A stretch of DNA of 64,000 nt, taken from the NCBI GenBank assembly GCA_010094025.1, contig ML991799.1, forward strand, positions 273,265 through 337,264, given 5' to 3'. Position 1 is the first letter of the stretch; every line of letters starts with the position of its first letter. Below the pieces are notes generated by a model that saw only the letters and a program-made list of their open reading frames with translations, was not told the origin of the DNA and did not search any database. The translations under genes were made by a program, and so were the position numbers. The stretch is from Viridothelium virens. Taxonomy: Eukaryota; Ascomycota; Dothideomycetes; Trypetheliales; Trypetheliaceae. This document shows, in pieces, positions 1 to 64,000 of the stretch.

Positions 1-2236
1 CAGTCTTCAAAACCGAGCCATCCTCGAACCTTCATGACGTGGTGAAGACGGCAGGCAGCGATGGCAATCGTGGGGAAAAACGTCGCCACGGCGGATATGA
101 CAAAGGTATTCGCTCGGTCCTGGACGTGAGGCATCGGTAACTGCTAAGATGAGTGCCACGTCTCCAAGGCTTTGTTAGTAACTCGGGACGACGTATCAGA
201 AGTGAGCCATCTACGAACAAGGAAAGGTACAGAGAAACGAGTGGCACCGTCCGAAAAGGGGGGGGGCGGAGTAGCTTAGCTTTGTCGAGAAGCTATCCTC
301 TTAAGAAGCAGAATGAGAGCGTGAAGTAGTTGCAGTCGAATAGCTAACTCTGCGTCGGGCAGGTAGCGATCTTCGAATGTTGTAGAAGAACGGAGGGACC
401 CACAAGTTCATGCATGTCGTAAAGAATTAAACTCAAGGCGTTGCGTCATGCTCAGTGCTTTGCAGACGCGCCACTCACTCACTTCACTTCAGAAGACGCA
501 GCTCTTCGAGGGGTACATATTCAGTATGCTGTCTGCTTGCTAATCGAGACCGGCATAAAAGTCGCCACAGCGTACCGCTTATCATTTTAGTCACAAGTAC
601 AGCGTGTAGAGTGAGTCCAAGAGATTAACAGAGTGACCAGAGTGATCATCATGGTCAAAGTGACTAAAATCATAAAGGTGATCAAAGTGATAGAACACGG
701 AGAGCGATTGAGAGCACAATACCCATCTTGATTGGTTCTGTGCTCCATTATTTCATTCATCCAATTGGTCGGTCCCCACAGGTGGTGTCACATAGTGAGC
801 GATCATCTGTACGGAAGATGCCAATTTAGGCGTCTGTGAGCGATGAAAACAGTATCATGGGCGAAACGAATCGGAAGTCTTCCTGCTGTGTCAAAGTTGT
901 CCAACGGCTTTGCACAGCGGTTGAGTTCGCTCAATGTAGGACGTATTCTCTAGCTGCATCGCGCGTCCTTAATTCCCAAGGCTGATGCTCAACGATAATT
1001 GGATATGAGCTGTATGTGTTCTACGAAATCGGAGGCATGCAGTCCTCGTTTCGAACCCAGTTGTTTTCTCTACGTAGCGAACCTGTTTAAGGGTTTTACA
1101 CATCGTTGTCGAGCTGTCAGCGGTCGTCGGGGATGGGGCTGATACCGAAATGAATATTTAGCCCTGTCCGCATTGATTTGAATATAATTGCTGTCCAAGC
1201 AATACGGCATATCACCGTGATGCAGATGGTGAATGGAAGTCGTAGTGACTCTCGCTTGTCTAGCGCGTCCTGGCCCCTTAAGCGGCCACAGCTAAGGTGC
1301 GCACTGACCATCAACGGATGCTTTAGTGTCACAGAAGCGCGAGCACCCGCAAAGCTTGCCGCGGCTTATCGCAGCGCACCTACCTAGATTAATATAGGTA
1401 CCTTACTTAAGGGTGTAAGGTACTCCATGATTTTGCACGGCTTCCAATGTGCCAACTCACCCCGGTCAATATCGAACCCTTCAAAAGCTGGAAACAAACG
1501 ATCTCATTGACTTCGGCCACTGCGAGCACAAGCAAACAGATTGATCACCATTCATTTTCTCCATCAGCTTGCTGGGCCACGCCTTTATCCAGACCGTGCG
1601 CTACGCATCCCCGCCCGATGGTTGTAAGCTATCTCGAAACGTTCCAGCAGAATCAGTACGTACCTAGAATGATGCGCATCCGAGAATCTGGGCGGGTCCT
1701 CCTCTCCACTCCATGCACAAGCTACATCCGGCCCTGACCTGGCATCCTTGCCATTGTCAGCATCTTCCTAGCCGTTCACCGTACCAGTAGCATGCAGTAC
1801 TTAAGCGGCCTCATAATCTACTGCACGCCTTACAAGCAGCCTCTCGCGCGAGTTTGGCCGGTGAAGGAGGCGGCATTCTCGCCTTGGGTGACGATCCCTT
1901 TGTCGTCATGTCTTGGTAGACGCTAATTCTGTCCGGTACTATCGGACAGTTACGACTACTACCGTACTACGTTGTCTACTAGGGGATGAAGCTCGTCTGA
2001 CAGATGATCCGCTGACAGCTCACAGTCCAAGTAATGTTCCGCAGAATTACACCTGTCGCCTTCTTGTATTTCTACCATCATGATCGCTCGGTATTTGCTA
2101 CTTGGCTTGGTTCTTCGTCGCATTCCCTTACTTGGCATTTTCACTTACCTCCTTGTTTTTGACACCTTACTCAGTGCTCACTTCGATCGCAGTCAATATT
2201 TGATCTTGACGAGAACCCTTCCTGTTCCCCAGGATC
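1..2236. other. Gene-poor left flank and transporter upstream region
   Basis: No open frame here looks like a gene: the longest are under 110 codons and overlap in several frames without recognisable motifs. About 600-700 holds a loose, degenerate run of GTGAtcA/AAAGTGA words. The last 310 bases are the likely promoter of the transporter that starts at 2237 and contain a perfect inverted repeat, listed separately. Confidence 0.5.
1929..1949. promoter_or_regulatory. Candidate Zn2Cys6 binding site (CCG-N7-CGG)
   Basis: A perfect 7-base inverted repeat, CTGTCCG and CGGACAG, is separated by 7 bases about 290 bases upstream of the transporter start codon. Fungal binuclear-cluster regulators commonly bind paired CGG triplets in inverted or everted arrangement, and this is an everted CCG-N7-CGG. 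The sequence shows the symmetry. The role as an operator is inference. Confidence 0.4.
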
Positions 2237-3888
2237 ATGTCAAGCAAGGATACTGCTGAAGCCAGGGTGACGCCTATTCCAGAAATCCAAGCGTTGCCAC
2301 CCGGAGCGGAAATACTCGAAGAGCAGACTGCTCCGCCTGGCACCATCGACCCAAAAGTCGAGCAAAGAATTCTGAGGACGCTTGACTTTCGTGTCGTCCC
2401 GATTTTGTGGTTTCTGTTCCTTGTATCCTTCATCGATCGCGGCAATATTGCCAATGCCAAAATACAAGGCATGGAAGAAGAGCTGCACCTCGTCAAAAAT
2501 GACTATAACAATGCATACTGGGTCTTCACACTGAGCTATGTTGTTTTTGGTGTTCCTGCCAATCTGTTGTTTCAGAAGTTTGGCCCCAAATCACTCAGTG
2601 TAATGATGTTCTGTTGGGGCTTGACAGTCCTTGGCCAGGGCCTGACCAAAACTTATGCTGGACTGGTTGTTTGCAGGTTCCTCGAAGGTATCTGTGAGGC
2701 TGGGTTCGTTCCTGGATGTGCCTCCTTGATTGGGTCGTATTACAAAAGAGATGAGTTTCTTCGGCGATATGTTGTCTTCTATAGCGCAGCAAACGTTGCT
2801 GGTGCTTTCAATGGAGTATGTTGTCGAAAGACTTTGGTCTTGGGAGACGCGCTCACTTTGACCAGCTGCTTGCCAATTTGCTCGCAAAGATGGACGGGGA
2901 TGGGGGTTACGCTGGTTGGCGTTGGTATGACTAGCTCAGAAAAAAGACAGAATCGAATTGATACTTACAAAATGTTAGGATCTTCATCATCGAATCCTTG
3001 GTCACCATGCTCGTCTCCATTGGAAGCTTTTTTGTGCTCGTTGAATTTCCAGAGAAAACCAAGATCTTCACAACGGAAGAAAAGGGCGTATTGCTTGCTC
3101 GCCTTCGGCAGGACGGAGGGGAGTCCCCAAGAGACCGGAAAAAAGAGATATTCCTCTGTCTCAGGGACTGGAAGATTTGGGCAGCGTATGTTCGCATTTT
3201 GCGCATCCCACGTGTGAAGTAGGATAACGATTAATTATTGAACAGGACCATTGTCTATTTTGCCGCCGAAGAAAATGCATCTTCCGTCGTTGCATTTCAA
3301 CCGACTGTATTAAAGGGACTGGGCTACACCTCGGCAGCCGCTCAGGTTCATACCATCCCAGTCTATTGTGTTGCGTGTGTTGTTTCGATCCTCTGCTGCT
3401 TCGCCAGCGAATATCTTGGGAAGCGCTACTGGTTTGGCATGCTTGGTGTGCTTCTCGAAATCATCGGACTCTCTATTGAGCTTGGCCAACCGCACGCGGC
3501 TGGGGCCCGATATGCAGGCATGTTCTTTCTCGTCTCCGGATATTCTATAATCATGCCAATCACCGTCGTATGGTTAGCAGTCAACGTGGGCAAGGGCTAC
3601 AAGCGGACCGTCGCGTTGGGTATGGTGATTGCGGTGGGAAACTGCGGCGCTTTCATATCATCCAACGTTTTCGTAACGTCTCAGACACCCAAGTTCCACA
3701 CTGGGTTTAGCGTTGGCTTGGGTATGGCAGGGATATCTGCTCTCTTCCTGACTATTTTGGCCATCGGAATGTACTATGGCAATTGCCAGAAGTCAGAAAA
3801 GCGCGCGACGCTTCCCGCCAACCCGGATGAGTGGCAACAAAAGGAAGTCCTCGGGGACAAGCATCCTGACTTCAGATTTGCGTTGTAA
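2237..3888 (+). CDS. MFS transporter, allantoate permease (Dal5) family
   Basis: Four exons: 2237-2815, 2866-2924, 2979-3185 and 3246-3888, joined by GT-AG introns of 50, 54 and 60 bases. All phases match and give about 495 residues, the usual size for the family. The N-terminus has a charged cytosolic stretch, then LDFRVVPILWFLFLVSFIDR followed by GNIANAKIQGM, the signature of the anion:cation symporter branch that contains yeast Dal5 and Tna1. Several hydrophobic segments follow in both halves, with a central cytosolic loop around residue 240. It should be a plasma-membrane, proton-coupled importer of a small organic anion such as allantoate, nicotinate or a related vitamin. The exact substrate cannot be read from the sequence. 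It stands alone on its strand, with a possible Zn2Cys6 site upstream. Confidence 0.88.
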
Positions 3889-4355
3889 AGCCGTCCGGAA
3901 AAGGCAGGACGAGTCTGACTTCCTGGTCTCAGGTATAGCGCGTTTTTTTTGGCTGCTGGAACAGCTAACATCATTGGAAACATTCATGGATTGAATTGCA
4001 TTGGTTGAAACTATTACCTTGAGGTCATAAGGAAATTGATAACGAGGACCTCTCTGATGATTATACCCAGTTCAGTAGCAATACAATTTGGAAATCAATG
4101 ATATTGAATCTGATGACTCTTCACAAGACAACATCTAGCGATTCCGCTGAAGAATGTGGTGGATTTAACTGGGGGCTACCCCGAATGCATTTTTCCAATT
4201 CAGGTATTCATCAAGTGAGTTTGATTCTGCCGCGTCTTCCTAGAGGCGGATCGGATTATTATTGATCCGACGCAATCCGCGCTTATAACTCCCTGGAGGT
4301 CAAGGTCAAGATCCCTCCTTCATCATCGCCGCTCTGAACACACGCGTCAAGCAAC
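3889..4355. other. Intergenic, transporter to BBP
   Basis: The transporter 3' end and the BBP promoter lie here. I see no gene or repeat. Confidence 0.5.
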
Positions 4356-6534
4356 ATGGCTTGGCGGAATCAAGGCATCACTGGCTCGAACAACATTCCT
4401 CTGGGCACTCGTCGCAGATTTGGAGGTGGTGACAGTCAACCTTCGACTCCTGCTGACAGTGGTTACAATCCTTCAGAACCTTCTGCCGGCTTCTCTGATT
4501 TGAACGGCAAGCGAGGAAGAAGTCCCGTGGCAGGTATATGCACGCTTCATAAATCTCCGAAAAATCTGTTTCTAGTCTCCTAACTCTCTTTAAGTCGAGA
4601 CCAACGAAGATGCCATCAAGCGGCGTAAGAAGCGAAACCGATGGGGCGACGCGTCCGAAAACAAGGCGGCTGGCTTGATGGGACTACCCACCGCTATCAC
4701 GGGCAATATGACCTCGGAGCAGCTTGAAGCCTATACCATACATTTGCGCATCGAGGAGATCAGCCAAAAGCTCCGCATCAATGATGTGGTACCCGCAGAC
4801 GGCGATCGGTAAGTTTCCTAGCAACATCTTTTGCACCACCAGGGCTAACTGCAGATAGTTCTCCGTCGCCCCCGCCTCAATACGACAACTTCGGCCGTCG
4901 CACAAATACTCGTGAAACTCGCTACCGCAAGCGTCTAGAAGATGAACGCCATAAGCTGGTTGAGAAGGCGATTAAGGTCATCCCCAACTATCACCCACCT
5001 TCTGACTACAGGCGCCCGACGAAAACGCAAGAGAAGGTTTATGTTCCAGTCAATGACTATCCGGAGATTAACTTTAGTATGACTTCTAACCCTCAATTTC
5101 TAACCCAGATTCATCCCCTGCCTTGTCTACTGTGTCTGGTTTAAGATACAGTAACCTCCCACCTCACCCCCTACCCTGATCCTGCTTCTCTAATGAAATA
5201 GGTTGCTAACATACAGCTTCTTTTTCTACTAATAGTCGGACTTCTAATTGGACCTCGTGGCAATACTCTCAAGAAGATGGAAACTGAATCGCTGGCAAAG
5301 ATTGCTATCCGTGGAAAGGGCTCGGTCAAAGAAGGCAAGGGAAGATCCGACGCGGCTCACACCAGCAATCAAGAAGAAGATCTGCACTGTCTCATCATGG
5401 CAGACACAGAAGAGAAAGTCAACAAGGCCAAGAAACTGATCCATCAAGTGATTGAAACGGCAAGTGTCTCTGCGCATCACCTTGAGAGCTCCGTCGCTAA
5501 TAGTCTCGCAGGCAGCTTCAATCCCAGAAGGCCAAAATGAACTCAAGCGAAACCAGCTCCGTGAACTCGCCGCCCTCAATGGCACGCTTCGCGATGACGA
5601 AAACCAAGCTTGCCAGAACTGTGGCGAGATTGGCCATCGTAAGTACGATTGTCCACAGCAGAAGAACTACACGGCAAGTATCATTTGTCGCGTCTGTGGT
5701 AATGCCGGACATATGGCGCGTGATTGTCCCGAGCGTCAACGCGGTCAAGATTGGCGTCAGAACCCCACGCCTGTCGGTGGACGTCCACGCCTCGAGGGCG
5801 GTGATGCTGCTGAACGCGAGTATGCGTCACTCATGCAGGAAATCTCAGGTGGTGGGCCAATCGGTGATAACACTGGTGCTGCGCGCATTGAAGGTGGACC
5901 GGGTGGTTACGACGACGCCGGCGCCAACGGATATGGAGCACAGCAGGATAATAGCCATCTCAAGCCTTGGCAACGCGGGCCTACTGGCGCAGCCGCCCCT
6001 TGGCATCGCAATCGCGAACAAAACCAGAATGCTGGAGGACCCCCTCCCTGGGCCCGCGGCGGTGGCGGTGCTCCAGGAGCTGGCTCTGGCGGCGACAATA
6101 ATTATGGTGGTGCTTCTGCTCCTGCGCCCTGGGCGCAACAAGGCTCTGCTCCTTGGCAGCAACCTCCACCGCCTGCCGGTGGACAGTCTAACTATGGATC
6201 GTACGCAGGATATGGTGCGCCGGGATACGGCGATCAAGGCGGTCGGTATCAAGCTCCAGGTATGGGTGCTCCTCCTGGCCTTGGTGCGCCTCCAGGTATG
6301 AACATGTATGGTGGTTATGGGCAAGGACAAGCTGGAAGCCCGCCTCCCCCTCCTCCGGGTGGAGCGCCTCCTCCACCTGCGAGCGGGCCCCCGCCTCCCC
6401 CTCCAGGCGATGCACCCCCACCTCCGGTATGTCTCTCACCATGCAGCTGATTGTATAAGAATGTTTGTTGACTGAGATTGTGATTGATACAGCCTCCGAG
6501 CGATCAGCCTCCTCCGCCACCCCCTGGCGCGTAG
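4356..6534 (+). CDS. MSL5: Branchpoint-binding protein (BBP/SF1)
   Basis: Recognises the intron branchpoint in the early spliceosome, working with the U2AF large subunit. Six exons: 4356-4533, 4595-4808, 4859-5076, 5236-5459, 5512-6426 and 6493-6534, giving about 596 residues. Near residue 70 is a basic RKKRNRWGD, which matches the U2AF-ligand motif of SF1, followed by an SPSP stretch. A KH-QUA2 domain starts near residue 180, with its GPRG loop at 209-212. Two CCHC zinc knuckles lie at about 312-325 and 337-350. The C-terminal 200 residues are Gly/Pro-rich and end in polyproline runs, as in fungal orthologues. Intron 4 (5460-5511) starts with GC rather than GT. It must be removed this way to give the conserved [10 protein letters not shown] join after the KH-QUA2 region. 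Intron 3 is 159 bases. The gene is convergent with the glutathione transferase. Confidence 0.95.
5460..5511 (+). other. GC-AG intron in the BBP gene
   Basis: This 52-base intron has donor GCAAGT, a CTAAT-type branch sequence and acceptor GCAG. No GT donor nearby restores the conserved downstream frame. GC-AG introns are a known minor class in fungi. Confidence 0.8.
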
Positions 6535-7083
6535 AGAGGACGGTGCAGAGCGGCGCAAAGGCATCCACCAGGACGTGGGCTCCTGTTGTTAATCTATCAT
6601 CCACGTCCACAGAGTCGACTAACGTAAAGGTCTCGAGAATGCTAATGTGGATTCAGATGGTTACCTGGCACAGCACTGGCTCAAAAACTTACTTGCGAGC
6701 CTACCCCCCCTGTTTCTTCGGCGCTTAGTCCGCCTATTCACATTTGTTTTGCTTTACTTTTCAACTACATTCACTTCAACTTTGTACTTTTAACACAGAT
6801 GCAGCATGTGAGTCGAGCCGGCGGCAAGTAAAATGCCAGACGATATAGCAAATGAAGAATTGCGGAGATCATGTCACTCATCATTCTCTTGCCCTCAGAA
6901 GGATGTTGCACTCTGCTGGCTTCTTTTATCTCTTCTCCCCTACTAATGTAGCCAACATCCTGCGCGTCCCTGATTCTACCCTATGAACCGGTGAATTATA
7001 GCCTACCGTACTTAGTCTAACAGCCTTTGCCAACAAAGCGCAGAGTATAGCGTTTTCATGGGAAGACGACACATAACACGTAC
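6535..7083. other. Convergent intergenic region, BBP to GST
   Basis: Contains the 3' ends of two convergent genes. No gene or repeat is seen. Confidence 0.5.
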
Positions 7084-8416
7084 TCACTTCTGCGCATCCT
7101 CCTTCATCCCCTTCTGAACCCAATGTCGGCCCTTCGCGGCTTGCTCCGCCATCTTGACCGGATCCTTCAGCAACTCTCTTGTCTTGTTTGGCTCTGGCAC
7201 ATTCATGCCTCTCTGGAACGCCTATGACACTCAATGTCAGCCTCATGACAGCGTACACCCAAGTCCCCATCTCTTCCTTTCTTCCCCTTGGGCATTCTCA
7301 TCGCCTAGGTAAGTGAAGTGGGAAGCTCTCCTAATTACTTACAGCTCTTTGCCCCAATCGCTCCTCCCACGCCTTCAAGGCGGGGAACTCCCCGATGTCT
7401 ACCCCCGCCCACGTCGCTAGCCCAACCCACCCCCATGCTGTGATATCGGCGATGGTGCACTTGTCCCCCACGAGAAACTGCCGCCCGCCGTCGCTGGAGA
7501 GCTGTGTCTCCATGACGCGATAGAGCCGCCGGGTCTCGTTCTGGTAACGGGCCTGGCCATAGGCGTGGTCCGAGAGGGGCTCGGGGGCGTAGCGCGTGAA
7601 GTGGTTCGCTTGGCCTTGCATGGGCCCGAGGCCTATATATAATCCAATTATTAGATGTTGAGGGGGGGTTCTTACGAGAGAAGAGAGGGGTAGGCGTCAC
7701 AGTCAAACGAGGAAAAACCCGTCGAGGAAAAACCCGTCGAGGGAACAATAACGAGGGTGTTAGTGGTGACACACCTGCGTTCTGGAAGAATACCCAGCTG
7801 ACCATGTCGTGCCACTCTCGTGTCCCGACGGGAAAACTAATCTTGTGCTCGGCATCGTAGTGCGTCGTCAAGTACAGCAGAATGCTGCCGCTCTCCCACA
7901 GATGCATTGGTGCTTGCTCCGCTGTGGCAGAGAATGGGGGGCGGTTGTCACTTAGAGCTGGAATGCGGCCGTTGGGATTCACGGCGAGGAACCAGTCGGA
8001 CTTCTGCTCGGTTTTGGTCATGTCGATTTTGATGGTTTTGTAAGGGAGACTGGTGGTAGGGAAGAGGCATCAAGTAAGCACGAGCGGCGGAATATAGGTT
8101 GGAAACTGGAGATGAAATAAAGTATGTGCATCAGGGTGTAAGATAAGAAATGTCGATGCCATCAACATGGCCGGGCTTTTGGCCTCCACAGGATTTGGGA
8201 TTCCCTCAGTAAAATTTATTCAAGGTTAAATAAAACGCTCAGTAGAGTATCGATGTAGAATCGATATTTCCTTATACGATTTTTTGACTTTGTACGGCCC
8301 GGGGATTCAAAGGAAAGCCTAGATACTCACCCGAGCTCCTCAAGAGCGATAGAGATTTTGATGCCATTGGGAGTTTGCGACGTGTAGAGGACAAGGTTAG
8401 GCTCTGTGGAAGCCAT
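7084..8416 (-). CDS. Glutathione S-transferase, Ure2-like
   Basis: Four exons in coding order: 8416-8331, 8049-7775, 7632-7343 and 7221-7084. The introns are 281, 142 and 121 bases, phases agree, and the product is about 262 residues. The N-terminal thioredoxin-like domain reads LVLYTSQTPNGIKISIALEE and then has the NPNGRIPAL turn and WESGSILLYL, the glutathione-site residues of the family. The all-helical C-terminal domain has GPMQGQANHF, TIADITAWGW and the basic tail of fungal Ure2-like enzymes. It should conjugate or reduce small electrophiles with glutathione in the cytosol. It lacks the long Asn-rich prion domain of yeast Ure2, so a nitrogen-regulatory role is not implied. Intron 2 contains a small tandem repeat. 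Confidence 0.9.
7708..7742. repeat. 15-base tandem repeat inside GST intron 2
   Basis: The unit cgaggaaaaacccgt occurs twice exactly, followed by the first five bases of a third copy. It lies inside the 142-base second intron of the glutathione transferase gene. Confidence 0.85.
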
Positions 8417-9439
8417 AATCTTAGTTTGAAGAGTCTAATGACAAGGAGTTAGAAGATTGGAAGATCGCGGAATCAGCGGACGAGATGATTGCCAGATCTG
8501 GGCTCAGAACGCCAAACAATGCAGATAGTTATGATAACTTTGAAACTCCGTACTTCGGACACGGAGAAAATCCACGCTGTTTCTGAAAGCGATGTTTACT
8601 GATGCGTTACTAATGAAGCCCTAGCGCAGCGGGGAAGATAAATCCTTCACGATAATGGGACATCCTACACGCTCGGCAAGTTCCGACTAAAACTGCGCAG
8701 CATTTCCCCTATCATGGAAAGAGAGTGCAAAACGGATGCAATGGTCGACGAGGAGAGAGGCTCGGTGACAGTGTAATATTAATTCAACAGTCTAAGAAGC
8801 CAGCGGTACTTTCAGAAACGTGAGTTGCATTATGTCTACATACATGTTCTGCATGTTAGATAAAACTAAGTGCAACGCTGCGTGGCGGGTCGACACGCAA
8901 GAGTAATGGAGTGGAAGAGTGACGCGTGCGATAGTAAGCTTGGGATGGGAAAGTAGTATTAGACCAAAGAGCTAAGGACTGGCGCAGAAAGCCAAATGAA
9001 GACCAGGCAGAGATTGTTGACAATTTGTAGCCATGCCGGTCGCTAGCGTGGACGAGAGCTGCGCGATGGGATGCGAGTGATGACGAGAGAAATGATCGAG
9101 TGTAAGTGGGATGTTTCCGGTAAGAGAGGCTTGTCGTGGGGTTGGGTGTCAAGACTGGGTGTTCAAGAAATAAAGACGCTGGAATGCAAAGCCCTGGTCG
9201 AAGGCTCCCGTCATACGTCGTGAATCTCATTACTATTCGGGGTTTCGAAAAGAAGGGTCGAAGTCCAGTAATTCTCGAAGTGTGGAAATAGGTTGAAGGA
9301 TGAAGCACTTTTGGGGATCGCAAGCCAAGGCGAAGCGTCTGAGCGAGACGAAGGCGATGGCGTGCAAGTGAAGGCATTCTACCTATTCGGTAGTGATAGA
9401 GAAGGAGAAGGGGTTGCCCGAAGATTGGATTTGTGCCGG
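8417..9439. other. Intergenic, GST promoter and KH-gene 3' end
   Basis: No credible gene is seen. The longest open frame (8856-9377, minus) has no recognisable motif and runs into the 3' side of the KH gene. Confidence 0.5.
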
Positions 9440-10671
9440 CTAGACACGATCTCCGTCCGGTGCTTGGCTCCTGCGCATCTTCTCCGCTTCCAGATTCTCG
9501 TACAACAGATATAGCGCCTTTTCGTTGGCGATTGCGCTACCGGTGATTGTGAACATTCTTTCCCCAGTGTCGTCGTGAGGTGCCTTGGCGATGGAGATCC
9601 GAGCGCCAGAGCTTTTCCTAATTTCGCTGATTTTGCTACCTCCACGGCCAATAATACAGCCAACCATATCTGAGGGAATGCTGATATTTTGGGTTTGGAT
9701 CTCCTCGCCATCCTCGGTGGTCGTGGGCATTGGTGGGCGATCGCTACGATCAACAGCCGGGGGCCGTCTATTATATGATGGTCCATCGGTAAAGTCTGTC
9801 CCATTGCCTGTACGGCTGAAGGATCCGCCACGCATACCACCTACTCCGTTGTTCAAGGGGGCACCGCCTGGCTGTACCCGAATCGCAGGATTGTACAGGA
9901 CGGTACCATAGCCACGAGCTTCATCGTCAATCAAGCATTTGCCTATTTCCCAGACGGCCTTTTCAATGCCATCAGGGCTACCTTGAACCTCAACAATGCG
10001 TTCGGTGGATTGAGGAAGCATCTCCTTTTGCGCAACCATCCTTACGCCAGCACTGTCTTGGATCTGCTTAATCTTCAGACCTTGGCGACCGATGATGGTG
10101 CCCATTTGATTGTGAGAGATGAGGAGGCGGACAGCTGTAAATTATTTGTCAGTAATGAGGTCGAAGTTTTAGAACCCATGTTTCTTCGATAATAATTTAA
10201 GATACAAATCGTATGATCAAAGGCCTTTTATTTAGTAGAAGGTATGATAAATTGAAGCGCAGGATCAACGAATGGAGAAAAAGACTTACGATGTGTGTTT
10301 GGGTTAACAGCACCACCCATGCCCATCTGGGGTGCTCCCTTCAGTAGCGCATCCGCAACAATGCCATAGGCCTTTGCCATGGCCTCCAGCGAGCCAGTGA
10401 CCGAAAGCACACGATCGTGGACGCCTTGAACGACCTTACTGACGCCAGCTCTAACTCCAGTCTTTTCGCGAAGGTCTGCAACATTCTGACCTGCCTTGCC
10501 GATAATGACGCCAGCTTCCTTGGAGGAGACAATGGCGCGCAGGGTCAAATTGGCCTGCGCATACTCTTCCTCGGTCCGCTGGGGAGCATCACCATCTTGA
10601 ATATGAGTGTTATTCAGAGAGGAGGCAAGCTCATTTACGTCCTGCGAGATAGACGCTTCTTCGGCAGACAT
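9440..10671 (-). CDS. Triple KH-domain RNA-binding protein (PCBP/Rnc1-like)
   Basis: Two exons, 10671-10290 and 10134-9440, are separated by a 155-base intron and give about 358 residues. Three KH domains are visible, each with an intact RNA-binding loop: GKAG at about 58-61, GRQG at about 143-146 and GRGG at about 290-293. The spacing, with KH1 and KH2 close together and KH3 after a Gly/Arg/Pro-rich linker, matches the poly(C)-binding family that includes fission yeast Rnc1 and budding yeast Pbp2. Members bind CU-rich mRNA and affect its stability or translation in the nucleus and cytoplasm. The start is placed at the first ATG of the open frame, with an acidic N-terminus before KH1. Upstream lies a long G-rich region with a short tandem repeat. 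Confidence 0.9.
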
Positions 10672-11140
10672 CTTCGACGATACAGTATCTGAACTTCTGA
10701 ACTAGATCTCGTCGTGCTCGTGGGTCAGGGAATATGTGAAGGCGATGGCGAAATTCGAGTATGGAGATACTCAGGTACCGAGCTCAAGAATCGAGGAGCT
10801 CTGAGGAGGAGGCAAGAGTAAAGTCGCAGGCTACAAAGCTGTTGAGCAATAATTTAGCTGCTTGATACGGGTACGACATGAGCTTGATTCGCACCTGCTT
10901 GATGTTGAGGAGCTCTGCGGAAGGAGCAGTTGGCAGTGGCGACGAGGGCAGCGGAGTCAGGGAAGTTGCACGCGAGGTGGGGCGGAGGATGAGAGAGAGA
11001 GTCGGCGGTGAAAGGTTTGAGGGGAGTGCGAGCGGAAGGATGGGGAGAGAGGAGGATTTTGAAGGAGGTTCGAGAGGAAGAGAGTGACTTGGAAGGTGAG
11101 CGTGATGGGTGGGTGGAAAGAGATTGGAGAAAGAGGTGGA

Positions 11141-11190
11141 GGCGTGAGTGGGTGTGGGTGGGTGGGTGGGTGTGGGTGTGGGCAGAGAAT
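11141..11190 (+). promoter_or_regulatory. G-run cluster upstream of the KH gene
   Basis: Repeated GGG and GTGGG groups occur in about 40 bases, enough for four G-tracts. This would be C-rich on the template side of the KH promoter. Quadruplex formation is inference. Confidence 0.4.
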
Positions 11191-11208
11191 AATGGCAGAT
11201 GGAAATGC

Positions 11209-11262
11209 TTAGGTGCTTAGGTGCTTAGGTGCTTAGTTGCTTCCATGGGTGCTTAGTCCACG
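11209..11262. repeat. GGTGCTTA short tandem repeat
   Basis: The word GGTGCTTAG recurs three to four times head to tail and then appears once more after a short interruption (GTTGCTTCCATG). It lies about 550 bases upstream of the KH-gene start. Confidence 0.75.
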
Positions 11263-11599
11263 CTCGGGTGGGTGAGGGCGGCTGCGGGCCGGCTGCCGTT
11301 GTCACACTCGACCCGTCACTGCCCTTTCTTCCTTTCGTCTTCTCCTCTTACCGTACTTGGCCCTGTCATCCCAGTATTAATCCGCGGCTATGGACGCGTC
11401 CTCCTCGTCTCCTGCTTCGACATGCTACTTTAGACCAATAGCATGCCTGCTGCTACCGCGTCTTGGCTACGGACTTGATCGAAACGAACCTAGGTACAGC
11501 TTGGAAGGCAACGACTCCAACTTAGAACCTGACATAAACCAGTCCAGCGAATGCTGTTTTGTTAAGGAAGATAAGTAACGGACATTGCTCGTAACTTTT

Positions 11600-12889
11600 C
11601 TATTTTCCCGCTTCAAAAACGACCTTCTGAGCTTTCATTTTGTCAAATATGTCATACCCTTCTACTGCTTCCGACAATGGCATGATCTTGTCGGACATGA
11701 ACCTGCAAGGAATCAGGCTTTAACAACATCAGGCCATGATTATCGGCAATGCACTTACCCAAGCAGATGCTGCTTTTTCTCCAGCATCTTCAATGCTTGC
11801 GGGAATATCGATCGGACCGGGCAGCGACCCATCTGGACTCGAAGGTTCTTACCGTATGCTTGGTTCCCCGTCCACGGAATCTGCAGTAAAATTTTTGCAT
11901 CAGTCTCATGTTCTGATTTGTCAGATGTGCCGCTGAACTCCCAAGGCTCAGCTCTGCGAGAGACTTTCAAACTCCAAGGTGTCTCAGGCTCACCTCTCCA
12001 TTGTGCACACCAACGCTACTGATAACACCCCAAGGCCTTAGCAGCTCAAAGCCCATCTTTAACGCCGGACTCAGACCGACAACTTCAATCACCACATCTG
12101 CACCTCTTCCATCAGTAAGTTCTTTTACCTAATAGTCAAGTGTAGTTAGCACAAATCATCTTCCAAGGACCATTGATAGTTCACCCTCTTATCCAACCCC
12201 TCCCGATCCTTTTGAAAATTCCATGGCTCTGCTCCTAAGCTCTTTGCCAATTCCAACCTGCTCTCCACACTATCCACGGCCAGTAAGTGCTTCGGCTTAT
12301 AATCCTCGGCATTGATGCACGCACACAACCCCACCGGTCCACACCCAATGAGCACCACCGTCAAGTCCCGAATCTGCTCTGGCGCAAAATTGCTGAATGC
12401 ATTACTCGCCGCAAAATATCCCGTCGGGAAGATATCTGCCATCAGCACCAACACGTTCTCCTTAATCTCCGGCGGGGCCTTCATCACCGTCGCATCCGCC
12501 AGTGGTACCCTCACATACTCGGCCTGCGCTCCATCCAATGCTGCGGTCCCGAACAACAGGCACTTCTCGCACCGCGAACTGTGTCCGTCGCGGCAGTAGA
12601 AGCACTCTCCACACGATGTCGTGAATGGCGACACGATGCGGTCGCCCTTCGCAACGCTCTTGACTGCGGATCCGGCCTCGACTACGCTGCCGGTGAACTC
12701 GTGGCCCATGATGAAGCCGGTTGGGGAGGGCTGGTGGCCGCGGAAGACGTGCAGCTCTGAGCCGCAGAGCGCTGTATATTCGACCTTGACGAGGATGTCC
12801 GTTGGGTCACGGATGGTGGGCACCGGGCGATCTTCGAGAGCGACGACGTGAGGAGATTTGAAGACGACGGCTTTCATGGTGTTCGACAT
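11600..12889 (-). CDS. Zinc-dependent alcohol dehydrogenase family protein
   Basis: Four exons, 12889-12185, 12128-11994, 11880-11759 and 11702-11600, give about 354 residues. The N-terminal GroES-like domain has a catalytic-zinc cysteine in YTALCGSELHVFRG, the histidine and glutamate in GHEFTGSV, and four cysteines of a structural zinc site at about residues 95-115 (CGECFYCRDGHSSRCEKC). The Rossmann domain has GCGPVG and an Asp after strand two (LAVDSVESRLELAK), which favours NAD over NADP. It should oxidise an alcohol or reduce an aldehyde in the cytosol. The sequence resembles the threonine/sorbitol and glutathione-independent formaldehyde dehydrogenase groups, and the substrate is unknown. 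I chose the ATG of MSNTMKAVVF. An in-frame ATG at 13015 would add 42 residues with no known domain. Confidence 0.88.
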
Positions 12890-15485
12890 CTTCGGGACAG
12901 GCTTTTTAGAAGTTGGTGACGCGCTTGCGAAGAAGGAAGTGTTTGATAGGCTTTCGTAGAAGAAATAGACGCTATCTTTCTTAGTTGCCCACTGGTGGAC
13001 TTCACCTGGAGTCAACCTGGATGGGAGGGAAGCCTACTTCTCGAAACTGCGAGAGAGTACACACTCGGCCTTGGACAAAAGCACGTTGAAGTCATCGCAG
13101 CCATGGCGCTGGGTATATGTAGCTGCGAATCTCTGGGACCGCGGCACCCATGTCCGAGGTTTGCAAGGACTGCGGGGTCAGGGATCAAGGTAAGGTAAGG
13201 TGCTATGCTTAGTAGGAAAGATACATACCTTACTCTACGTAAGTATGCGGGGCACTCGACTTTAACTTCCTGCCTTACGACCTTGGGAAGTGACCCTCAT
13301 TGGCTACTGGCCTGCCATTAATTGGAGATGTTGACAAAGTCTCAGACTAAACGGAACGTTTGCGGCGCAGCTTTGCTGCACAGTCTGCCCAAACAACAAA
13401 AGCAATTTGCATTTGACCACAAGTTATTCGGCTCAACCCAGGTCAATAAATACAATAACTGCAAAGCCACCCAGCAGCGCAAGCAGCGCAGAAGCCTGGC
13501 TCAGACAGCGCCCCATTGAAAGCCTAATATTTGGTGAAGATGCCTGGGTTTTCCCGCTGGACCGCATTCTATATTGCTTGTTGAGAGAAGAGTAATGTTC
13601 AAATCAGGCTATCTGGAGACATTCTTTGATGCTGAAATGGAGGCGAGCGGTCCAAGGATATGGGGTTTTGATACGCTGGCGGCTAATTTAGAGCGGGAAG
13701 CAGAACGGATTGCGTTTCGCGCATTCAGGAGCCTGTTGTTCATATTCTACCAATGCTCGAGGATGTATTGCCATTGACTTCAGAAATCCCGGCATGCTAG
13801 CAATCGAGGGAGTCTTACCAAATATTCTCGAGTTGACTTCTTGAGCTCGGAAATAAGAAAACCAGCCAGAGGCGGGAAAGGTAGGGTAATCTCGTGAACT
13901 CGCTTGATACTGACAGGCCGAGGTTCTGTTGGTATATGTATATGTATAGCGCTTGGATGAATCCACAAATTTGCTGAGATAAAGAGTGGACGCTCGCACT
14001 CTATCCTTCACGAGCTGACACGGGCTTGGGCTGACGACGAATGAGGCTGAATGTCGCAGATGTCTCATCTTGAGAAATATACCGCTCTACCAGTAAGACT
14101 TGTTTGAATAAGCGTGTTTCCCAGGCGTAAACGGCATACGGGGTATCCTATTGGCACATCCCTCTCTTAGAACTGTACCTCTTTGCAACATCGATTCCGC
14201 ATATCCACAAATTTTTTCCCAGATACTGTACCGCTCTTCGGAGTGATCCGGTCGTCACAAGGATGTCCTTTGTCATGCTGAGTCGGAGATCCACAGCTGC
14301 AATCTGCATTGCATCCGTATTGAGTCACCAGATGCCGGCCCTTCCGATCGGATCTCTGGGACCCATAGCCAAGCAGTGCGTGTGAGAGAGAGAAGAATCA
14401 GCAAGTTGCAAGGGTATAGCTGCATCCGTGGTGCCATCTTGCTCCATGTCTTCGGAAACAGGGCCAGAAGAAGTAGGATCGCCTGTATGAGAATACCATC
14501 CGTGGCTTTTATTAAGGCCAGCGCGCGGAAGAACTGCTGCTCTCGTTACAGCGCATGAGCGGAAGACTGCTATGAAGGGAAAAGGCAGTTCTTGTATTTT
14601 TTCTGCTGAACCTCATCAATATTCTTCGCTCATATCGGAGTGATGGTGTAGTCCGTCGTAGACTGCAGTGCACGGACGAGTTACTGAGACATCGATAAGT
14701 CTAGCGCCAGTGCGGCGTGGGTCCGGAGAAGGACCCCCCCCCCCCCCTCTTTTTTCAATCGCGGAGGTGTAAAAACTCCGCATTTTGACAAAATGGCCGA
14801 AAACTTTTTTCAGAATCTCGAGACAAAATTGATATCGATTGGTAGCGCGTGGCTCTAAGAGTTGACCTTCGTATTGCCAACATGATCGGTGTTGTGGAGT
14901 ATGAGCTAGACGGGAAGGGAGACGGATTGGGGGTGGATTTGTATGGAGACGACGGTTTACAGCAAAAATTGGGGGTCTGAGTTTTTGAAACATATTTACA
15001 CTTATGAAACAAAATGTCTCACTGAGTTCACCTTCGAGTTCTGAGTATAATCGAGAAGGCGGATGGGGAGTTGTGGGGGACGAAAGGTGGACGACAAGAA
15101 CGAAGAAGTGCCTATGGAAAGCCCCCGGGAACGACATTTTTGTCGAGAATATCTGACTTGAAATCCTACTTGGATAGTGTCAGAGAGATCTCACGGAACA
15201 TGACCGACATGTCTTCAGCCTAAGATGACACTGATATACCCCGTAGCGTAGAAAGGTTAGCATCGCCTTCGCCGTCTAACCCCAAAAAATATGTATAGCA
15301 AGTTGGCCGAACCAAGACTATCAAGAATCTCCTGCTCACTATCTCTATCGAATATTATTAGCCAAAGATTTACGTATGGTATATGTATGCATTGCAGGCC
15401 GGCATTCGTTCAATCTCTACCTAAGATCATCCACAGTCGTTCCGCATCTTCTCGCACATCATACTCCTGACCTCTCAACCAGTGA
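12890..15485. other. Intergenic, 2.6 kb
   Basis: Short open frames only. A run of 14 C is at 14,734-14,747. Degenerate TACCTTAC/GTAAGG words occur near 13,190-13,255. A 173-codon minus frame (14616-15137) crosses the C run and has no sensible composition. No gene is supported. Confidence 0.45.
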
Positions 15486-16932
15486 TCAAGTCATTCTCTC
15501 TGCCCTGCTCAGACACAAATCCACCGTCTCCCAAAACCGCGCTACATTCACCCCCCTTGGAATCCTCACTCCGTCCCTGTCACCCTCGACCTTGCGCGCC
15601 ACCGTCCTTCCAACTTGGCCCACCCCCTTCTTTCCCCCAGACCCTGTTACGTCCCCAATCGCATCATCTCTCACCACATCCACAGACCAACGTTCTCGTT
15701 CTCCTGTCTCTCGGCCGTCTCGGAACAGCGCCGGCGCAAAGACAGCAGCGACAGCTAGGGGATCGTGGAGCGGTGGGCCGGTAGTCATGCCGAAGACTTC
15801 GGCATAGGTGGTGGCGAAGAAGATGAGGATTTCATGGAAGAGGGGTCGAACGGAAGGACGGGTGATAGATGAGATGGAGGAAGCGGGTATGGAAGGCGGC
15901 GCTGTGGTGCCGTGGAGGAGTTTGGCGCGCACAGACTCGGTAGCAAAGACGAGATGAGTAATGTCGAGAGGGATGAGAGTGGTTTTCGCAGCAAGAGCCG
16001 GATTGGAGAAGAGGGAATGGGCGGCTTCGGGATCGCACTACAGTGGGTGCTTCGTTAGTCGTGGAATAGACTCAGCAGTAATAGAGGAGACAGGTAGGCC
16101 GCGTTGATGCTCAGAGGAGAAGGGGGATGCATACGAAGATGTTGAACTCGGCGTACGGCGTCCAGTTACCAAAACTGTTGCTACCGTAGTTCTTAGTTCC
16201 CAATTTCGCCTCGTTAAACCCGCCGCCGACGACACCACCCATGATGCTGAGACCGGCGATGTGTGATACCAGGTCAGGATGCAAGAGGAAGAGTATCGCA
16301 ACATTGGTGAGAGCTCCTGTGGCGACGAGCCAAGCGGATTGGGGCGGACTGGATCTTAGCGCGCTATACATCGCTTCGATAGCGGATGTATTGATTTGTG
16401 CAGGCATAATCGGATTCGGAAGGAGCGTGGTCCCATCAAGGCCGGAGCTGCCTGCAAAACTATGATTAGAAGGGACCTTGGAGGCTGATGGGTAGGCGAG
16501 CGAGATACCATGAATTGCAGCCGCATGCGCTGGAGCTCTACAAAAAGGCTTGGAAGCCCCAGAATAGACTGGTATATCTCGACGGCCTATAGCTTCAAGA
16601 ACAGCGAGTGTGTTGTAAGTCGTATTTTCGAGAGGAGCATTCCCGTGAACGGTGCTAATCCCCAGTAGCTTCAACGATGGGTGCATCGACGCCATCAGAA
16701 TAGCAAAAGAATCCTAGTGTCGTGGCTCTCAGCTTCCACATTTTGCTCTGACAAGTTCCGGAAGAGACTACATACATCATGTCCTATCACTGGATTAGTA
16801 TATAGCACAAACGGGGTCTTGAAGGTCCAAACCCGTATCGCAGTCAAGCCATAGATTAGTGGGTCGAAAACCAGCCTTCGAGTAAAACTCCCAAAGGGCG
16901 GAAGGATCCTCAGGTATTTCTTGTTTGTCCAT
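15486..16932 (-). CDS. Inosine-uridine nucleoside hydrolase
   Basis: Hydrolyses the N-glycosidic bond of ribonucleosides to base plus ribose, in purine and pyrimidine salvage. Four exons: 16932-16833, 16783-16776, 16713-16135 and 16037-15486, about 412 residues. The calcium-binding signature DCDTGHDD is at residues 30-37. It is assembled from three exons, the middle one only 8 bases long, which supplies the last two bases of the Gly codon plus His and Asp. Further family marks are the LLGISTVHGNAPLENT segment, VATGALTNVA, the SIMGGVV strand, and WTPYAEFNIFCDPEAA, which carries the conserved Asn and Asp near the active site. The C-terminal third is longer and less conserved than in bacterial enzymes, as in fungi. 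The coding strand is C-rich around 15,780-16,010 and then G-rich. Confidence 0.9.
16776..16783 (-). other. 8-base micro-exon of the nucleoside hydrolase gene
   Basis: The exon GACATGAT is flanked by a 49-base intron (16784-16832) and a 62-base intron (16714-16775), both GT-AG. It completes Gly34 and encodes His35 and Asp36 of the catalytic motif. Skipping it would break the frame and remove a metal-binding Asp. Confidence 0.85.
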
Positions 16933-17659
16933 GCTAATCAAAGATTCAAACAATTGGTCTGAAGGAACAAATACGGTTGTGTCAAAGAGCGACTGAATTT
17001 TTCAGATTGTCCGGAATTTAGAGACTAGAGTGAGATTGTGCTGTTACCATTTTGAAAGTAATTGAAGTATAACCAACGGAACACATGCATGCAAACACCG
17101 TCTAGCCCTCTATGCAGACTTTGTTGGCATGATGACTTGCATCGGTCTGTTTGTGTAGGAATTCCGTTTGTAGAGATATCGGCGTCGGGCCGGAAAATAT
17201 CGTAATCGCGCAAGGAAAGCGCAGGGAAAGTCGTCGATCTTTTGAACCTTCACATTTTCCGGGGGCCACTATTACGATAGTTCAGATGCTGGAAAGGAAA
17301 GGACTTCATCAAGGGATTTTGGGTAGCCCTTTCTCTATCCAGTATAACCCAAATAGGTCCTTAGGAGATATCGAGCTATAAGGGGCTGCCTTCCTTGCTT
17401 TTTCCAGCCTTGAGCGCTTCCTTTATAATGCAGCGCCAATGATTTGTCCTTAGGCACCAACTCAAGGCTGACAACCTCACCACTCGGTCGCTGACAGACT
17501 GAGGTGATGGCATGACCTAATTACAGCTGTACACGTAAGAGAGGGACGACTCTCCGAAACGACGCCTCCGAATGTAATGATAATGTTTTGATGGGGATGA
17601 GACTTTAGTCGACCGACAAGGCTGATAACATCTTTGAGCTTCTCTCGAGCGTATCCAGC
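16933..17659. other. Divergent intergenic region, nucleoside hydrolase and reductase promoters
   Basis: Shared upstream region of two divergent genes. No gene or clear motif is seen. Confidence 0.45.
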
Positions 17660-19576
17660 ATGGCCTTGGGATGGCATTTCGTTGACCTCACTGATGAGCA
17701 GAAAGCGCAAAGGAGAATTACTCTTGATATCGCGGCGAATGTCGCCCAATACTCAGCTTTAATTCCTCTGTTGTGTCTTCAGATCTATTTTCTCTTTCTA
17801 GTATTAGGCAACAGACGCAGCTCCCAACATGGTCGTCTGACTGCTCCCTCTCTCTATCTGTATCCGCCAGCTGGAGATAGACTTCGATGGTCTAGTCGAA
17901 TACGAAGGGTTATAACGGATCTCGTATGGTGGGCTGGTACCCCAGTTGGAAGGGAATGGGGTACCACGGGTGAATGGCTTCTTGGGGCGATTTGGGGAGC
18001 ATGGCTTTTGCTACTCTCCACGGTGTATACTGGAAACGGTATGAGCTTCAGTCATTTCAGCCTTGCTGTTGTGTTTCCCTACCGAACTTTCCATCCATTA
18101 TCTCCTACCACGGACCATTGCTGAGTAGATCAATCTCAAGACTATTTCCACGTCACGAAGCGTTTCGGCATTGTCGCAGCCTCTCAACTACCGCTTCACT
18201 ACCTCCTGGCACTTAAGAGTCCATACTCGCCGCTGCAGTTGCTCACGCGACTATCCCACGAACAGTTGAACCGCGGTCACCAGGTGCTAGGAAGGACAAT
18301 CACCGTTTTCTTCTACGCTCATGGGGTCCTCTACCTCAATTTTTTCATCCAAAGCCACTCACTTCTTTCGCACCTCAAAGGTCGTGTAGTTCTCCTTGGG
18401 CTACTCGGCCTCATCTCCTTCACCCTCATCGGCACCACCTCTCTCAGCGTCCTCCGCACCCGTTCCTACCGCCTCTTCTACATCACCCACATCACCCTCG
18501 CCACGCTCCTCCTCCCCATCCTCTTCTTCCACGTCCACCACATCCGCCTCTACATCTGGGAATCCCTCCTCATCTGCCTCCTCCACTCCCTCTCCCGCTA
18601 CCTCTCCACCCGCACCCTCCGCGCCCGCATCTCCCTCCTCCCCAGCAGCAGCACTCCCCTCCTCAAAATCGACATCCCGCTCCCCCAACCACACTCAGCC
18701 ACCTGGCGTCCAGGCGACCACGTCTACCTCAGCCTCCCACCCCAACACGACCTCAACACCCCAGCGCACCTCCTCCACCGTATCCTCGCCAGCACGCGCT
18801 CCAACCCCTTCACCATCGCCTCCAACCCGCTTCGCGACGGCACCATCACGCTGATCGCGCGCGTGCGCGACGGCTCCACCAAGCGCCTCGCAGACGTCGC
18901 TGATTCGGGCTCTGACCGCGCAGTGAAGGTTCGAGTCGAGGGGCCCTATGGCGCGGTGCGGCATCTGCCTGACCTTAGGCTGTTCGACCGGGTGCTGTTG
19001 GTCGCGGGGGGTGTGGGCGGCACGTTTGCGGTGCCGATATTTCGGGGGCTGCGATCTGCGGGGCGGCTGGGCGCTGAGGCAGGGGAGAGTGGGGGGAAGG
19101 TGCGGTTGGTGTGGTTTGTGAGGGGGGAGGCGGATGCGGAGTGGGCGGTTCCGAAGGAGGAAGAGGAGAGGGAAGCGTGGAGGCGTGATATGGAGATTGT
19201 GGTGACGGGAGGGAGGACTGCTACGGGTGCAATGGTGAACGGGAAACGGGTTGTCGGAGGGAGAAAGCAGGATAATGTTGACTCTGGTGCCGAGGAAGAC
19301 ATTGAGCTCGCGGAACGAGAGGGTTTGTTGGATGAGGATTCGGTCGATGATGACAACGGAGGCGATGCACGGAAAAGTGGCAACATCCAAGCCGCAAGAG
19401 GTAGGGAACGTCTCGTAGAGTGTCTTGATGAACTATTTGCGGGAGGGAATGGAGAGGTCATGGCGGTCCTGGTCTGTGGACCACCAGCTATGGGCCGCTC
19501 CGTTCGCGCCCAGGTGCGGCAGCGAGCCAGACACGGTATGCAAGTTTTCTTTCATGCAGAAGAGTTTGGATTGTGA
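17660..19576 (+). CDS. Ferric reductase-like flavocytochrome (AIM14 type)
   Basis: Moves electrons from NAD(P)H through FAD and two haems across a membrane, to reduce iron or make superoxide. Two exons, 17660-18038 and 18141-19576, give about 604 residues. The N-terminal half has several membrane helices. The block HVTKRFGIVAASQLPLHYLL is characteristic of the AIM14 branch. Histidines spaced for paired haems follow, in SHEQLNRGHQVLGR with FFYAHG and in FYITHITLATLLLPILFFHVHH. The FAD-domain motif is NPFTIAS at about residue 365, then VEGPYG. The nucleotide-binding part has VAGGVGGTFAVPIFR. A 70-residue acidic insertion interrupts the C-terminal domain before the CGPPAM motif. The middle of the gene shows the strongest C-rich to G-rich switch in the window. 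It is convergent with cysteine dioxygenase. Confidence 0.87.
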
Positions 19577-19888
19577 GACATTGGTGTTTATTATGTTCGT
19601 TCATAACACCCGTTCGGATTGAATTCTACCATGAGCGGTGGAAAGGTAATGGATTGATATGATTTCGAGAATGGGACGCTTATCATCCTAAGCGAATATA
19701 CCTATCTTCGCAAGATGTATTCCGGTCATCAATGTTTGGAGTTGTATGTCGATCGAGTTCATGAATTTGAAGGATGAATTATAGCTTTACGTACGGCAAT
19801 GAGATAGAAAGTGGTACAATCTGATGATAGGCATGTTGTTTCTGGAACCTAGACTAGCAACTATCTTGAAAGTCACCAGGGGCACTGC
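19577..19888. other. Short convergent intergenic region
   Basis: 3' ends of the reductase and cysteine dioxygenase genes. Nothing else is seen. Confidence 0.5.
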
Positions 19889-20594
19889 TCACAAAGATGC
19901 AGCAGTCTTCACTCTCTTGCCAAATTCCGAGTAGTTTTGGCCTTGCTTAATCAGAGTAGCCTTGCCTGACTCGCGACTGTAGATACAAAATCCGAAATTG
20001 GCGGCATTCGGAGGTGTATATACTGTGTACCCAGATTAATTCTCTCCTGCTAGTCCTAACCAATCCAAACTTACAGTGCAGAGATACGGCAAGGTTGCTA
20101 GGATCCGGGTTTGAGATTGTATGTAAACCGAGTTTATCAGACATGTACGTGACTTCTTCTTGACCAAACGTTTGCTCGTGGGTCACTTCTGGCGGTCCAG
20201 GATTGCTATGATCGGGCCATTTGTATCGAGTCTCCTTCAGTGAGCCTTTGAGGACTTTCATAATGCAGTGGGCATTGGCATGGTCATGTATCGGACTTCC
20301 TTTTGAAGGATTCCAGACAAGAATGAGGATATTACTCTTGCCATTGCCTTGATCGACCAGGTTTCGGGTATAGTTGGATGCGCTATCCGCCAAGGCAAAT
20401 TGCTCCCAATCGGCTTCACATGATTTGTAATTTCTCATGAGCTCCTGGAGCTTTACCTCGTCGACTTCTTCAGAATCAATGCCTGACGTCGGGCCTAGTA
20501 CGTCCCGGAGATCTGCCAGAAGACGTTGGAAGGGCGCAAGAGTAGGAGGTTGGCCTTGAGCGGCTGTACAGGAATCCTTGCTAGAGCTCATCAT
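19889..20594 (-). CDS. Cysteine dioxygenase
   Basis: Oxidises L-cysteine to cysteine sulfinate with Fe(II) and O2, the first step of cysteine breakdown, in the cytosol. Two exons, 20594-20075 and 20022-19889, with a 52-base intron, give about 217 residues, close to the usual 200-230. The cupin iron ligands are His103 and His105 in [10 protein letters not shown] and His158 in LGLHTISN. Cys110 and Tyr175 sit at exactly the spacing of the Cys93-Tyr157 thioether crosslink of the mammalian enzyme. The intron falls one base into the Leu codon just before Tyr175, which independently supports the splice. The start is the first of two adjacent ATGs. The gene is divergent from the DRG1 GTPase with a 480-base gap. 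Confidence 0.95.
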
Positions 20595-21074
20595 GGAAAT
20601 CTAGGAATGGCAATGGGCTTGAGAACCAAAGGAAAATGAATAGAATTTCAAGTACATGAAGAAGCGATTAATCAAGGACAAAATGGTGAACACGGGAAGA
20701 TGTGAGCAGTAAAAGTGTGCACTTCCAAGATCGAGCTCCCAACAGAAGCAGGTACACAGAACTCACTTGCCTTTGTTACAGCCATTGCAGCGCATTGCTG
20801 GACAGGTGTTGCGATTCGCTATCGCCCTTTCCAAAAAGTGGAGTGTGATGTATTAAACCGCAAACTCGGGTGCAGTTTCCACTTTCCAGTTTCCAGGCTG
20901 TTGGAGCCGCACGGCCACATTCCGAAGAGCCCCACGAACCGCAACCCCCACCACTAACCTTGGCGCCACTTTTTCTCATCCTCGTCTTACTTCAACATCA
21001 GAAATTTGTGACCCGTCGACCGACTGGAATTTAAACCCAAAACCTCATATCCACTAGCAGGCATCGGACTCACC
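20595..21074. promoter_or_regulatory. Divergent promoter region, cysteine dioxygenase and DRG1
   Basis: 480 bases lie between two divergent start codons, so both promoters must be here. I could not pick out a convincing sulfur-regulator site. Confidence 0.5.
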
Positions 21075-22407
21075 ATGGCGACTACCGTAGACAAGGTACG
21101 TGGCACGTATTCTGCGTGAAATAGCACAATGGCTAACTCCGTCAACCCCACCAGATCAAAGAGATTGAATCGGAAATGGCCAGGACACAGAAAAACAAGG
21201 CCACCTCGTTCCACCTGGGTCAATTAAAGGCCAAGCTCGCAAAGCTCAAGCGCGAGCTCCTCACCCCCTCGTCGAGCGGTGGCGGGGGTGGGGCTGGATT
21301 CGATGTTGCAAGAACTGGAGTTGCTAGCGTTGGCTTCATTGGATTTCCGTCTGTTGGGAAAAGTACCCTGATGAGCAGATTAACCGGGCAACATTCAGAA
21401 GCGGCAGCATACGAGTTTACAACCCTGACGACTGTACCTGGTCAAGTCGTCTATAATGGAGCCAAGATACAGATGCTAGATCTTCCGGGAATTATCCAAG
21501 GTGCTAAGGATGGTAAAGGTCGAGGAAGACAGGTCATTGCTGTGGCCAAGACATGCCATCTGATTTTCATTGTGCTGGATGTCAACAAGGCACTCACGGA
21601 TAAACGAGTCATTGAGACTGAATTGGAGGGATTCGGCATCCGCATCAACAAGGAGCCACCGAACATCAAGATCACCAAGAAAGACAAAGGTGGGATAAGC
21701 ATCACGAGTACGGCGAATCTGACCCATATCGATCACGATGTAAGTTTCACCATGGGTAGCGGCGTCAACGTATACTTATGATCACCCAGGAGATCAAAGC
21801 TGTGATGAATGAATATCGTATTGCCTCGGCTGATATTGCGATCCGCTGCGATGCGACCGTCGACGACCTCATTGATGTGATAGAGGCCAAAAATAGAAGC
21901 TATATTCCAGTCATATATGCGCTAAACAAGATTGATGCAATTTCCATTGAGGAGCTGGATATTTTGTATCGGATCCCACACGCGTGTCCAATTAGTTCCG
22001 AGCATGGCTGGAACGTCGACGAGCTCATGGAACAGATGTGGGATAAGCTTAATTTACGGAGAGTGTATACCAAACCAAAGGGAAAACTACCCGACTACTC
22101 GGAGCCAGTTGTCCTGCGAGCTACGGCTTGCACGGTGGAAGATTTTGTAAGCCGCTCTGGAACTATGTTGGTGGCCTCGGCTAACGGTTGTTAGTGCAAC
22201 GCCATCCATAAGACAATTGTGGAACAGTTTAGGACGGCGATTGTCTATGGAAAGTCTGTCAAGCACCAGCCCCAAAAGGTCGGCCTGTCCCATGAACTGG
22301 CCGACGAAGACATTAGTGAGTCGCTCGCTTCTTTCCCGAGAATCCATAAGTTACGTATCTATTGGTCAATTCTGACTCATGAACCAGTCACAATCATAAA
22401 ACGATAG
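21075..22407 (+). CDS. RBG1: DRG1/Rbg1 family GTPase
   Basis: Ribosome-associated GTPase of the Obg-HflX superfamily, which helps translation and works with a DFRP/Tma46 partner. Five exons: 21075-21095, 21155-21739, 21790-22146, 22195-22315 and 22388-22407. The product is about 367 residues, the same as animal DRG1. The first exon codes for only seven residues and the last for six plus the stop. Motifs in order: a basic N-terminal helix-turn-helix, G1 GFPSVGKST at about 70-78, the TTLTTVPG switch, G3 DLPG at about 116-119 with the RGRGRQV-like stretch after it, G4 NKID near 247, then the C-terminal TGS domain ending VTIIKR. All introns are 48-72 bases. A transcript that keeps the introns would stop early. 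Confidence 0.96.
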
Positions 22408-24644
22408 GTTCCGGAGCGGCAATGGCATTCTTGAGATCAGAGTCGAATCCGTGATTTTAGATCTGTCACGGAAGGAAGCATGGTCACCATGGTGGCACAG
22501 TCGAGACTACAGTCTGTCGATGCTCAGCTAGCTCCAGGGACTTCGTCAGCCCATCTTTTGAGATCTCGTTCGCGGAGCTTGCTGGTAGTGCTAGTAGTGC
22601 TGGTCTCAAGATCTCAGCGGGTTCATGCATGCGTGCTCGCAGCCTGCCGGCGCTGCCCCAAGAGCTAAGGTGGTGACTTTCGATGTTGTGCCGAACCCTA
22701 GGGGATGAAAGACGCTCGTCTCAGAATGGCAAGGAGCACCAGGAACGCTGACAATTTGGGTCGCTCCCGCCCCGGATACGGCGGTGTGGGTCTTGTGGTT
22801 TCAGACGGTGCTTTTGAAGGGGGAATTAGGGCATGTCAATCGCAAGAGCACCAAGAGGCTGCACCACTTAACTACCCCCGGCAGATCGACCAATACTGTC
22901 AATTGTGATTGTTCATTCAGCGCGTCACGACTCCCTTTTGCTGCTGCGGGTGCCTGCGTAGAGCAAGTGCAAGCGCGCTAGACGATGGAATATTTCGTAG
23001 AGTCTCTCACAACGCTGCACGCCGCCAGATCTGGCGGAGGGAGTGGAGGAGTAGTAAAAAGAGGTGGTGGAATTGCCCACCAATTCGGAATTGCATGGCC
23101 ATGTGCCGGCCTTGATTGGCTCGCGGTCGCAATTTTGGGCCGGGATGAGGCACTTGCGCACTATCGCCGAGCACGGACCAGCACGGCAGGGCCTCACTGG
23201 CCTTAACCTCCTAAGCCCTTAACTTTGAGCTGCTCTCATCTGCCCTCCCTTCACTGGTGCGCGCCTCGGTAGATTTGCTATTTTGCTATCATTGGCGCCG
23301 CGGATAGCTAAGCGTGAGCTGCCCGACTTTATCCCCGACCACGCAAGGCTTCGTATGGAAACTGAGCGCGGCGATCGTCGTATGTTTCAGGAAGTCGGCC
23401 GAATGGGATGCCATGGCTCTGGAGGCGCGTCCATTCCGCTCTTTCGCTCCTCGTCGGCAATCCTGACGGCCCTGGTCGTGCTGGTTGTCCTGGTCGTGCT
23501 GGTGGTTACTGGTGGTCAGGTACTGGTGATCCTGTGGTCCTGTGGTCCTGTGTCACCACCGCGTTCCTGGCAGATACTCGTCCTGTGTATTTTGCGCCGT
23601 CGCATCGCAGCCAGCGCCGCCACAAGCGAGCCTGGACATCATGGGCACATGGCACCTTTTCTTGAGCAATCGGCGTGGAGAAACGATGATGCAAGTCGCC
23701 ATTGGCCGGCCCCCGTCGTTTTCTTCCTCCCCCTACGAGGCCTCCATGTCGGTCTGATCAGAGCAAATGGGATTCCTAGGCCGCGTTGCTAGACTCGGCA
23801 GAGGCCTTGCTCCTCTCAAAACCGCTAGTCGACGATCGGTCCACTCAACGCAACTCCCGCCTACCGCCGCTCTCACTGCACCAGCCCTGGAGCCGGCCTG
23901 CTTCTGGACGCTGGACGTCAGCAGCAAGCCTCGCCGGCCTAGGGCTCTTGGAGCGCGCGAACCTCCAGGCCATCGTCAAACTCGGAGATCCTCAAGAGCC
24001 CAGCGCTTGTACCAGTGGCCCTGGCTAGGGATCGGCACCATGGAGCCCTCAGCGACATGGCTTACCTGTATTACTGGGCTCCCCTACGAATCCCTTTACG
24101 GCTCCCTCTAGCGGGGCCGTTTTCACCTACCCCAATCCGATAGCCAACTGCTGGGATATACATTCTCGTCCCGCCGGTCGAAAGTACCTAGAGGGTGAAG
24201 GAAAAGTCGCTACTTACCGACCCCGTCCGTCCTCCCGTACCGTTATTTGGCATGCGCATCTCTCGGACCTAACAAAAAGCATTCCCTTCTCCACATTTTA
24301 TTACCTTCTCTTGCAGCATTCTGGATCCGCCATTATATTGCTGTGCCACCTGGATGCTGCGTCACACAAGCTCGCTTCGTTTTGCTTTGCTCTGCACTTG
24401 CCCTCCTCTCCCGCGCTCCTGGAACGAGGGGTCCCATGCCTCCTGCATGCATACGACCGTACCCTAGTTTTCTTTAACCCGGATTTCTGACTAGGAATAA
24501 TTACAGGGCCAAAAGCTCGGCAGCACCCTCTTACATCCGATCAGAGCTACAATAACTACGCTGCGCAAGTCTACCTTCCTCGCATAGCCGTTGAGATAGG
24601 CGAGGTTTTGCTGCATCCACTTTCTCTGTTACTATTGATCTGGC
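22408..24644. other. Long upstream region of the CENP-B-type gene
   Basis: 2.2 kb without a supported gene. Imperfect CTGGTCGTG/CTGGTAGTG repeats occur near 22,580-22,600 and 23,470-23,560. Upstream ATGs are numerous in the last 600 bases, so a long leader is possible. A 169-codon plus frame (23283-23792) spans the repeat and looks like chance. Confidence 0.45.
23468..23556. repeat. Imperfect CTGGTCGTG / CCTGTGGT repeat
   Basis: Degenerate 9-base units (ctggtcgtg, ctggttgtc, ctggtggtt) run into tandem copies of gtcctgtg. This is a low-complexity repeat. Confidence 0.6.
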
Positions 24645-26450
24645 ATGGAGCACGGCCATCATTGTGGAAATGCTACTGCTTTTCACGACACTCCCCATCA
24701 ATGGGTAGATAATCACACGTACCCTCATTCGCATCACCAATCACCCGCTCACGAATATGCTGGATTCGCTTTTTCCTCGCCGCAGGTTCCGATGGAACCC
24801 ACCTTCACCAACGGCATGCCTCCCCCACGGACGACACACCATCAGCTCCAACCGCTTGTCATGCCTCAGTGGCCAAGTATGTTGACAAGCCAGTCGACTT
24901 ACCAGCAGCCCCTCCTTCCCACGGCCTCAGCTTCAAGTACGCCTCTTTCCGCGAGTACGTCCTTATCTGCCCCAGCATCGGCCCCAGCATCTGTGCCTCC
25001 CCCAAATTCGAGAAGACCATCCCAAACTGGCTCGACCCCTCGGAAAACCCTCACGGATGCAGACAGGCGACGCATGTGCTTGTACCACGAGGAGAACCCA
25101 ACGACCAAGCAGACGGAGATCGGAGGTGAGCTATCTGATTCCCAATCGTGAAACGCAAATATCTGACTCTTTGCTCAGCTTTGTTTGGGGTTGAACGAAG
25201 GTGAGCATGCCCTGCAGCTGGTGCGAGAATGCTAGTATTGACTGTTCTTCAGTACTGTCTCCAAAGTCTTGCGCAACAAGGAGAAGTACCTTTTTCAGGA
25301 TGATGGCGGACGATCGCCCATCAAAAGATCAAAGGGTAAATTTCCTGACATTGAACGAGCATTGTCTAATTGGGCACGAAACCACCAACGACAAGGTCTC
25401 CCACTCTCAGATTCTATCATTAGAGAAAAGGCCCGATTTTTCGCGACTACCGTTGGCAATTCTGAGAGTCATCTGAAGCTCAACAGCAACAGTTGGCTGG
25501 AAAAATTCAAGCAGAAGAACAATCTTATGGGCGCCCGTTCGAGAAAGAGCTCCTTAGCAGCAGAAGAAGCTGGAGAAGCTTCTAATCCAGCCTCCAATTC
25601 TGGAACTCCGAACGGTATCTCACCAGTGTCTGCAAGCGGGCTCGCTTCACCATCCCCCATCTCAATGTCAGCCACGAGAAGCGACGAAGGCATCAAGCCT
25701 GAAAGCCCGGATAGCTTCGGAGAATTGACTTCAGCGCACCGACCGTTTCATTCACAAAGCAATAATTCATTATCGAGCGTGTTTACAGATACCGCCCCTT
25801 CGTCGTTTTCTGCAGGACCCACCAGCCCAACTTCACCGTTCTTCACCCCAGATTCAATGTTTGCACCAAATCAGTTCATCACCCAGCAGTCCAACGAGAC
25901 CCAGGCTCAAGTTTCATCGAATAGCAATAATACACAACGACCACGACGCCAGACGTTCCCTACTTTGGGTGTGGAACCGTACGTTTCGCCTCCGACCTCG
26001 AGTGAAGCTCTCACGCCGAAATACCTTAATTCGACTGCGTTGGAATCAAGTGCCCTGGAATCTCCAATCTCGGAAATGCCTCCTACGCTCAGCATCGATC
26101 ACAGCATGCCACCCCCTATGCAGCCACGAGCTGGGAGCAGCGACCGTTCCATGCAACCACCGCCACCACCGCAGCTGTCCACATCGTCTCACCACTCATC
26201 TATTGGTGGTACGCCCGGATCGGCAAGCCCAGGCTCTGCTTCCCCTACGCAAGATGATGCGCGAAGGGCCCTGGAGCTAGTCATGGATTTCTTCCAGCAT
26301 CAGCCGAGTGGATTCGTAGAGCCTCAGGAATTTGTGACCATTGGCAAGTTGATGGAAAAGCTGCGAGTGCATCGCACACCACCGGTGCAGGAACTGCCAG
26401 GGGGCTTGCATCGTATACCTGAGCGGGAGTTCATTACAAGACAGGCATGA
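24645..26450 (+). CDS. CENP-B-type helix-turn-helix DNA-binding protein
   Basis: Three exons, 24645-25125, 25179-25200 (22 bases) and 25253-26450, give about 566 residues. The N-terminal 130 residues are His- then Ser/Pro/Ala-rich. Residues about 133-180 form a Psq/CENP-B N-terminal helix-turn-helix (LTDADRRRMCLYHEENP, then ALFGVERSTVSKVL). They are followed by a second Tc5/CENP-B-type domain with FPDIERALSNWARNHQRQG and IIREKARFFA. The rest is low-complexity Ser/Thr/Pro/Gln-rich, with a short conserved-looking helix near the C-terminus (RRALELVMDFFQHQP). There is no DDE transposase domain, so this is a domesticated DNA-binding protein rather than a transposon gene. It is probably a nuclear transcription or chromatin factor with unknown targets. 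The tiny second exon encodes the turn leading into the recognition helix. Confidence 0.85.
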
Positions 26451-29027
26451 GAATAATACGCAGGCATGAAAAACAGGCATGCACGAATTGGCCAGGCCAT
26501 TAAGCTTTAGGCCCCCGACAATGGCATGGAGTCGGTTACGCGGCAACTTGGCCGGGCGCTGTTTGGGGGCACTTTAGCCCGGTACGAAGGTACTCGATAC
26601 CCGTTCGCCTCGCGGCCGGAGCATTTCGGTAGTTTTGTTTCGCGATTGAGCTTCTTTCTTTTCTTTTCGACGTTGCATGCAATTTCCATCTCTCGGTCAA
26701 TTTTCCGCCATAACACCCCATCGTTCTTTGCGGGGGTTATCTTAGGGTTGGGAAGGGAATTGGGGGGATCAGAGTCGTCAGGGTTGCTCGGCCTATTAGT
26801 TCTCGATCAGGAAGGGAAACCGCGACCCACAGCACAACAACCTTGAACGAAGTCTATCATGGGCATCAACACAGAGAATGCGCGACCCTTTGGAAATGTG
26901 CATTTCCAAATTTCAAAACCGCATGCTAATTTTTCCGCATGCCTTGGTCTCACTAGCGATCATAGTTTTTGGCCGTGCCGCTACTTTGAGGCGCTGCAAT
27001 ACCCTTTCTGCAATCACGCGATTCTTATCGTCTCACTTGGTTTTCACATTCGCACATAGGGTGGACATGGGAAAGGGAAAGGATCAGAGACTCGACTACC
27101 TACTACTTACCGAATACCCACCTGAACAGGAAAAGACAGTTGTTACCGCTCACGCGGGCCCTTTGCTTTTCACATGATATCCGGCTACGGCGCATGCCAC
27201 TCCTATTGATTTTTGCCATCTCATCTTCATGTCAGAGCTCTAATTGGCTTCATTCCTCCGATTGAGTAACGTATTACAGACTTACACTTCTTGCGTATCG
27301 AGCCGTATGTATTTACGTGAACACACAAAAATCACCAGTAATTCATGTCGCGCACGTCTTTCGGCCAATCGTCCAGCTTATCATCAATCATCTTCCGAGG
27401 CATGCAATCTAGGTACCTTGCTTCCAGCGTACTAGTTAGCTGCTACCAATCGCTAGCTACTTTCTAAACCTGCTTGTCTCCTGACCTAAGGAAACCACTA
27501 CAGCAGCACTTTGTGATTCCCGCCTCACTACTAAGCCTTCTTCACATAGATATGTTTTACCCGGTTTCGCATGCACGACATGATGGCGCCCCCACCGCCA
27601 GAGCACCGGAGAAACCTACTACATACATCTTCCTCTTATCTGTTTATCCGGTTTCGCATCGGCGCAATTCCCCTGACGCTAGGTGGCCTCACTATGCAAA
27701 TTGACGACGACACTGCAGCAGGAATGGGGGGGGGACGCGCTATCATCTCTGACACTTTGACAAACGCGCTCTCTAACAGGGTCTCTATATCGTAATATGT
27801 ACGCGCCCAGAAGCGGCGACCCTGACTAATCGGTCCCCGCGGGAGCATCCCACGCTGCCATCGCCGTCTCCACCATCACCGCCAGATCCACAGCGGGGCA
27901 CGTCGGTAACTGTTGCGACAACCCGCTGTGGCTCTTTGCCGCGTGCCCACGAGTCATAATCCCACCTTTACAACACTACTCTTAACCTTATAATCTTCAA
28001 ATTAAGGTTCAACGAAAAAGGGCTTCCGTACCGTGTGCTGTCGCAATTAGAGGTGGCATGCGGATTGCGGACTGAGAGGGTACGAGGTACCTAGGCAGGT
28101 ACGCGCAAGCGGCACTGCGTGTACCACGAGCACGAGGGGGCACCAAATGTACCCAGGGCCACGTACAGCTGTACCCAAGACGAGCTGGCAACGTACCACT
28201 GGGTACCTAGCGGACATCTAACGCTCCGTGCATGTACCAAATCGACGTAACACTACCATCTGAATGTATCGATGTACCTTGCCTACGGGTACATACCTGA
28301 CAGCAGCTATGCACACGCCATTTCCCACCTTTAGGATTTCCGATGTGCGCCACCGGTGGCGTCAGGGCGCTTAACTACACCAAACTTTCAAAACAGGTAC
28401 TCTTCTACATGATTCAAAAACGCCGCTACCGTACACACCAACTCAGAACCTGTCAGCCTTAGTATTGAGGAGAATAATCTATTTACGGAGGGATGTTGGT
28501 GACAATACAGGAAAATGACTCCGCGGGGGGCCCCGTCGCGATGTCTGTCTCAGGTCTAAGCGATCGCCGCCACTGTATCAACGAAAGATACCTTAGACCC
28601 CCTGAATGAAAGGAGGGGCTCATTCTCAGGAGTTGATGATGGCATTGTGCAGTAGGTGGTAGTGGACGTGTGGGGTAAGGAGAATAGGGGTGCACTTGGG
28701 TGTTCAGTGGCGTCTCAGCGGCAACTTGAGATTCATGTTGGTCTTCTGCAAGCGTAAAAGAGACAACGAGGGGAGGATGGTGGGGCGGCTATGTCTACCG
28801 AAGATTTACCCACGGATTTGGATAGGGGTGGCAAGAAGGATGAAGGGTAGCAGGGCGACCCTGACGATCACGGAGAATTTTCAAAACAGAAAACGAGAGT
28901 AATTGAAAGATCTGCGCTATTTTGTCGATGATGGGGAGGGCATTCAGGTAGGAATGCAGCGAAGAGACAATCTCATGCGCCGTATTTTGAGTTTTTTTTT
29001 TTTCTCTTCTCTCGTTTCGAACTCAGT
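26451..29027. other. Convergent intergenic region, 2.6 kb
   Basis: Lies between the 3' ends of the CENP-B-type and PXA genes. No gene is supported. It includes a dense cluster of GTAC words at 28,028-28,292 and a T run near 28,992. Confidence 0.5.
28028..28292. repeat. GTAC-rich cluster
   Basis: Thirteen GTAC tetranucleotides occur in 265 bases, many as GGTACC, TGTACC or CGTACC, where about one is expected. It is not a regular tandem array. Confidence 0.7.
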
Positions 29028-32000
29028 TCAACCCAATCGCTCTGCCATTAACTCTTCCACCCCTTTCTCAGCCATCTCAGGAAAGATGCGCACGACGATC
29101 AAATCAATGATGGCGTACAGCAGATGCTTGTTCATGTAGCTGTTCCCAAACACGGCGAGCACCTCCCCGACCTCCGCAATCCACCGGCTGCGCCGATCGT
29201 CTCGTCTGGGGTCACCGACGCCACCACCACCACTATCATTAGCATCGTGGCCCTGGTCGTCGCCTGCTTCTCGCCCCCGAGATCCGCGCGTTTCAGGGTT
29301 GAAGAGTCGTACGAGGATGAAAGGTGGAATCGCGTCTACGACCGCGGTTGCGCAACGCCGCCGATTAGCCTGAATCTCCGCTGCCGACGGTACCCGGGGA
29401 GCCGGGGGCTGAACCGCATTGTTGGGGAAGAGCGCAGTGCGTAAGGCGAGCAGGAGAGTAGGCAAGTTGGTCGGGTTCAAAAGCGTGGCGTAAACGTGGT
29501 GGGAGAGAACCCTGTGGGGGATGAACACACGCCGTCAGCAAATCAAACCAAGAAAAAAAATTAATTTAAACTTTTTCCAAAAGTGTAAGAGGTTGAGGCA
29601 GAGATATCGGGCAACCAATCCGAAAAGGGAGAGAAAGGAGAGGAAAAAAAGTAAACATGAAAAAATTTCCAATCCCGTGGCAGGTAAGTTATTGCGGTGA
29701 GGAGCATGATGGCGGAAAGTGACCGCGTCAATACCGAAACGAGCAAATGCGCGCGCATGTATGTGGTAAGCAATATAGAGGGAATGCAGCGATACCAGAC
29801 AAGGCATCGGTAGGGCTGGATTTCTGTACCAGTCTAGGCCGTCCAGGTCGTCCAGGTCGCATCTCCGCAGTCCGCAAAGAATCCCTTGAAACGCGCGAGC
29901 ACGCGATTGGGCGGAACGGGTGGAATTGCAGGTGAAAAGGATCCGAAGGCCAATCAGCAAAATTCGTTTGACGGAAAGGGACACCAGACGGAAGAAAAAT
30001 CAGGCAACCTTTGCAGTAGCTTGGGCGCCTGGATTCGGGGCCTTGATGGAGGTCGTGGTACCTCCCCTCTTTCTGTGCCGTTTGACTAGAAGACCAGTCC
30101 CACGCCTGGTACATGAGGCTTGCGTCTGAGGGTCCGGCAGTTGAAGTCCTCTGCGCCATGGTCGCCGATCGATCCTTCGGGTTTCCAGACGTGCTAGGGC
30201 TGAGAAAAAAAAGAAAACCCAACTGGTGACAGCATTGACAGACGTCGGCGGAGAACGGGATGGCGCGAGGCTGGGCCGGGTGCGCTTCGAGGACAGGCGC
30301 TTAGGGCTAAGCAAGCTCGAGAGGGAAACTCATGATGAATTGCTTTTTCCTTGTTCCCGTGCTCGGTGCGCGATGCGGTGCGGTGCGGGCGGGCAGTCCC
30401 GAGGTACAGGCCAGCCCTTCCAGAGGAAGGAATGCTAGCCTAACGCTGCTGCGGCTGCAAGAAGCCTGTTCTTTTCGTCCCTGGTCTGGCGCAAATCTCT
30501 GACCGGGGCGCGTAATCCTCGACCCCTCTCTCTCTTTCTCAGCTTCTGACCTTCGACTAGTTGCGCATCGTGGGGGGATGATGTCGCGAGAGCCTGTCCA
30601 GCTTCGGGAATTAGGTTTGATGACCGCAGAAGCCGCGGGCCGTCTGACGACTCGATCTCTCTTTCTGAGATGAGGTGAGATGGAGGATCAATAGCAGGCA
30701 ACGGCCCGTACAGGGTACGGAAGGGTAGGAAGCGAAACGAGAAGGTGACGATCGTGTTGGTAGTAACCTGGTCGACTGCTAAGGTCGTTCAAAAAAGACG
30801 AGAGGAGAAGTCAATCGCAACCAAATTGGCGAGTTTTTTCGCGCGATTACCGACCGACCACTTTGGGTGATTGGCCAAAAGCAAAGAAATGGTGACGGAG
30901 GCATACCCAAGTAGGTTAGAGCTGCCGCGGATGCATCGAGACCAGGCCCCGACAGGGAAAGCCCTTGCAGCCCAAGGGAGGGCATGGCGGCATGGACATT
31001 AGCAGCATGGAGCAAGCCCAACGCCATGGAAAACGAGGCGCATCATGCAAGACGATGCAAGACGATAAGGACCAAGCGCGCACGGACGGTGAAACATGGC
31101 CCCTCCCGAGCGGATTGACGATGATAGGTCGAGTACCCACCCAGCCAGGTCAAGTGACTGACAACTCATGCGGGGGCTGTATCAATCCCGTCTGCCGGAA
31201 AGCGCCTGCCACGCGTGCCGACTTCGGCCAGCCAACGAGAATGTGCGGTCCACGATGCGGCCACTGATTGGAACGGTCGAGAATATTGAACATGGGCAGA
31301 CAGCAATCTTCTGATATCACTCATACAGCAACGAGACGCAACAAGACCACTCACCTGTCCAATGCCCCATCCGTGTCACCCACCCTGCCCGGTCCTGAGA
31401 CCACTCCGTCGTGCGCGAGGGAGAGAAGGCCCGCGAGCCACGGCATGCGGCCGTCCAATTCGAGGAGGCGGCCGATGCAAGACCAGAACCGCATGCTAAT
31501 GATCGGTCGCCTCTTCACCGTGCCTCTCTCATCGTTCATCCTTTTCGAGCTTGACCGTTGCCCTGGGCTGGCTGCATATGAGTCGTTAATTGGAGACGCT
31601 CTTGATGATGAAGGTGTTGCAGGAGCTATCGTGATCGGAGATCTACTAGGGAGTGATGACGACGTGGCCAATGCTACCAGCAGTGCCCGCAATGCGCTGA
31701 GCGTGAGCACCGTGTATTGGACGCCTGTCCAAAATAGAACCGTCAAAGACGCCATTGAAGATCCCCGGCCCTGACTCTTGACCCCTCCGACCTCGCCAGA
31801 CTTGTCCGCTTCGGTCTCTTCTTCGCGGCTGCCTAGCAGACCAAATTGTTGAAGGCGAGTCGGAGTGTCCGATGATGGCTTGACTTCCAACTCAACTTTC
31901 GATACGCTTGTAGTCCGAAATTGCATCAGTTCGATCGTTTTCGTAATCGCCTCCCATATGAACCAGCCTTCACAAAGCTTGCCGCCTACGCCGTTGCCTA

Positions 32001-32968
32001 GTATCATCTCGGAGAGCACCTCGGTGACTAGGCTCCGTAGACAACTGTTTTCCAGATCATCTGTGGGCAGAATGACAGCTAACGCACCCTGAGCTAGCAG
32101 TTGGCGCCATTGCTCCTCATTTTCCCGCTGCTCGACAATAGTGGTAGGGTCATCGATAATGGGTGGCGGGGAGAGCGCCGGGTGCGGATGAAGCTGGTGA
32201 TACAGTTCACAAGGATCTAAAGCCAGTGGAGGTGGATGGAGAGGACGATGCGCCAGCCGATACGCTACCATCAACTCCATCAGTCATCATGACTCTTGTG
32301 ACTGCTGCACAGTAGGGTACATGGAAGCGGAGTCACTTACCTGCAATGTGAGCGTCAACGAGCTCGGGAATCTCGTCCAGCATGAGAGCCTCCAGATCGA
32401 TCTTCCTCAGTCGTTGCTCCAGGGCGCGTGTGCAGTGGGCAATAATTTGTATGACCTCGTCCACGAACGCATGATCCGGGGTAATTTTCCCATACCAAGA
32501 TTGCACAAACTCTTTGATGATGATCGCAATGAATGCGTATAATTGCAAGTCCGTCTCATTGGAGCTCGTCAAGGGTGGCAGCAACTCTTCGATTGGTCTG
32601 GGCGTGTTCCTTCCCTTCTCCCCGCCAGCCAAAGCGTTGCCATGTGATTGATGCCCGCACAAGGTGCGACGGACGAAGCTGGCGGTGGCATCGTCAGATT
32701 TGGTCTCTGTCAAATTTTTGTGAGTATCCTTGGGCCGAATCTGGGAGGGGGCCCGAGTTGATTGCGGTGATCGAGCCGCAGTGGCAGCGAAGCCAGAACT
32801 GCTTGACGTCGCCTGCGCTTTCGGTCGGGGCTGCAACGGGGTCGAGCTTCGTGGTGGGTTTTGGATCATCTCAATTTGAGTGAGAGCATCATGGATTGCC
32901 GAGTGCTCGAAAGTGTGGTGCTTCGGAGAGCTGTTGTGGTTTTCATAGCTCGAAGCTTGAGGATCCAA
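29028..32968 (-). CDS. PXA-domain protein (sorting-nexin-associated family)
   Basis: Three exons, 32968-32341, 32264-31355 and 29511-29028, give about 673 residues. The first 110 residues are Ser/Pro-rich. A PXA domain follows, with LYAFIAIIIKEFVQSWYGKI, AHCTRALEQRLRKIDLEALM and, across the first intron, AHIAAYRLAHRPLH. It continues with VIIDDP-type and LVTEVLSEMILGN and ends in GGKLCEGWFIWEAITK. PXA domains occur in Mdm1 and Snx13/14-type proteins at ER-endosome or ER-vacuole contacts. No PX or RGS domain is visible, as in the fungal PXA-only family. The second intron (29512-31354) is 1,843 bases, with donor GTGAGT, branch-like TGCTGAC and acceptor CCCACAG, and the phase fits. If it were not spliced, the frame would stop at once and the C-terminal 161 codons would be separate. 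Confidence 0.72.
29512..31354 (-). other. Very long intron of the PXA gene
   Basis: A 1,843-base intron, over ten times the other introns here. No nested gene on either strand is supported. It is not obviously repetitive. Confidence 0.6.
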
Positions 32969-33369
32969 GGGCTGACGTCGGACCTATCCGCGCTTGGAGG
33001 ATCTACCTACTGATCTGGACGCGCTCTTTATTGGAGCTGTAAGAACTTCCATGTCACCAAAGAGAGTGAAAAGACAGAAGTTATTGTTATTCGATCTCAT
33101 CCGGGAAAGCAGTTACTAAGATTTTCCATACAAACTTGTTTTGGCTGTTCTGTTTTCGGAAAACGTATCGACCTACAATCCGTTTAAACTAAAATAATAC
33201 AGCAAATCCCCTCAGCGAAGAGTACAAACTAGGTATAGTACAACCACGTCCTAGGCCAAATAGACCTTTCCACAAAAAGGAGTCAAGAAGAAAAAAGTCG
33301 CATCACCCAAGGCTTGACTGAGGTTAAGAGGTCACAACTCAGATGCAAGGCTACAAAGCTTCCTGTGCG
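32969..33369. other. Intergenic, PXA upstream and ERG2 3' end
   Basis: No gene or repeat is seen. Confidence 0.5.
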
Positions 33370-34114
33370 TCAAATCTTCCCCGTAAGCAGGTTTTTTGCC
33401 ATCTCCCTTCCTGTGAGCACTGCTGTACGCCAAAACGTAGGAAAGTCTAGCGTAGAGAACATAGCATCCGCGAGTCCAAATGGTAACATCGGAGGGATCC
33501 ACCCTTGAGCCAGCTCCAATGCCCAGCAGCCGCTCTCCGGCATCATGTACTGCTTCACTTCACCTCGTCTGAGATGATGCATATCACCCGGCCGATAAAT
33601 CTCTGGCTCAAGACTACCTGGGGAGTACGCTCGCTGCTCACCAACTAAGATATGGAAGTAGTCGTCTGCAGTGTGGCGTCCCGTGTGGCCTTCAGTTCCA
33701 ACCGGAGTTCCGAAGAAGATCAAATATTCGGTGATGGAGGCGTGGAGTATATACATGGCCCCCATTGCGCCACCCGCATTGTTGAAAAACCACTCTGACT
33801 TTTGATTGAAATGATTTGGATTCATGGACCGAGCAATTTTCGGATCAGAAGCATAGAGACGGCTCCGGATATCGTCAAGCAACGCGGTCGAGTTGCTGTG
33901 GTTGGCGGAAATGGCATCTTTGGCGATCTGGTGGACTTTGACTGGGTCAAAGATGTACCACTGCGACTGAAAGGAATGAGAAGAGCCTAACGAATTGAAG
34001 AGATTTCGAATTTCTAATTATACATACCTTGATACGCTCCACTTGTGGCCATATCAAGGCGAATAGGAGGACTATGGCTGAAATAGTAACGAGTGATCTC
34101 ATTGTTTTCATCAT
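33370..34114 (-). CDS. ERG2: C-8 sterol isomerase (ERG2)
   Basis: Shifts the double bond of fecosterol from C8 to C7 in ergosterol synthesis, in the ER membrane. The family also gives the sigma-1 receptor. Two exons, 34114-34028 and 33966-33370, with a 61-base intron, give about 227 residues (yeast Erg2 has 222). The N-terminus is a single membrane anchor (TISAIVLLFALIWP). Near-invariant family blocks follow: KSEWFFNNAGGAMGAMYILH, ASITEYLIFFGTPVGTEGHT, GRHTADDYFHIL, PGDMHHLRRGEVKQY and ARGWIPPMLPFG-like AQGWIPPMLPFG. The acidic residues and histidines of the cupin-like pocket are all present. There are two adjacent start ATGs and the first is used here. Divergent from Med10, with 399 bases between starts. 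Confidence 0.96.
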
Positions 34115-34513
34115 AGGGATGACCTGCGAGACATGGAACTTGGATAAGAATAGAATAACTAGAAGTACAATTGCTTTACTGAACGAAGAAAGAGCGGTGT
34201 CACCGTCTAGGAAACAATGCAATTTGGGGGGGTTTTTGTTTTGTTGTTTTTTTTTTTTTTTTGGTGAGGCAGCAGCCGGAGTCCGCTCCGCCCTTCTTCT
34301 AGAAATATCGTGTAAGGTGTGGAGCACTTTCCCCTATTTAGCCTCCTCAGTTCCTTCAACTGAGGGCATCCTCACTTCCGACCTCTGATCACGATCGTTG
34401 CTGAAGACTGAGTTCCTAGAGGCACTAGCTGTTCGCTTCAGATTCACGTCCAACACAATCGTACTGACGGATTCTTGCGGACGGATTCTCTACTCTACGC
34501 TCTAAACATAGCA
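34115..34513. promoter_or_regulatory. Divergent promoter region, ERG2 and Med10
   Basis: Both start codons face away from this 399-base gap. It contains a T-run of about 16 at 34,247-34,262 (T-rich to 34,230), a common nucleosome-excluding promoter element in fungi. No sterol-response site was picked out with confidence. Confidence 0.5.
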
Positions 34514-35036
34514 ATGGTGCCGGTGGTTCTAGATGAAGTAGATGGTATTCCACACATCCTCAATATCCACACGTTTGGTCTCTTTGAGAAGAGTCGCTTA
34601 CTCATACTCCTTGGTCTCAGACTCACTTCGTGCCACTATCCAAAACCTCTACGAACTCATAATACAATCCAATGATCACCACGGTCCCCCAACTCAAAAC
34701 GCCCAAGCCAACTCTATCCGCTCGCTCGCTCGCAATCTCGCTCATCTGAGCAACCTTGCCGCTCAGCACTCTAATGCCGCTAATCCCTCATCTAAATCAT
34801 CCATCCCCGCAATCCCTCCCGAGATCATTCAATATGTTGAAGAGGGCAGAAACCCGGATATCTACACCAGGGAATTCGTGGAGATCGTGCAGAAGCATAA
34901 CCAACTTTTGAAGGGAAGGGCCGACTCTATGGCAAGATTTCAGCATGTTTTGGCACGGGAGATGAAGGGGGCGATGCCAGAACTGGAGGGGAGTGTGAGA
35001 CAGATTGTCGAGGCGACCGGGGGAAAATTGGATTGA
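34514..35036 (+). CDS. MED10: Mediator subunit 10 (Med10/Nut2)
   Basis: A subunit of the Mediator middle module, linking activators to RNA polymerase II. Two exons, 34514-34544 and 34621-35036, with a 76-base intron, give about 148 residues, typical for Med10. The splice joins VVLDEVDDSLRATIQNLYEL, matching the family N-terminus. The C-terminal half carries the strongest Med10 motif, YVEEGRNPDIYTREFVEIVQ, followed by a helix. A Ser/Asn-rich loop of about 40 residues separates the two helical parts. The mini first exon encodes only ten full codons. Convergent with the ING gene, with decayed sequence in between. Confidence 0.93.
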
Positions 35037-36607
35037 TTTAAGGACGGCGATCTAACGCTGACGGCGCCCACCACCTCTGAAGATGTCATCACTGAACTGG
35101 ATCAAACTTCATAACCGCTGCCACTGGATTGAGTTTTCCGGACGGTTACGACCAGATGACTCACTAAGGAATGCTGAATTCCATTCGTCGAGCGACAACG
35201 TCTCCGCATAGAATTTCAATCTAATAGACTCAATCGCCTTGATAGTTGTTTTCACTGACCCGAACGCAGCTTTGAGGATATCCCCCTTCGCCGTCTAGGC
35301 TCTCTTTGGTCACTACATGAAATGCTACCGTCGTTGGATGACGCGGCGCAATCTTCAGTTCAGTCGGCCTCGCTTCATTTCACACGTTGCGTATCACTAT
35401 CACCTTTCTCGGTTCTGATATCTCCTTGTTCAAGCCCCTGCATTCTCTCTTGAATGCAGTTTGGAGGAACACTGTTGCTGGGAACCCGGCTGTCTTCAAC
35501 AGCTTCGATGACATCGCTGCTGAGCTGGATCTGTCCAATGATCAACTCATTCTGATAGGGATATCTTGACCGGCGTCCATCCCGACCGATACATCTGCGA
35601 GGGCACTTCTTCGATATATTGGACTTGAAAGATGCTCTAACAATTGGGGCAAACCTCATCTGGTACGAATCTTCCTGGGGTGCCCCCAACGATATTTTGC
35701 GCCAGCCATCGAATCCATCTTGATGGTGTAGGTTGACTACGGTTCCGCTTCATCCTAGTCCAATCTCTGAAACTTGGCTGAGTCTACGGGCCGATTCGTG
35801 GTTCGGGTGACAACCAGCTCGCAAACTGTGATATCACCCGCATCAATGGCAAGCACCCCAGTGACTTTCTCACCGAGAGCTTGTTTTGACGCGCCGGTGG
35901 AGCTTCCGTCTTCCCCGAACCGAAAACGCTACCGTCTTCAATCCTGATGACAACCACTTCGCCATCTGTGACATCACCTGCGTCAACGACGTTGACCTCA
36001 ATGACTTCGTTACCGAAAATCCGTTTTGACGCGCAACTGCATGGTGAACTCAAGGCCACAGTCGTGAGGAACAGAATGTGCTTTGCTTGTTGACCAGCAA
36101 AAGAACTCCCTTGCTCACCTCGTACGCTGCTACTCTATCGAGCGAGCCCAGCAAGTTTGGCAGTAGACCAAAGTACTTGCTGGGAAATATCATCATGGAA
36201 GCCCTGCTTTTCTTGGTGCAAAGATAGGGCTTATTGCAGATTGGAGGAGATTCTCACGGCGAGCTCGTTTCTCATGGTTGTCAAGCTATCAAACTCGGTC
36301 CTTTCATGAACATTCTGGAGTGCACCTGTGAATGGAAGCAATCTTGGCATCGTGATGAGGAGTGCGGCGGTCATTGCTCGCTGTTCTTCCCAAAGTTGAT
36401 TGATATATTCCGTAGATCGTCTATCATCGAATCAATGGCCTTGCAAATATCTCGCGATATCTGTGCGGTCCTCTAAGGAATTCTGTCACTTGAGTATATG
36501 TGCCAATACTCTTTGGGAAGTATCTCAAAGTATTGCAACTCTTATAAGCATCAGTCTCAAGGCCCACCCATCGGCCAAGCTGTGATTCTTTCCTCTCAAA
36601 ATATGCT
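35037..36607. pseudogene. Decayed coding remnants between Med10 and ING
   Basis: No intact gene is present, but several short open stretches look protein-like. On the minus strand about 36,480-36,230 reads as a helical segment (ISRDICKAIDSMIDDLRNIS), continues only after a frameshift (ALLITMPRLLPFTGALQNVH), and is followed by a 47-codon piece around 36,060-36,200. Two copies about 90 bases long lie 140 bases apart (35806-35896 and 35946-36036), about two-thirds identical, and are similar in both their plus- and minus-strand translations. I do not recognise the family. It could be the relic of one or more lineage-specific genes, or chance. Confidence 0.35.
35806..36036. repeat. Diverged ~90-base direct repeat, 140-base offset
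   Basis: Copy 1 is 35806-35896 and copy 2 is 35946-36036. They align without gaps. Shared blocks include tgacaacca, atcacc and gttttgacgcgc. Confidence 0.6.
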
Positions 36608-39326
36608 TTAAGACCATTTCTTTCTTGATCCACCCGCATCTATCGACCTCCCCTTTCCAATCCCGTATTTCTTCTCGCACGCCGGACAGTACCACCGCCG
36701 TCCGCTCGGCTCCTCGGTCAAGCCTACGCATTCAAAATGGAACCATTCGATTTCGCACTATTAACGACTCGTATTAGCCTCGTCCCTCACCCTTGCCAGA
36801 TACCGCAAAAGACCAGGAAGAAGCTCCATGTCTCAAGCGAGAAGATTGACAGACGAAAGAACTTCAGAAAAGGGGTGAATATAGATAGAACGACACCCAA
36901 GTACTCACATGAGGATTATCACACGCCACCATCTCCCCAAAGCTCACCCGCTCACACAAACAATACTTCGCCTCATCAGGATCAATCGGTTCCTCCTCTT
37001 CCAGCTCTCCCACCTCCCCCATCCCCTCCTCTCCCCCTCCCCCAGCCCCAGGCCCAACCCCAACATTCTCCTTCCCCCCCACCTCACCCAACACCCCCAA
37101 CCCAAACCCCAATCCCACACCCATCCCCATCCCCATCCCCATCGCCCCACCCCTCCCACCCCTCCTTCCCCCTTTCGGCGCACTCCTCCTCTTCGCCGCA
37201 CTGACCTTCGCCCCCGCCCCCTCCCCACCCTTCGTCACCGGCCCCGGCGTCGGCCGCTTCCCCCTCCTCCTCCCGCCTCCTCCCACCGCCGCAGAGCCCG
37301 TCCCTTGCGCGTCGGTGGCAGCGGCAGAAGAAACCGGGTATGCGGATGTCGAGGGCAGGCTGGCGTTGCTGCTGCGGCGGAGGGTGGAGCGGCGGGAGGG
37401 CGGCTGCGGCTCGGCGCTCATGGCTTTGCTGGCGCGGTGGCGGGGGCGAGTGGTGGTTGCGGAGGCGGAGGCGGCGGCGGCGGTAGCGGCGGCGGTAGCG
37501 GCGGCGGTAGCGGTGCTGGTAGTGGCGGTAGCAGCGTTTGTATGGGTGGTAGTGGTGGTAGGGGAGCGGGCGGGGCCAATGGCGATGACGGTGCGCGGAG
37601 AGGGGGGGGCGTTGGCTATGGTTGGGGTGCGGGGGAGGTGGGCGAGGGAGTCGCGGCGGGGACGGGATTGCGCGGCTGTGGGTGGGACGGCGGGTTTGGC
37701 GTCTTTTTTGGAGGAGGCGGTGGTGTCGGTGTCGAGTTTGGGGAGGGAGGTAGAGGCGGGTTTTTTCGGCGAGGCGGCTGGTGGAGCGAGGGGGACTTGG
37801 GTGGTCGTGGTTGTGGTTGTGGTCTCTGGTGGCGGATAAGGAGCGATGGGAACAGGCCCGTTGATCTTAATGCGTTTGGTCCCTGTTGATTGCGTCTTGG
37901 TGGATGGTGCTGAAGAATCGGTTTGGGTCTCGGGCTTGGTGTCGGCGAGAGGGCTCTCCCTCTTTCGCTTCTTGAGAGGTCTTTCAGGAGCTGGTGCGGT
38001 AGTCTCCTCACCATCATCGGCAGTAGCATCAGCCGGCTTTGCAGGGAGAATTGCCCTCACAGCCTTGCCCAAGTCTGGAGCCTTTCCTGCGACATCATCT
38101 ATCCCTTGGGCTTCCCTAGCTGCCTGTTCTTTAGCTAGTGTTTCTTTCTTCAGTTTCTTCGCCTCATTTAATTTCATACCCCTATTACTTAACGTCATGT
38201 CCTGTGCTCCAATCGGAACGAAGCTGATTTCACCAGGCTGCAGGGGCTTACTAGGATCCATTGGTTCTTCGTCTAAGAATATCTCCCCAGTTGCTTCAGA
38301 ATGCGCTTTCGCCTTGTCATAGTTTTCTTTCCCTCGCCCCAAGTCAGCCAGCTCACGACGAACCATAGTATCGCTCGGAGTCCAGATGGCGTTTTTCTTC
38401 ATTCTTTTCCGTAGTTTCGCCATCTCGTATTCTGTGAGTCTATTCCATGGCATATACCTACTTCCTGGTCTCGCATCAGTCGGAGGGGGATCAAGTTTTG
38501 CAAGGGCGTTGCTGGTGGAGATGCCCGCAACTTGGCTATGCACATTTGTACCCATAACCCCCGGGGGTCGTTGCCTGGCTAGTGCCGCTAGCTTGAGCTT
38601 GTGTTTAGGGGGCTTCGGAACTTTGACGCGTCCCGGCTTCCCTCCGCGCTGTGATTGTGTCGGCTCATCGAAACTCCCTGATCTGATATCGTTTGGTGAA
38701 GCTGGAGGCTCGGATTCATATTCTGAGGCCGTACTCGGAGGCGGAGAATCTGGATTTGGTGGAGGTAAAACCTCTCCAGGAACTGTCACCTTGCGACTTC
38801 TCTTTAGCTGTCCAGCTGATGCGCCAGTACGGGAAGCGCCCAGATGCAATGTAATGCGCGTACGGTCCGCGTCTTGTTTCCTAGCGCGACTTATTTGAGG
38901 GGATGGTACTGGAACTGGAGTTGGATCGCGCGATGGTGGCCTTGGAAGCGCCTCAAGCTTTTTCTTAATGCTGACCAAACGGTTACAATGCCGATCAGCA
39001 ACGTCGTAGATTCTCGAGGCTTCGGCAAAAGTTGCTTCACGAGACCGAATGGCACGATCGAGGGCTTGTGAGATTTGCTTGCGAAGTTCCGGCGGCGATG
39101 GGCGGTCGTCTCTGGGGAGGGATGGCAGAGCGCCATATGATTTGGTCAGATCGTGAATTTCGGAGGTTGAGTCTAGATATGTGGCGTCGAGCTTGCCAAT
39201 TAAGGTGAGAGACCTGAACAGGTCGGAGGGAAAGAACTCGGTGTAGTCGATGAAGTCTGAAACCGTTGCGGCAGCGTCAGGATCCGGTGGAACTTGCTGT
39301 GGCATATCTTGAAGAGCCTCCGCCAT
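36608..39326 (-). CDS. ING-family PHD-finger protein (Pho23/Yng-like)
   Basis: Chromatin protein of histone acetyltransferase or deacetylase complexes that reads H3 trimethyl-Lys4. Two exons, 39326-36909 and 36757-36608, give about 855 residues. The N-terminal ING helical domain has [36 protein letters not shown] and a long helix up to about residue 130. A linker of over 600 residues follows, rich in Pro/Ser/Thr, with an uninterrupted Thr tract and Ala/Thr repeats near residue 600. The C-terminal PHD finger begins YCLC...VACDNPH and, after the intron, continues [14 protein letters not shown] and RWYCPAC, giving a complete Cys4-His-Cys3 set. The tail is basic. The length fits the large Pho23-like proteins of filamentous fungi better than Yng1 or Yng2. 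Which complex it joins is inference. Confidence 0.88.
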
Positions 39327-40928
39327 TTTGACGACCAGTCCAAATTTTGCGGGGTCCAGGATGTGTGAAAGCCGTCCCCTCGTCGTGATTAGCTCTTGCT
39401 ACAACGAATCTGGGCGTCGACTGCGCAAGACAGGAGAAGCCAGAAAATGAAATGATTTGCTTATTGATATTGTTGACACCGGGGAATATTCGCTCGAGAC
39501 CAGAAAGCAGCAAGAAGGAGAGAAAAGTTGTGCTAAGGCTAAGCCTGTAGCAAGCTGCACATAGCTTGGCGCGTGAAGTTGGGTTCGACGCGCCGTGTGG
39601 AAGCCTGATGGGGGATCCTTCCGCTCCGCTCATCCGCTCACCCGCCCATCTACCCTGTTATCCGTGCGCCACATAACTCGAATCAACTTCTACAGGCCGA
39701 TTCCAGCTTTCAGCACGAATAACTCAGCCTACAAAGCTGTAAATCAACATCACGACTCGGCGTTCGGTAGCACTAGGCTATTGGATTCTGGCGCTACCAC
39801 AATTCTTGAAAAATATGAAGGATTCGTGGAGAAAAGTGGGGGCTTTAGCCTAGCCTCCATACAAAATCCCGGTTTCAAGGGTGATTTCAGACTTTCGAAC
39901 TTTCGTAATTTCATCAAAAATTTCTTTTCGAATTATTCAGTTGTTTCTGGACCTTCCGAAAGCTCCTACGTTGGAGATTTTACCTTCGCATTATCACACT
40001 GATTAGACGTTGTGTCGTTGAGTTATTCCCGCCGAAAGAGCGAAAAAGACTGAATCTGTACGGCATCATGCCGGATGAGGTGAAATTTCTATGTGCAAGG
40101 CACAGACATGCACCAAAATAACAATGTTGGAATTTCGATAAGATTTGGACATTGTCGGAAAGGGTATAGAAGCCATATTCTGCCTTCGCGACATGAGGGG
40201 CAGAGAAATGGAAATGGTGGAGGTATGGGCAGTGAAGGTTAGTAAGGGGTTTGGGGGCAGGTTTGAAAGCGGAGAGCGGGTGCACTTGATTTTGACATAT
40301 ATTGTAAGGCAGTGTTGACCATTCCTTTTGGTCAAGTGCTTCTCAGTGCGACCTGCTACTCACACCGAGTCATAGATGATCTCTAAGGTGCACATACTTC
40401 AAGAGTGAAACTGGATACAGTGTCAAGCACTTGGTTCGGTATTGCGGCTTACTAAAGCCACTATCTAGCTATCAATAATAATGTGTTCAACGCACATCCC
40501 TGTGGTATCTGTATAGGACAATGGTTTTGGACCCACCCTCCAACGAAGGGTGACGCCCAAAAAGCATCCAAAGCTCTCATTTTAGCTCCTGGCTCAAAGA
40601 AGAAAAGAGAGATTGATGCAAAGTCGTGCGCAGCAGTCAACTGAAACTCCCAGTATTTCCCTGGCGACTCAAACTGAATTACACCTGTAAGTCAGTATAG
40701 TATCTGCGAATCAAGTTGGCCACCAAACGCCCCCAACGCTAGAAGAACAAGACTCGAAGAGACAATAAGGAAAGTCGTGGGTATTGAGGTATTTATGACG
40801 GTGAAATGAATTATGCAAATATCGCATGGAGAGAAAGGAATCGTAGTAAGTGCGAAAAGACCAAATGCCCACTACCGACGTGTAAAAAATAAGACAAGAA
40901 TAAATGTCGAGTCCTGTGGCTGTATGCA
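39327..40928. other. Intergenic, ING upstream and TeaR 3' end
   Basis: A 135-codon plus-strand frame (39595-40002) starts near the ING promoter. It has no recognisable motif and I do not call it. Nothing else is seen. Confidence 0.45.
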
Positions 40929-42758
40929 TCACATTACGATACAGCAGGCACATCCCCCTTTCTTCTTTTCTTCTTTCTCTTCTGGAGGATCGGGAAGTCG
41001 TATTACTTCAGGAGGTCTTGGTTGTCTTGTATTCTCCGGGCTCGCTATCACTGGACGCTGCTGAGCACGAGGAGATGCAAGTGGGCTCTGCACAGTCGGC
41101 GTGATCTTGTAGCCACCGTGTTCTGTTCCGCTCGTGCTTGGCCTGTGGTTCGCGAGCTCCGTGTCCAACTTAGCGGGCGCAAGCGGCCATGTACCGCCAG
41201 AGCCATCGTCCTGCTTCTCCTCTACATTTTCTTCCAATTGCGCCTCATCCTGAGCTTCTTCATCTGGCACCTCCGGGCTGGGGGTTTTGGGCGGTGGAAA
41301 TTGGTGCGGAGCTACGAGCCCGAAGTCTTTGTCGTATACTGCTCCTGTTTTTCCTTCCTTTTCCCACTGCTCTTGCATCATACGTTTCGCGTGGGTTGGG
41401 AGGATCTGCTGGTCTTGTGGAAGTCGTGGGTCAGGTTTATACATTGTAGCGATCCAAGGTGCTTCTCCCTCGGGTCGATTATGACTTGTTGAGGGACGAG
41501 CTGGTGTCCCTGAAGAAGACACGGGTCGTTTTGAGGGTGATTCGCGGTTGGGCCCAGAGCCTACCCGCGGTGCTTTCTTTTGGGGTGCAGACGCTGTGCG
41601 ACTGCTCGCGTTTTTGCGAGCCCCTGATGTAGGTGTCGCCTTGTTGGGCACTTTTGCCTTGGTAGGAGAGGAACGAACCGGCGAGGCTGGAGTGCTTGAA
41701 GTATCGTTCTCGTCGAGTTGCTTCTTTGAAACTCCGAACTCGTCAAGCATGATCTGACTTGCTCCACTCTGACTTCTCCCTCTTATTTTGCTCAAAGCGA
41801 TGCTGTCCTCCAAAGTGTTACCCAGACTATTGGCGCGGCTTCGTGGCAGTGGAGAGTCTCTTTCAATAAAGCTCGAAGGTAATGGAGTTGGACTTTTCTT
41901 TGCTAAGGGGATACGGGAAGTACCTGGTCGAGTGGTAGGTGTTTCCCGATTATGGAAGAAATGTGGCTGCTCTGGGGCAATCTCTTCAGAGGTTTGGTAT
42001 GTATCATCGGGTTGCTCATCCTTCTCTTCTAAGTCTTCCTCTGCGGATGGCAAGCGTCTGAGCTGCTCTTTTAAAGGTCCGCGCTCTGGTGAGGGTTCCC
42101 CATAGCCGTTTCCAAATTGCGAGTCATTTCCTCGCCCTTGTCTGCTAGTTGATCTACTGTTCGAGCGACTTCCAGATGTGCGTTGCCCAAATAGCAATCC
42201 TGCCTCTTCTAGCTCTCGACTTTCTATCTTAGCAAGCTTATCCCGATGTATCCATCCCGAGTTGTCCGAGTCCTCATAGTCGTTCTGCTCGGCCAGCGAG
42301 TGTTTTCTGCTATTATATCCACTAGCGATACCGGCTCGAGTCTCGGAGTTCCCCTTATAGTAATCCAGAAAACTGTCACCATCGCTCGTCCCGCTGATAT
42401 CACTATTCATCCTTCCCAGCATCTGTCTTGGCGCCAGATGACTGCCAGAGTCCTTGGCACTATTCCACTTGTCGCTGTCGTCATTTCGCCATATTTGGGA
42501 CTTCAAATTTCCGTTCGGATGAGCACCTAAGGGTTTGCGGACGGTATTGTCAGAATGTCGCGGTTCCTCTTCATACGCGTAGTTCTTCTGGTTGCCGAAA
42601 TTATAATTCTGCACAAGGAATCAGCAATTGCCAAGTAAAGACAAAGACTTTAACATCAAATTTCCCATTGAGAAGATATCAAATGGAAATAAGTGTCATA
42701 TTACACACACCTCGCCATTGACCGGCACGGCGTATTCCCATCTACGAGTAGATGCCAT
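40929..42758 (-). CDS. teaR: TeaA receptor TeaR-like prenylated protein
   Basis: Hyphal-tip membrane marker that anchors the Kelch protein TeaA and so guides microtubules and growth direction. Two exons, 42758-42711 and 42608-40929, with a 102-base intron, give about 575 residues. The short first exon encodes MASTRRWEYAVPVNGE, the conserved N-terminus. The long middle is Ser/Pro-rich and disordered. A conserved block near residue 400 contains PWIATMYKPDPRLPQDQQ, then ILPTHAKRMMQEQWEKEG. The protein ends in CACCIVM. CIVM is a CaaX box with Met, which predicts farnesylation, and the preceding Cys residues could be palmitoylated. Assignment to TeaR is from the N-terminus, the conserved block and the CaaX end, from memory. 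Confidence 0.82.
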
Positions 42759-43979
42759 GGTTGTAGCGTCAGAGAGCCGATGGCAACGAATTTGGTACGG
42801 TCACTCGGCTTTCCCCGCTTTTCACTGTGTTGCCAGAGATAGTCCGGGGAACCAGTGGCCTGGAAGAGAGTGGAGGTTTTGGGGGCAACAAAATGCAGCA
42901 ACTGGAGCGACCCGAGTTGCGATACGTTGGGAACCAATGCCACGAGACTTCCTGACAACGCAAGAGGGGTTTTTATCCTACCGCAGCATGGCAGATATTG
43001 GCGTTCTTGCAACTGAAGGTTCCTGTACTCTTCGCGATCTGCGGGCATCAAACTGGGTGGGAATGGCGTATGTGGAGAAGCGTCAACAGCGTACGCATCG
43101 GACGAGTATTCTGGGCTGCGTCGCGAAGACGATTTGATGGTTGCGAAAAATTTCCGAAAGGAGCGACGATATATGTGATTGCAATGTACACAGCACGATC
43201 AGGAGCAGGCTCCAATCGCGACGCTGCTTGGATCTCAAGCGCGTGCTCAGAGGTTAGGGGAGAGGGGGGTGGTCCGTAGTTCTTGGAAGTGGATTGAGTT
43301 GAAGGGCTCCGATTGGCTGTCTTCTGCTACAAGATCCATTGCCAGCCACATGGTCCAAGTTCGTGCCGTTGCATCAGACAAGTTCCCAAACAAGTCTAAT
43401 GATTGGCGCCACACTGTTCGTACCAGCCATGCGGTACTTGGCAATCAAGCGTTCGCCATGTTCGCATGCTCTGACTCTCAAAATATTTAGTCTTAAGAGA
43501 TGGAATCACTGGATCCAGCGATCATAATCCATCTAGAACATATGATGGCCCACATCTGCACCACTAGGGAACTTTACTCTATTCTGTTAGATACCTCTAT
43601 ATAGTCAAAGACGGGTAGTCAATTTAATCTCATTACTTTTGCATCTCAGCCGCCCAAGATGCAAGGCCTATGGACAGTGGAGGTGACCGAAACTTTCGTT
43701 GAAGCCTCCCGGTCTACCGTGTGCATACGGAGTTAAATTAGGACTGTCATATTCCGTTACTGGCTCTTATAAGGATATCTTGCTCCTTGCTCTCTTCTTC
43801 ATTGTGCTCCCGCTAATCTTTGTTCGACGGCTAAGGTAGTGTTCCTCACTGGGGTTGGCCCGAATCTGTAGAGGTCAAAATATCGGCCGCAGTGTGCTGA
43901 CCGAAGCCGCGACGTCACCGTTCTTCCTGCTCTAGTTGTATAAACAAAACCCGCCGAACACCCTCTTCGCCATGGCCCA
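42759..43979. promoter_or_regulatory. Divergent promoter region, TeaR and PX-associated gene
   Basis: 1.2 kb between divergent start codons. Open frames here are short and overlapping, and no gene is supported. Confidence 0.45.
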
Positions 43980-46147
43980 ATGGCGGATTCTCTTTCGCCG
44001 ACCCAAGCCCAAGCGCTTTTTGATATCTTGACCCATCATGAGACCTACCGCGAAATCCAGGCCTTTGAATATCCTGACGCCATCTCCACTTATGGCCCTC
44101 CTTTTCAGACTGATGATGCTACCGTCTCAACCTCTCCTCTCCTTCAAGGCCTCCTCTCTCGATTCGTCTTGACACTACCAGGGCTGAAGAATGTATCGTC
44201 GGGTTTCTGGGACTACAGATGCCTTGAGTTGCTCAAGGAGTTCGCGGTGGTGGAGTTAAGCCAAAGCTATGATCGTGGGATCTTGAGTCTACGGAAGACG
44301 CTGGCCACGGCATGCTCTGCCATCATTGAATTCCTTGGAAGAGGAGTCTTCGGTGGTCTTTCAAAACAGGAAGAGAAGCAAAAGCGAGATCGCTATGACG
44401 CTTCAAACCCCGAAGACAGCATTGATGCGTGGAATGACTTCTTGCAACGAATTGTTTACGATGACATGATTGATGAACTCTTCGATAAAGCAAAAGAAAC
44501 GGATAAACTAGAGGATCATTCATTGTTGGTACAGGCTGCGCATGAATATCTAGTCGTTAGGTATGAGATTTTCTAATGAGTCTACGACCGACTGCTGACG
44601 GAGAAGTCAGCCTAGCATCGTTCGCTCATTATATACTAGTCCTCAATCCTGAAGGTCAATCACTTCTGACGGTGGTCGAGAATATCCATAAACTGGTACC
44701 GTACACCATTATGAGATCAACACTGAGGGTTGGCAATGTCGCTACAATGATAAGTGGAATGATGAAATTACTTTTGGCCAAGATGAGTGTTGGTAGTCTC
44801 ACAAATTGGATCGGGTGGAGTGCTGGTGCTGACGAAGGGATGAATCTGCTGCAAACGTAAGTTCTGAAGTGTTTGGACTTGTCAACATTCAGAGCTCATG
44901 CTCACGTCGAAACAGTATCATCTCCCAAGTCATCAGCTGGGATGTAAAGGCCCTGAAAGCGAGAGCCACAAAACTTGAAAGATCCAAGGATGCACCGAGC
45001 AAAGAGCAGTTTGACGCCCTGAAGGAATACTTGTCAAGGAGTCGAGAAGAGCGCGAACAGTCCCGAGAACAGAGCCGTAAGTCTTGCGTTGTGCTCTTTT
45101 TGTGCGTTTGGTAAATAACTAGCCATAGGGCAACAACCTCTACCTTTGGTCAGCCTTATCCTTGCCACTTCGACAGCTTCAGTAGAGCTATCCGAAGAGC
45201 AAGAGAAGATAGCCTTGGAATATGTCAACATTCAGTTCGCAATACACGACCGGGAAGCAATCGCAAATGTACTTTGCCATCACCAGCCAGATCACCTGAC
45301 CCAAGCTATCCGCGACTGTGTCTCCGCCTACGAGCCAGTGATTCGTCATATCCACAACGCCGCTGATCTGAGCGGCACCTTGAGCGATTTTGAGGCCTTT
45401 CTCACCGATCTGATCAAGCTCACTAAAGGCAACTCAAATTCTGATGCCTCTAAACAGGACGCTGAATCTCTTTCGCCAAGTGTAGAAGACTATACCAACC
45501 TGATTAAAAAGCACATCAAGTCCACGCACAAATTTCTCCACCAAGTCGCCAAGAACGGTCCGGAGATCACGAAATGGTACCACGACTACGTCCGCACTGC
45601 AGCCTCTCAATTCCACATCAGCGGTCCTGCCCCCACCCACAACACCCATCCCGCCGCCGGCACCATGACCCCCGTCTTGCAATCCCTCATCTCCAGCCTC
45701 TCGGACGCGGACCGCGCCGCCGTCCTCCCCGAACTCGACGCCCACGCCACCTACCTCGCAGCGCTCGCCTCCTCCTCCAACTCGCGCTTCTCGGCCGTCG
45801 TCGCCAACGACTCGGCGACCTCGTTCGGGCCCGGCACGTACCTCGCGCGCTGGCAGGCGCTGCTCGACGCGACGCCCATCACGCCGGTGACGAACAACGG
45901 GAAAGTCCGGTATGGCCGCGACCTCGAGGTCAAGGAGGCGAGTAAGGTGTATGAGGCGATGAAGGCGTCGGGCCAGGGGAAGGTGGGGAATGAGGAGAAG
46001 GAGAGGAGGATGGTGCAGAGGACGGATGGGGCGGTGAGGCGCGGGCAGCCGGAGATGCCGGGGGTGGGGAGGACGGTGGAGTTGTTGGGGGCGAAGTTTA
46101 GGGATGTGTTGGCGGGGATGGGGGAGAGGGAGGAGGATGTCGATTGA
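43980..46147 (+). CDS. PX-associated / DUF3818 domain protein (Lec1-like)
   Basis: Four exons, 43980-44560, 44611-44856, 44916-45076 and 45129-46147, with introns of 50-59 bases, give about 668 residues. The N-terminal region (LSPTQAQALFDILTHHETYR, then LKNVSSGFWDYRCLELLKEF) is the PX-associated helical domain. After it comes SFAHYILVLNPEGQSLLTVV and a charged coiled segment (LKEYLSRSREEREQSREQSR). The second half resembles DUF3818, with helices ending ITKWYHDYVRTAASQFHI. Yeast Lec1 (Ypr097w) has these domains around a PX domain. No PX domain is visible here, so lipid binding is not shown. A membrane-contact or lipid-transport role is inference. The last 180 codons switch from C-rich to G-rich codons. 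Confidence 0.75.
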
Positions 46148-47811
46148 TTAGAGTGTTTGAATGCAGATGTGGCTCGGAAGCGTCTTGTGGCTGACTTGGG
46201 CTCATGGCGTCAGGCGGGGAAGTTGGGGGGAGTTTCTTTCTGTGCTGCTTCGATGTGAGGTATTCAATTGAATGACTTGAGGTGCCTAAGCTACGATGGT
46301 AACATGTGATAGGGTTATCAAGGTCTCAGACAAGATCTTTCGGACTTGTGATCGGTGGGAGCAGGTCGCATAGGAAGGATTCCATGTCCCTTAAATCTCA
46401 AAGGCTAGGGAAGTAGCCGAAGTTTCTGCTGGGCACCTCCTGGGTAATATAAAGCAGCGATGGGACTGTTGTATCACACCGAGGTACTTTAGTAGCTCTT
46501 TTCTGGTTCTCTTGCTTTCCTTCCCTTCTAAATCATTTAGATCCTCAGTCAAAGCCAAGTTCAGGGGATTTTTACTGAGGGAGCCCTAAAAAATGTGGTA
46601 GTCCAGATGTTGGCCATTTGTTTTATCGTTGACCCTCTTACGCGTCTGATTGGTGATACGAGTTCTCCAGACCTAGCAATTTCTCCATATCTACATGCCG
46701 CTACGAGATTAGAATTGCTTGTCAATATTTTGTCTACGCATACATCCGACCGGTCATGTAAGAGTCTATCGAAGAATATACGCGGTCCAAGCGCAGTAGC
46801 TGAAGGACAGAATGACTTTGTGAGTGGAGCCAAGATGGGAAGTCAGATGCTCTTGTCAGAGATTTTTTGCTCATTAAGCCTCAGACTGGCACTCATTCTG
46901 ATTAGGATACTGGTGATACCAATCATGACTAGAATTATTCATATGAAGTGACGACCGATTAAGGTTAGGGCTGGTCGCCCATCCCATGCGCGGCTGTGCA
47001 ACTTCAGACAAAGGTCAACCGTCGAGTTAGAAGCAGGCAAAATTTGCTCCGAAGGGCGAAGGCGGCCTTGGTTGACATCTGTGATGCAGCAGCTGACAGG
47101 AAATCGACCGACCTATCCCATTGGCTTCAACTTCCGCTGTCTGTCTGCCTTTGCAGGCCGTCTCGGTAGCTGGATCGTTGTGAAACACCACTCGAGTTGC
47201 TGGCTTGCTCAGCCGCCCCCAATTGGTCTTTTCTGACCGGTGAAATAGTGTCCTCAGCCGCGACTATACCGGTTGGATAATCCTAAAATATCACTTTAAA
47301 ATCGATCTAACGCCGGGATTGGCTCGTTGAAGTGCAAAAGTCTATCCTCTCCGCCCTTTGCTCTCGTTAAGTATGGGGCCGACGTTCTCCGTCTGCGATA
47401 AGGCAAATAGGTCTCGCCCTTAGTGAGAACGCCGACCTGATTCTATTGGCTCAGGTCATTGCTAGGCCTTTGTTGGCCCCAAAATGGAGCAAGTTGATTC
47501 ATGGTCATCGTCTCGGCTAGATGTTGCCCGTGCCTCCATCAGGCGAGTTTTGATGGTCGAGATTGAAGATGTACAGTGTTGGCGGTACACCTGAAAACAA
47601 GCTCACCGGAGTGTCAAGATAGATAAACATAGAAGAAGCTTACAATTAGGTGCCATCTCTCATTCCTATATATTCTCCTTCTCAGGATTCATTACACCGG
47701 TCTCCCCTGCGTTGTACCCTCTCTGCATGCTCCTTTTTGTCCTCCTCATACCTTTCGTTACATTTCTTTTGTATTGGAGGCATTGGAGACTGTCAACAGC
47801 CAACAAACAAG
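46148..47811. other. Intergenic, 1.7 kb
   Basis: Upstream region of the LtrA-type gene. Only short open frames (118 codons at 46595-46951, no motif). No repeat or RNA gene is recognised. Confidence 0.45.
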
Positions 47812-49673
47812 ATGAGCCATCACCCAGGAGACGGGCGTATACAGCTCTTTGCAAGCCCTCTGGCGGAACGAGAGGACCAATCCTCAGATTACACAGTCGG
47901 AAAGAATGCAATTGTCCGAGAGAGGGAGTCAAGCACAAGCACGCCCCCTTCACCACCAGAGCATCTCCCATATCTGAACCACGATGAGTCTCTCCACGCC
48001 AATCCGGCCTTTCGGCGGCATGCAGAAGGTAATCCCAATCTGATGCGCAACTCACCAGTCCGTACTCACTTTTTCTCTAGCTACCGCTGCGGAGCTCTTC
48101 TTCGACCTTTTCTTTGTGGCGAATCTAACGACTTTTACCCATATTCATGAGATCAATACCTCAGCGACTCTCAAATCCTACGTCGGCTTCTTCAGCATCT
48201 TGTGGTTTACGTGGTATCAAGTGTCTCTCCATGACCTTCGATTCTCCGTTGACAGCATTTTTGAGCGAATCTGCAAAGGCCTGCACTTTGGCTTCATGGT
48301 CGGTTTTGCGGTTGCCGGAACCAACTTCAAGCCTGAAGATGAATTGGACAACTACGAATATTTTCAAGACCTGTCTTTACTGCTCATGGCATCCAGGTTC
48401 GTTCTCGTGTTTCAGTACGCGGCCGCGCTCTACTTCACACACCACTACCATCGCGTTAGAGTGCCTCTCGCCATGATGATTCTCAACTATGTTGTCGCCG
48501 CGTTTGCATATCTCGGCCTCTATTTCGCCTTTAAGTCCGGAAGTACTGGCCCACATGCGTACATCGGATGGTACGTCATTGCGGGGGTTGAAACGATCTT
48601 TACAACAGTCGTCTCCTCTGTCTGGCGTCTTGTCAGCTTCAAAGGCACTCATATGCTGCAACGCATGTCCCTCCTTACCCTGATCATTCTCGGCGAAGGT
48701 GTTATTGGCCTGACTGGGTCCATCACTAACATTGTCAGAAATTATGACAATTTCTCGTCGTCGGTGATTGGCGACATTGTTGCTGCTATTCTGGTCATCT
48801 ACTTCATCTTCCTCATCTACTTTCACCGTATGCAGGATCATCACATTGGCACCTTCCGCCAGCAGCTTTGGTCCTTTTTACATTTCCCTTTCCATGTCGC
48901 GCTTGTGCTCGCCCTTGAGGGTAGCCAACAGTTCACCCTTTGGCGGCAAGGCGTCCAGCTCTTTACGGATCTAACCGACCAGTTCAGCGAGGCCCTTGGA
49001 CCTTTCGATCTCTCACAACCACTATCTGCCGAAGATTACCAAAATATAACCGAATCGCTCAACCGTATTGGAAATTACACCTTCTATTGGTCCCCAGTCG
49101 GCCTCGACATCACAACGTACGAGGATAACTTCCAGAATTACTTGAACATTTTCAACACCACTTCTCAAGAGATCGCGGAACAAACGAGCAATGCGACAGA
49201 TAAGCTTGTCAATGCTGCAACCAACATCCTCAGTGTCCTGTCAGATGCTGTTTTCGCGGAAATTGGCATTGCCGTAGAAGAAGAAGACAACAGCGAAGAG
49301 AATTTGGATGAATTAGAGGACAGCGTGAGCAACCCGCAATGGGTCAACTTGTTTCAACTTGTCTACATGTACACATTCATCACCTCAGGTTTAGTACTGA
49401 TGTTGATCGGCGCCCTCGGCTTGGTTAGCCATACACCTAAGACAGTCGGTGGCTATATTCGGGCTGCGGTCACGTTTGCTGTTGGCCTTGGGGTCACACT
49501 CCTCAGTACCATGGTTTTGACGGATAATATCGCAAACTACGTTTTCAGTGCTTGGATGCTGCCGACCCTTACTTTTGCATACTTCATAGGTAAGCTGATT
49601 ATCTCCTCAAGAAATGAGCTCACAGAACTCACGCGCAACAGTCGTCATTACCGACAACATTAGAAGACGATGA
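47812..49673 (+). CDS. LtrA-type multi-pass membrane protein
   Basis: Low temperature requirement A family, integral membrane proteins of unknown biochemical role in bacteria and fungi. Three exons, 47812-48028, 48081-49589 and 49642-49673, with 52-base introns, give about 585 residues. The cytosolic N-terminus (72 residues) is followed by the family signature TAAELFFDLFFVANLTTFTH. About seven to nine hydrophobic helices follow, with HRMQDHHIGTFRQQLWSFLH typical of the fungal group. A 150-residue soluble, glycosylation-prone insert lies at about residues 290-450, before the last three helices. The final splice is optional: without it the frame still runs to a stop at 49663 with a different tail (SRNELTELTRNS). 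I prefer the spliced version because donor, length and acceptor match the gene's other intron. Confidence 0.85.
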
Positions 49674-50678
49674 AATACCGCGGGAATAACTCTCAACCAG
49701 TTCTATCTTCTTATTCTAAGTTCAGATTCCATGAATTCACTTCCGATTGGTACTTCACCCGGCGTCTTTTCATTACGTGGTAGCCATTAAAGCAGTCAGA
49801 GTTATCACTGTCGATCCAGGTCTTCTTGCAAGCATGGCGTTGCGGTGGTGCGCGGGATCATCTTATCTTCTTAGGAATTCTTCGCGTTTGTCCTCATGAC
49901 GAGAGACATAATATCATATGTCTTTTTCTGCCGTTTTATATACATCAGAGAACTGGCAAGGAAAGAATCTTGCAAATTCTTGCACTAAAACTGGAAGTGG
50001 TCTTGGTGTTATAAGAATAACCGTTCGATCTTTAAGACACGTTATTGCCTCTAGTCGCCGGAACACATTCTGACCTCTGCTAGGTGTGAAGTAGAAGGGC
50101 TTCCCCTTTGAATCCTGTATGCTCCATGCGATCCTAGAAAGCATTCTACCAAAACATCCTATATTCTAAGCGTGGAACCTCCGCCAACTGTTAAGTCATT
50201 TTGCAATTGGTTGGAATTTTCTTCGTGCAGTTGCTTCTAGGTGACCTTGAGTACTAAGAGGCCTCGCCAATTGATTAAAGAACGAAGGACGTAGGTTGCG
50301 GTTAGTATGTGGTGGTTATATTGTCCTTAATAGGTCTGAGGGCCTCACTAACGAAAATTTCGGTTGCCTCCCTTGCCTCTCATCTTGAGAAGGGTTAGAC
50401 TAGATGTATCGGACTCTGACGCCTAGGAAAGTGGGAGAAATTGTTGAGAGGGGGTGGATTCTGCACCTATCGTTGTCAATATTGAGTTGCCGCTGGTAGC
50501 TTTTCCTGTACGGAGTACAGAACCATGATACTGTTTTACCAGAGCCCTAAGGAGATGGATATTTGTAATCCCTGTAATCTCAACTAGACTCATGGGAACA
50601 ATGAGTTGTTACGAATGCAGTCAAATATTAATTGTAGTGCTTTTCATGAAGTATGTACAAAGTCTGAACCCGCTTAGT
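49674..50678. other. Convergent intergenic region, 1 kb
   Basis: 3' ends of the LtrA-type and DUF5695-like genes. No gene or repeat is seen. Confidence 0.5.
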
Positions 50679-53438
50679 TCAATTCGATGTCTTACTGAAC
50701 GTCAGGGTGGTTGTGCCGTTGCTTGGTAGGTTGACCAAATAGCCACCTTGCTGCATCGTCAATCCCGAAGTCGCCAGCGTCACGCTAGCACTTCCAAGCA
50801 CACTGCTAGTCTGCTCGAAGTTCATTATGGTATTTATCGCGTTGCTTGCCTGATCGACTTGTGCCTTCCCTACACTGACCGTTAGAGCACCAGTACTCGG
50901 CTCGTAAGTGAACTCTTGAACAGCCCCAGCACTAAATGTCACATACAGACCGAGCGGCGCGATGAAGATCCTTCTCCTCACCGCATCTCTTGGCTGTACT
51001 GTAACGTCTCCGTTGCCATTGGCATTCATATTTGACACGATATTCCCACCGAAACTCACCATTCCGAAGACTGGATGATCGACCAGATAAGTTCCAGCAC
51101 CCATTACCATCCCTGAGAAGTTCGGTCCGTAATCCCCGGAGTACGGATCCCACTCCAATAACTCCGGATAACTGTGCATGGCCAGACTTGTCGAGCCATC
51201 TTGTCGCACATTCGACAACGGACCCATATTCCCTCCAAACGCAACCCGCAAATCATACAGACTCTTCAATGTCCCTGGCTGCGGATTCGATCGATAACTC
51301 GCCAGCAGCGGAAGAGAATTGAGGCCGGATCCATAATGATGGATCTGTCGCTCAATCTGGGGGATCTTGCCGGCATACAGGAAATCCCAGTATCGGCGCG
51401 CGTTACCATTCCACGCCCAATGGGGTACCGTCGGCATGTAGCCCCGGATCGAGTTGAGCGACTTGTTTGCCGTGGTGGAGTCGTTGAAGTAGGTGCTCCA
51501 GAGGTAGACGCCCTCCTGGCCGGTCGAGTCCCAGGCCATCTCGCTGCCGAAGGGGTCGGTTTCGGAGGCCCAGACGCGTTGGCGGGCTCGCATGAGGGAC
51601 TCCATATTGGTAGCTTCGGCGGTGAGATTCTCGATGCGAAGGGAGTCGAGGAGATAGGACCAGACGGTTTCACCCATGAGCCCGTCATCGCCGTAACCGG
51701 TGTTGGGTGCGCCATTGGCGCTGGTACCAAATGTGTAAGCAACGGTGTTGTAGGATTGATTGAGGTACCAGAGGGGTGTTTGGAGTGTGAGTATGCCTGG
51801 AGTGGTACGCCCAGCGTGGTAGAGAGACCAGTATAGGGCACTAACGTGAACGTAGTCGTAGGCACGATCCGTGGCGTATGCCGCGGCTTCATTCCAAGCA
51901 CCGTTCCAATTGATGGATTTGTTATACTGATAGCCGGGAACGGCGCTGGGTTGATAGAAGAATAAGCTCTTCCGAACGGCATACTTCTGAGGTCCTGATG
52001 AGATTTGCAAGTAACCCCAAACAGTCTCATTGACCATTTGCTCAAGTTTGGCGACTTCTCCCGCGCTAGGATAGATGAATTGCTTCATGCCTGCAGCTAG
52101 AAAAGAACCTGCTCCGCCCTCATCACTAATACCGGCAATCCATGCGCGGTTGTCTTGAAGAACATAATTACCTACGGAGTAATCATAAGATATCACGGAT
52201 GGAGCTCGATGAAAAGGGTCGGAGGTGTTCGTGTACCACTGCTTTGTCGTCAAAAAGTTTCCTGCATTTTGCAAGGTATCTGGTCCCGTGTTGGTGATAT
52301 AGTAGTGAATGGCCTGTGTTCGACCAGACGCGTATGTTATATCAAGCCGAGTTCTTCCAAATGCCTCCTGTGAAGGGAGTACTTCGTATGCTTGCCACGC
52401 CCCACTCAAAGTTTCGTTCCTAGCACTGACCGATAATCCATTCTCTGGTGAAACTGTCATGGATTGTATAGCCTCCGAAGAATTTATGTAGAGACTACCA
52501 ACGATGTCGTGAGGTAAAACGTAACCGGGGATACCGACCGCTACAGGAACATCATTAGATGCGACGGCGTCCTCAATCTGATCTACTGAAGAAGTTGCTG
52601 AGAACCGAAGGGCAACGGATATCGATTCTCCGGGAGAAATCATGGCAGACGTCGGCGTATTCCATGGCGTTGTTGCATTCCATTCCTGCTCCGCATATGC
52701 CTTGGTGTAGATTTCGTAAGCATAGTTTCCCTCGTACGTCTGCTGTTGATAGTAGGGATTATTCCGCTCAGGCAAAAAGCGCCATGCCTCAAATTTTGTG
52801 AGATTTCCAAAGGGAGTGATGACCATATCTGGGCCTGTGCCAGTGAGCCGTGTAACCTGCACGTATCCAGCTCCAAGTCCAATGTATGGATCAAGGAGAA
52901 CGCAATCTTGCATGGTCTCATCCGCAGTCCGATTTATGAAAATATTGTTCATCTCAATAGCGAGACCAAGGGCACCGAGCTCGATCGCCGTATCAGCAAC
53001 ATTTGCGAGGGTAAAATTGAGGATTACATCTCCTTGATATTGAGTCCACAACCGCGTCACATGCAATTGGGAACTGACGTTGGGCCATAGGGAGTCCAGG
53101 TCAGACTCAAGGAGGCCAGTCGAATCTTGAGGCTCGGTGGACGTGATATTCACCCTGTTTGTCGCAGAGTCTGCTCCAATCCAGTCGTTTTGACCAGTAA
53201 GACGGTAACGGAAGGAAATGTCCCCTGTATGGGAGTTGCCATTTCCATTCCGAGTACTGAAGACATCGCTAGGAGAAAAGTCAAATGCCAGATCCGTGGT
53301 TGGTTTGAGTGATTCGAGTACGCCCGATCCTGCGGCGAATAGTCCTTGCCAGTTGGGGGTGGAAAATGGCGTCTGCGCAGCCGCAGCGCCGGCGAGGAAG
53401 AGGAATGACCAGTACATGGCGATTTTAAAATAGCTCAC
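50679..53438 (-). CDS. Large secreted protein, DUF5695-like (possible glycoside hydrolase)
   Basis: A single exon of 919 residues. The N-terminus is a signal peptide (MYWSFLFLAGAAAA, probable cleavage just before or after Gln22), and more than 15 N-glycosylation sites follow, so it is exported. The first third is beta-rich (FRYRLTGQNDWIG, NFTLANVADTAIELGALGLA). The middle resembles an (alpha/alpha) toroid of the six-hairpin glycosidase kind, with NWNGAWNEAAAYATDRAYDY, GYGDDGLMGETVWSYLLDSL and FGSEMAWDSTGQEGVYLWST. The C-terminus is again beta-rich. The combination matches fungal DUF5695 proteins, which are thought to act on polysaccharides, but no activity can be read off. An ATG 7 codons downstream would also give a signal peptide. 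The family name is from memory. Confidence 0.75.
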   Translation of the reverse strand: MSYFKIAMYWSFLFLAGAAAAQTPFSTPNWQGLFAAGSGVLESLKPTTDLAFDFSPSDVFSTRNGNGNSHTGDISFRYRLTGQNDWIGADSATNRVNITSTEPQDSTGLLESDLDSLWPNVSSQLHVTRLWTQYQGDVILNFTLANVADTAIELGALGLAIEMNNIFINRTADETMQDCVLLDPYIGLGAGYVQVTRLTGTGPDMVITPFGNLTKFEAWRFLPERNNPYYQQQTYEGNYAYEIYTKAYAEQEWNATTPWNTPTSAMISPGESISVALRFSATSSVDQIEDAVASNDVPVAVGIPGYVLPHDIVGSLYINSSEAIQSMTVSPENGLSVSARNETLSGAWQAYEVLPSQEAFGRTRLDITYASGRTQAIHYYITNTGPDTLQNAGNFLTTKQWYTNTSDPFHRAPSVISYDYSVGNYVLQDNRAWIAGISDEGGAGSFLAAGMKQFIYPSAGEVAKLEQMVNETVWGYLQISSGPQKYAVRKSLFFYQPSAVPGYQYNKSINWNGAWNEAAAYATDRAYDYVHVSALYWSLYHAGRTTPGILTLQTPLWYLNQSYNTVAYTFGTSANGAPNTGYGDDGLMGETVWSYLLDSLRIENLTAEATNMESLMRARQRVWASETDPFGSEMAWDSTGQEGVYLWSTYFNDSTTANKSLNSIRGYMPTVPHWAWNGNARRYWDFLYAGKIPQIERQIHHYGSGLNSLPLLASYRSNPQPGTLKSLYDLRVAFGGNMGPLSNVRQDGSTSLAMHSYPELLEWDPYSGDYGPNFSGMVMGAGTYLVDHPVFGMVSFGGNIVSNMNANGNGDVTVQPRDAVRRRIFIAPLGLYVTFSAGAVQEFTYEPSTGALTVSVGKAQVDQASNAINTIMNFEQTSSVLGSASVTLATSGLTMQQGGYLVNLPSNGTTTLTFSKTSN

Positions 53439-54677
53439 ATGGGCATTTTCCTTGAGGAAAGAAAAGAGAGGGAAAAAGAGAACAAGAATTCGGAAGAAAT
53501 TGTAGAGAAAAACTCACGATCTTTTCGGACATGAATTGCAACGACCTACCGAATGAAGTATTGATCACCTCTTGCATTAAAATACGGTATGACCCGAAAT
53601 GCCACCGCTTAGATGCCTAGACAGCTAAATGTCCCTGTTCTTTGCAGGGGATACGATCATCGGGAAAGAGGATGAGGGTCGACGAGAATGTGCCTGATCC
53701 CTTCCCCGCATCCGAATTCGCTCAATTGGGCGATGTTTTGCCGAGCCCGATCTGCTATAAATTAACGCTCGAAATTAGCAACGCCCAATGAATCCAGCGA
53801 AGCCACAGTACTGCTAGCGGCTCAGCGGAGAAATTTATCCCTTTCTTCCTTGGAAGAATGCTGCCTGTCGATGACAAGTATTTTAAGGCAGATTAACGTG
53901 CCATTCAAAGTTCGAGGATCACGTGGTCCAATCTATTTTGGCGGCTGTTGATTGAGACAGACGGTCGCCTACAAGCTTGAGAATTACTACGGACGTCTTC
54001 GCAGTAGAAGCACATACGAGAAAAAGTAGAAAGTATGCCATTAAGTCTGTTCATTGGAGACATAATCAGTCGACAGCAAACCCGTTGCTATTCCACAGAG
54101 GAGCTCAAGGTAGGCTAGCTAGATCCTGCGCACCAAGAAGTGTACGGAGATAGAGTCGGCTGGGTAATTGCCGTAAACCCTAGCATGTACGCCAGGCTGA
54201 GCAGAACTTCATTTACCTGGCTGAAACTTACGGATGCTAACGTGTAAGCAAGAGTGAGACTCTCGAGAGTGACAAAGATGCAAATCTGCTTTCTTTCTCT
54301 GGATCGCTGGTGTAGCTCGCCCTCTCCATCTGAACCGAGAAACAATACTTGATCGACGAGACAAGTGATTAACGGGTGTTCCTGGAAACCTAAGCAGTTT
54401 GCTATTGTGTCGTTGCTCAATAACTTGCATAATTATCATGTATACCATCGCTTGGATACTTTCCTGGACGTATACGGTATCGCGTGAGAACCACATGTAT
54501 TGGTGCCACCCTCTTTCATGAGCAGCACTTTTCAAGGCCGGCGACTTTGCACGATGGGCGTGATCTTGCTCATAGAGAGCCCCACTAGCTCTCAGGTGGC
54601 CCGAGAAGTTGGCTAGCAAGATTCCACTGAATGGCGCGAGTCACCGTTATGTGCTTGACAAAAGCCTTGATCTTCGC
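53439..54677. other. Intergenic, 1.2 kb
   Basis: Upstream region of the secreted protein and 3' side of the bHLH gene. Short minus-strand frames (54115-54619) overlap each other without motifs. No gene is supported. Confidence 0.45.
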
Positions 54678-55010
54678 TCAAGACTTTGAGGCTGCCTCCT
54701 TGACAACATCTTGGTCGAGTTCATACTGCGAGACGTCAATCCCCATCTGCTTCGCAGTATCCAATAGCAGCTTCCTCTCATTGATCTGATCCTTTGTATA
54801 CTGCACTGTGGCCTGTAGCACAGTTGCCTCGCTCCGCCCTTGTCCTTCCATACCCGGTACGATATCTGCAAGCCGGTCGAAACCGGCACGAATGGCTTCA
54901 CGACGCTTTTGTTCCGAGGCGATGTGGTTATTCTTCTTTTCCTGTTCACTGAGGCGCGGCTTTTCAGCAGCGTTATTTTTGCTGCTTGGGGAACTAGATG
55001 AGGCGGCCAT
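54678..55010 (-). CDS. Small bHLH transcription factor (Ino4-like)
   Basis: One exon of 110 residues. After a Ser-rich start, the basic region reads KKNNHIASEQKRREAIRAGF, with the His-Glu-Arg pattern used to contact E-boxes (CANNTG). Helix 1 is FDRLADIVP, the loop is GMEGQGRSEA, and helix 2 is TVLQATVQYTKDQINERKLL. Size and organisation match Ino4-type partners, which heterodimerise and act on phospholipid or other metabolic genes. The partner is not in this window. The open frame continues 64 codons upstream to 55202, but that part has no bHLH-family character and I start at MAASSSSP. Divergent from the Munc13-like gene. Confidence 0.88.
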   Translation of the reverse strand: MAASSSSPSSKNNAAEKPRLSEQEKKNNHIASEQKRREAIRAGFDRLADIVPGMEGQGRSEATVLQATVQYTKDQINERKLLLDTAKQMGIDVSQYELDQDVVKEAASKS

Positions 55011-55579
55011 AGTCTGTGCGTGCCAGTTTCCTACGAGAGATCGAGCGGAAGTAGAGAAACACCGCAGTAGGTAAACCGCACGTCTACAGAGCTGTAAAAC
55101 CCGACGTAGACCCCAAAATGGGTCAATGCGAGGTATGAGCAAGCTTGCTGTAATAAGATTATGTTCCGAGAGATTGGATATCTTCGAGAATACGCATTGC
55201 ACGGCGGACTAGGACGATGGCAGGAGGGTTGGGGGCGGAGGTTGTAGAGGCAGTCACTGCAGTTGGGGCGGAGATCTTTCTTCTGCAGGGTCCGACGCCC
55301 AATGCGACGTCAGGCTCGAAATCCCGCTACAAGTTATCTTGTCACCTCGAAGGCTGGCGCTCGCCCTCCCCACTGACCGCAGCTTCCTTCGATCGATCCA
55401 AGAAACCTAGAAAGAGCTTTGACGTAATCCTGCCTGTCTTTCTCCGCCAATAGACCTCTCACTACGCCATCAACCTTCCCTTTTCCACGCCGCAACGCCC
55501 CTGCTAACTTCAAGAGTGAGATGCTCGCTGAAGCTCCAGATCAGCTTGACTTGGCCTTCATTCGGATCAAAGAAAGGTC
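55011..55579. promoter_or_regulatory. Divergent promoter region, bHLH and Munc13-like genes
   Basis: 569 bases between divergent starts. An upstream ATG at 55521 opens a 34-codon frame overlapping the Munc13-like start codon. Confidence 0.5.
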
Positions 55580-55625
55580 ATGTCGCCTGCTGAAATCAGA
55601 AGTCGAGGGACCAATGATCGCATAA
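55521..55625 (+). other. Upstream ORF overlapping the Munc13-like start
   Basis: The ATG at 55521 opens a 34-codon frame ending at TAA 55623-55625, 43 bases past the main ATG (55580) and in another frame. If the transcript includes it, it would limit translation of the main frame. The 5' end of the transcript is unknown. Confidence 0.4.
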
Positions 55626-58600
55626 ATAATCTACAACAGGAGGGGCGGTTACAGCGGGAGAATTCAAGAAGCAAGAGCGTGCTATCCAAGCATGACGTTT
55701 ACTCGTATGCACTCCGAGTAGCCTTCTTATCGTATCTGCTGGAGCCTCGTGCAAAGAGAAAAGAACATGTTGCTGCTCAGAAGCGACAAGTGCAACGGCC
55801 TGCCACTTCTATAAATGACCTGGTTAAGGACTTTTCACTCATCAGGGATTCCAGAAGCACAAAATTTCCACATGGCTTCATGTCAGAGCTAGAAAAGCGG
55901 ATCACGCTTGTGCTTTACGGTAAAGAGAAGATGAAAGAGTATGACGACTCCTCGGTGAAACGAACATTTGCTGCTTTCCTCAACGAGTTCAAAAAACCAG
56001 ATTATCGAAAGTCCGTTGAAAAAGATCGTAGGGTGGAAGACCTGTTACTGATCTTCTTCTCTAACGCTACAAAGGTATTGCAGCAAGGCAAAACCCCAGA
56101 AGACGACTCATGGAAATTCATGGTGGATCGCCACGTCGCTCTCTTCGTTCGTTTGATCAGTGCAACCCTCAAAGATCACGATTGGTCGAGAGAACGACCG
56201 GAACTCGCCACGAGGTTACAGACTCTTGAAGCTAAGCTTCTTGTTCACGATCAAGATCTATCCGCAGAGACACAACGTAATGGTGGGGCTGGAGGGACAA
56301 CGATTGAGGTCGAAGTTCCCCGTACCTACGAAATCAAGGATATGCCGTTGGTTCAAACCGTCGCAAAAATATTTGGAATGTCCAACGGTCAGGCGCAAGG
56401 AGATGTCATGGACAATAAACCGAATTGGACGGAGGAGGCCGCGCTTCAGGATTTGAAGATGTACCAAACAAACCTCAGCCTGAACACTAGAAGAACCCTA
56501 ACACATAATGACTTTGATCTTGATGAAGGCTACGAGTCCTGGAAAAAGGCAGAAGTTCATGATCTAGCCCAACTTGTCATGTCCATTCTGCAATCCAGTC
56601 CAGAGCTTGCAAAGACGTCTGGCAATTTCCTCCCACAGTTTCAGCCAGCCACAAATGGCTCTGGATCAGATTCTGGCTATTCAGATATGTCTCGAAAGAT
56701 GTCAGAGCAGTCGCAGTCCGACCCAGGCTCCCCTTACATTGTCGATCAGCCCGTTGACATGAGCTTCCTCAATCTGGACGAAAAGGTCGAAGAAGAAGCA
56801 CAGAAAGACGATCGTTCTTACACATTCATTCCACCTGATCCTAGGGCCTTCTATAGATATGTTCTCAATCTTGCGCTGAGTAATGACCTTCGCGATCAGG
56901 AACTTCAGCCAACAGAAGCCACTGAGGAGACGCCTTCCATCAAACTTCTCTCTAAGCAATCGACAGAGCTACTGAATGAGCTCGCTATTCGATGGCGGGT
57001 CCCTCAGTTCTCCAGACTCATTCTTCTTTTAGATGTTATCCGAGAGAAATACATCAACCAGGAAATTTCACTAGACACCGTGGATGCTGCCTTCGAATTC
57101 GTGAAGAAGCCGGTTGATAACAGAAAAGGGAACAAGTCTAACCAGATAGTGCAATCGTCACTTTTTGACCGTTCAAAATGGACTATTGCTGACTACGCCC
57201 TAAACCAGCAAGTCCTTTCTTCTTTACACGATGCTTTTCTCCGAGAACTCTTTGAAAATTTTATTCAATGCTATGAGAGCAAACCTCCATCCATTGGCCC
57301 GGTGATGTATGTCCTTGAGCATCATATCTACGATGACCCGCTCTTTGCCAAGACACCGGAGGACTTGGATGAGTTTGCGGATCGCGTTCGGGAAGCACTA
57401 CGGCAAAAAGCTCGGGACATGTATAGCATGATGCTGTCTAAAGAACTGCCTGGCCAGTTGGAGCAATGGGAATTCTTCCATGTCATACAGCTCGGCAAAT
57501 CTGTAATCAAGCTGGCAGAGAAGATCCAGAAGCGGTGGCGCAAGAACCCTGAAGCCATGGGTGTTAATCCATTCACAATTCTTGTCGAGGAGATCTTCCC
57601 ATCTTATGTTGCAGATTCGAGAGATATCGTGAAACGAATCATGGAATTTGCAGAAAAGAAGGGTGAACCTGTCCCGGTTCAAGATGGCTTCGACCTATAC
57701 AAAGAACTCGTGAGTATTCGGCGCGTGTACTCGGACGCCTTACCGGGCGTACCCTTTACCTTTCAGATTGAAGACCTGTTGTCCGACTTTGTCTGGCGTT
57801 GGATCAAACTCACAGATACCAACATGGCTGGTTGGGTAGAGAATGCCACCAAAGCGGATTCATTCACCGTGCGAGTTGAGGGCGAGAACCAAGTGCCTAA
57901 CGATGACGAGCGACACAGTGTATCCGTAGTAGATGTTTTCCGTTCTTTCAACGAAAGCATTGAGCAAATCGTCTCACTGGAATGGGATGATGACTACCAG
58001 TATGCTAAATTTATGACAGCTATTTCCAAGACCATTAGTGCTGGGCTTGGGCGATACTGCGAATTGGTAGAGCAGCAGTTTACAAAGGAAATGGATCGCC
58101 TGACTCCGCAGCAAGAGGCAGAAGTAAGGCAGACTCGGCAGGAAAAACTGCTGCAACTTGCGAAGGACGCATGGTCACAAAAGGAGAAAATCGAGCCCTT
58201 TCAATTCTTGCCGGAGGTAAGTATCCTGGCCTGGTTTCACCATGTGTGAATTAGTCTGATCATGGCTTAGTCTCTTGTCAAACTCAACAACATTGAGTAC
58301 GCGATCCTGCAGCTGGACAAGCTCGAGCATGAAGTCAATGTAGACGCCTGTGCCGAAGTGCTTCAGACCCGCGAACCTCAGCTCAGGTTGCACCAAAAAA
58401 TCGATAAGTACGTCTTTACCATCAAGATCATTGAAGCGGAGGACCTCAAAGCTTGCGATATCAATGGCCTGAGCGATCCGTATGTGGTGCTTGGCGACGA
58501 GTACCAAAAGAGATTAGCCAAGACACGTATACAGTATGCAAATCTCAACCCTAGGTGGGATGAGACTGTAGATATTGTTACGCAAGGCCCTCTCAATATT

Positions 58601-59873
58601 ATCGCTACAATCTGGGACTGGGACGCGATGGGAGATCACGATTGCGTCGGTAGGACATCGCTCAAACTCGATCCATCTCATTTCCGAGACTACTTGCCCC
58701 GGGAATATTGGCTAGACCTGGATACCCAGGGTCGATTGCTGCTAAGGGTGAGTATGGAGGGCGAGAGGGACGACATTCAGTTCTACTTTGGAAAAGCTTT
58801 CAGAACCCTGAAGCGTGCCGAGCGAGATATGACGAGGAAAATAACGGATAAGGTATGCATTCCTAGAACGAGAACTCAGGGATTGCTGACTCTATTTTAG
58901 TTATCGGCCTACATCAACCACTGTCTCTCAAAACGAGCCCTCAAAAGCTTGCTTAACAAACCGTTTACCGTATCAGCTGTGACAGGGTATTTCCAACGTA
59001 GTCGCGTTCAATCCATCCAGCAACAGGGACCGACCCAAGCTGAGGTCACAAATATGCTGAAACCGCTCTTTACTTATTTTGACGACAACTTTGCTATCAT
59101 GAAACAGACCTTGACAGAATCTGCAATGGTCACGGTCATGACGCGATTATGGAAGGAAGTCCTCGCTACAATAGAGTCGCTCGTTGTTCCTCCACTTTCT
59201 GACAAGCCCTCATCACAGCGGCAGCTTACCCAACAAGAGCTTGACATCGTCTTCAAATGGCTCGAGGTACTCAGGACCCCAATCCCTTTTCCATGCCGCC
59301 CGGCTGACCCATGTCATCCAGATGCTCTTTGACTTCTTCCACGCCGTCGACGAAGACGGCACCGCCAACGGCGTTCCCCTCGACATCCTCAAATCCCCCA
59401 AATACCACGAAATCGTCTCCATGAACTACTTCTACTTCCTCCCCACCGACGACCTGATCCGCGAGAGCGAACGCATCGCCGCCGTCTCCCTCCAAAAACG
59501 CCAGCAAGCCGCCGCGCAATCCAACCGGCTCTCCGCCCCCGCCTCCCTCCTCTCGACCCCGAGCGGCCACGCGTTTGGCGGCGGTGCAGGGCTCATGGGG
59601 CTTCCCAGCACAAAGAGAAGCAAGAGCATCATGCTGAGTCGGAACCTGGGCACCATGAGGAAGGCGAAGGAGGAGAAGCGGCGCGAGATGCAGGCGGAGC
59701 CGAGCGACGACATCATCTTGCGTATTCTGCGGATGCGGCCGGAGGCGGAGCGGTATCTGCGTGATCGCAGTCGGCAGAAGGAGAGGTTGGCGGCGGCGGC
59801 GGCGGCGGAGATGATTGTGAGGCAGAGCTTGTTGGCTGGAGCGGGCGGAAGAGGAAGGATTCCTGGACGCTGA
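55580..59873 (+). CDS. Munc13-homology (MHD) and C2 domain protein
   Basis: Fungal Munc13/UNC13-like protein, expected at the plasma membrane in vesicle tethering, exocytosis or endocytosis during tip growth. Fission yeast Ync13 is the nearest studied type. Four exons, 55580-58216, 58271-58852, 58901-59266 and 59322-59873, with introns of 48-55 bases, give about 1,378 residues. The N-terminal block YALRVAFLSYLLEPRAKRKE is typical of the group. MHD1 occupies roughly residues 600-850 (YELVSIRRVY-like KELVSIRRVYSDALPG, RWIKLTDTNM). A C2 domain follows at about 920-1030, with GLSDPYVVL and TIWDWDAMGDHD, so the calcium-binding aspartates appear present. MHD2 is in exons 3 and 4 (ELDIVFKWLEMLFDFFHAVD). 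The tail is basic and Ala-rich. Codons in the last exon become very GC-rich. Confidence 0.9.
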
Positions 59874-60987
59874 GGGATATGAGGACTTGCGAAGAAGAGA
59901 GATTCTGTGACTTTCTGCTAAGGGCAGATCGCACTGCGCATGAAACGGAGCGACAGGCAGGCTTGAACAGATTCGCTGCTGAGGATAGACGGTGGTATCG
60001 AGCGAGATTCAAGGGTCGAAGGTATGTGGAAGTTTTGTTGATGTTCGATTTCTCGACTTGCTGGCAAGCGGACACTCTTGGGGTTCTCTAATAGCACTAC
60101 AAACGCATATGGCGTCTGGTACATCGGTCATGGGGTCGGGTGCAGCTAATAAGCACAATGCCAAGGTATATCCGGACGTTCAGGGATGATATGGATCCGT
60201 TGCTGAGCTGTACATAAACTTTTGCAGCGTATCTTCAAGCGTAATCAGCGTGGTTGATAATAGTTACTCAAAATGAGAGTGCTGGTTCTGTTCGACCATG
60301 GTATTGCTGTCTTGGGTTTCATGACAAACGCCTCTTCATCAGTAGCTGCCCACGTGCTGTGCTGTCAAGAGGTATCTGAGTCAGGTAAGTCGCCTCCCGT
60401 ATCACTGAATTTGTTACAGAACGACTAATGATAAGACTGCTGCATAACCAAGAAAACTTCGGGAAGACAACCGTTGTACCCTCCTCGCCAAGGAATCTCC
60501 AATAAAGTAATACCGTTTGTCTTAGTTCCTTCACTTACACTCCATAGTCATCTAGATGACATCGACTTGGGATGCGCTTCGATTCAAGACCAACTTCCTG
60601 GAAGACATTCGAGTCCATTCACCGACGGTCATCCAGGCCATTGCCCACCCCGCAAGGCCGCAAGAACTTGGCACACAGTCACTTGCCGCCCAACATAATT
60701 ATCAGATTAATTTGCGGTGACGAAGTCATTCAACATTGCCGAGTCTATCTGTTATGCGTCACCAACGTGAAGTTCATGCCAGCTCAGCTCGTCGACTTGA
60801 CTTCATCTCTTTACTCATACAATTGACTGTCCTTACCACCAGCAAACCCAATAAAAAGCCGAGTCTGCTCGGATCAGTCGTCTGTAAAGTGTGCATAAGC
60901 CAATCTTCCCTCCCGCGGTCAAGTGGTCTCTCATTTTGCAGTCTCGTCTCTGTATGCAGCCATACAGTCTTTCCTGACGCAAACCCG
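59874..60987. other. Intergenic, Munc13-like 3' end to small-protein pair
   Basis: No motif-bearing frame is seen. The open frame of the next gene extends upstream to an ATG at 60736, but the part before 60988 lacks coding character. Confidence 0.4.
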
Positions 60988-62092
60988 ATGTTCGCTGTCG
61001 ATATCTTCCTATCTTGTATAGGTCGACGAGGTTCAAACTCGGACAGGAAGATTCAGATCTCAGCTCCCACGCTGGAGTCATCATCCTCAGACTTCCAACT
61101 GAAGCCGTTACCGAAAGGAGTTATCCCTCTTGGAAACCCAACCGATCTCTATACTATCGCGCATCATCCAGCTGGAGAGTTTTCGGGGCCTATCATACCG
61201 TTGAAACTCATTCCTCCTCCACAAGCAAGAGCTAAGCCCTTGGAGTCTGAGACTATCTCGCCGTCGGTTGCCTCTATAACCACCACGAACGATCTGCCTA
61301 TTGTTCCTGATCCCGTCTACGGGTTTCTTCCACCGGTTCGACGGCACACTGTCTTGCGCTTCTCCCTGATTTCTCAACTCAAATAATATAGGTCATGAAG
61401 ACACGGCAGGCCCCGATCTTCCCTCCACCTATCAGGACCACAGGTCTCGACGCCATAATCGTCGAGTCGCGCCCAATTTTCTCTTCCCGCAAACTCTTGG
61501 ATGGGTCGAAAAAGCGACTTGTGGCTGTACGCAGTCCCGAGCAGACCAATGCGCAGGCGTTTGAAGAATGCCGCCGATGCAACGCTTTCCCGCAGCTGGC
61601 CTGCCGCTACTGGAGAAGCCGACAGGTAGCCGAAGAGCATGGTCTTGCATGGCAGCGACCGGAGAGCTATATACTATGCCGGTAAGTAAATTCATGTGAA
61701 TGACCTACAAAGGCAACCACCAGATAAGCCTAACCTGGCCCAGGCAAACTTCCGGCGTCGGTCACGATTGCGAACTTTGCTACTGGGCGAAAGTCTTCGA
61801 GGGCACCATCAGGCGCGAACGAGCTTCTCGCCAAACCCTTCATGAAAAGCTTCTCAACCAAATCATGCATCCTCATTACGCGTGCGACCTTTGCGAGGAA
61901 GAGAGATTGATGCCCGATGAGGCTGGGAGCTCATGTGAGCGAGAAGCGGAGGAGCGAAAGGAGAGAGCGAAAGTAAGGGAGACGGCGGCGCAGGCAAAGA
62001 GTCAGCTGCAAGATATTCACGAGATGAAGCTAGTAGCAGAAATGGTGCAATGGCTATGGGAGGCAGAAGTGCAGGGGTTGGGATGGGTGTGA
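60988..62092 (+). CDS. Uncharacterised cysteine-pair protein A
   Basis: I do not recognise the family. The secure part is two exons, 61392-61681 and 61744-62092, joined by a clean GTAAGT...CAG intron of 62 bases. A likely first exon is 60988-61335, joined through a 56-base intron ending ATATAG; its donor (GTTCGA) is weak, and GTCTAC at 61315 is an alternative. With that exon the product is about 328 residues. The N-terminal part is Pro/Ser-rich. Cysteine pairs occur in order as ECRRCNAFPQLAC, LC-R-Q-x7-CELC and YACDLCEEE, which suggests zinc binding. A charged helix (EREAEERKERAKVRE) ends the protein. It has the same intron position and cysteine spacing as the next gene, so the two are probably tandem relatives. 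Confidence 0.5.
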
Positions 62093-62463
62093 GGAATTTG
62101 GACATAATCGCGCTGGTTCGCGGCTTGGAAGAGCAGTAAGGCTCAAGATGCTTTCTCCGATTCTGCACATACACGTACTCTTGACTAATTGCAATCTGAC
62201 ATACGATTTGGGAAGGCATATCATCGCGTGACTTGTCGCTGCGAGGTTGATCTGTTAATAGAATAGATCGCGTCATGAGTTGTGATGGCGGATGGAGTCA
62301 CTGCCATATTTACCTTTTACTCCACGACACATCCAATGATTCGACAGAGTACTCATCAAGCAGCCAGTCACACGTCAGGCAAACAAAAATGCCAGCATCG
62401 TCGCGTACTGTGTTTACATGTCCTGCAAGAATCCGTCTCCTAACCAAACAGGTGGTATACTAA

Positions 62464-63084
62464 TTGCCACTGGCTACACGCGACAGCATAAAAGAGAAAT
62501 CTCCTCCGAGAAAAACCTCAACTAAAGCTTGTACTATAGAGACACTGAAAGTGCCCCTTATGGCCGTCAGCGATCAAAGCACCAGCTATTCGTCATTGCT
62601 AGCCAAGTGCCAGACCTTCTTTGAAACGCAGCTTAGGTCTGTTGCCTGCAGCGATGCTCCCCTCCAGAACCTCAAAATCTACATCGACCTCTCCGTTAAA
62701 CCCAAGGTGGCCCTACAATTCCCAGCGCTGTCCCCCTGCCGGTACGTAGCCTCGTCTATAACTACATACGCCTCCGTTATACCTTTAGTTACTTGACTGA
62801 CTTACTGAATCTTTACGCATAGCCAATCTCCGCTTCCAGAGCTTCAATGCCCTGCGTGCTCCGCTGTCAGATCCCTCATGTCCGACAGGTTGGTCATTGA
62901 TAATGCGGAAGGTTGGCTGCTTGCGCTGTGTGAGGGATATCGCCAAAGTGGAGTTCCTGGTGCGCAAAAAGATGCGGAGAGGGAGGCAGAGATTCGGGGT
63001 GTGATAGAGGGGCTAGTGGAGCTGGAGAGAATGCTTGAGGAATTGGAAGACATGAATAAGGCGAGTGGAAGCCAGGAGAAGTGA
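62464..63084 (+). CDS. Uncharacterised cysteine-pair protein B
   Basis: I do not recognise the family. Two exons, 62464-62741 and 62823-63084, with an 81-base intron (GTACGT...CATAG), give about 179 residues. Starting instead at the ATG at 62560 (MAVSDQSTSYSS) gives 147 residues and may be better, as the extra N-terminus is basic and featureless. The junction reads SPC-R-Q-SPLPELQ-CPAC, the same C-R-Q-x7-CxxC pattern and the same phase inside the Arg codon as protein A. A C-terminal amphipathic, acidic helix follows (IEGLVELERMLEELEDMN), possibly a coiled coil. The gene lies 370 bases after gene A on the same strand. Confidence 0.5.
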
Positions 63085-63337
63085 GACGAAGGAGCTCAGT
63101 GGGAAATGACATGTCAGAGAGGCGGGCATAGAGAAACCAAGGAAGGCACTGGAAGTACAGGCACAGAGTAACAGCAGGGCTATCCGTAGGATGCATTGAC
63201 GAATTGTCAGTAGTGAAGCAACAGCCGGGAACCTGAATTGAGACATGGGTGCATGCATCCAACTTGCGTCTACCACGCGTATGTCAAGGAACTTGAATGC
63301 AATCTTGTTTGCAATCTTGCGTCTTTGCCTCCATTGC

Positions 63338-63424
63338 ACAGCAACTTTTAGCATCGCGGAGCCGATGAGCGGAGGGTCAATCTCAGGCAGAATCTCACAC
63401 CGCCTTGAAGAATGCCCTCCTGGT
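63338..63424 (+). repeat. ~86-base repeat, copy 1
   Basis: Begins cacagcaacttttagc, continues through gcggagccgatgagcg and aatctcaggcagaatctcac, and ends ttgaagaatgccctcc. It matches copy 3 (63812-63897) with few differences. Confidence 0.85.
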
Positions 63425-63439
63425 GGGTGGTGGGGTCCT

Positions 63440-63481
63440 TTTCACAGCAATTTTTAGCGTCGCGAAGCCGAGGAGCGGCGG
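63440..63481 (+). repeat. Same repeat, truncated copy 2
   Basis: Only the first ~40 bases of the repeat (cacagcaatttttagcgtc, then gcgaagccgaggagcgg). It stops about 20 bases before the left inverted repeat of the MITE-like element. Confidence 0.8.
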
Positions 63482-63499
63482 CTCTTCAGGAAAGGGAGG

Positions 63500-63718
63500 G
63501 GAATAAGTGTTCGATTTTGACACCTCCACTAATCACCAAATCTCAACAGCTCTATGCACCTTTTAAATACTAACATTACCTTCCTTCATCCTTTTTCTAG
63601 GTAAATAATTCGAATCGAGTTATTTGCTTACAAAATTCTGGATAATCTTTGAAAATTTTCAAGTATTGTGCAGGTGTGGGTGGTGAGGTGGTCTGTGTCA
63701 AAATCGGACACTTATTCC
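63500..63718. mobile_element. MITE-like element with 24-base terminal inverted repeats
   Basis: The left end reads GGAATAAGTGTTCGATTTTG followed by ACAC. The right end, read on the opposite strand, is the same with one C for T change, so 23 of 24 bases match. The element is about 219 bases, AT-rich inside and without a coding frame, as expected of a non-autonomous DNA transposon. I see no clear target-site duplication, so the exact ends may lie a few bases outside. No transposase gene is in the window. Confidence 0.7.
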
Positions 63719-63811
63719 TGCCCTAGCACGCCTGGAGAGCCGGGGCCGTGCACCGTGTGGGCGCGTGAGTGTGAGTTTTTTTGGAAACAACACACTGAGC
63801 AGCAACATTTT

Positions 63812-63897
63812 CACAGCAATTTTTAGCGTCGCGGAGCCGATGAGCGTTGGGCCAATCTCAGGCAGAATCTCACACCGCCTTGAAGATTGCCCTCCCC
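63812..63897 (+). repeat. ~86-base repeat, copy 3
   Basis: Direct-orientation copy matching 63338-63424, with small changes such as gttgggcc for gagggtc. Copies 1 and 3 flank the MITE-like element. Confidence 0.85.
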
Positions 63898-63921
63898 ACC
63901 AAGGCAGACTTGGGCGTGATA

Positions 63922-64000
63922 GGTCCGATACCGCTATCCGATAACAGCGCTATCGGCCGATAGTTATCGGTGCGCTATCTTGATAGCGCCGATAGTCGCA
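63922..64000. repeat. Nested CGATAG/CTATCG palindromes
   Basis: Contains a perfect 14-base palindrome CTATCGGCCGATAG (63950-63963), an 8-base inverted pair CCGATAAC/GTTATCGG (63938-63945 and 63963-63970) around it, and a hairpin GCGCTATC-TT-GATAGCGC (63972-63989). It runs off the end of the window and may be the end of a larger element. Confidence 0.8.

Follow-up and report, generated by a model that had tools for sequence, protein, structure and literature searches.

The DNA studied here, referred to as the window, is a 64-kb stretch (positions 273265-337264 of its contig) of a 30.72 Mb fungal genome in 175 contigs. An earlier note on the window had listed eight genes in which a point-centred, polar change from C to G is found on the given strand, with a ninth showing it mildly. 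Inspection of 100-base bins bears this out: at all eight loci the sequence is C-rich to the left and G-rich to the right of a local GC maximum, and the ninth locus (51,400) is a mild case. Switches were scored using a matched filter with two 300-base arms, the score being that of the weaker arm. The islands in the window are:

6950..8140, minus strand: island in a GST-like gene, centre ~7,489, filter score 0.15; GST_N in ORF 7338-8069
12000..12970, minus strand: mild island in an ADH gene, centre ~12,652, score 0.13; ADH_N, E 5.4e-26
15410..16110, minus strand: island in a nucleoside hydrolase gene, centre ~15,721, score 0.29; IU_nuc_hydro, E 2.4e-19
18400..19400, plus strand: island in a ferric reductase gene, centre ~18,889, score 0.33; Ferric_reduct, E 1.3e-20
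29080..29480, minus strand: weaker island in the ORF named PXA last exon in the earlier note, centre ~29,296, score 0.14
36600..37970, minus strand: strongest island, in an ING gene, centre ~37,304, score 0.40; ING, E 2.3e-5
45600..46350, plus strand: island in a DUF3818 (PX-associated) gene, centre ~45,885, score 0.27; DUF3818, E 1.8e-16
50780..51850, minus strand: mild island in a DUF5695 gene, centre ~51,309, score 0.12 (500-base arms); DUF5695, 1138 bits
59220..60020, plus strand: island in the ORF downstream of a MUN-domain ORF, centre ~59,560, score 0.22

Pfam searches support the names previously given to the GST, ADH, nucleoside hydrolase, ferric reductase, ING and PX-associated genes, while the gene described as secreted proved to be DUF5695. 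The names of two further genes found no such support: Pfam returned no match for ORF 29031-29534 (the supposed PXA last exon, which also shows little third-position shift) or for the ORF carrying the 59.6-kb island, MUN being present only in ORF 55550-58246. The GST match itself is confined to residues 8-73 of a 244 aa ORF, with the island centre near residue 193, where the frame is uncertain. At fourfold sites, the skew passes from -0.61 to +0.63 in ADH, from -0.59 to +0.67 in the nucleoside hydrolase, from -0.45 to +0.60 in DUF3818 and from -0.56 to +0.60 in DUF5695. It reaches -0.81 and then +0.89 in ING, where GC rises to 0.77. The corresponding values for the ferric reductase are -0.76 and +0.63, with the skew gone over the final 230 bases of the ORF. 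Third positions of the 59.6-kb island go from C.71 to G.60. Two GC peaks of the window, at 6,226 and 23,894, lack the polar pattern.

The same filter was applied to 320,231 bases in 28 sequences (~1% of the genome), consisting of the window and 27 other sequences totalling ~256 kb: 25 stretches of 10 kb at hand-picked positions, and two 3-kb search hits. Stretch L001, which overlaps the window, was left out of all counts, and stretch L018 (21.5% GC) out of the switch counts; stretches L019 and L020 were left out of the stop-aligned average and the ORF-position counts. At a score of at least 0.18, 15 C-to-G switches were found and none of the opposite order (5:0 in the window, 10:0 in the 256 kb outside it; two-sided sign test by hand, ~6e-5), with a mean GC of 0.638. 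The earlier note had named an equal frequency of the opposite order as the outcome that would count against it, and among these strong events that order does not occur. Lowering the threshold to 0.15 gave 27 C-to-G and 6 G-to-C switches, and at 0.08 the orders were nearly equal (85 and 67) because weak switches must alternate. The note had also proposed following the sign of the skew across GC peaks; when peaks were picked blind to skew (GC of at least 0.62 in 400 bases), it went from negative to positive in 18 of 23, the reverse in 3 and neither in 2. As a control, 300 kb of E. coli K-12 (51% GC) were subjected to the same filter and GC-peak test. No switch of either order scored at least 0.12, and only two, both G-to-C, scored at least 0.10; none of its five GC peaks was C-to-G and one was G-to-C, the slope of the skew being unrelated to GC. 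We regard the polar C-to-G switch at intragenic GC islands as confirmed, and as reaching beyond the window. Extrapolation from the ~1% sample gives approximately 1,400 strong islands genome-wide. Degenerate C-word and G-word patterns were also tried as a detector on 280 kb, and were too sparse for the two orders to be told apart.

To the left of the GC-only peaks, C goes up from 0.25 to 0.43 and G down to 0.16, and the right side mirrors this, all within ~500 bases; A and T drop about equally. Along the outward-running strand, the G fraction stays at 0.41-0.44 for 300 bases from the centre and has returned to background by 600. The TA skew of this strand lies between -0.05 and -0.02 within 300 bases (no T excess) and between 0 and +0.08 farther out. 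Site classes were compared in a set of island genes. Thirty ORFs were searched against Pfam; a family at E<=0.001 was obtained for 23, and 20 of these (7 plus, 13 minus) form the set. GST (its centre falls outside the match), MUN (in the neighbouring ORF) and SPRY (switch below threshold) were kept out. As these 20 genes were selected for bearing islands, down to ADH at 0.13 and DUF5695 at 0.12, their 20/20 polarity is no independent test. A comparison with 'non-island' genes is likewise partly circular, since those were sorted by low filter score.

Fourfold sites of the 20 genes read C.62, G.15, A.09 and T.14 in the 5' arm (n=1400), and G.58, C.15, A.15 and T.12 in the 3' arm (n=1031). More than 700 bases upstream, the same genes give C.25, G.18, A.27 and T.29 (n=1620). 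Relative to upstream, both transition ratios are shifted towards GC in both arms, but unequally: in the 5' arm ln C/T changes by +1.63 and ln G/A by +0.85, and in the 3' arm ln G/A changes by +1.77 and ln C/T by +0.38, the bootstrap interval of the difference lying above zero in each case. The balance of purines and pyrimidines shifts too, pyrimidines making up.76 of the fourfold sites in the C arm against.54 upstream. The first two codon positions move in the same way as the fourfold sites. Intron candidates (simple splice consensus) that start within 450 bases of a centre behave alike: six of the seven in the C arm have more C than G, one being likely spurious, and all four in the G arm have more G than C. 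The 3' flanks also track the arms, and the earlier view that codon preference is no explanation is borne out by all of these site classes.

The islands appear to be centred on a point and to extend about 500 bases from it. Within island ORFs the C-bias is highest 200-500 bases before the centre and weak farther upstream, the fourfold skew being -0.19 at 700-900 bases and -0.07 at 900-1500 bases; on the downstream side it is +0.02 at 500-700 bases (n=94). A second switch within one gene was considered for ING and HbrB, where the best p values of 0.005 and 0.002 come from 73 and 91 positions, respectively, and is not claimed. Comparison of 24 centres with 96 flank windows yielded enriched 5- to 7-mers (CGAGC, for example, is present in 16 centres against 3.0 expected), which we do not take as a centre motif, the k-mers having been ranked post hoc.

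The islands are gene-linked. Of the 27 strong islands, 25 lie within ORFs, where the ORF end is the stop of the open frame and may thus be an intron stop. In the eight ORFs of at least 1.5 kb, every centre falls in the 3' third, at a mean of 0.17 and at most 0.31 of the ORF length from the end (permutation p=1.5e-4). The 3' bias is not significant in the 17 shorter ORFs (p=0.11), and is weak for the 21 GC-only peaks in ORFs (p=0.09 for relative and 0.017 for absolute distance). When 125 ORFs were aligned at their stops, the average skew passed zero in the final 500 bases. Fourfold G stays at ~0.5 right to the stop, and the raw skew goes from +0.44 to +0.27 immediately past it. At equal distance from the centre, sequence past the stop is also less skewed than coding sequence: +0.52 (n=563) versus +0.58 at 200-300 bases, and +0.22 (n=1402) versus +0.54 at 300-400 bases. 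Both this drop and the 3' bias show an influence of gene structure on the islands. Their hosts are ordinary conserved genes, including DOT1, UCH, PEX11, choline kinase, Spc7, Arf-like and DHHC genes, and the gene content of the sample is fungal (Fungal_trans, Spc7 and HbrB domains; a mitochondrial S25 protein). In searches of PDB, the S25 protein matched a single solved sequence, the 37S S25 of Neurospora, whereas an Rsa4 protein scored similarly against several chains, DOT1 scored best against an H3K79 methyltransferase chain and Spc7 gave no hit at 1e-10. These matches point no further than to a fungus, likely a filamentous ascomycete and probably one of the Pezizomycotina. Three paralog pairs in the sample consist of one member with and one without an island, but all three are weak, at 26-33% protein identity. 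The earlier note had taken the like appearance of plus and minus genes to exclude a gene-linked or transcription-coupled cause. This argument fails: reverse-complementing a C-to-G switch gives a C-to-G switch again, so its like appearance on both strands says nothing against such a cause. For the same reason, a direction that follows the gene strand, which the note would have counted against itself, is in principle unobservable.

The main rival to the reading favoured below is a transcription-linked effect at gene ends, the pattern of McLean and Tirosh (2011), of which the islands would be the strongest cases. It would stem from mutation or repair that differs along transcription, or from avoidance of C late in transcripts; we rate it as a real possibility, if on balance a doubtful one. 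In most fungi examined, the coding strand carries a 5'-C/3'-G skew that affects fourfold sites, amino acids and UTRs and has its strongest G-skew at the stop; transcription-linked mutation or C-avoidance were offered as causes, and the main text uses neither of the terms 'recombination' and 'gene conversion' (PMC3315797). The islands resemble this skew in that the coding strand is C-biased upstream and G-biased towards the stop, in many though not all genes, with an effect that reaches fourfold sites, the remaining codon positions, the 3' flank and the encoded amino acids. The location of the strong islands in ORFs and near the ends of long ones, the G maintained up to the stop and the fall past it are what such an effect would produce, and the stop-aligned average resembles the published curve. 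However, the published skew is an average gradient with its C-bias strongest near the promoter, and the available text describes no GC gain, GC skew and GC content being negatively correlated there (PMC3315797); the islands are discrete and confined to a minority of genes, with a sharp switch, a ~500-base radius and a large GC gain. A plain gene-end effect also predicts G excess as far as the stop and C excess throughout the 5' part, where the fourfold skew within island ORFs is -0.07 at 900-1500 bases upstream of the centre, and it leaves the lack of significance in the shorter ORFs and the weak bias of the GC-only peaks to be accounted for. In the eight genes whose centre is separated from the ORF end by over 450 bases, the G excess is weaker past that distance (pooled +0.19, n=142). 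Genes differ individually: the G arm fades before the ORF end in the ferric reductase (-0.27, n=42) and Spc7 (0.00, n=23), and is low in DUF5695 (+0.22, n=30). It is kept in M20 (+0.50, n=16), the histidine kinase (+0.75, n=15) and DOT1 (+0.71, n=9), while ADH and Fungal_trans give +0.33 each on 3 and 4 sites.

Deamination of cytosine on exposed single strands, at a bidirectional cryptic promoter with R-loops or at a replication origin located at each centre, would yield the C-to-G polarity, as is known for both (PMC3315797), yet we judge it very improbable. GC increases along with the skew while A and T decrease, unlike the outcome of deamination, which removes C or G. Nor does the outward strand carry excess T in its first 300 bases, and the TA skew is at most +0.08 beyond. 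The centres are the GC-richest part of the islands, in contrast to fungal promoters, which are usually AT-rich. The skew around an origin should extend over many kb with a T excess on the leading strand, whereas that of the islands is over within 500-700 bases (by ~600 on the outward strand), much shorter than the travel of a replication fork. Selection on codon choice or protein sequence is scarcely credible: coding ORFs do house nearly every strong island, and the composition of some proteins changes across the centre (from Ala/Thr/Pro-rich to Gly/Glu-rich in the ING gene), but every codon position shifts alike, conserved enzymes included, and intron candidates and 3' flanks go along with the arms.

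We tentatively trace the islands to GC-biased gene conversion, acting around stable sites of recombination initiation in the 3' portions of genes, a reading to which we give slightly less than even weight. We infer both the breaks and the conversion. The idea of a break with biased conversion goes back to the earlier note, and remains the best single candidate account of GC gain, polarity and finite radius together. Each island, some 1 kb long, would be the lasting trace of a process, probably strand-biased DNA repair, that acts from a point over ~500 bp to either side and favours fixation of C on the strand whose 5'-to-3' direction leads to the centre, hence of G on the outward strand. A break at the centre followed by 5' resection would leave the inward-running strands as the surviving 3' tails. 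If T:G mismatches in heteroduplex were corrected to C:G mainly where T lies on the invading tail (this being the mismatch presumed to be favoured), C would build up left of the centre on that strand, and right of it on its complement. The polarity would thus fit T-to-C correction on the 3' tail of a break, and transition ratios that shift unequally towards GC in both arms are the expected trace of GC-biased conversion with a strand preference. The genome contains one Spo11-type TP6A_N match and two UDG/TDG-family matches, candidate genes that permit the recombination reading while lending it little support.

Several observations speak against conversion. The weaker skew past the stop at equal distance would not be predicted from a process blind to genes, and correction confined to transitions does not explain the shift in purine/pyrimidine balance. 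In the histidine kinase and DOT1, moreover, the G excess runs to the ORF end despite a distant centre. The 3' intragenic position is a further difference: S. cerevisiae has almost no breaks in coding sequence (PMC3020949), whereas nearly all of the strong islands lie in ORFs. Zymoseptoria tritici offers evidence both ways: in favour, 1435 of its 2578 hotspots are located in exons; against, GC-biased gene conversion was reported there as extremely weak or absent (PMC5844332).

A sign change of the skew at meiotic break hotspots has precedents. At mouse hotspots, a reversed skew was reportedly seen by Smagulova in 2011. The same reversed GC skew is present around S. cerevisiae Spo11-oligo hotspots (PMC8276760); its sign flips at the centre, as it does in the islands, where GC is also raised. 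The yeast data are averages over mapped hotspots, with the order of signs left unstated in the available text, whereas the islands are single loci in ORFs recognised from sequence alone. In gerbils, a local GC gain sufficient to alter amino acids is attributed to biased conversion, but the 'GC skew' of those studies denotes GC enrichment, and a strand polarity such as that of the islands is not described in the text available (PMC6573468, PMC7403616). We noticed no description of discrete intragenic C-to-G islands with GC gain in searches of the open-licence literature. What is apparently new is thus the occurrence of discrete, point-centred GC islands of ~500 bp radius with a large GC gain, apparently a little-described, strong form of the known fungal skew.

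The gene-end skew of fungi and the reversed skew at break hotspots, published separately, may be one phenomenon. In its furthest form, which we consider unlikely, each island would be a long-lived recombination-initiation site in a gene, its centre inscribed by asymmetric mismatch correction, and the published average skew would be the blurred sum of such sites; a single unannotated fungal genome would then suffice for a map of breaks. The signal is visible at single genes, so that each gene allows its own measurement of centre, radius and polarity. Were the islands to stem from something other than recombination, they would reveal a strong strand-specific substitution process in conserved genes that is able to change proteins, and they could mislead tests of codon usage and selection. 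If the centres are recombination sites, sequence could serve to predict hotspots in species for which crosses are impossible, and the polarity would reveal which strand has its mismatches corrected in vivo.

The gene near 51,400 on the minus strand, described in the earlier note as secreted, holds a single open reading frame that covers the model for DUF5695, a family of unknown function, almost end to end:

Window 50682-53513, minus strand: DUF5695 ORF, 944 aa, Pfam match of 1138 bits.

C-to-G switches were also located where no ORF is assigned, at window position 62880 (switch score 0.17, GC 0.52) and at position 4053 of L015, a stretch of the same genome sampled outside the window (score 0.15). 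Both may represent boundaries between neighbouring genes as opposed to islands. Two GC peaks in the window, at 6226 (0.657 over 400 bases) and 23894 (0.628 over 400 bases), are devoid of a skew switch.

A further sampled stretch, L018 (contig C150:1-10000), has a GC content of 21.5%, compared with about 50% elsewhere, and is a candidate for either mitochondrial DNA or AT-rich repeat DNA. On contig C93, searches matched a run of WD40 units (58349-60009), four of which are spaced by exactly 126 bases; three of the five units listed contain internal TGA/TAA stops. This array is very regular and looks partly decayed.
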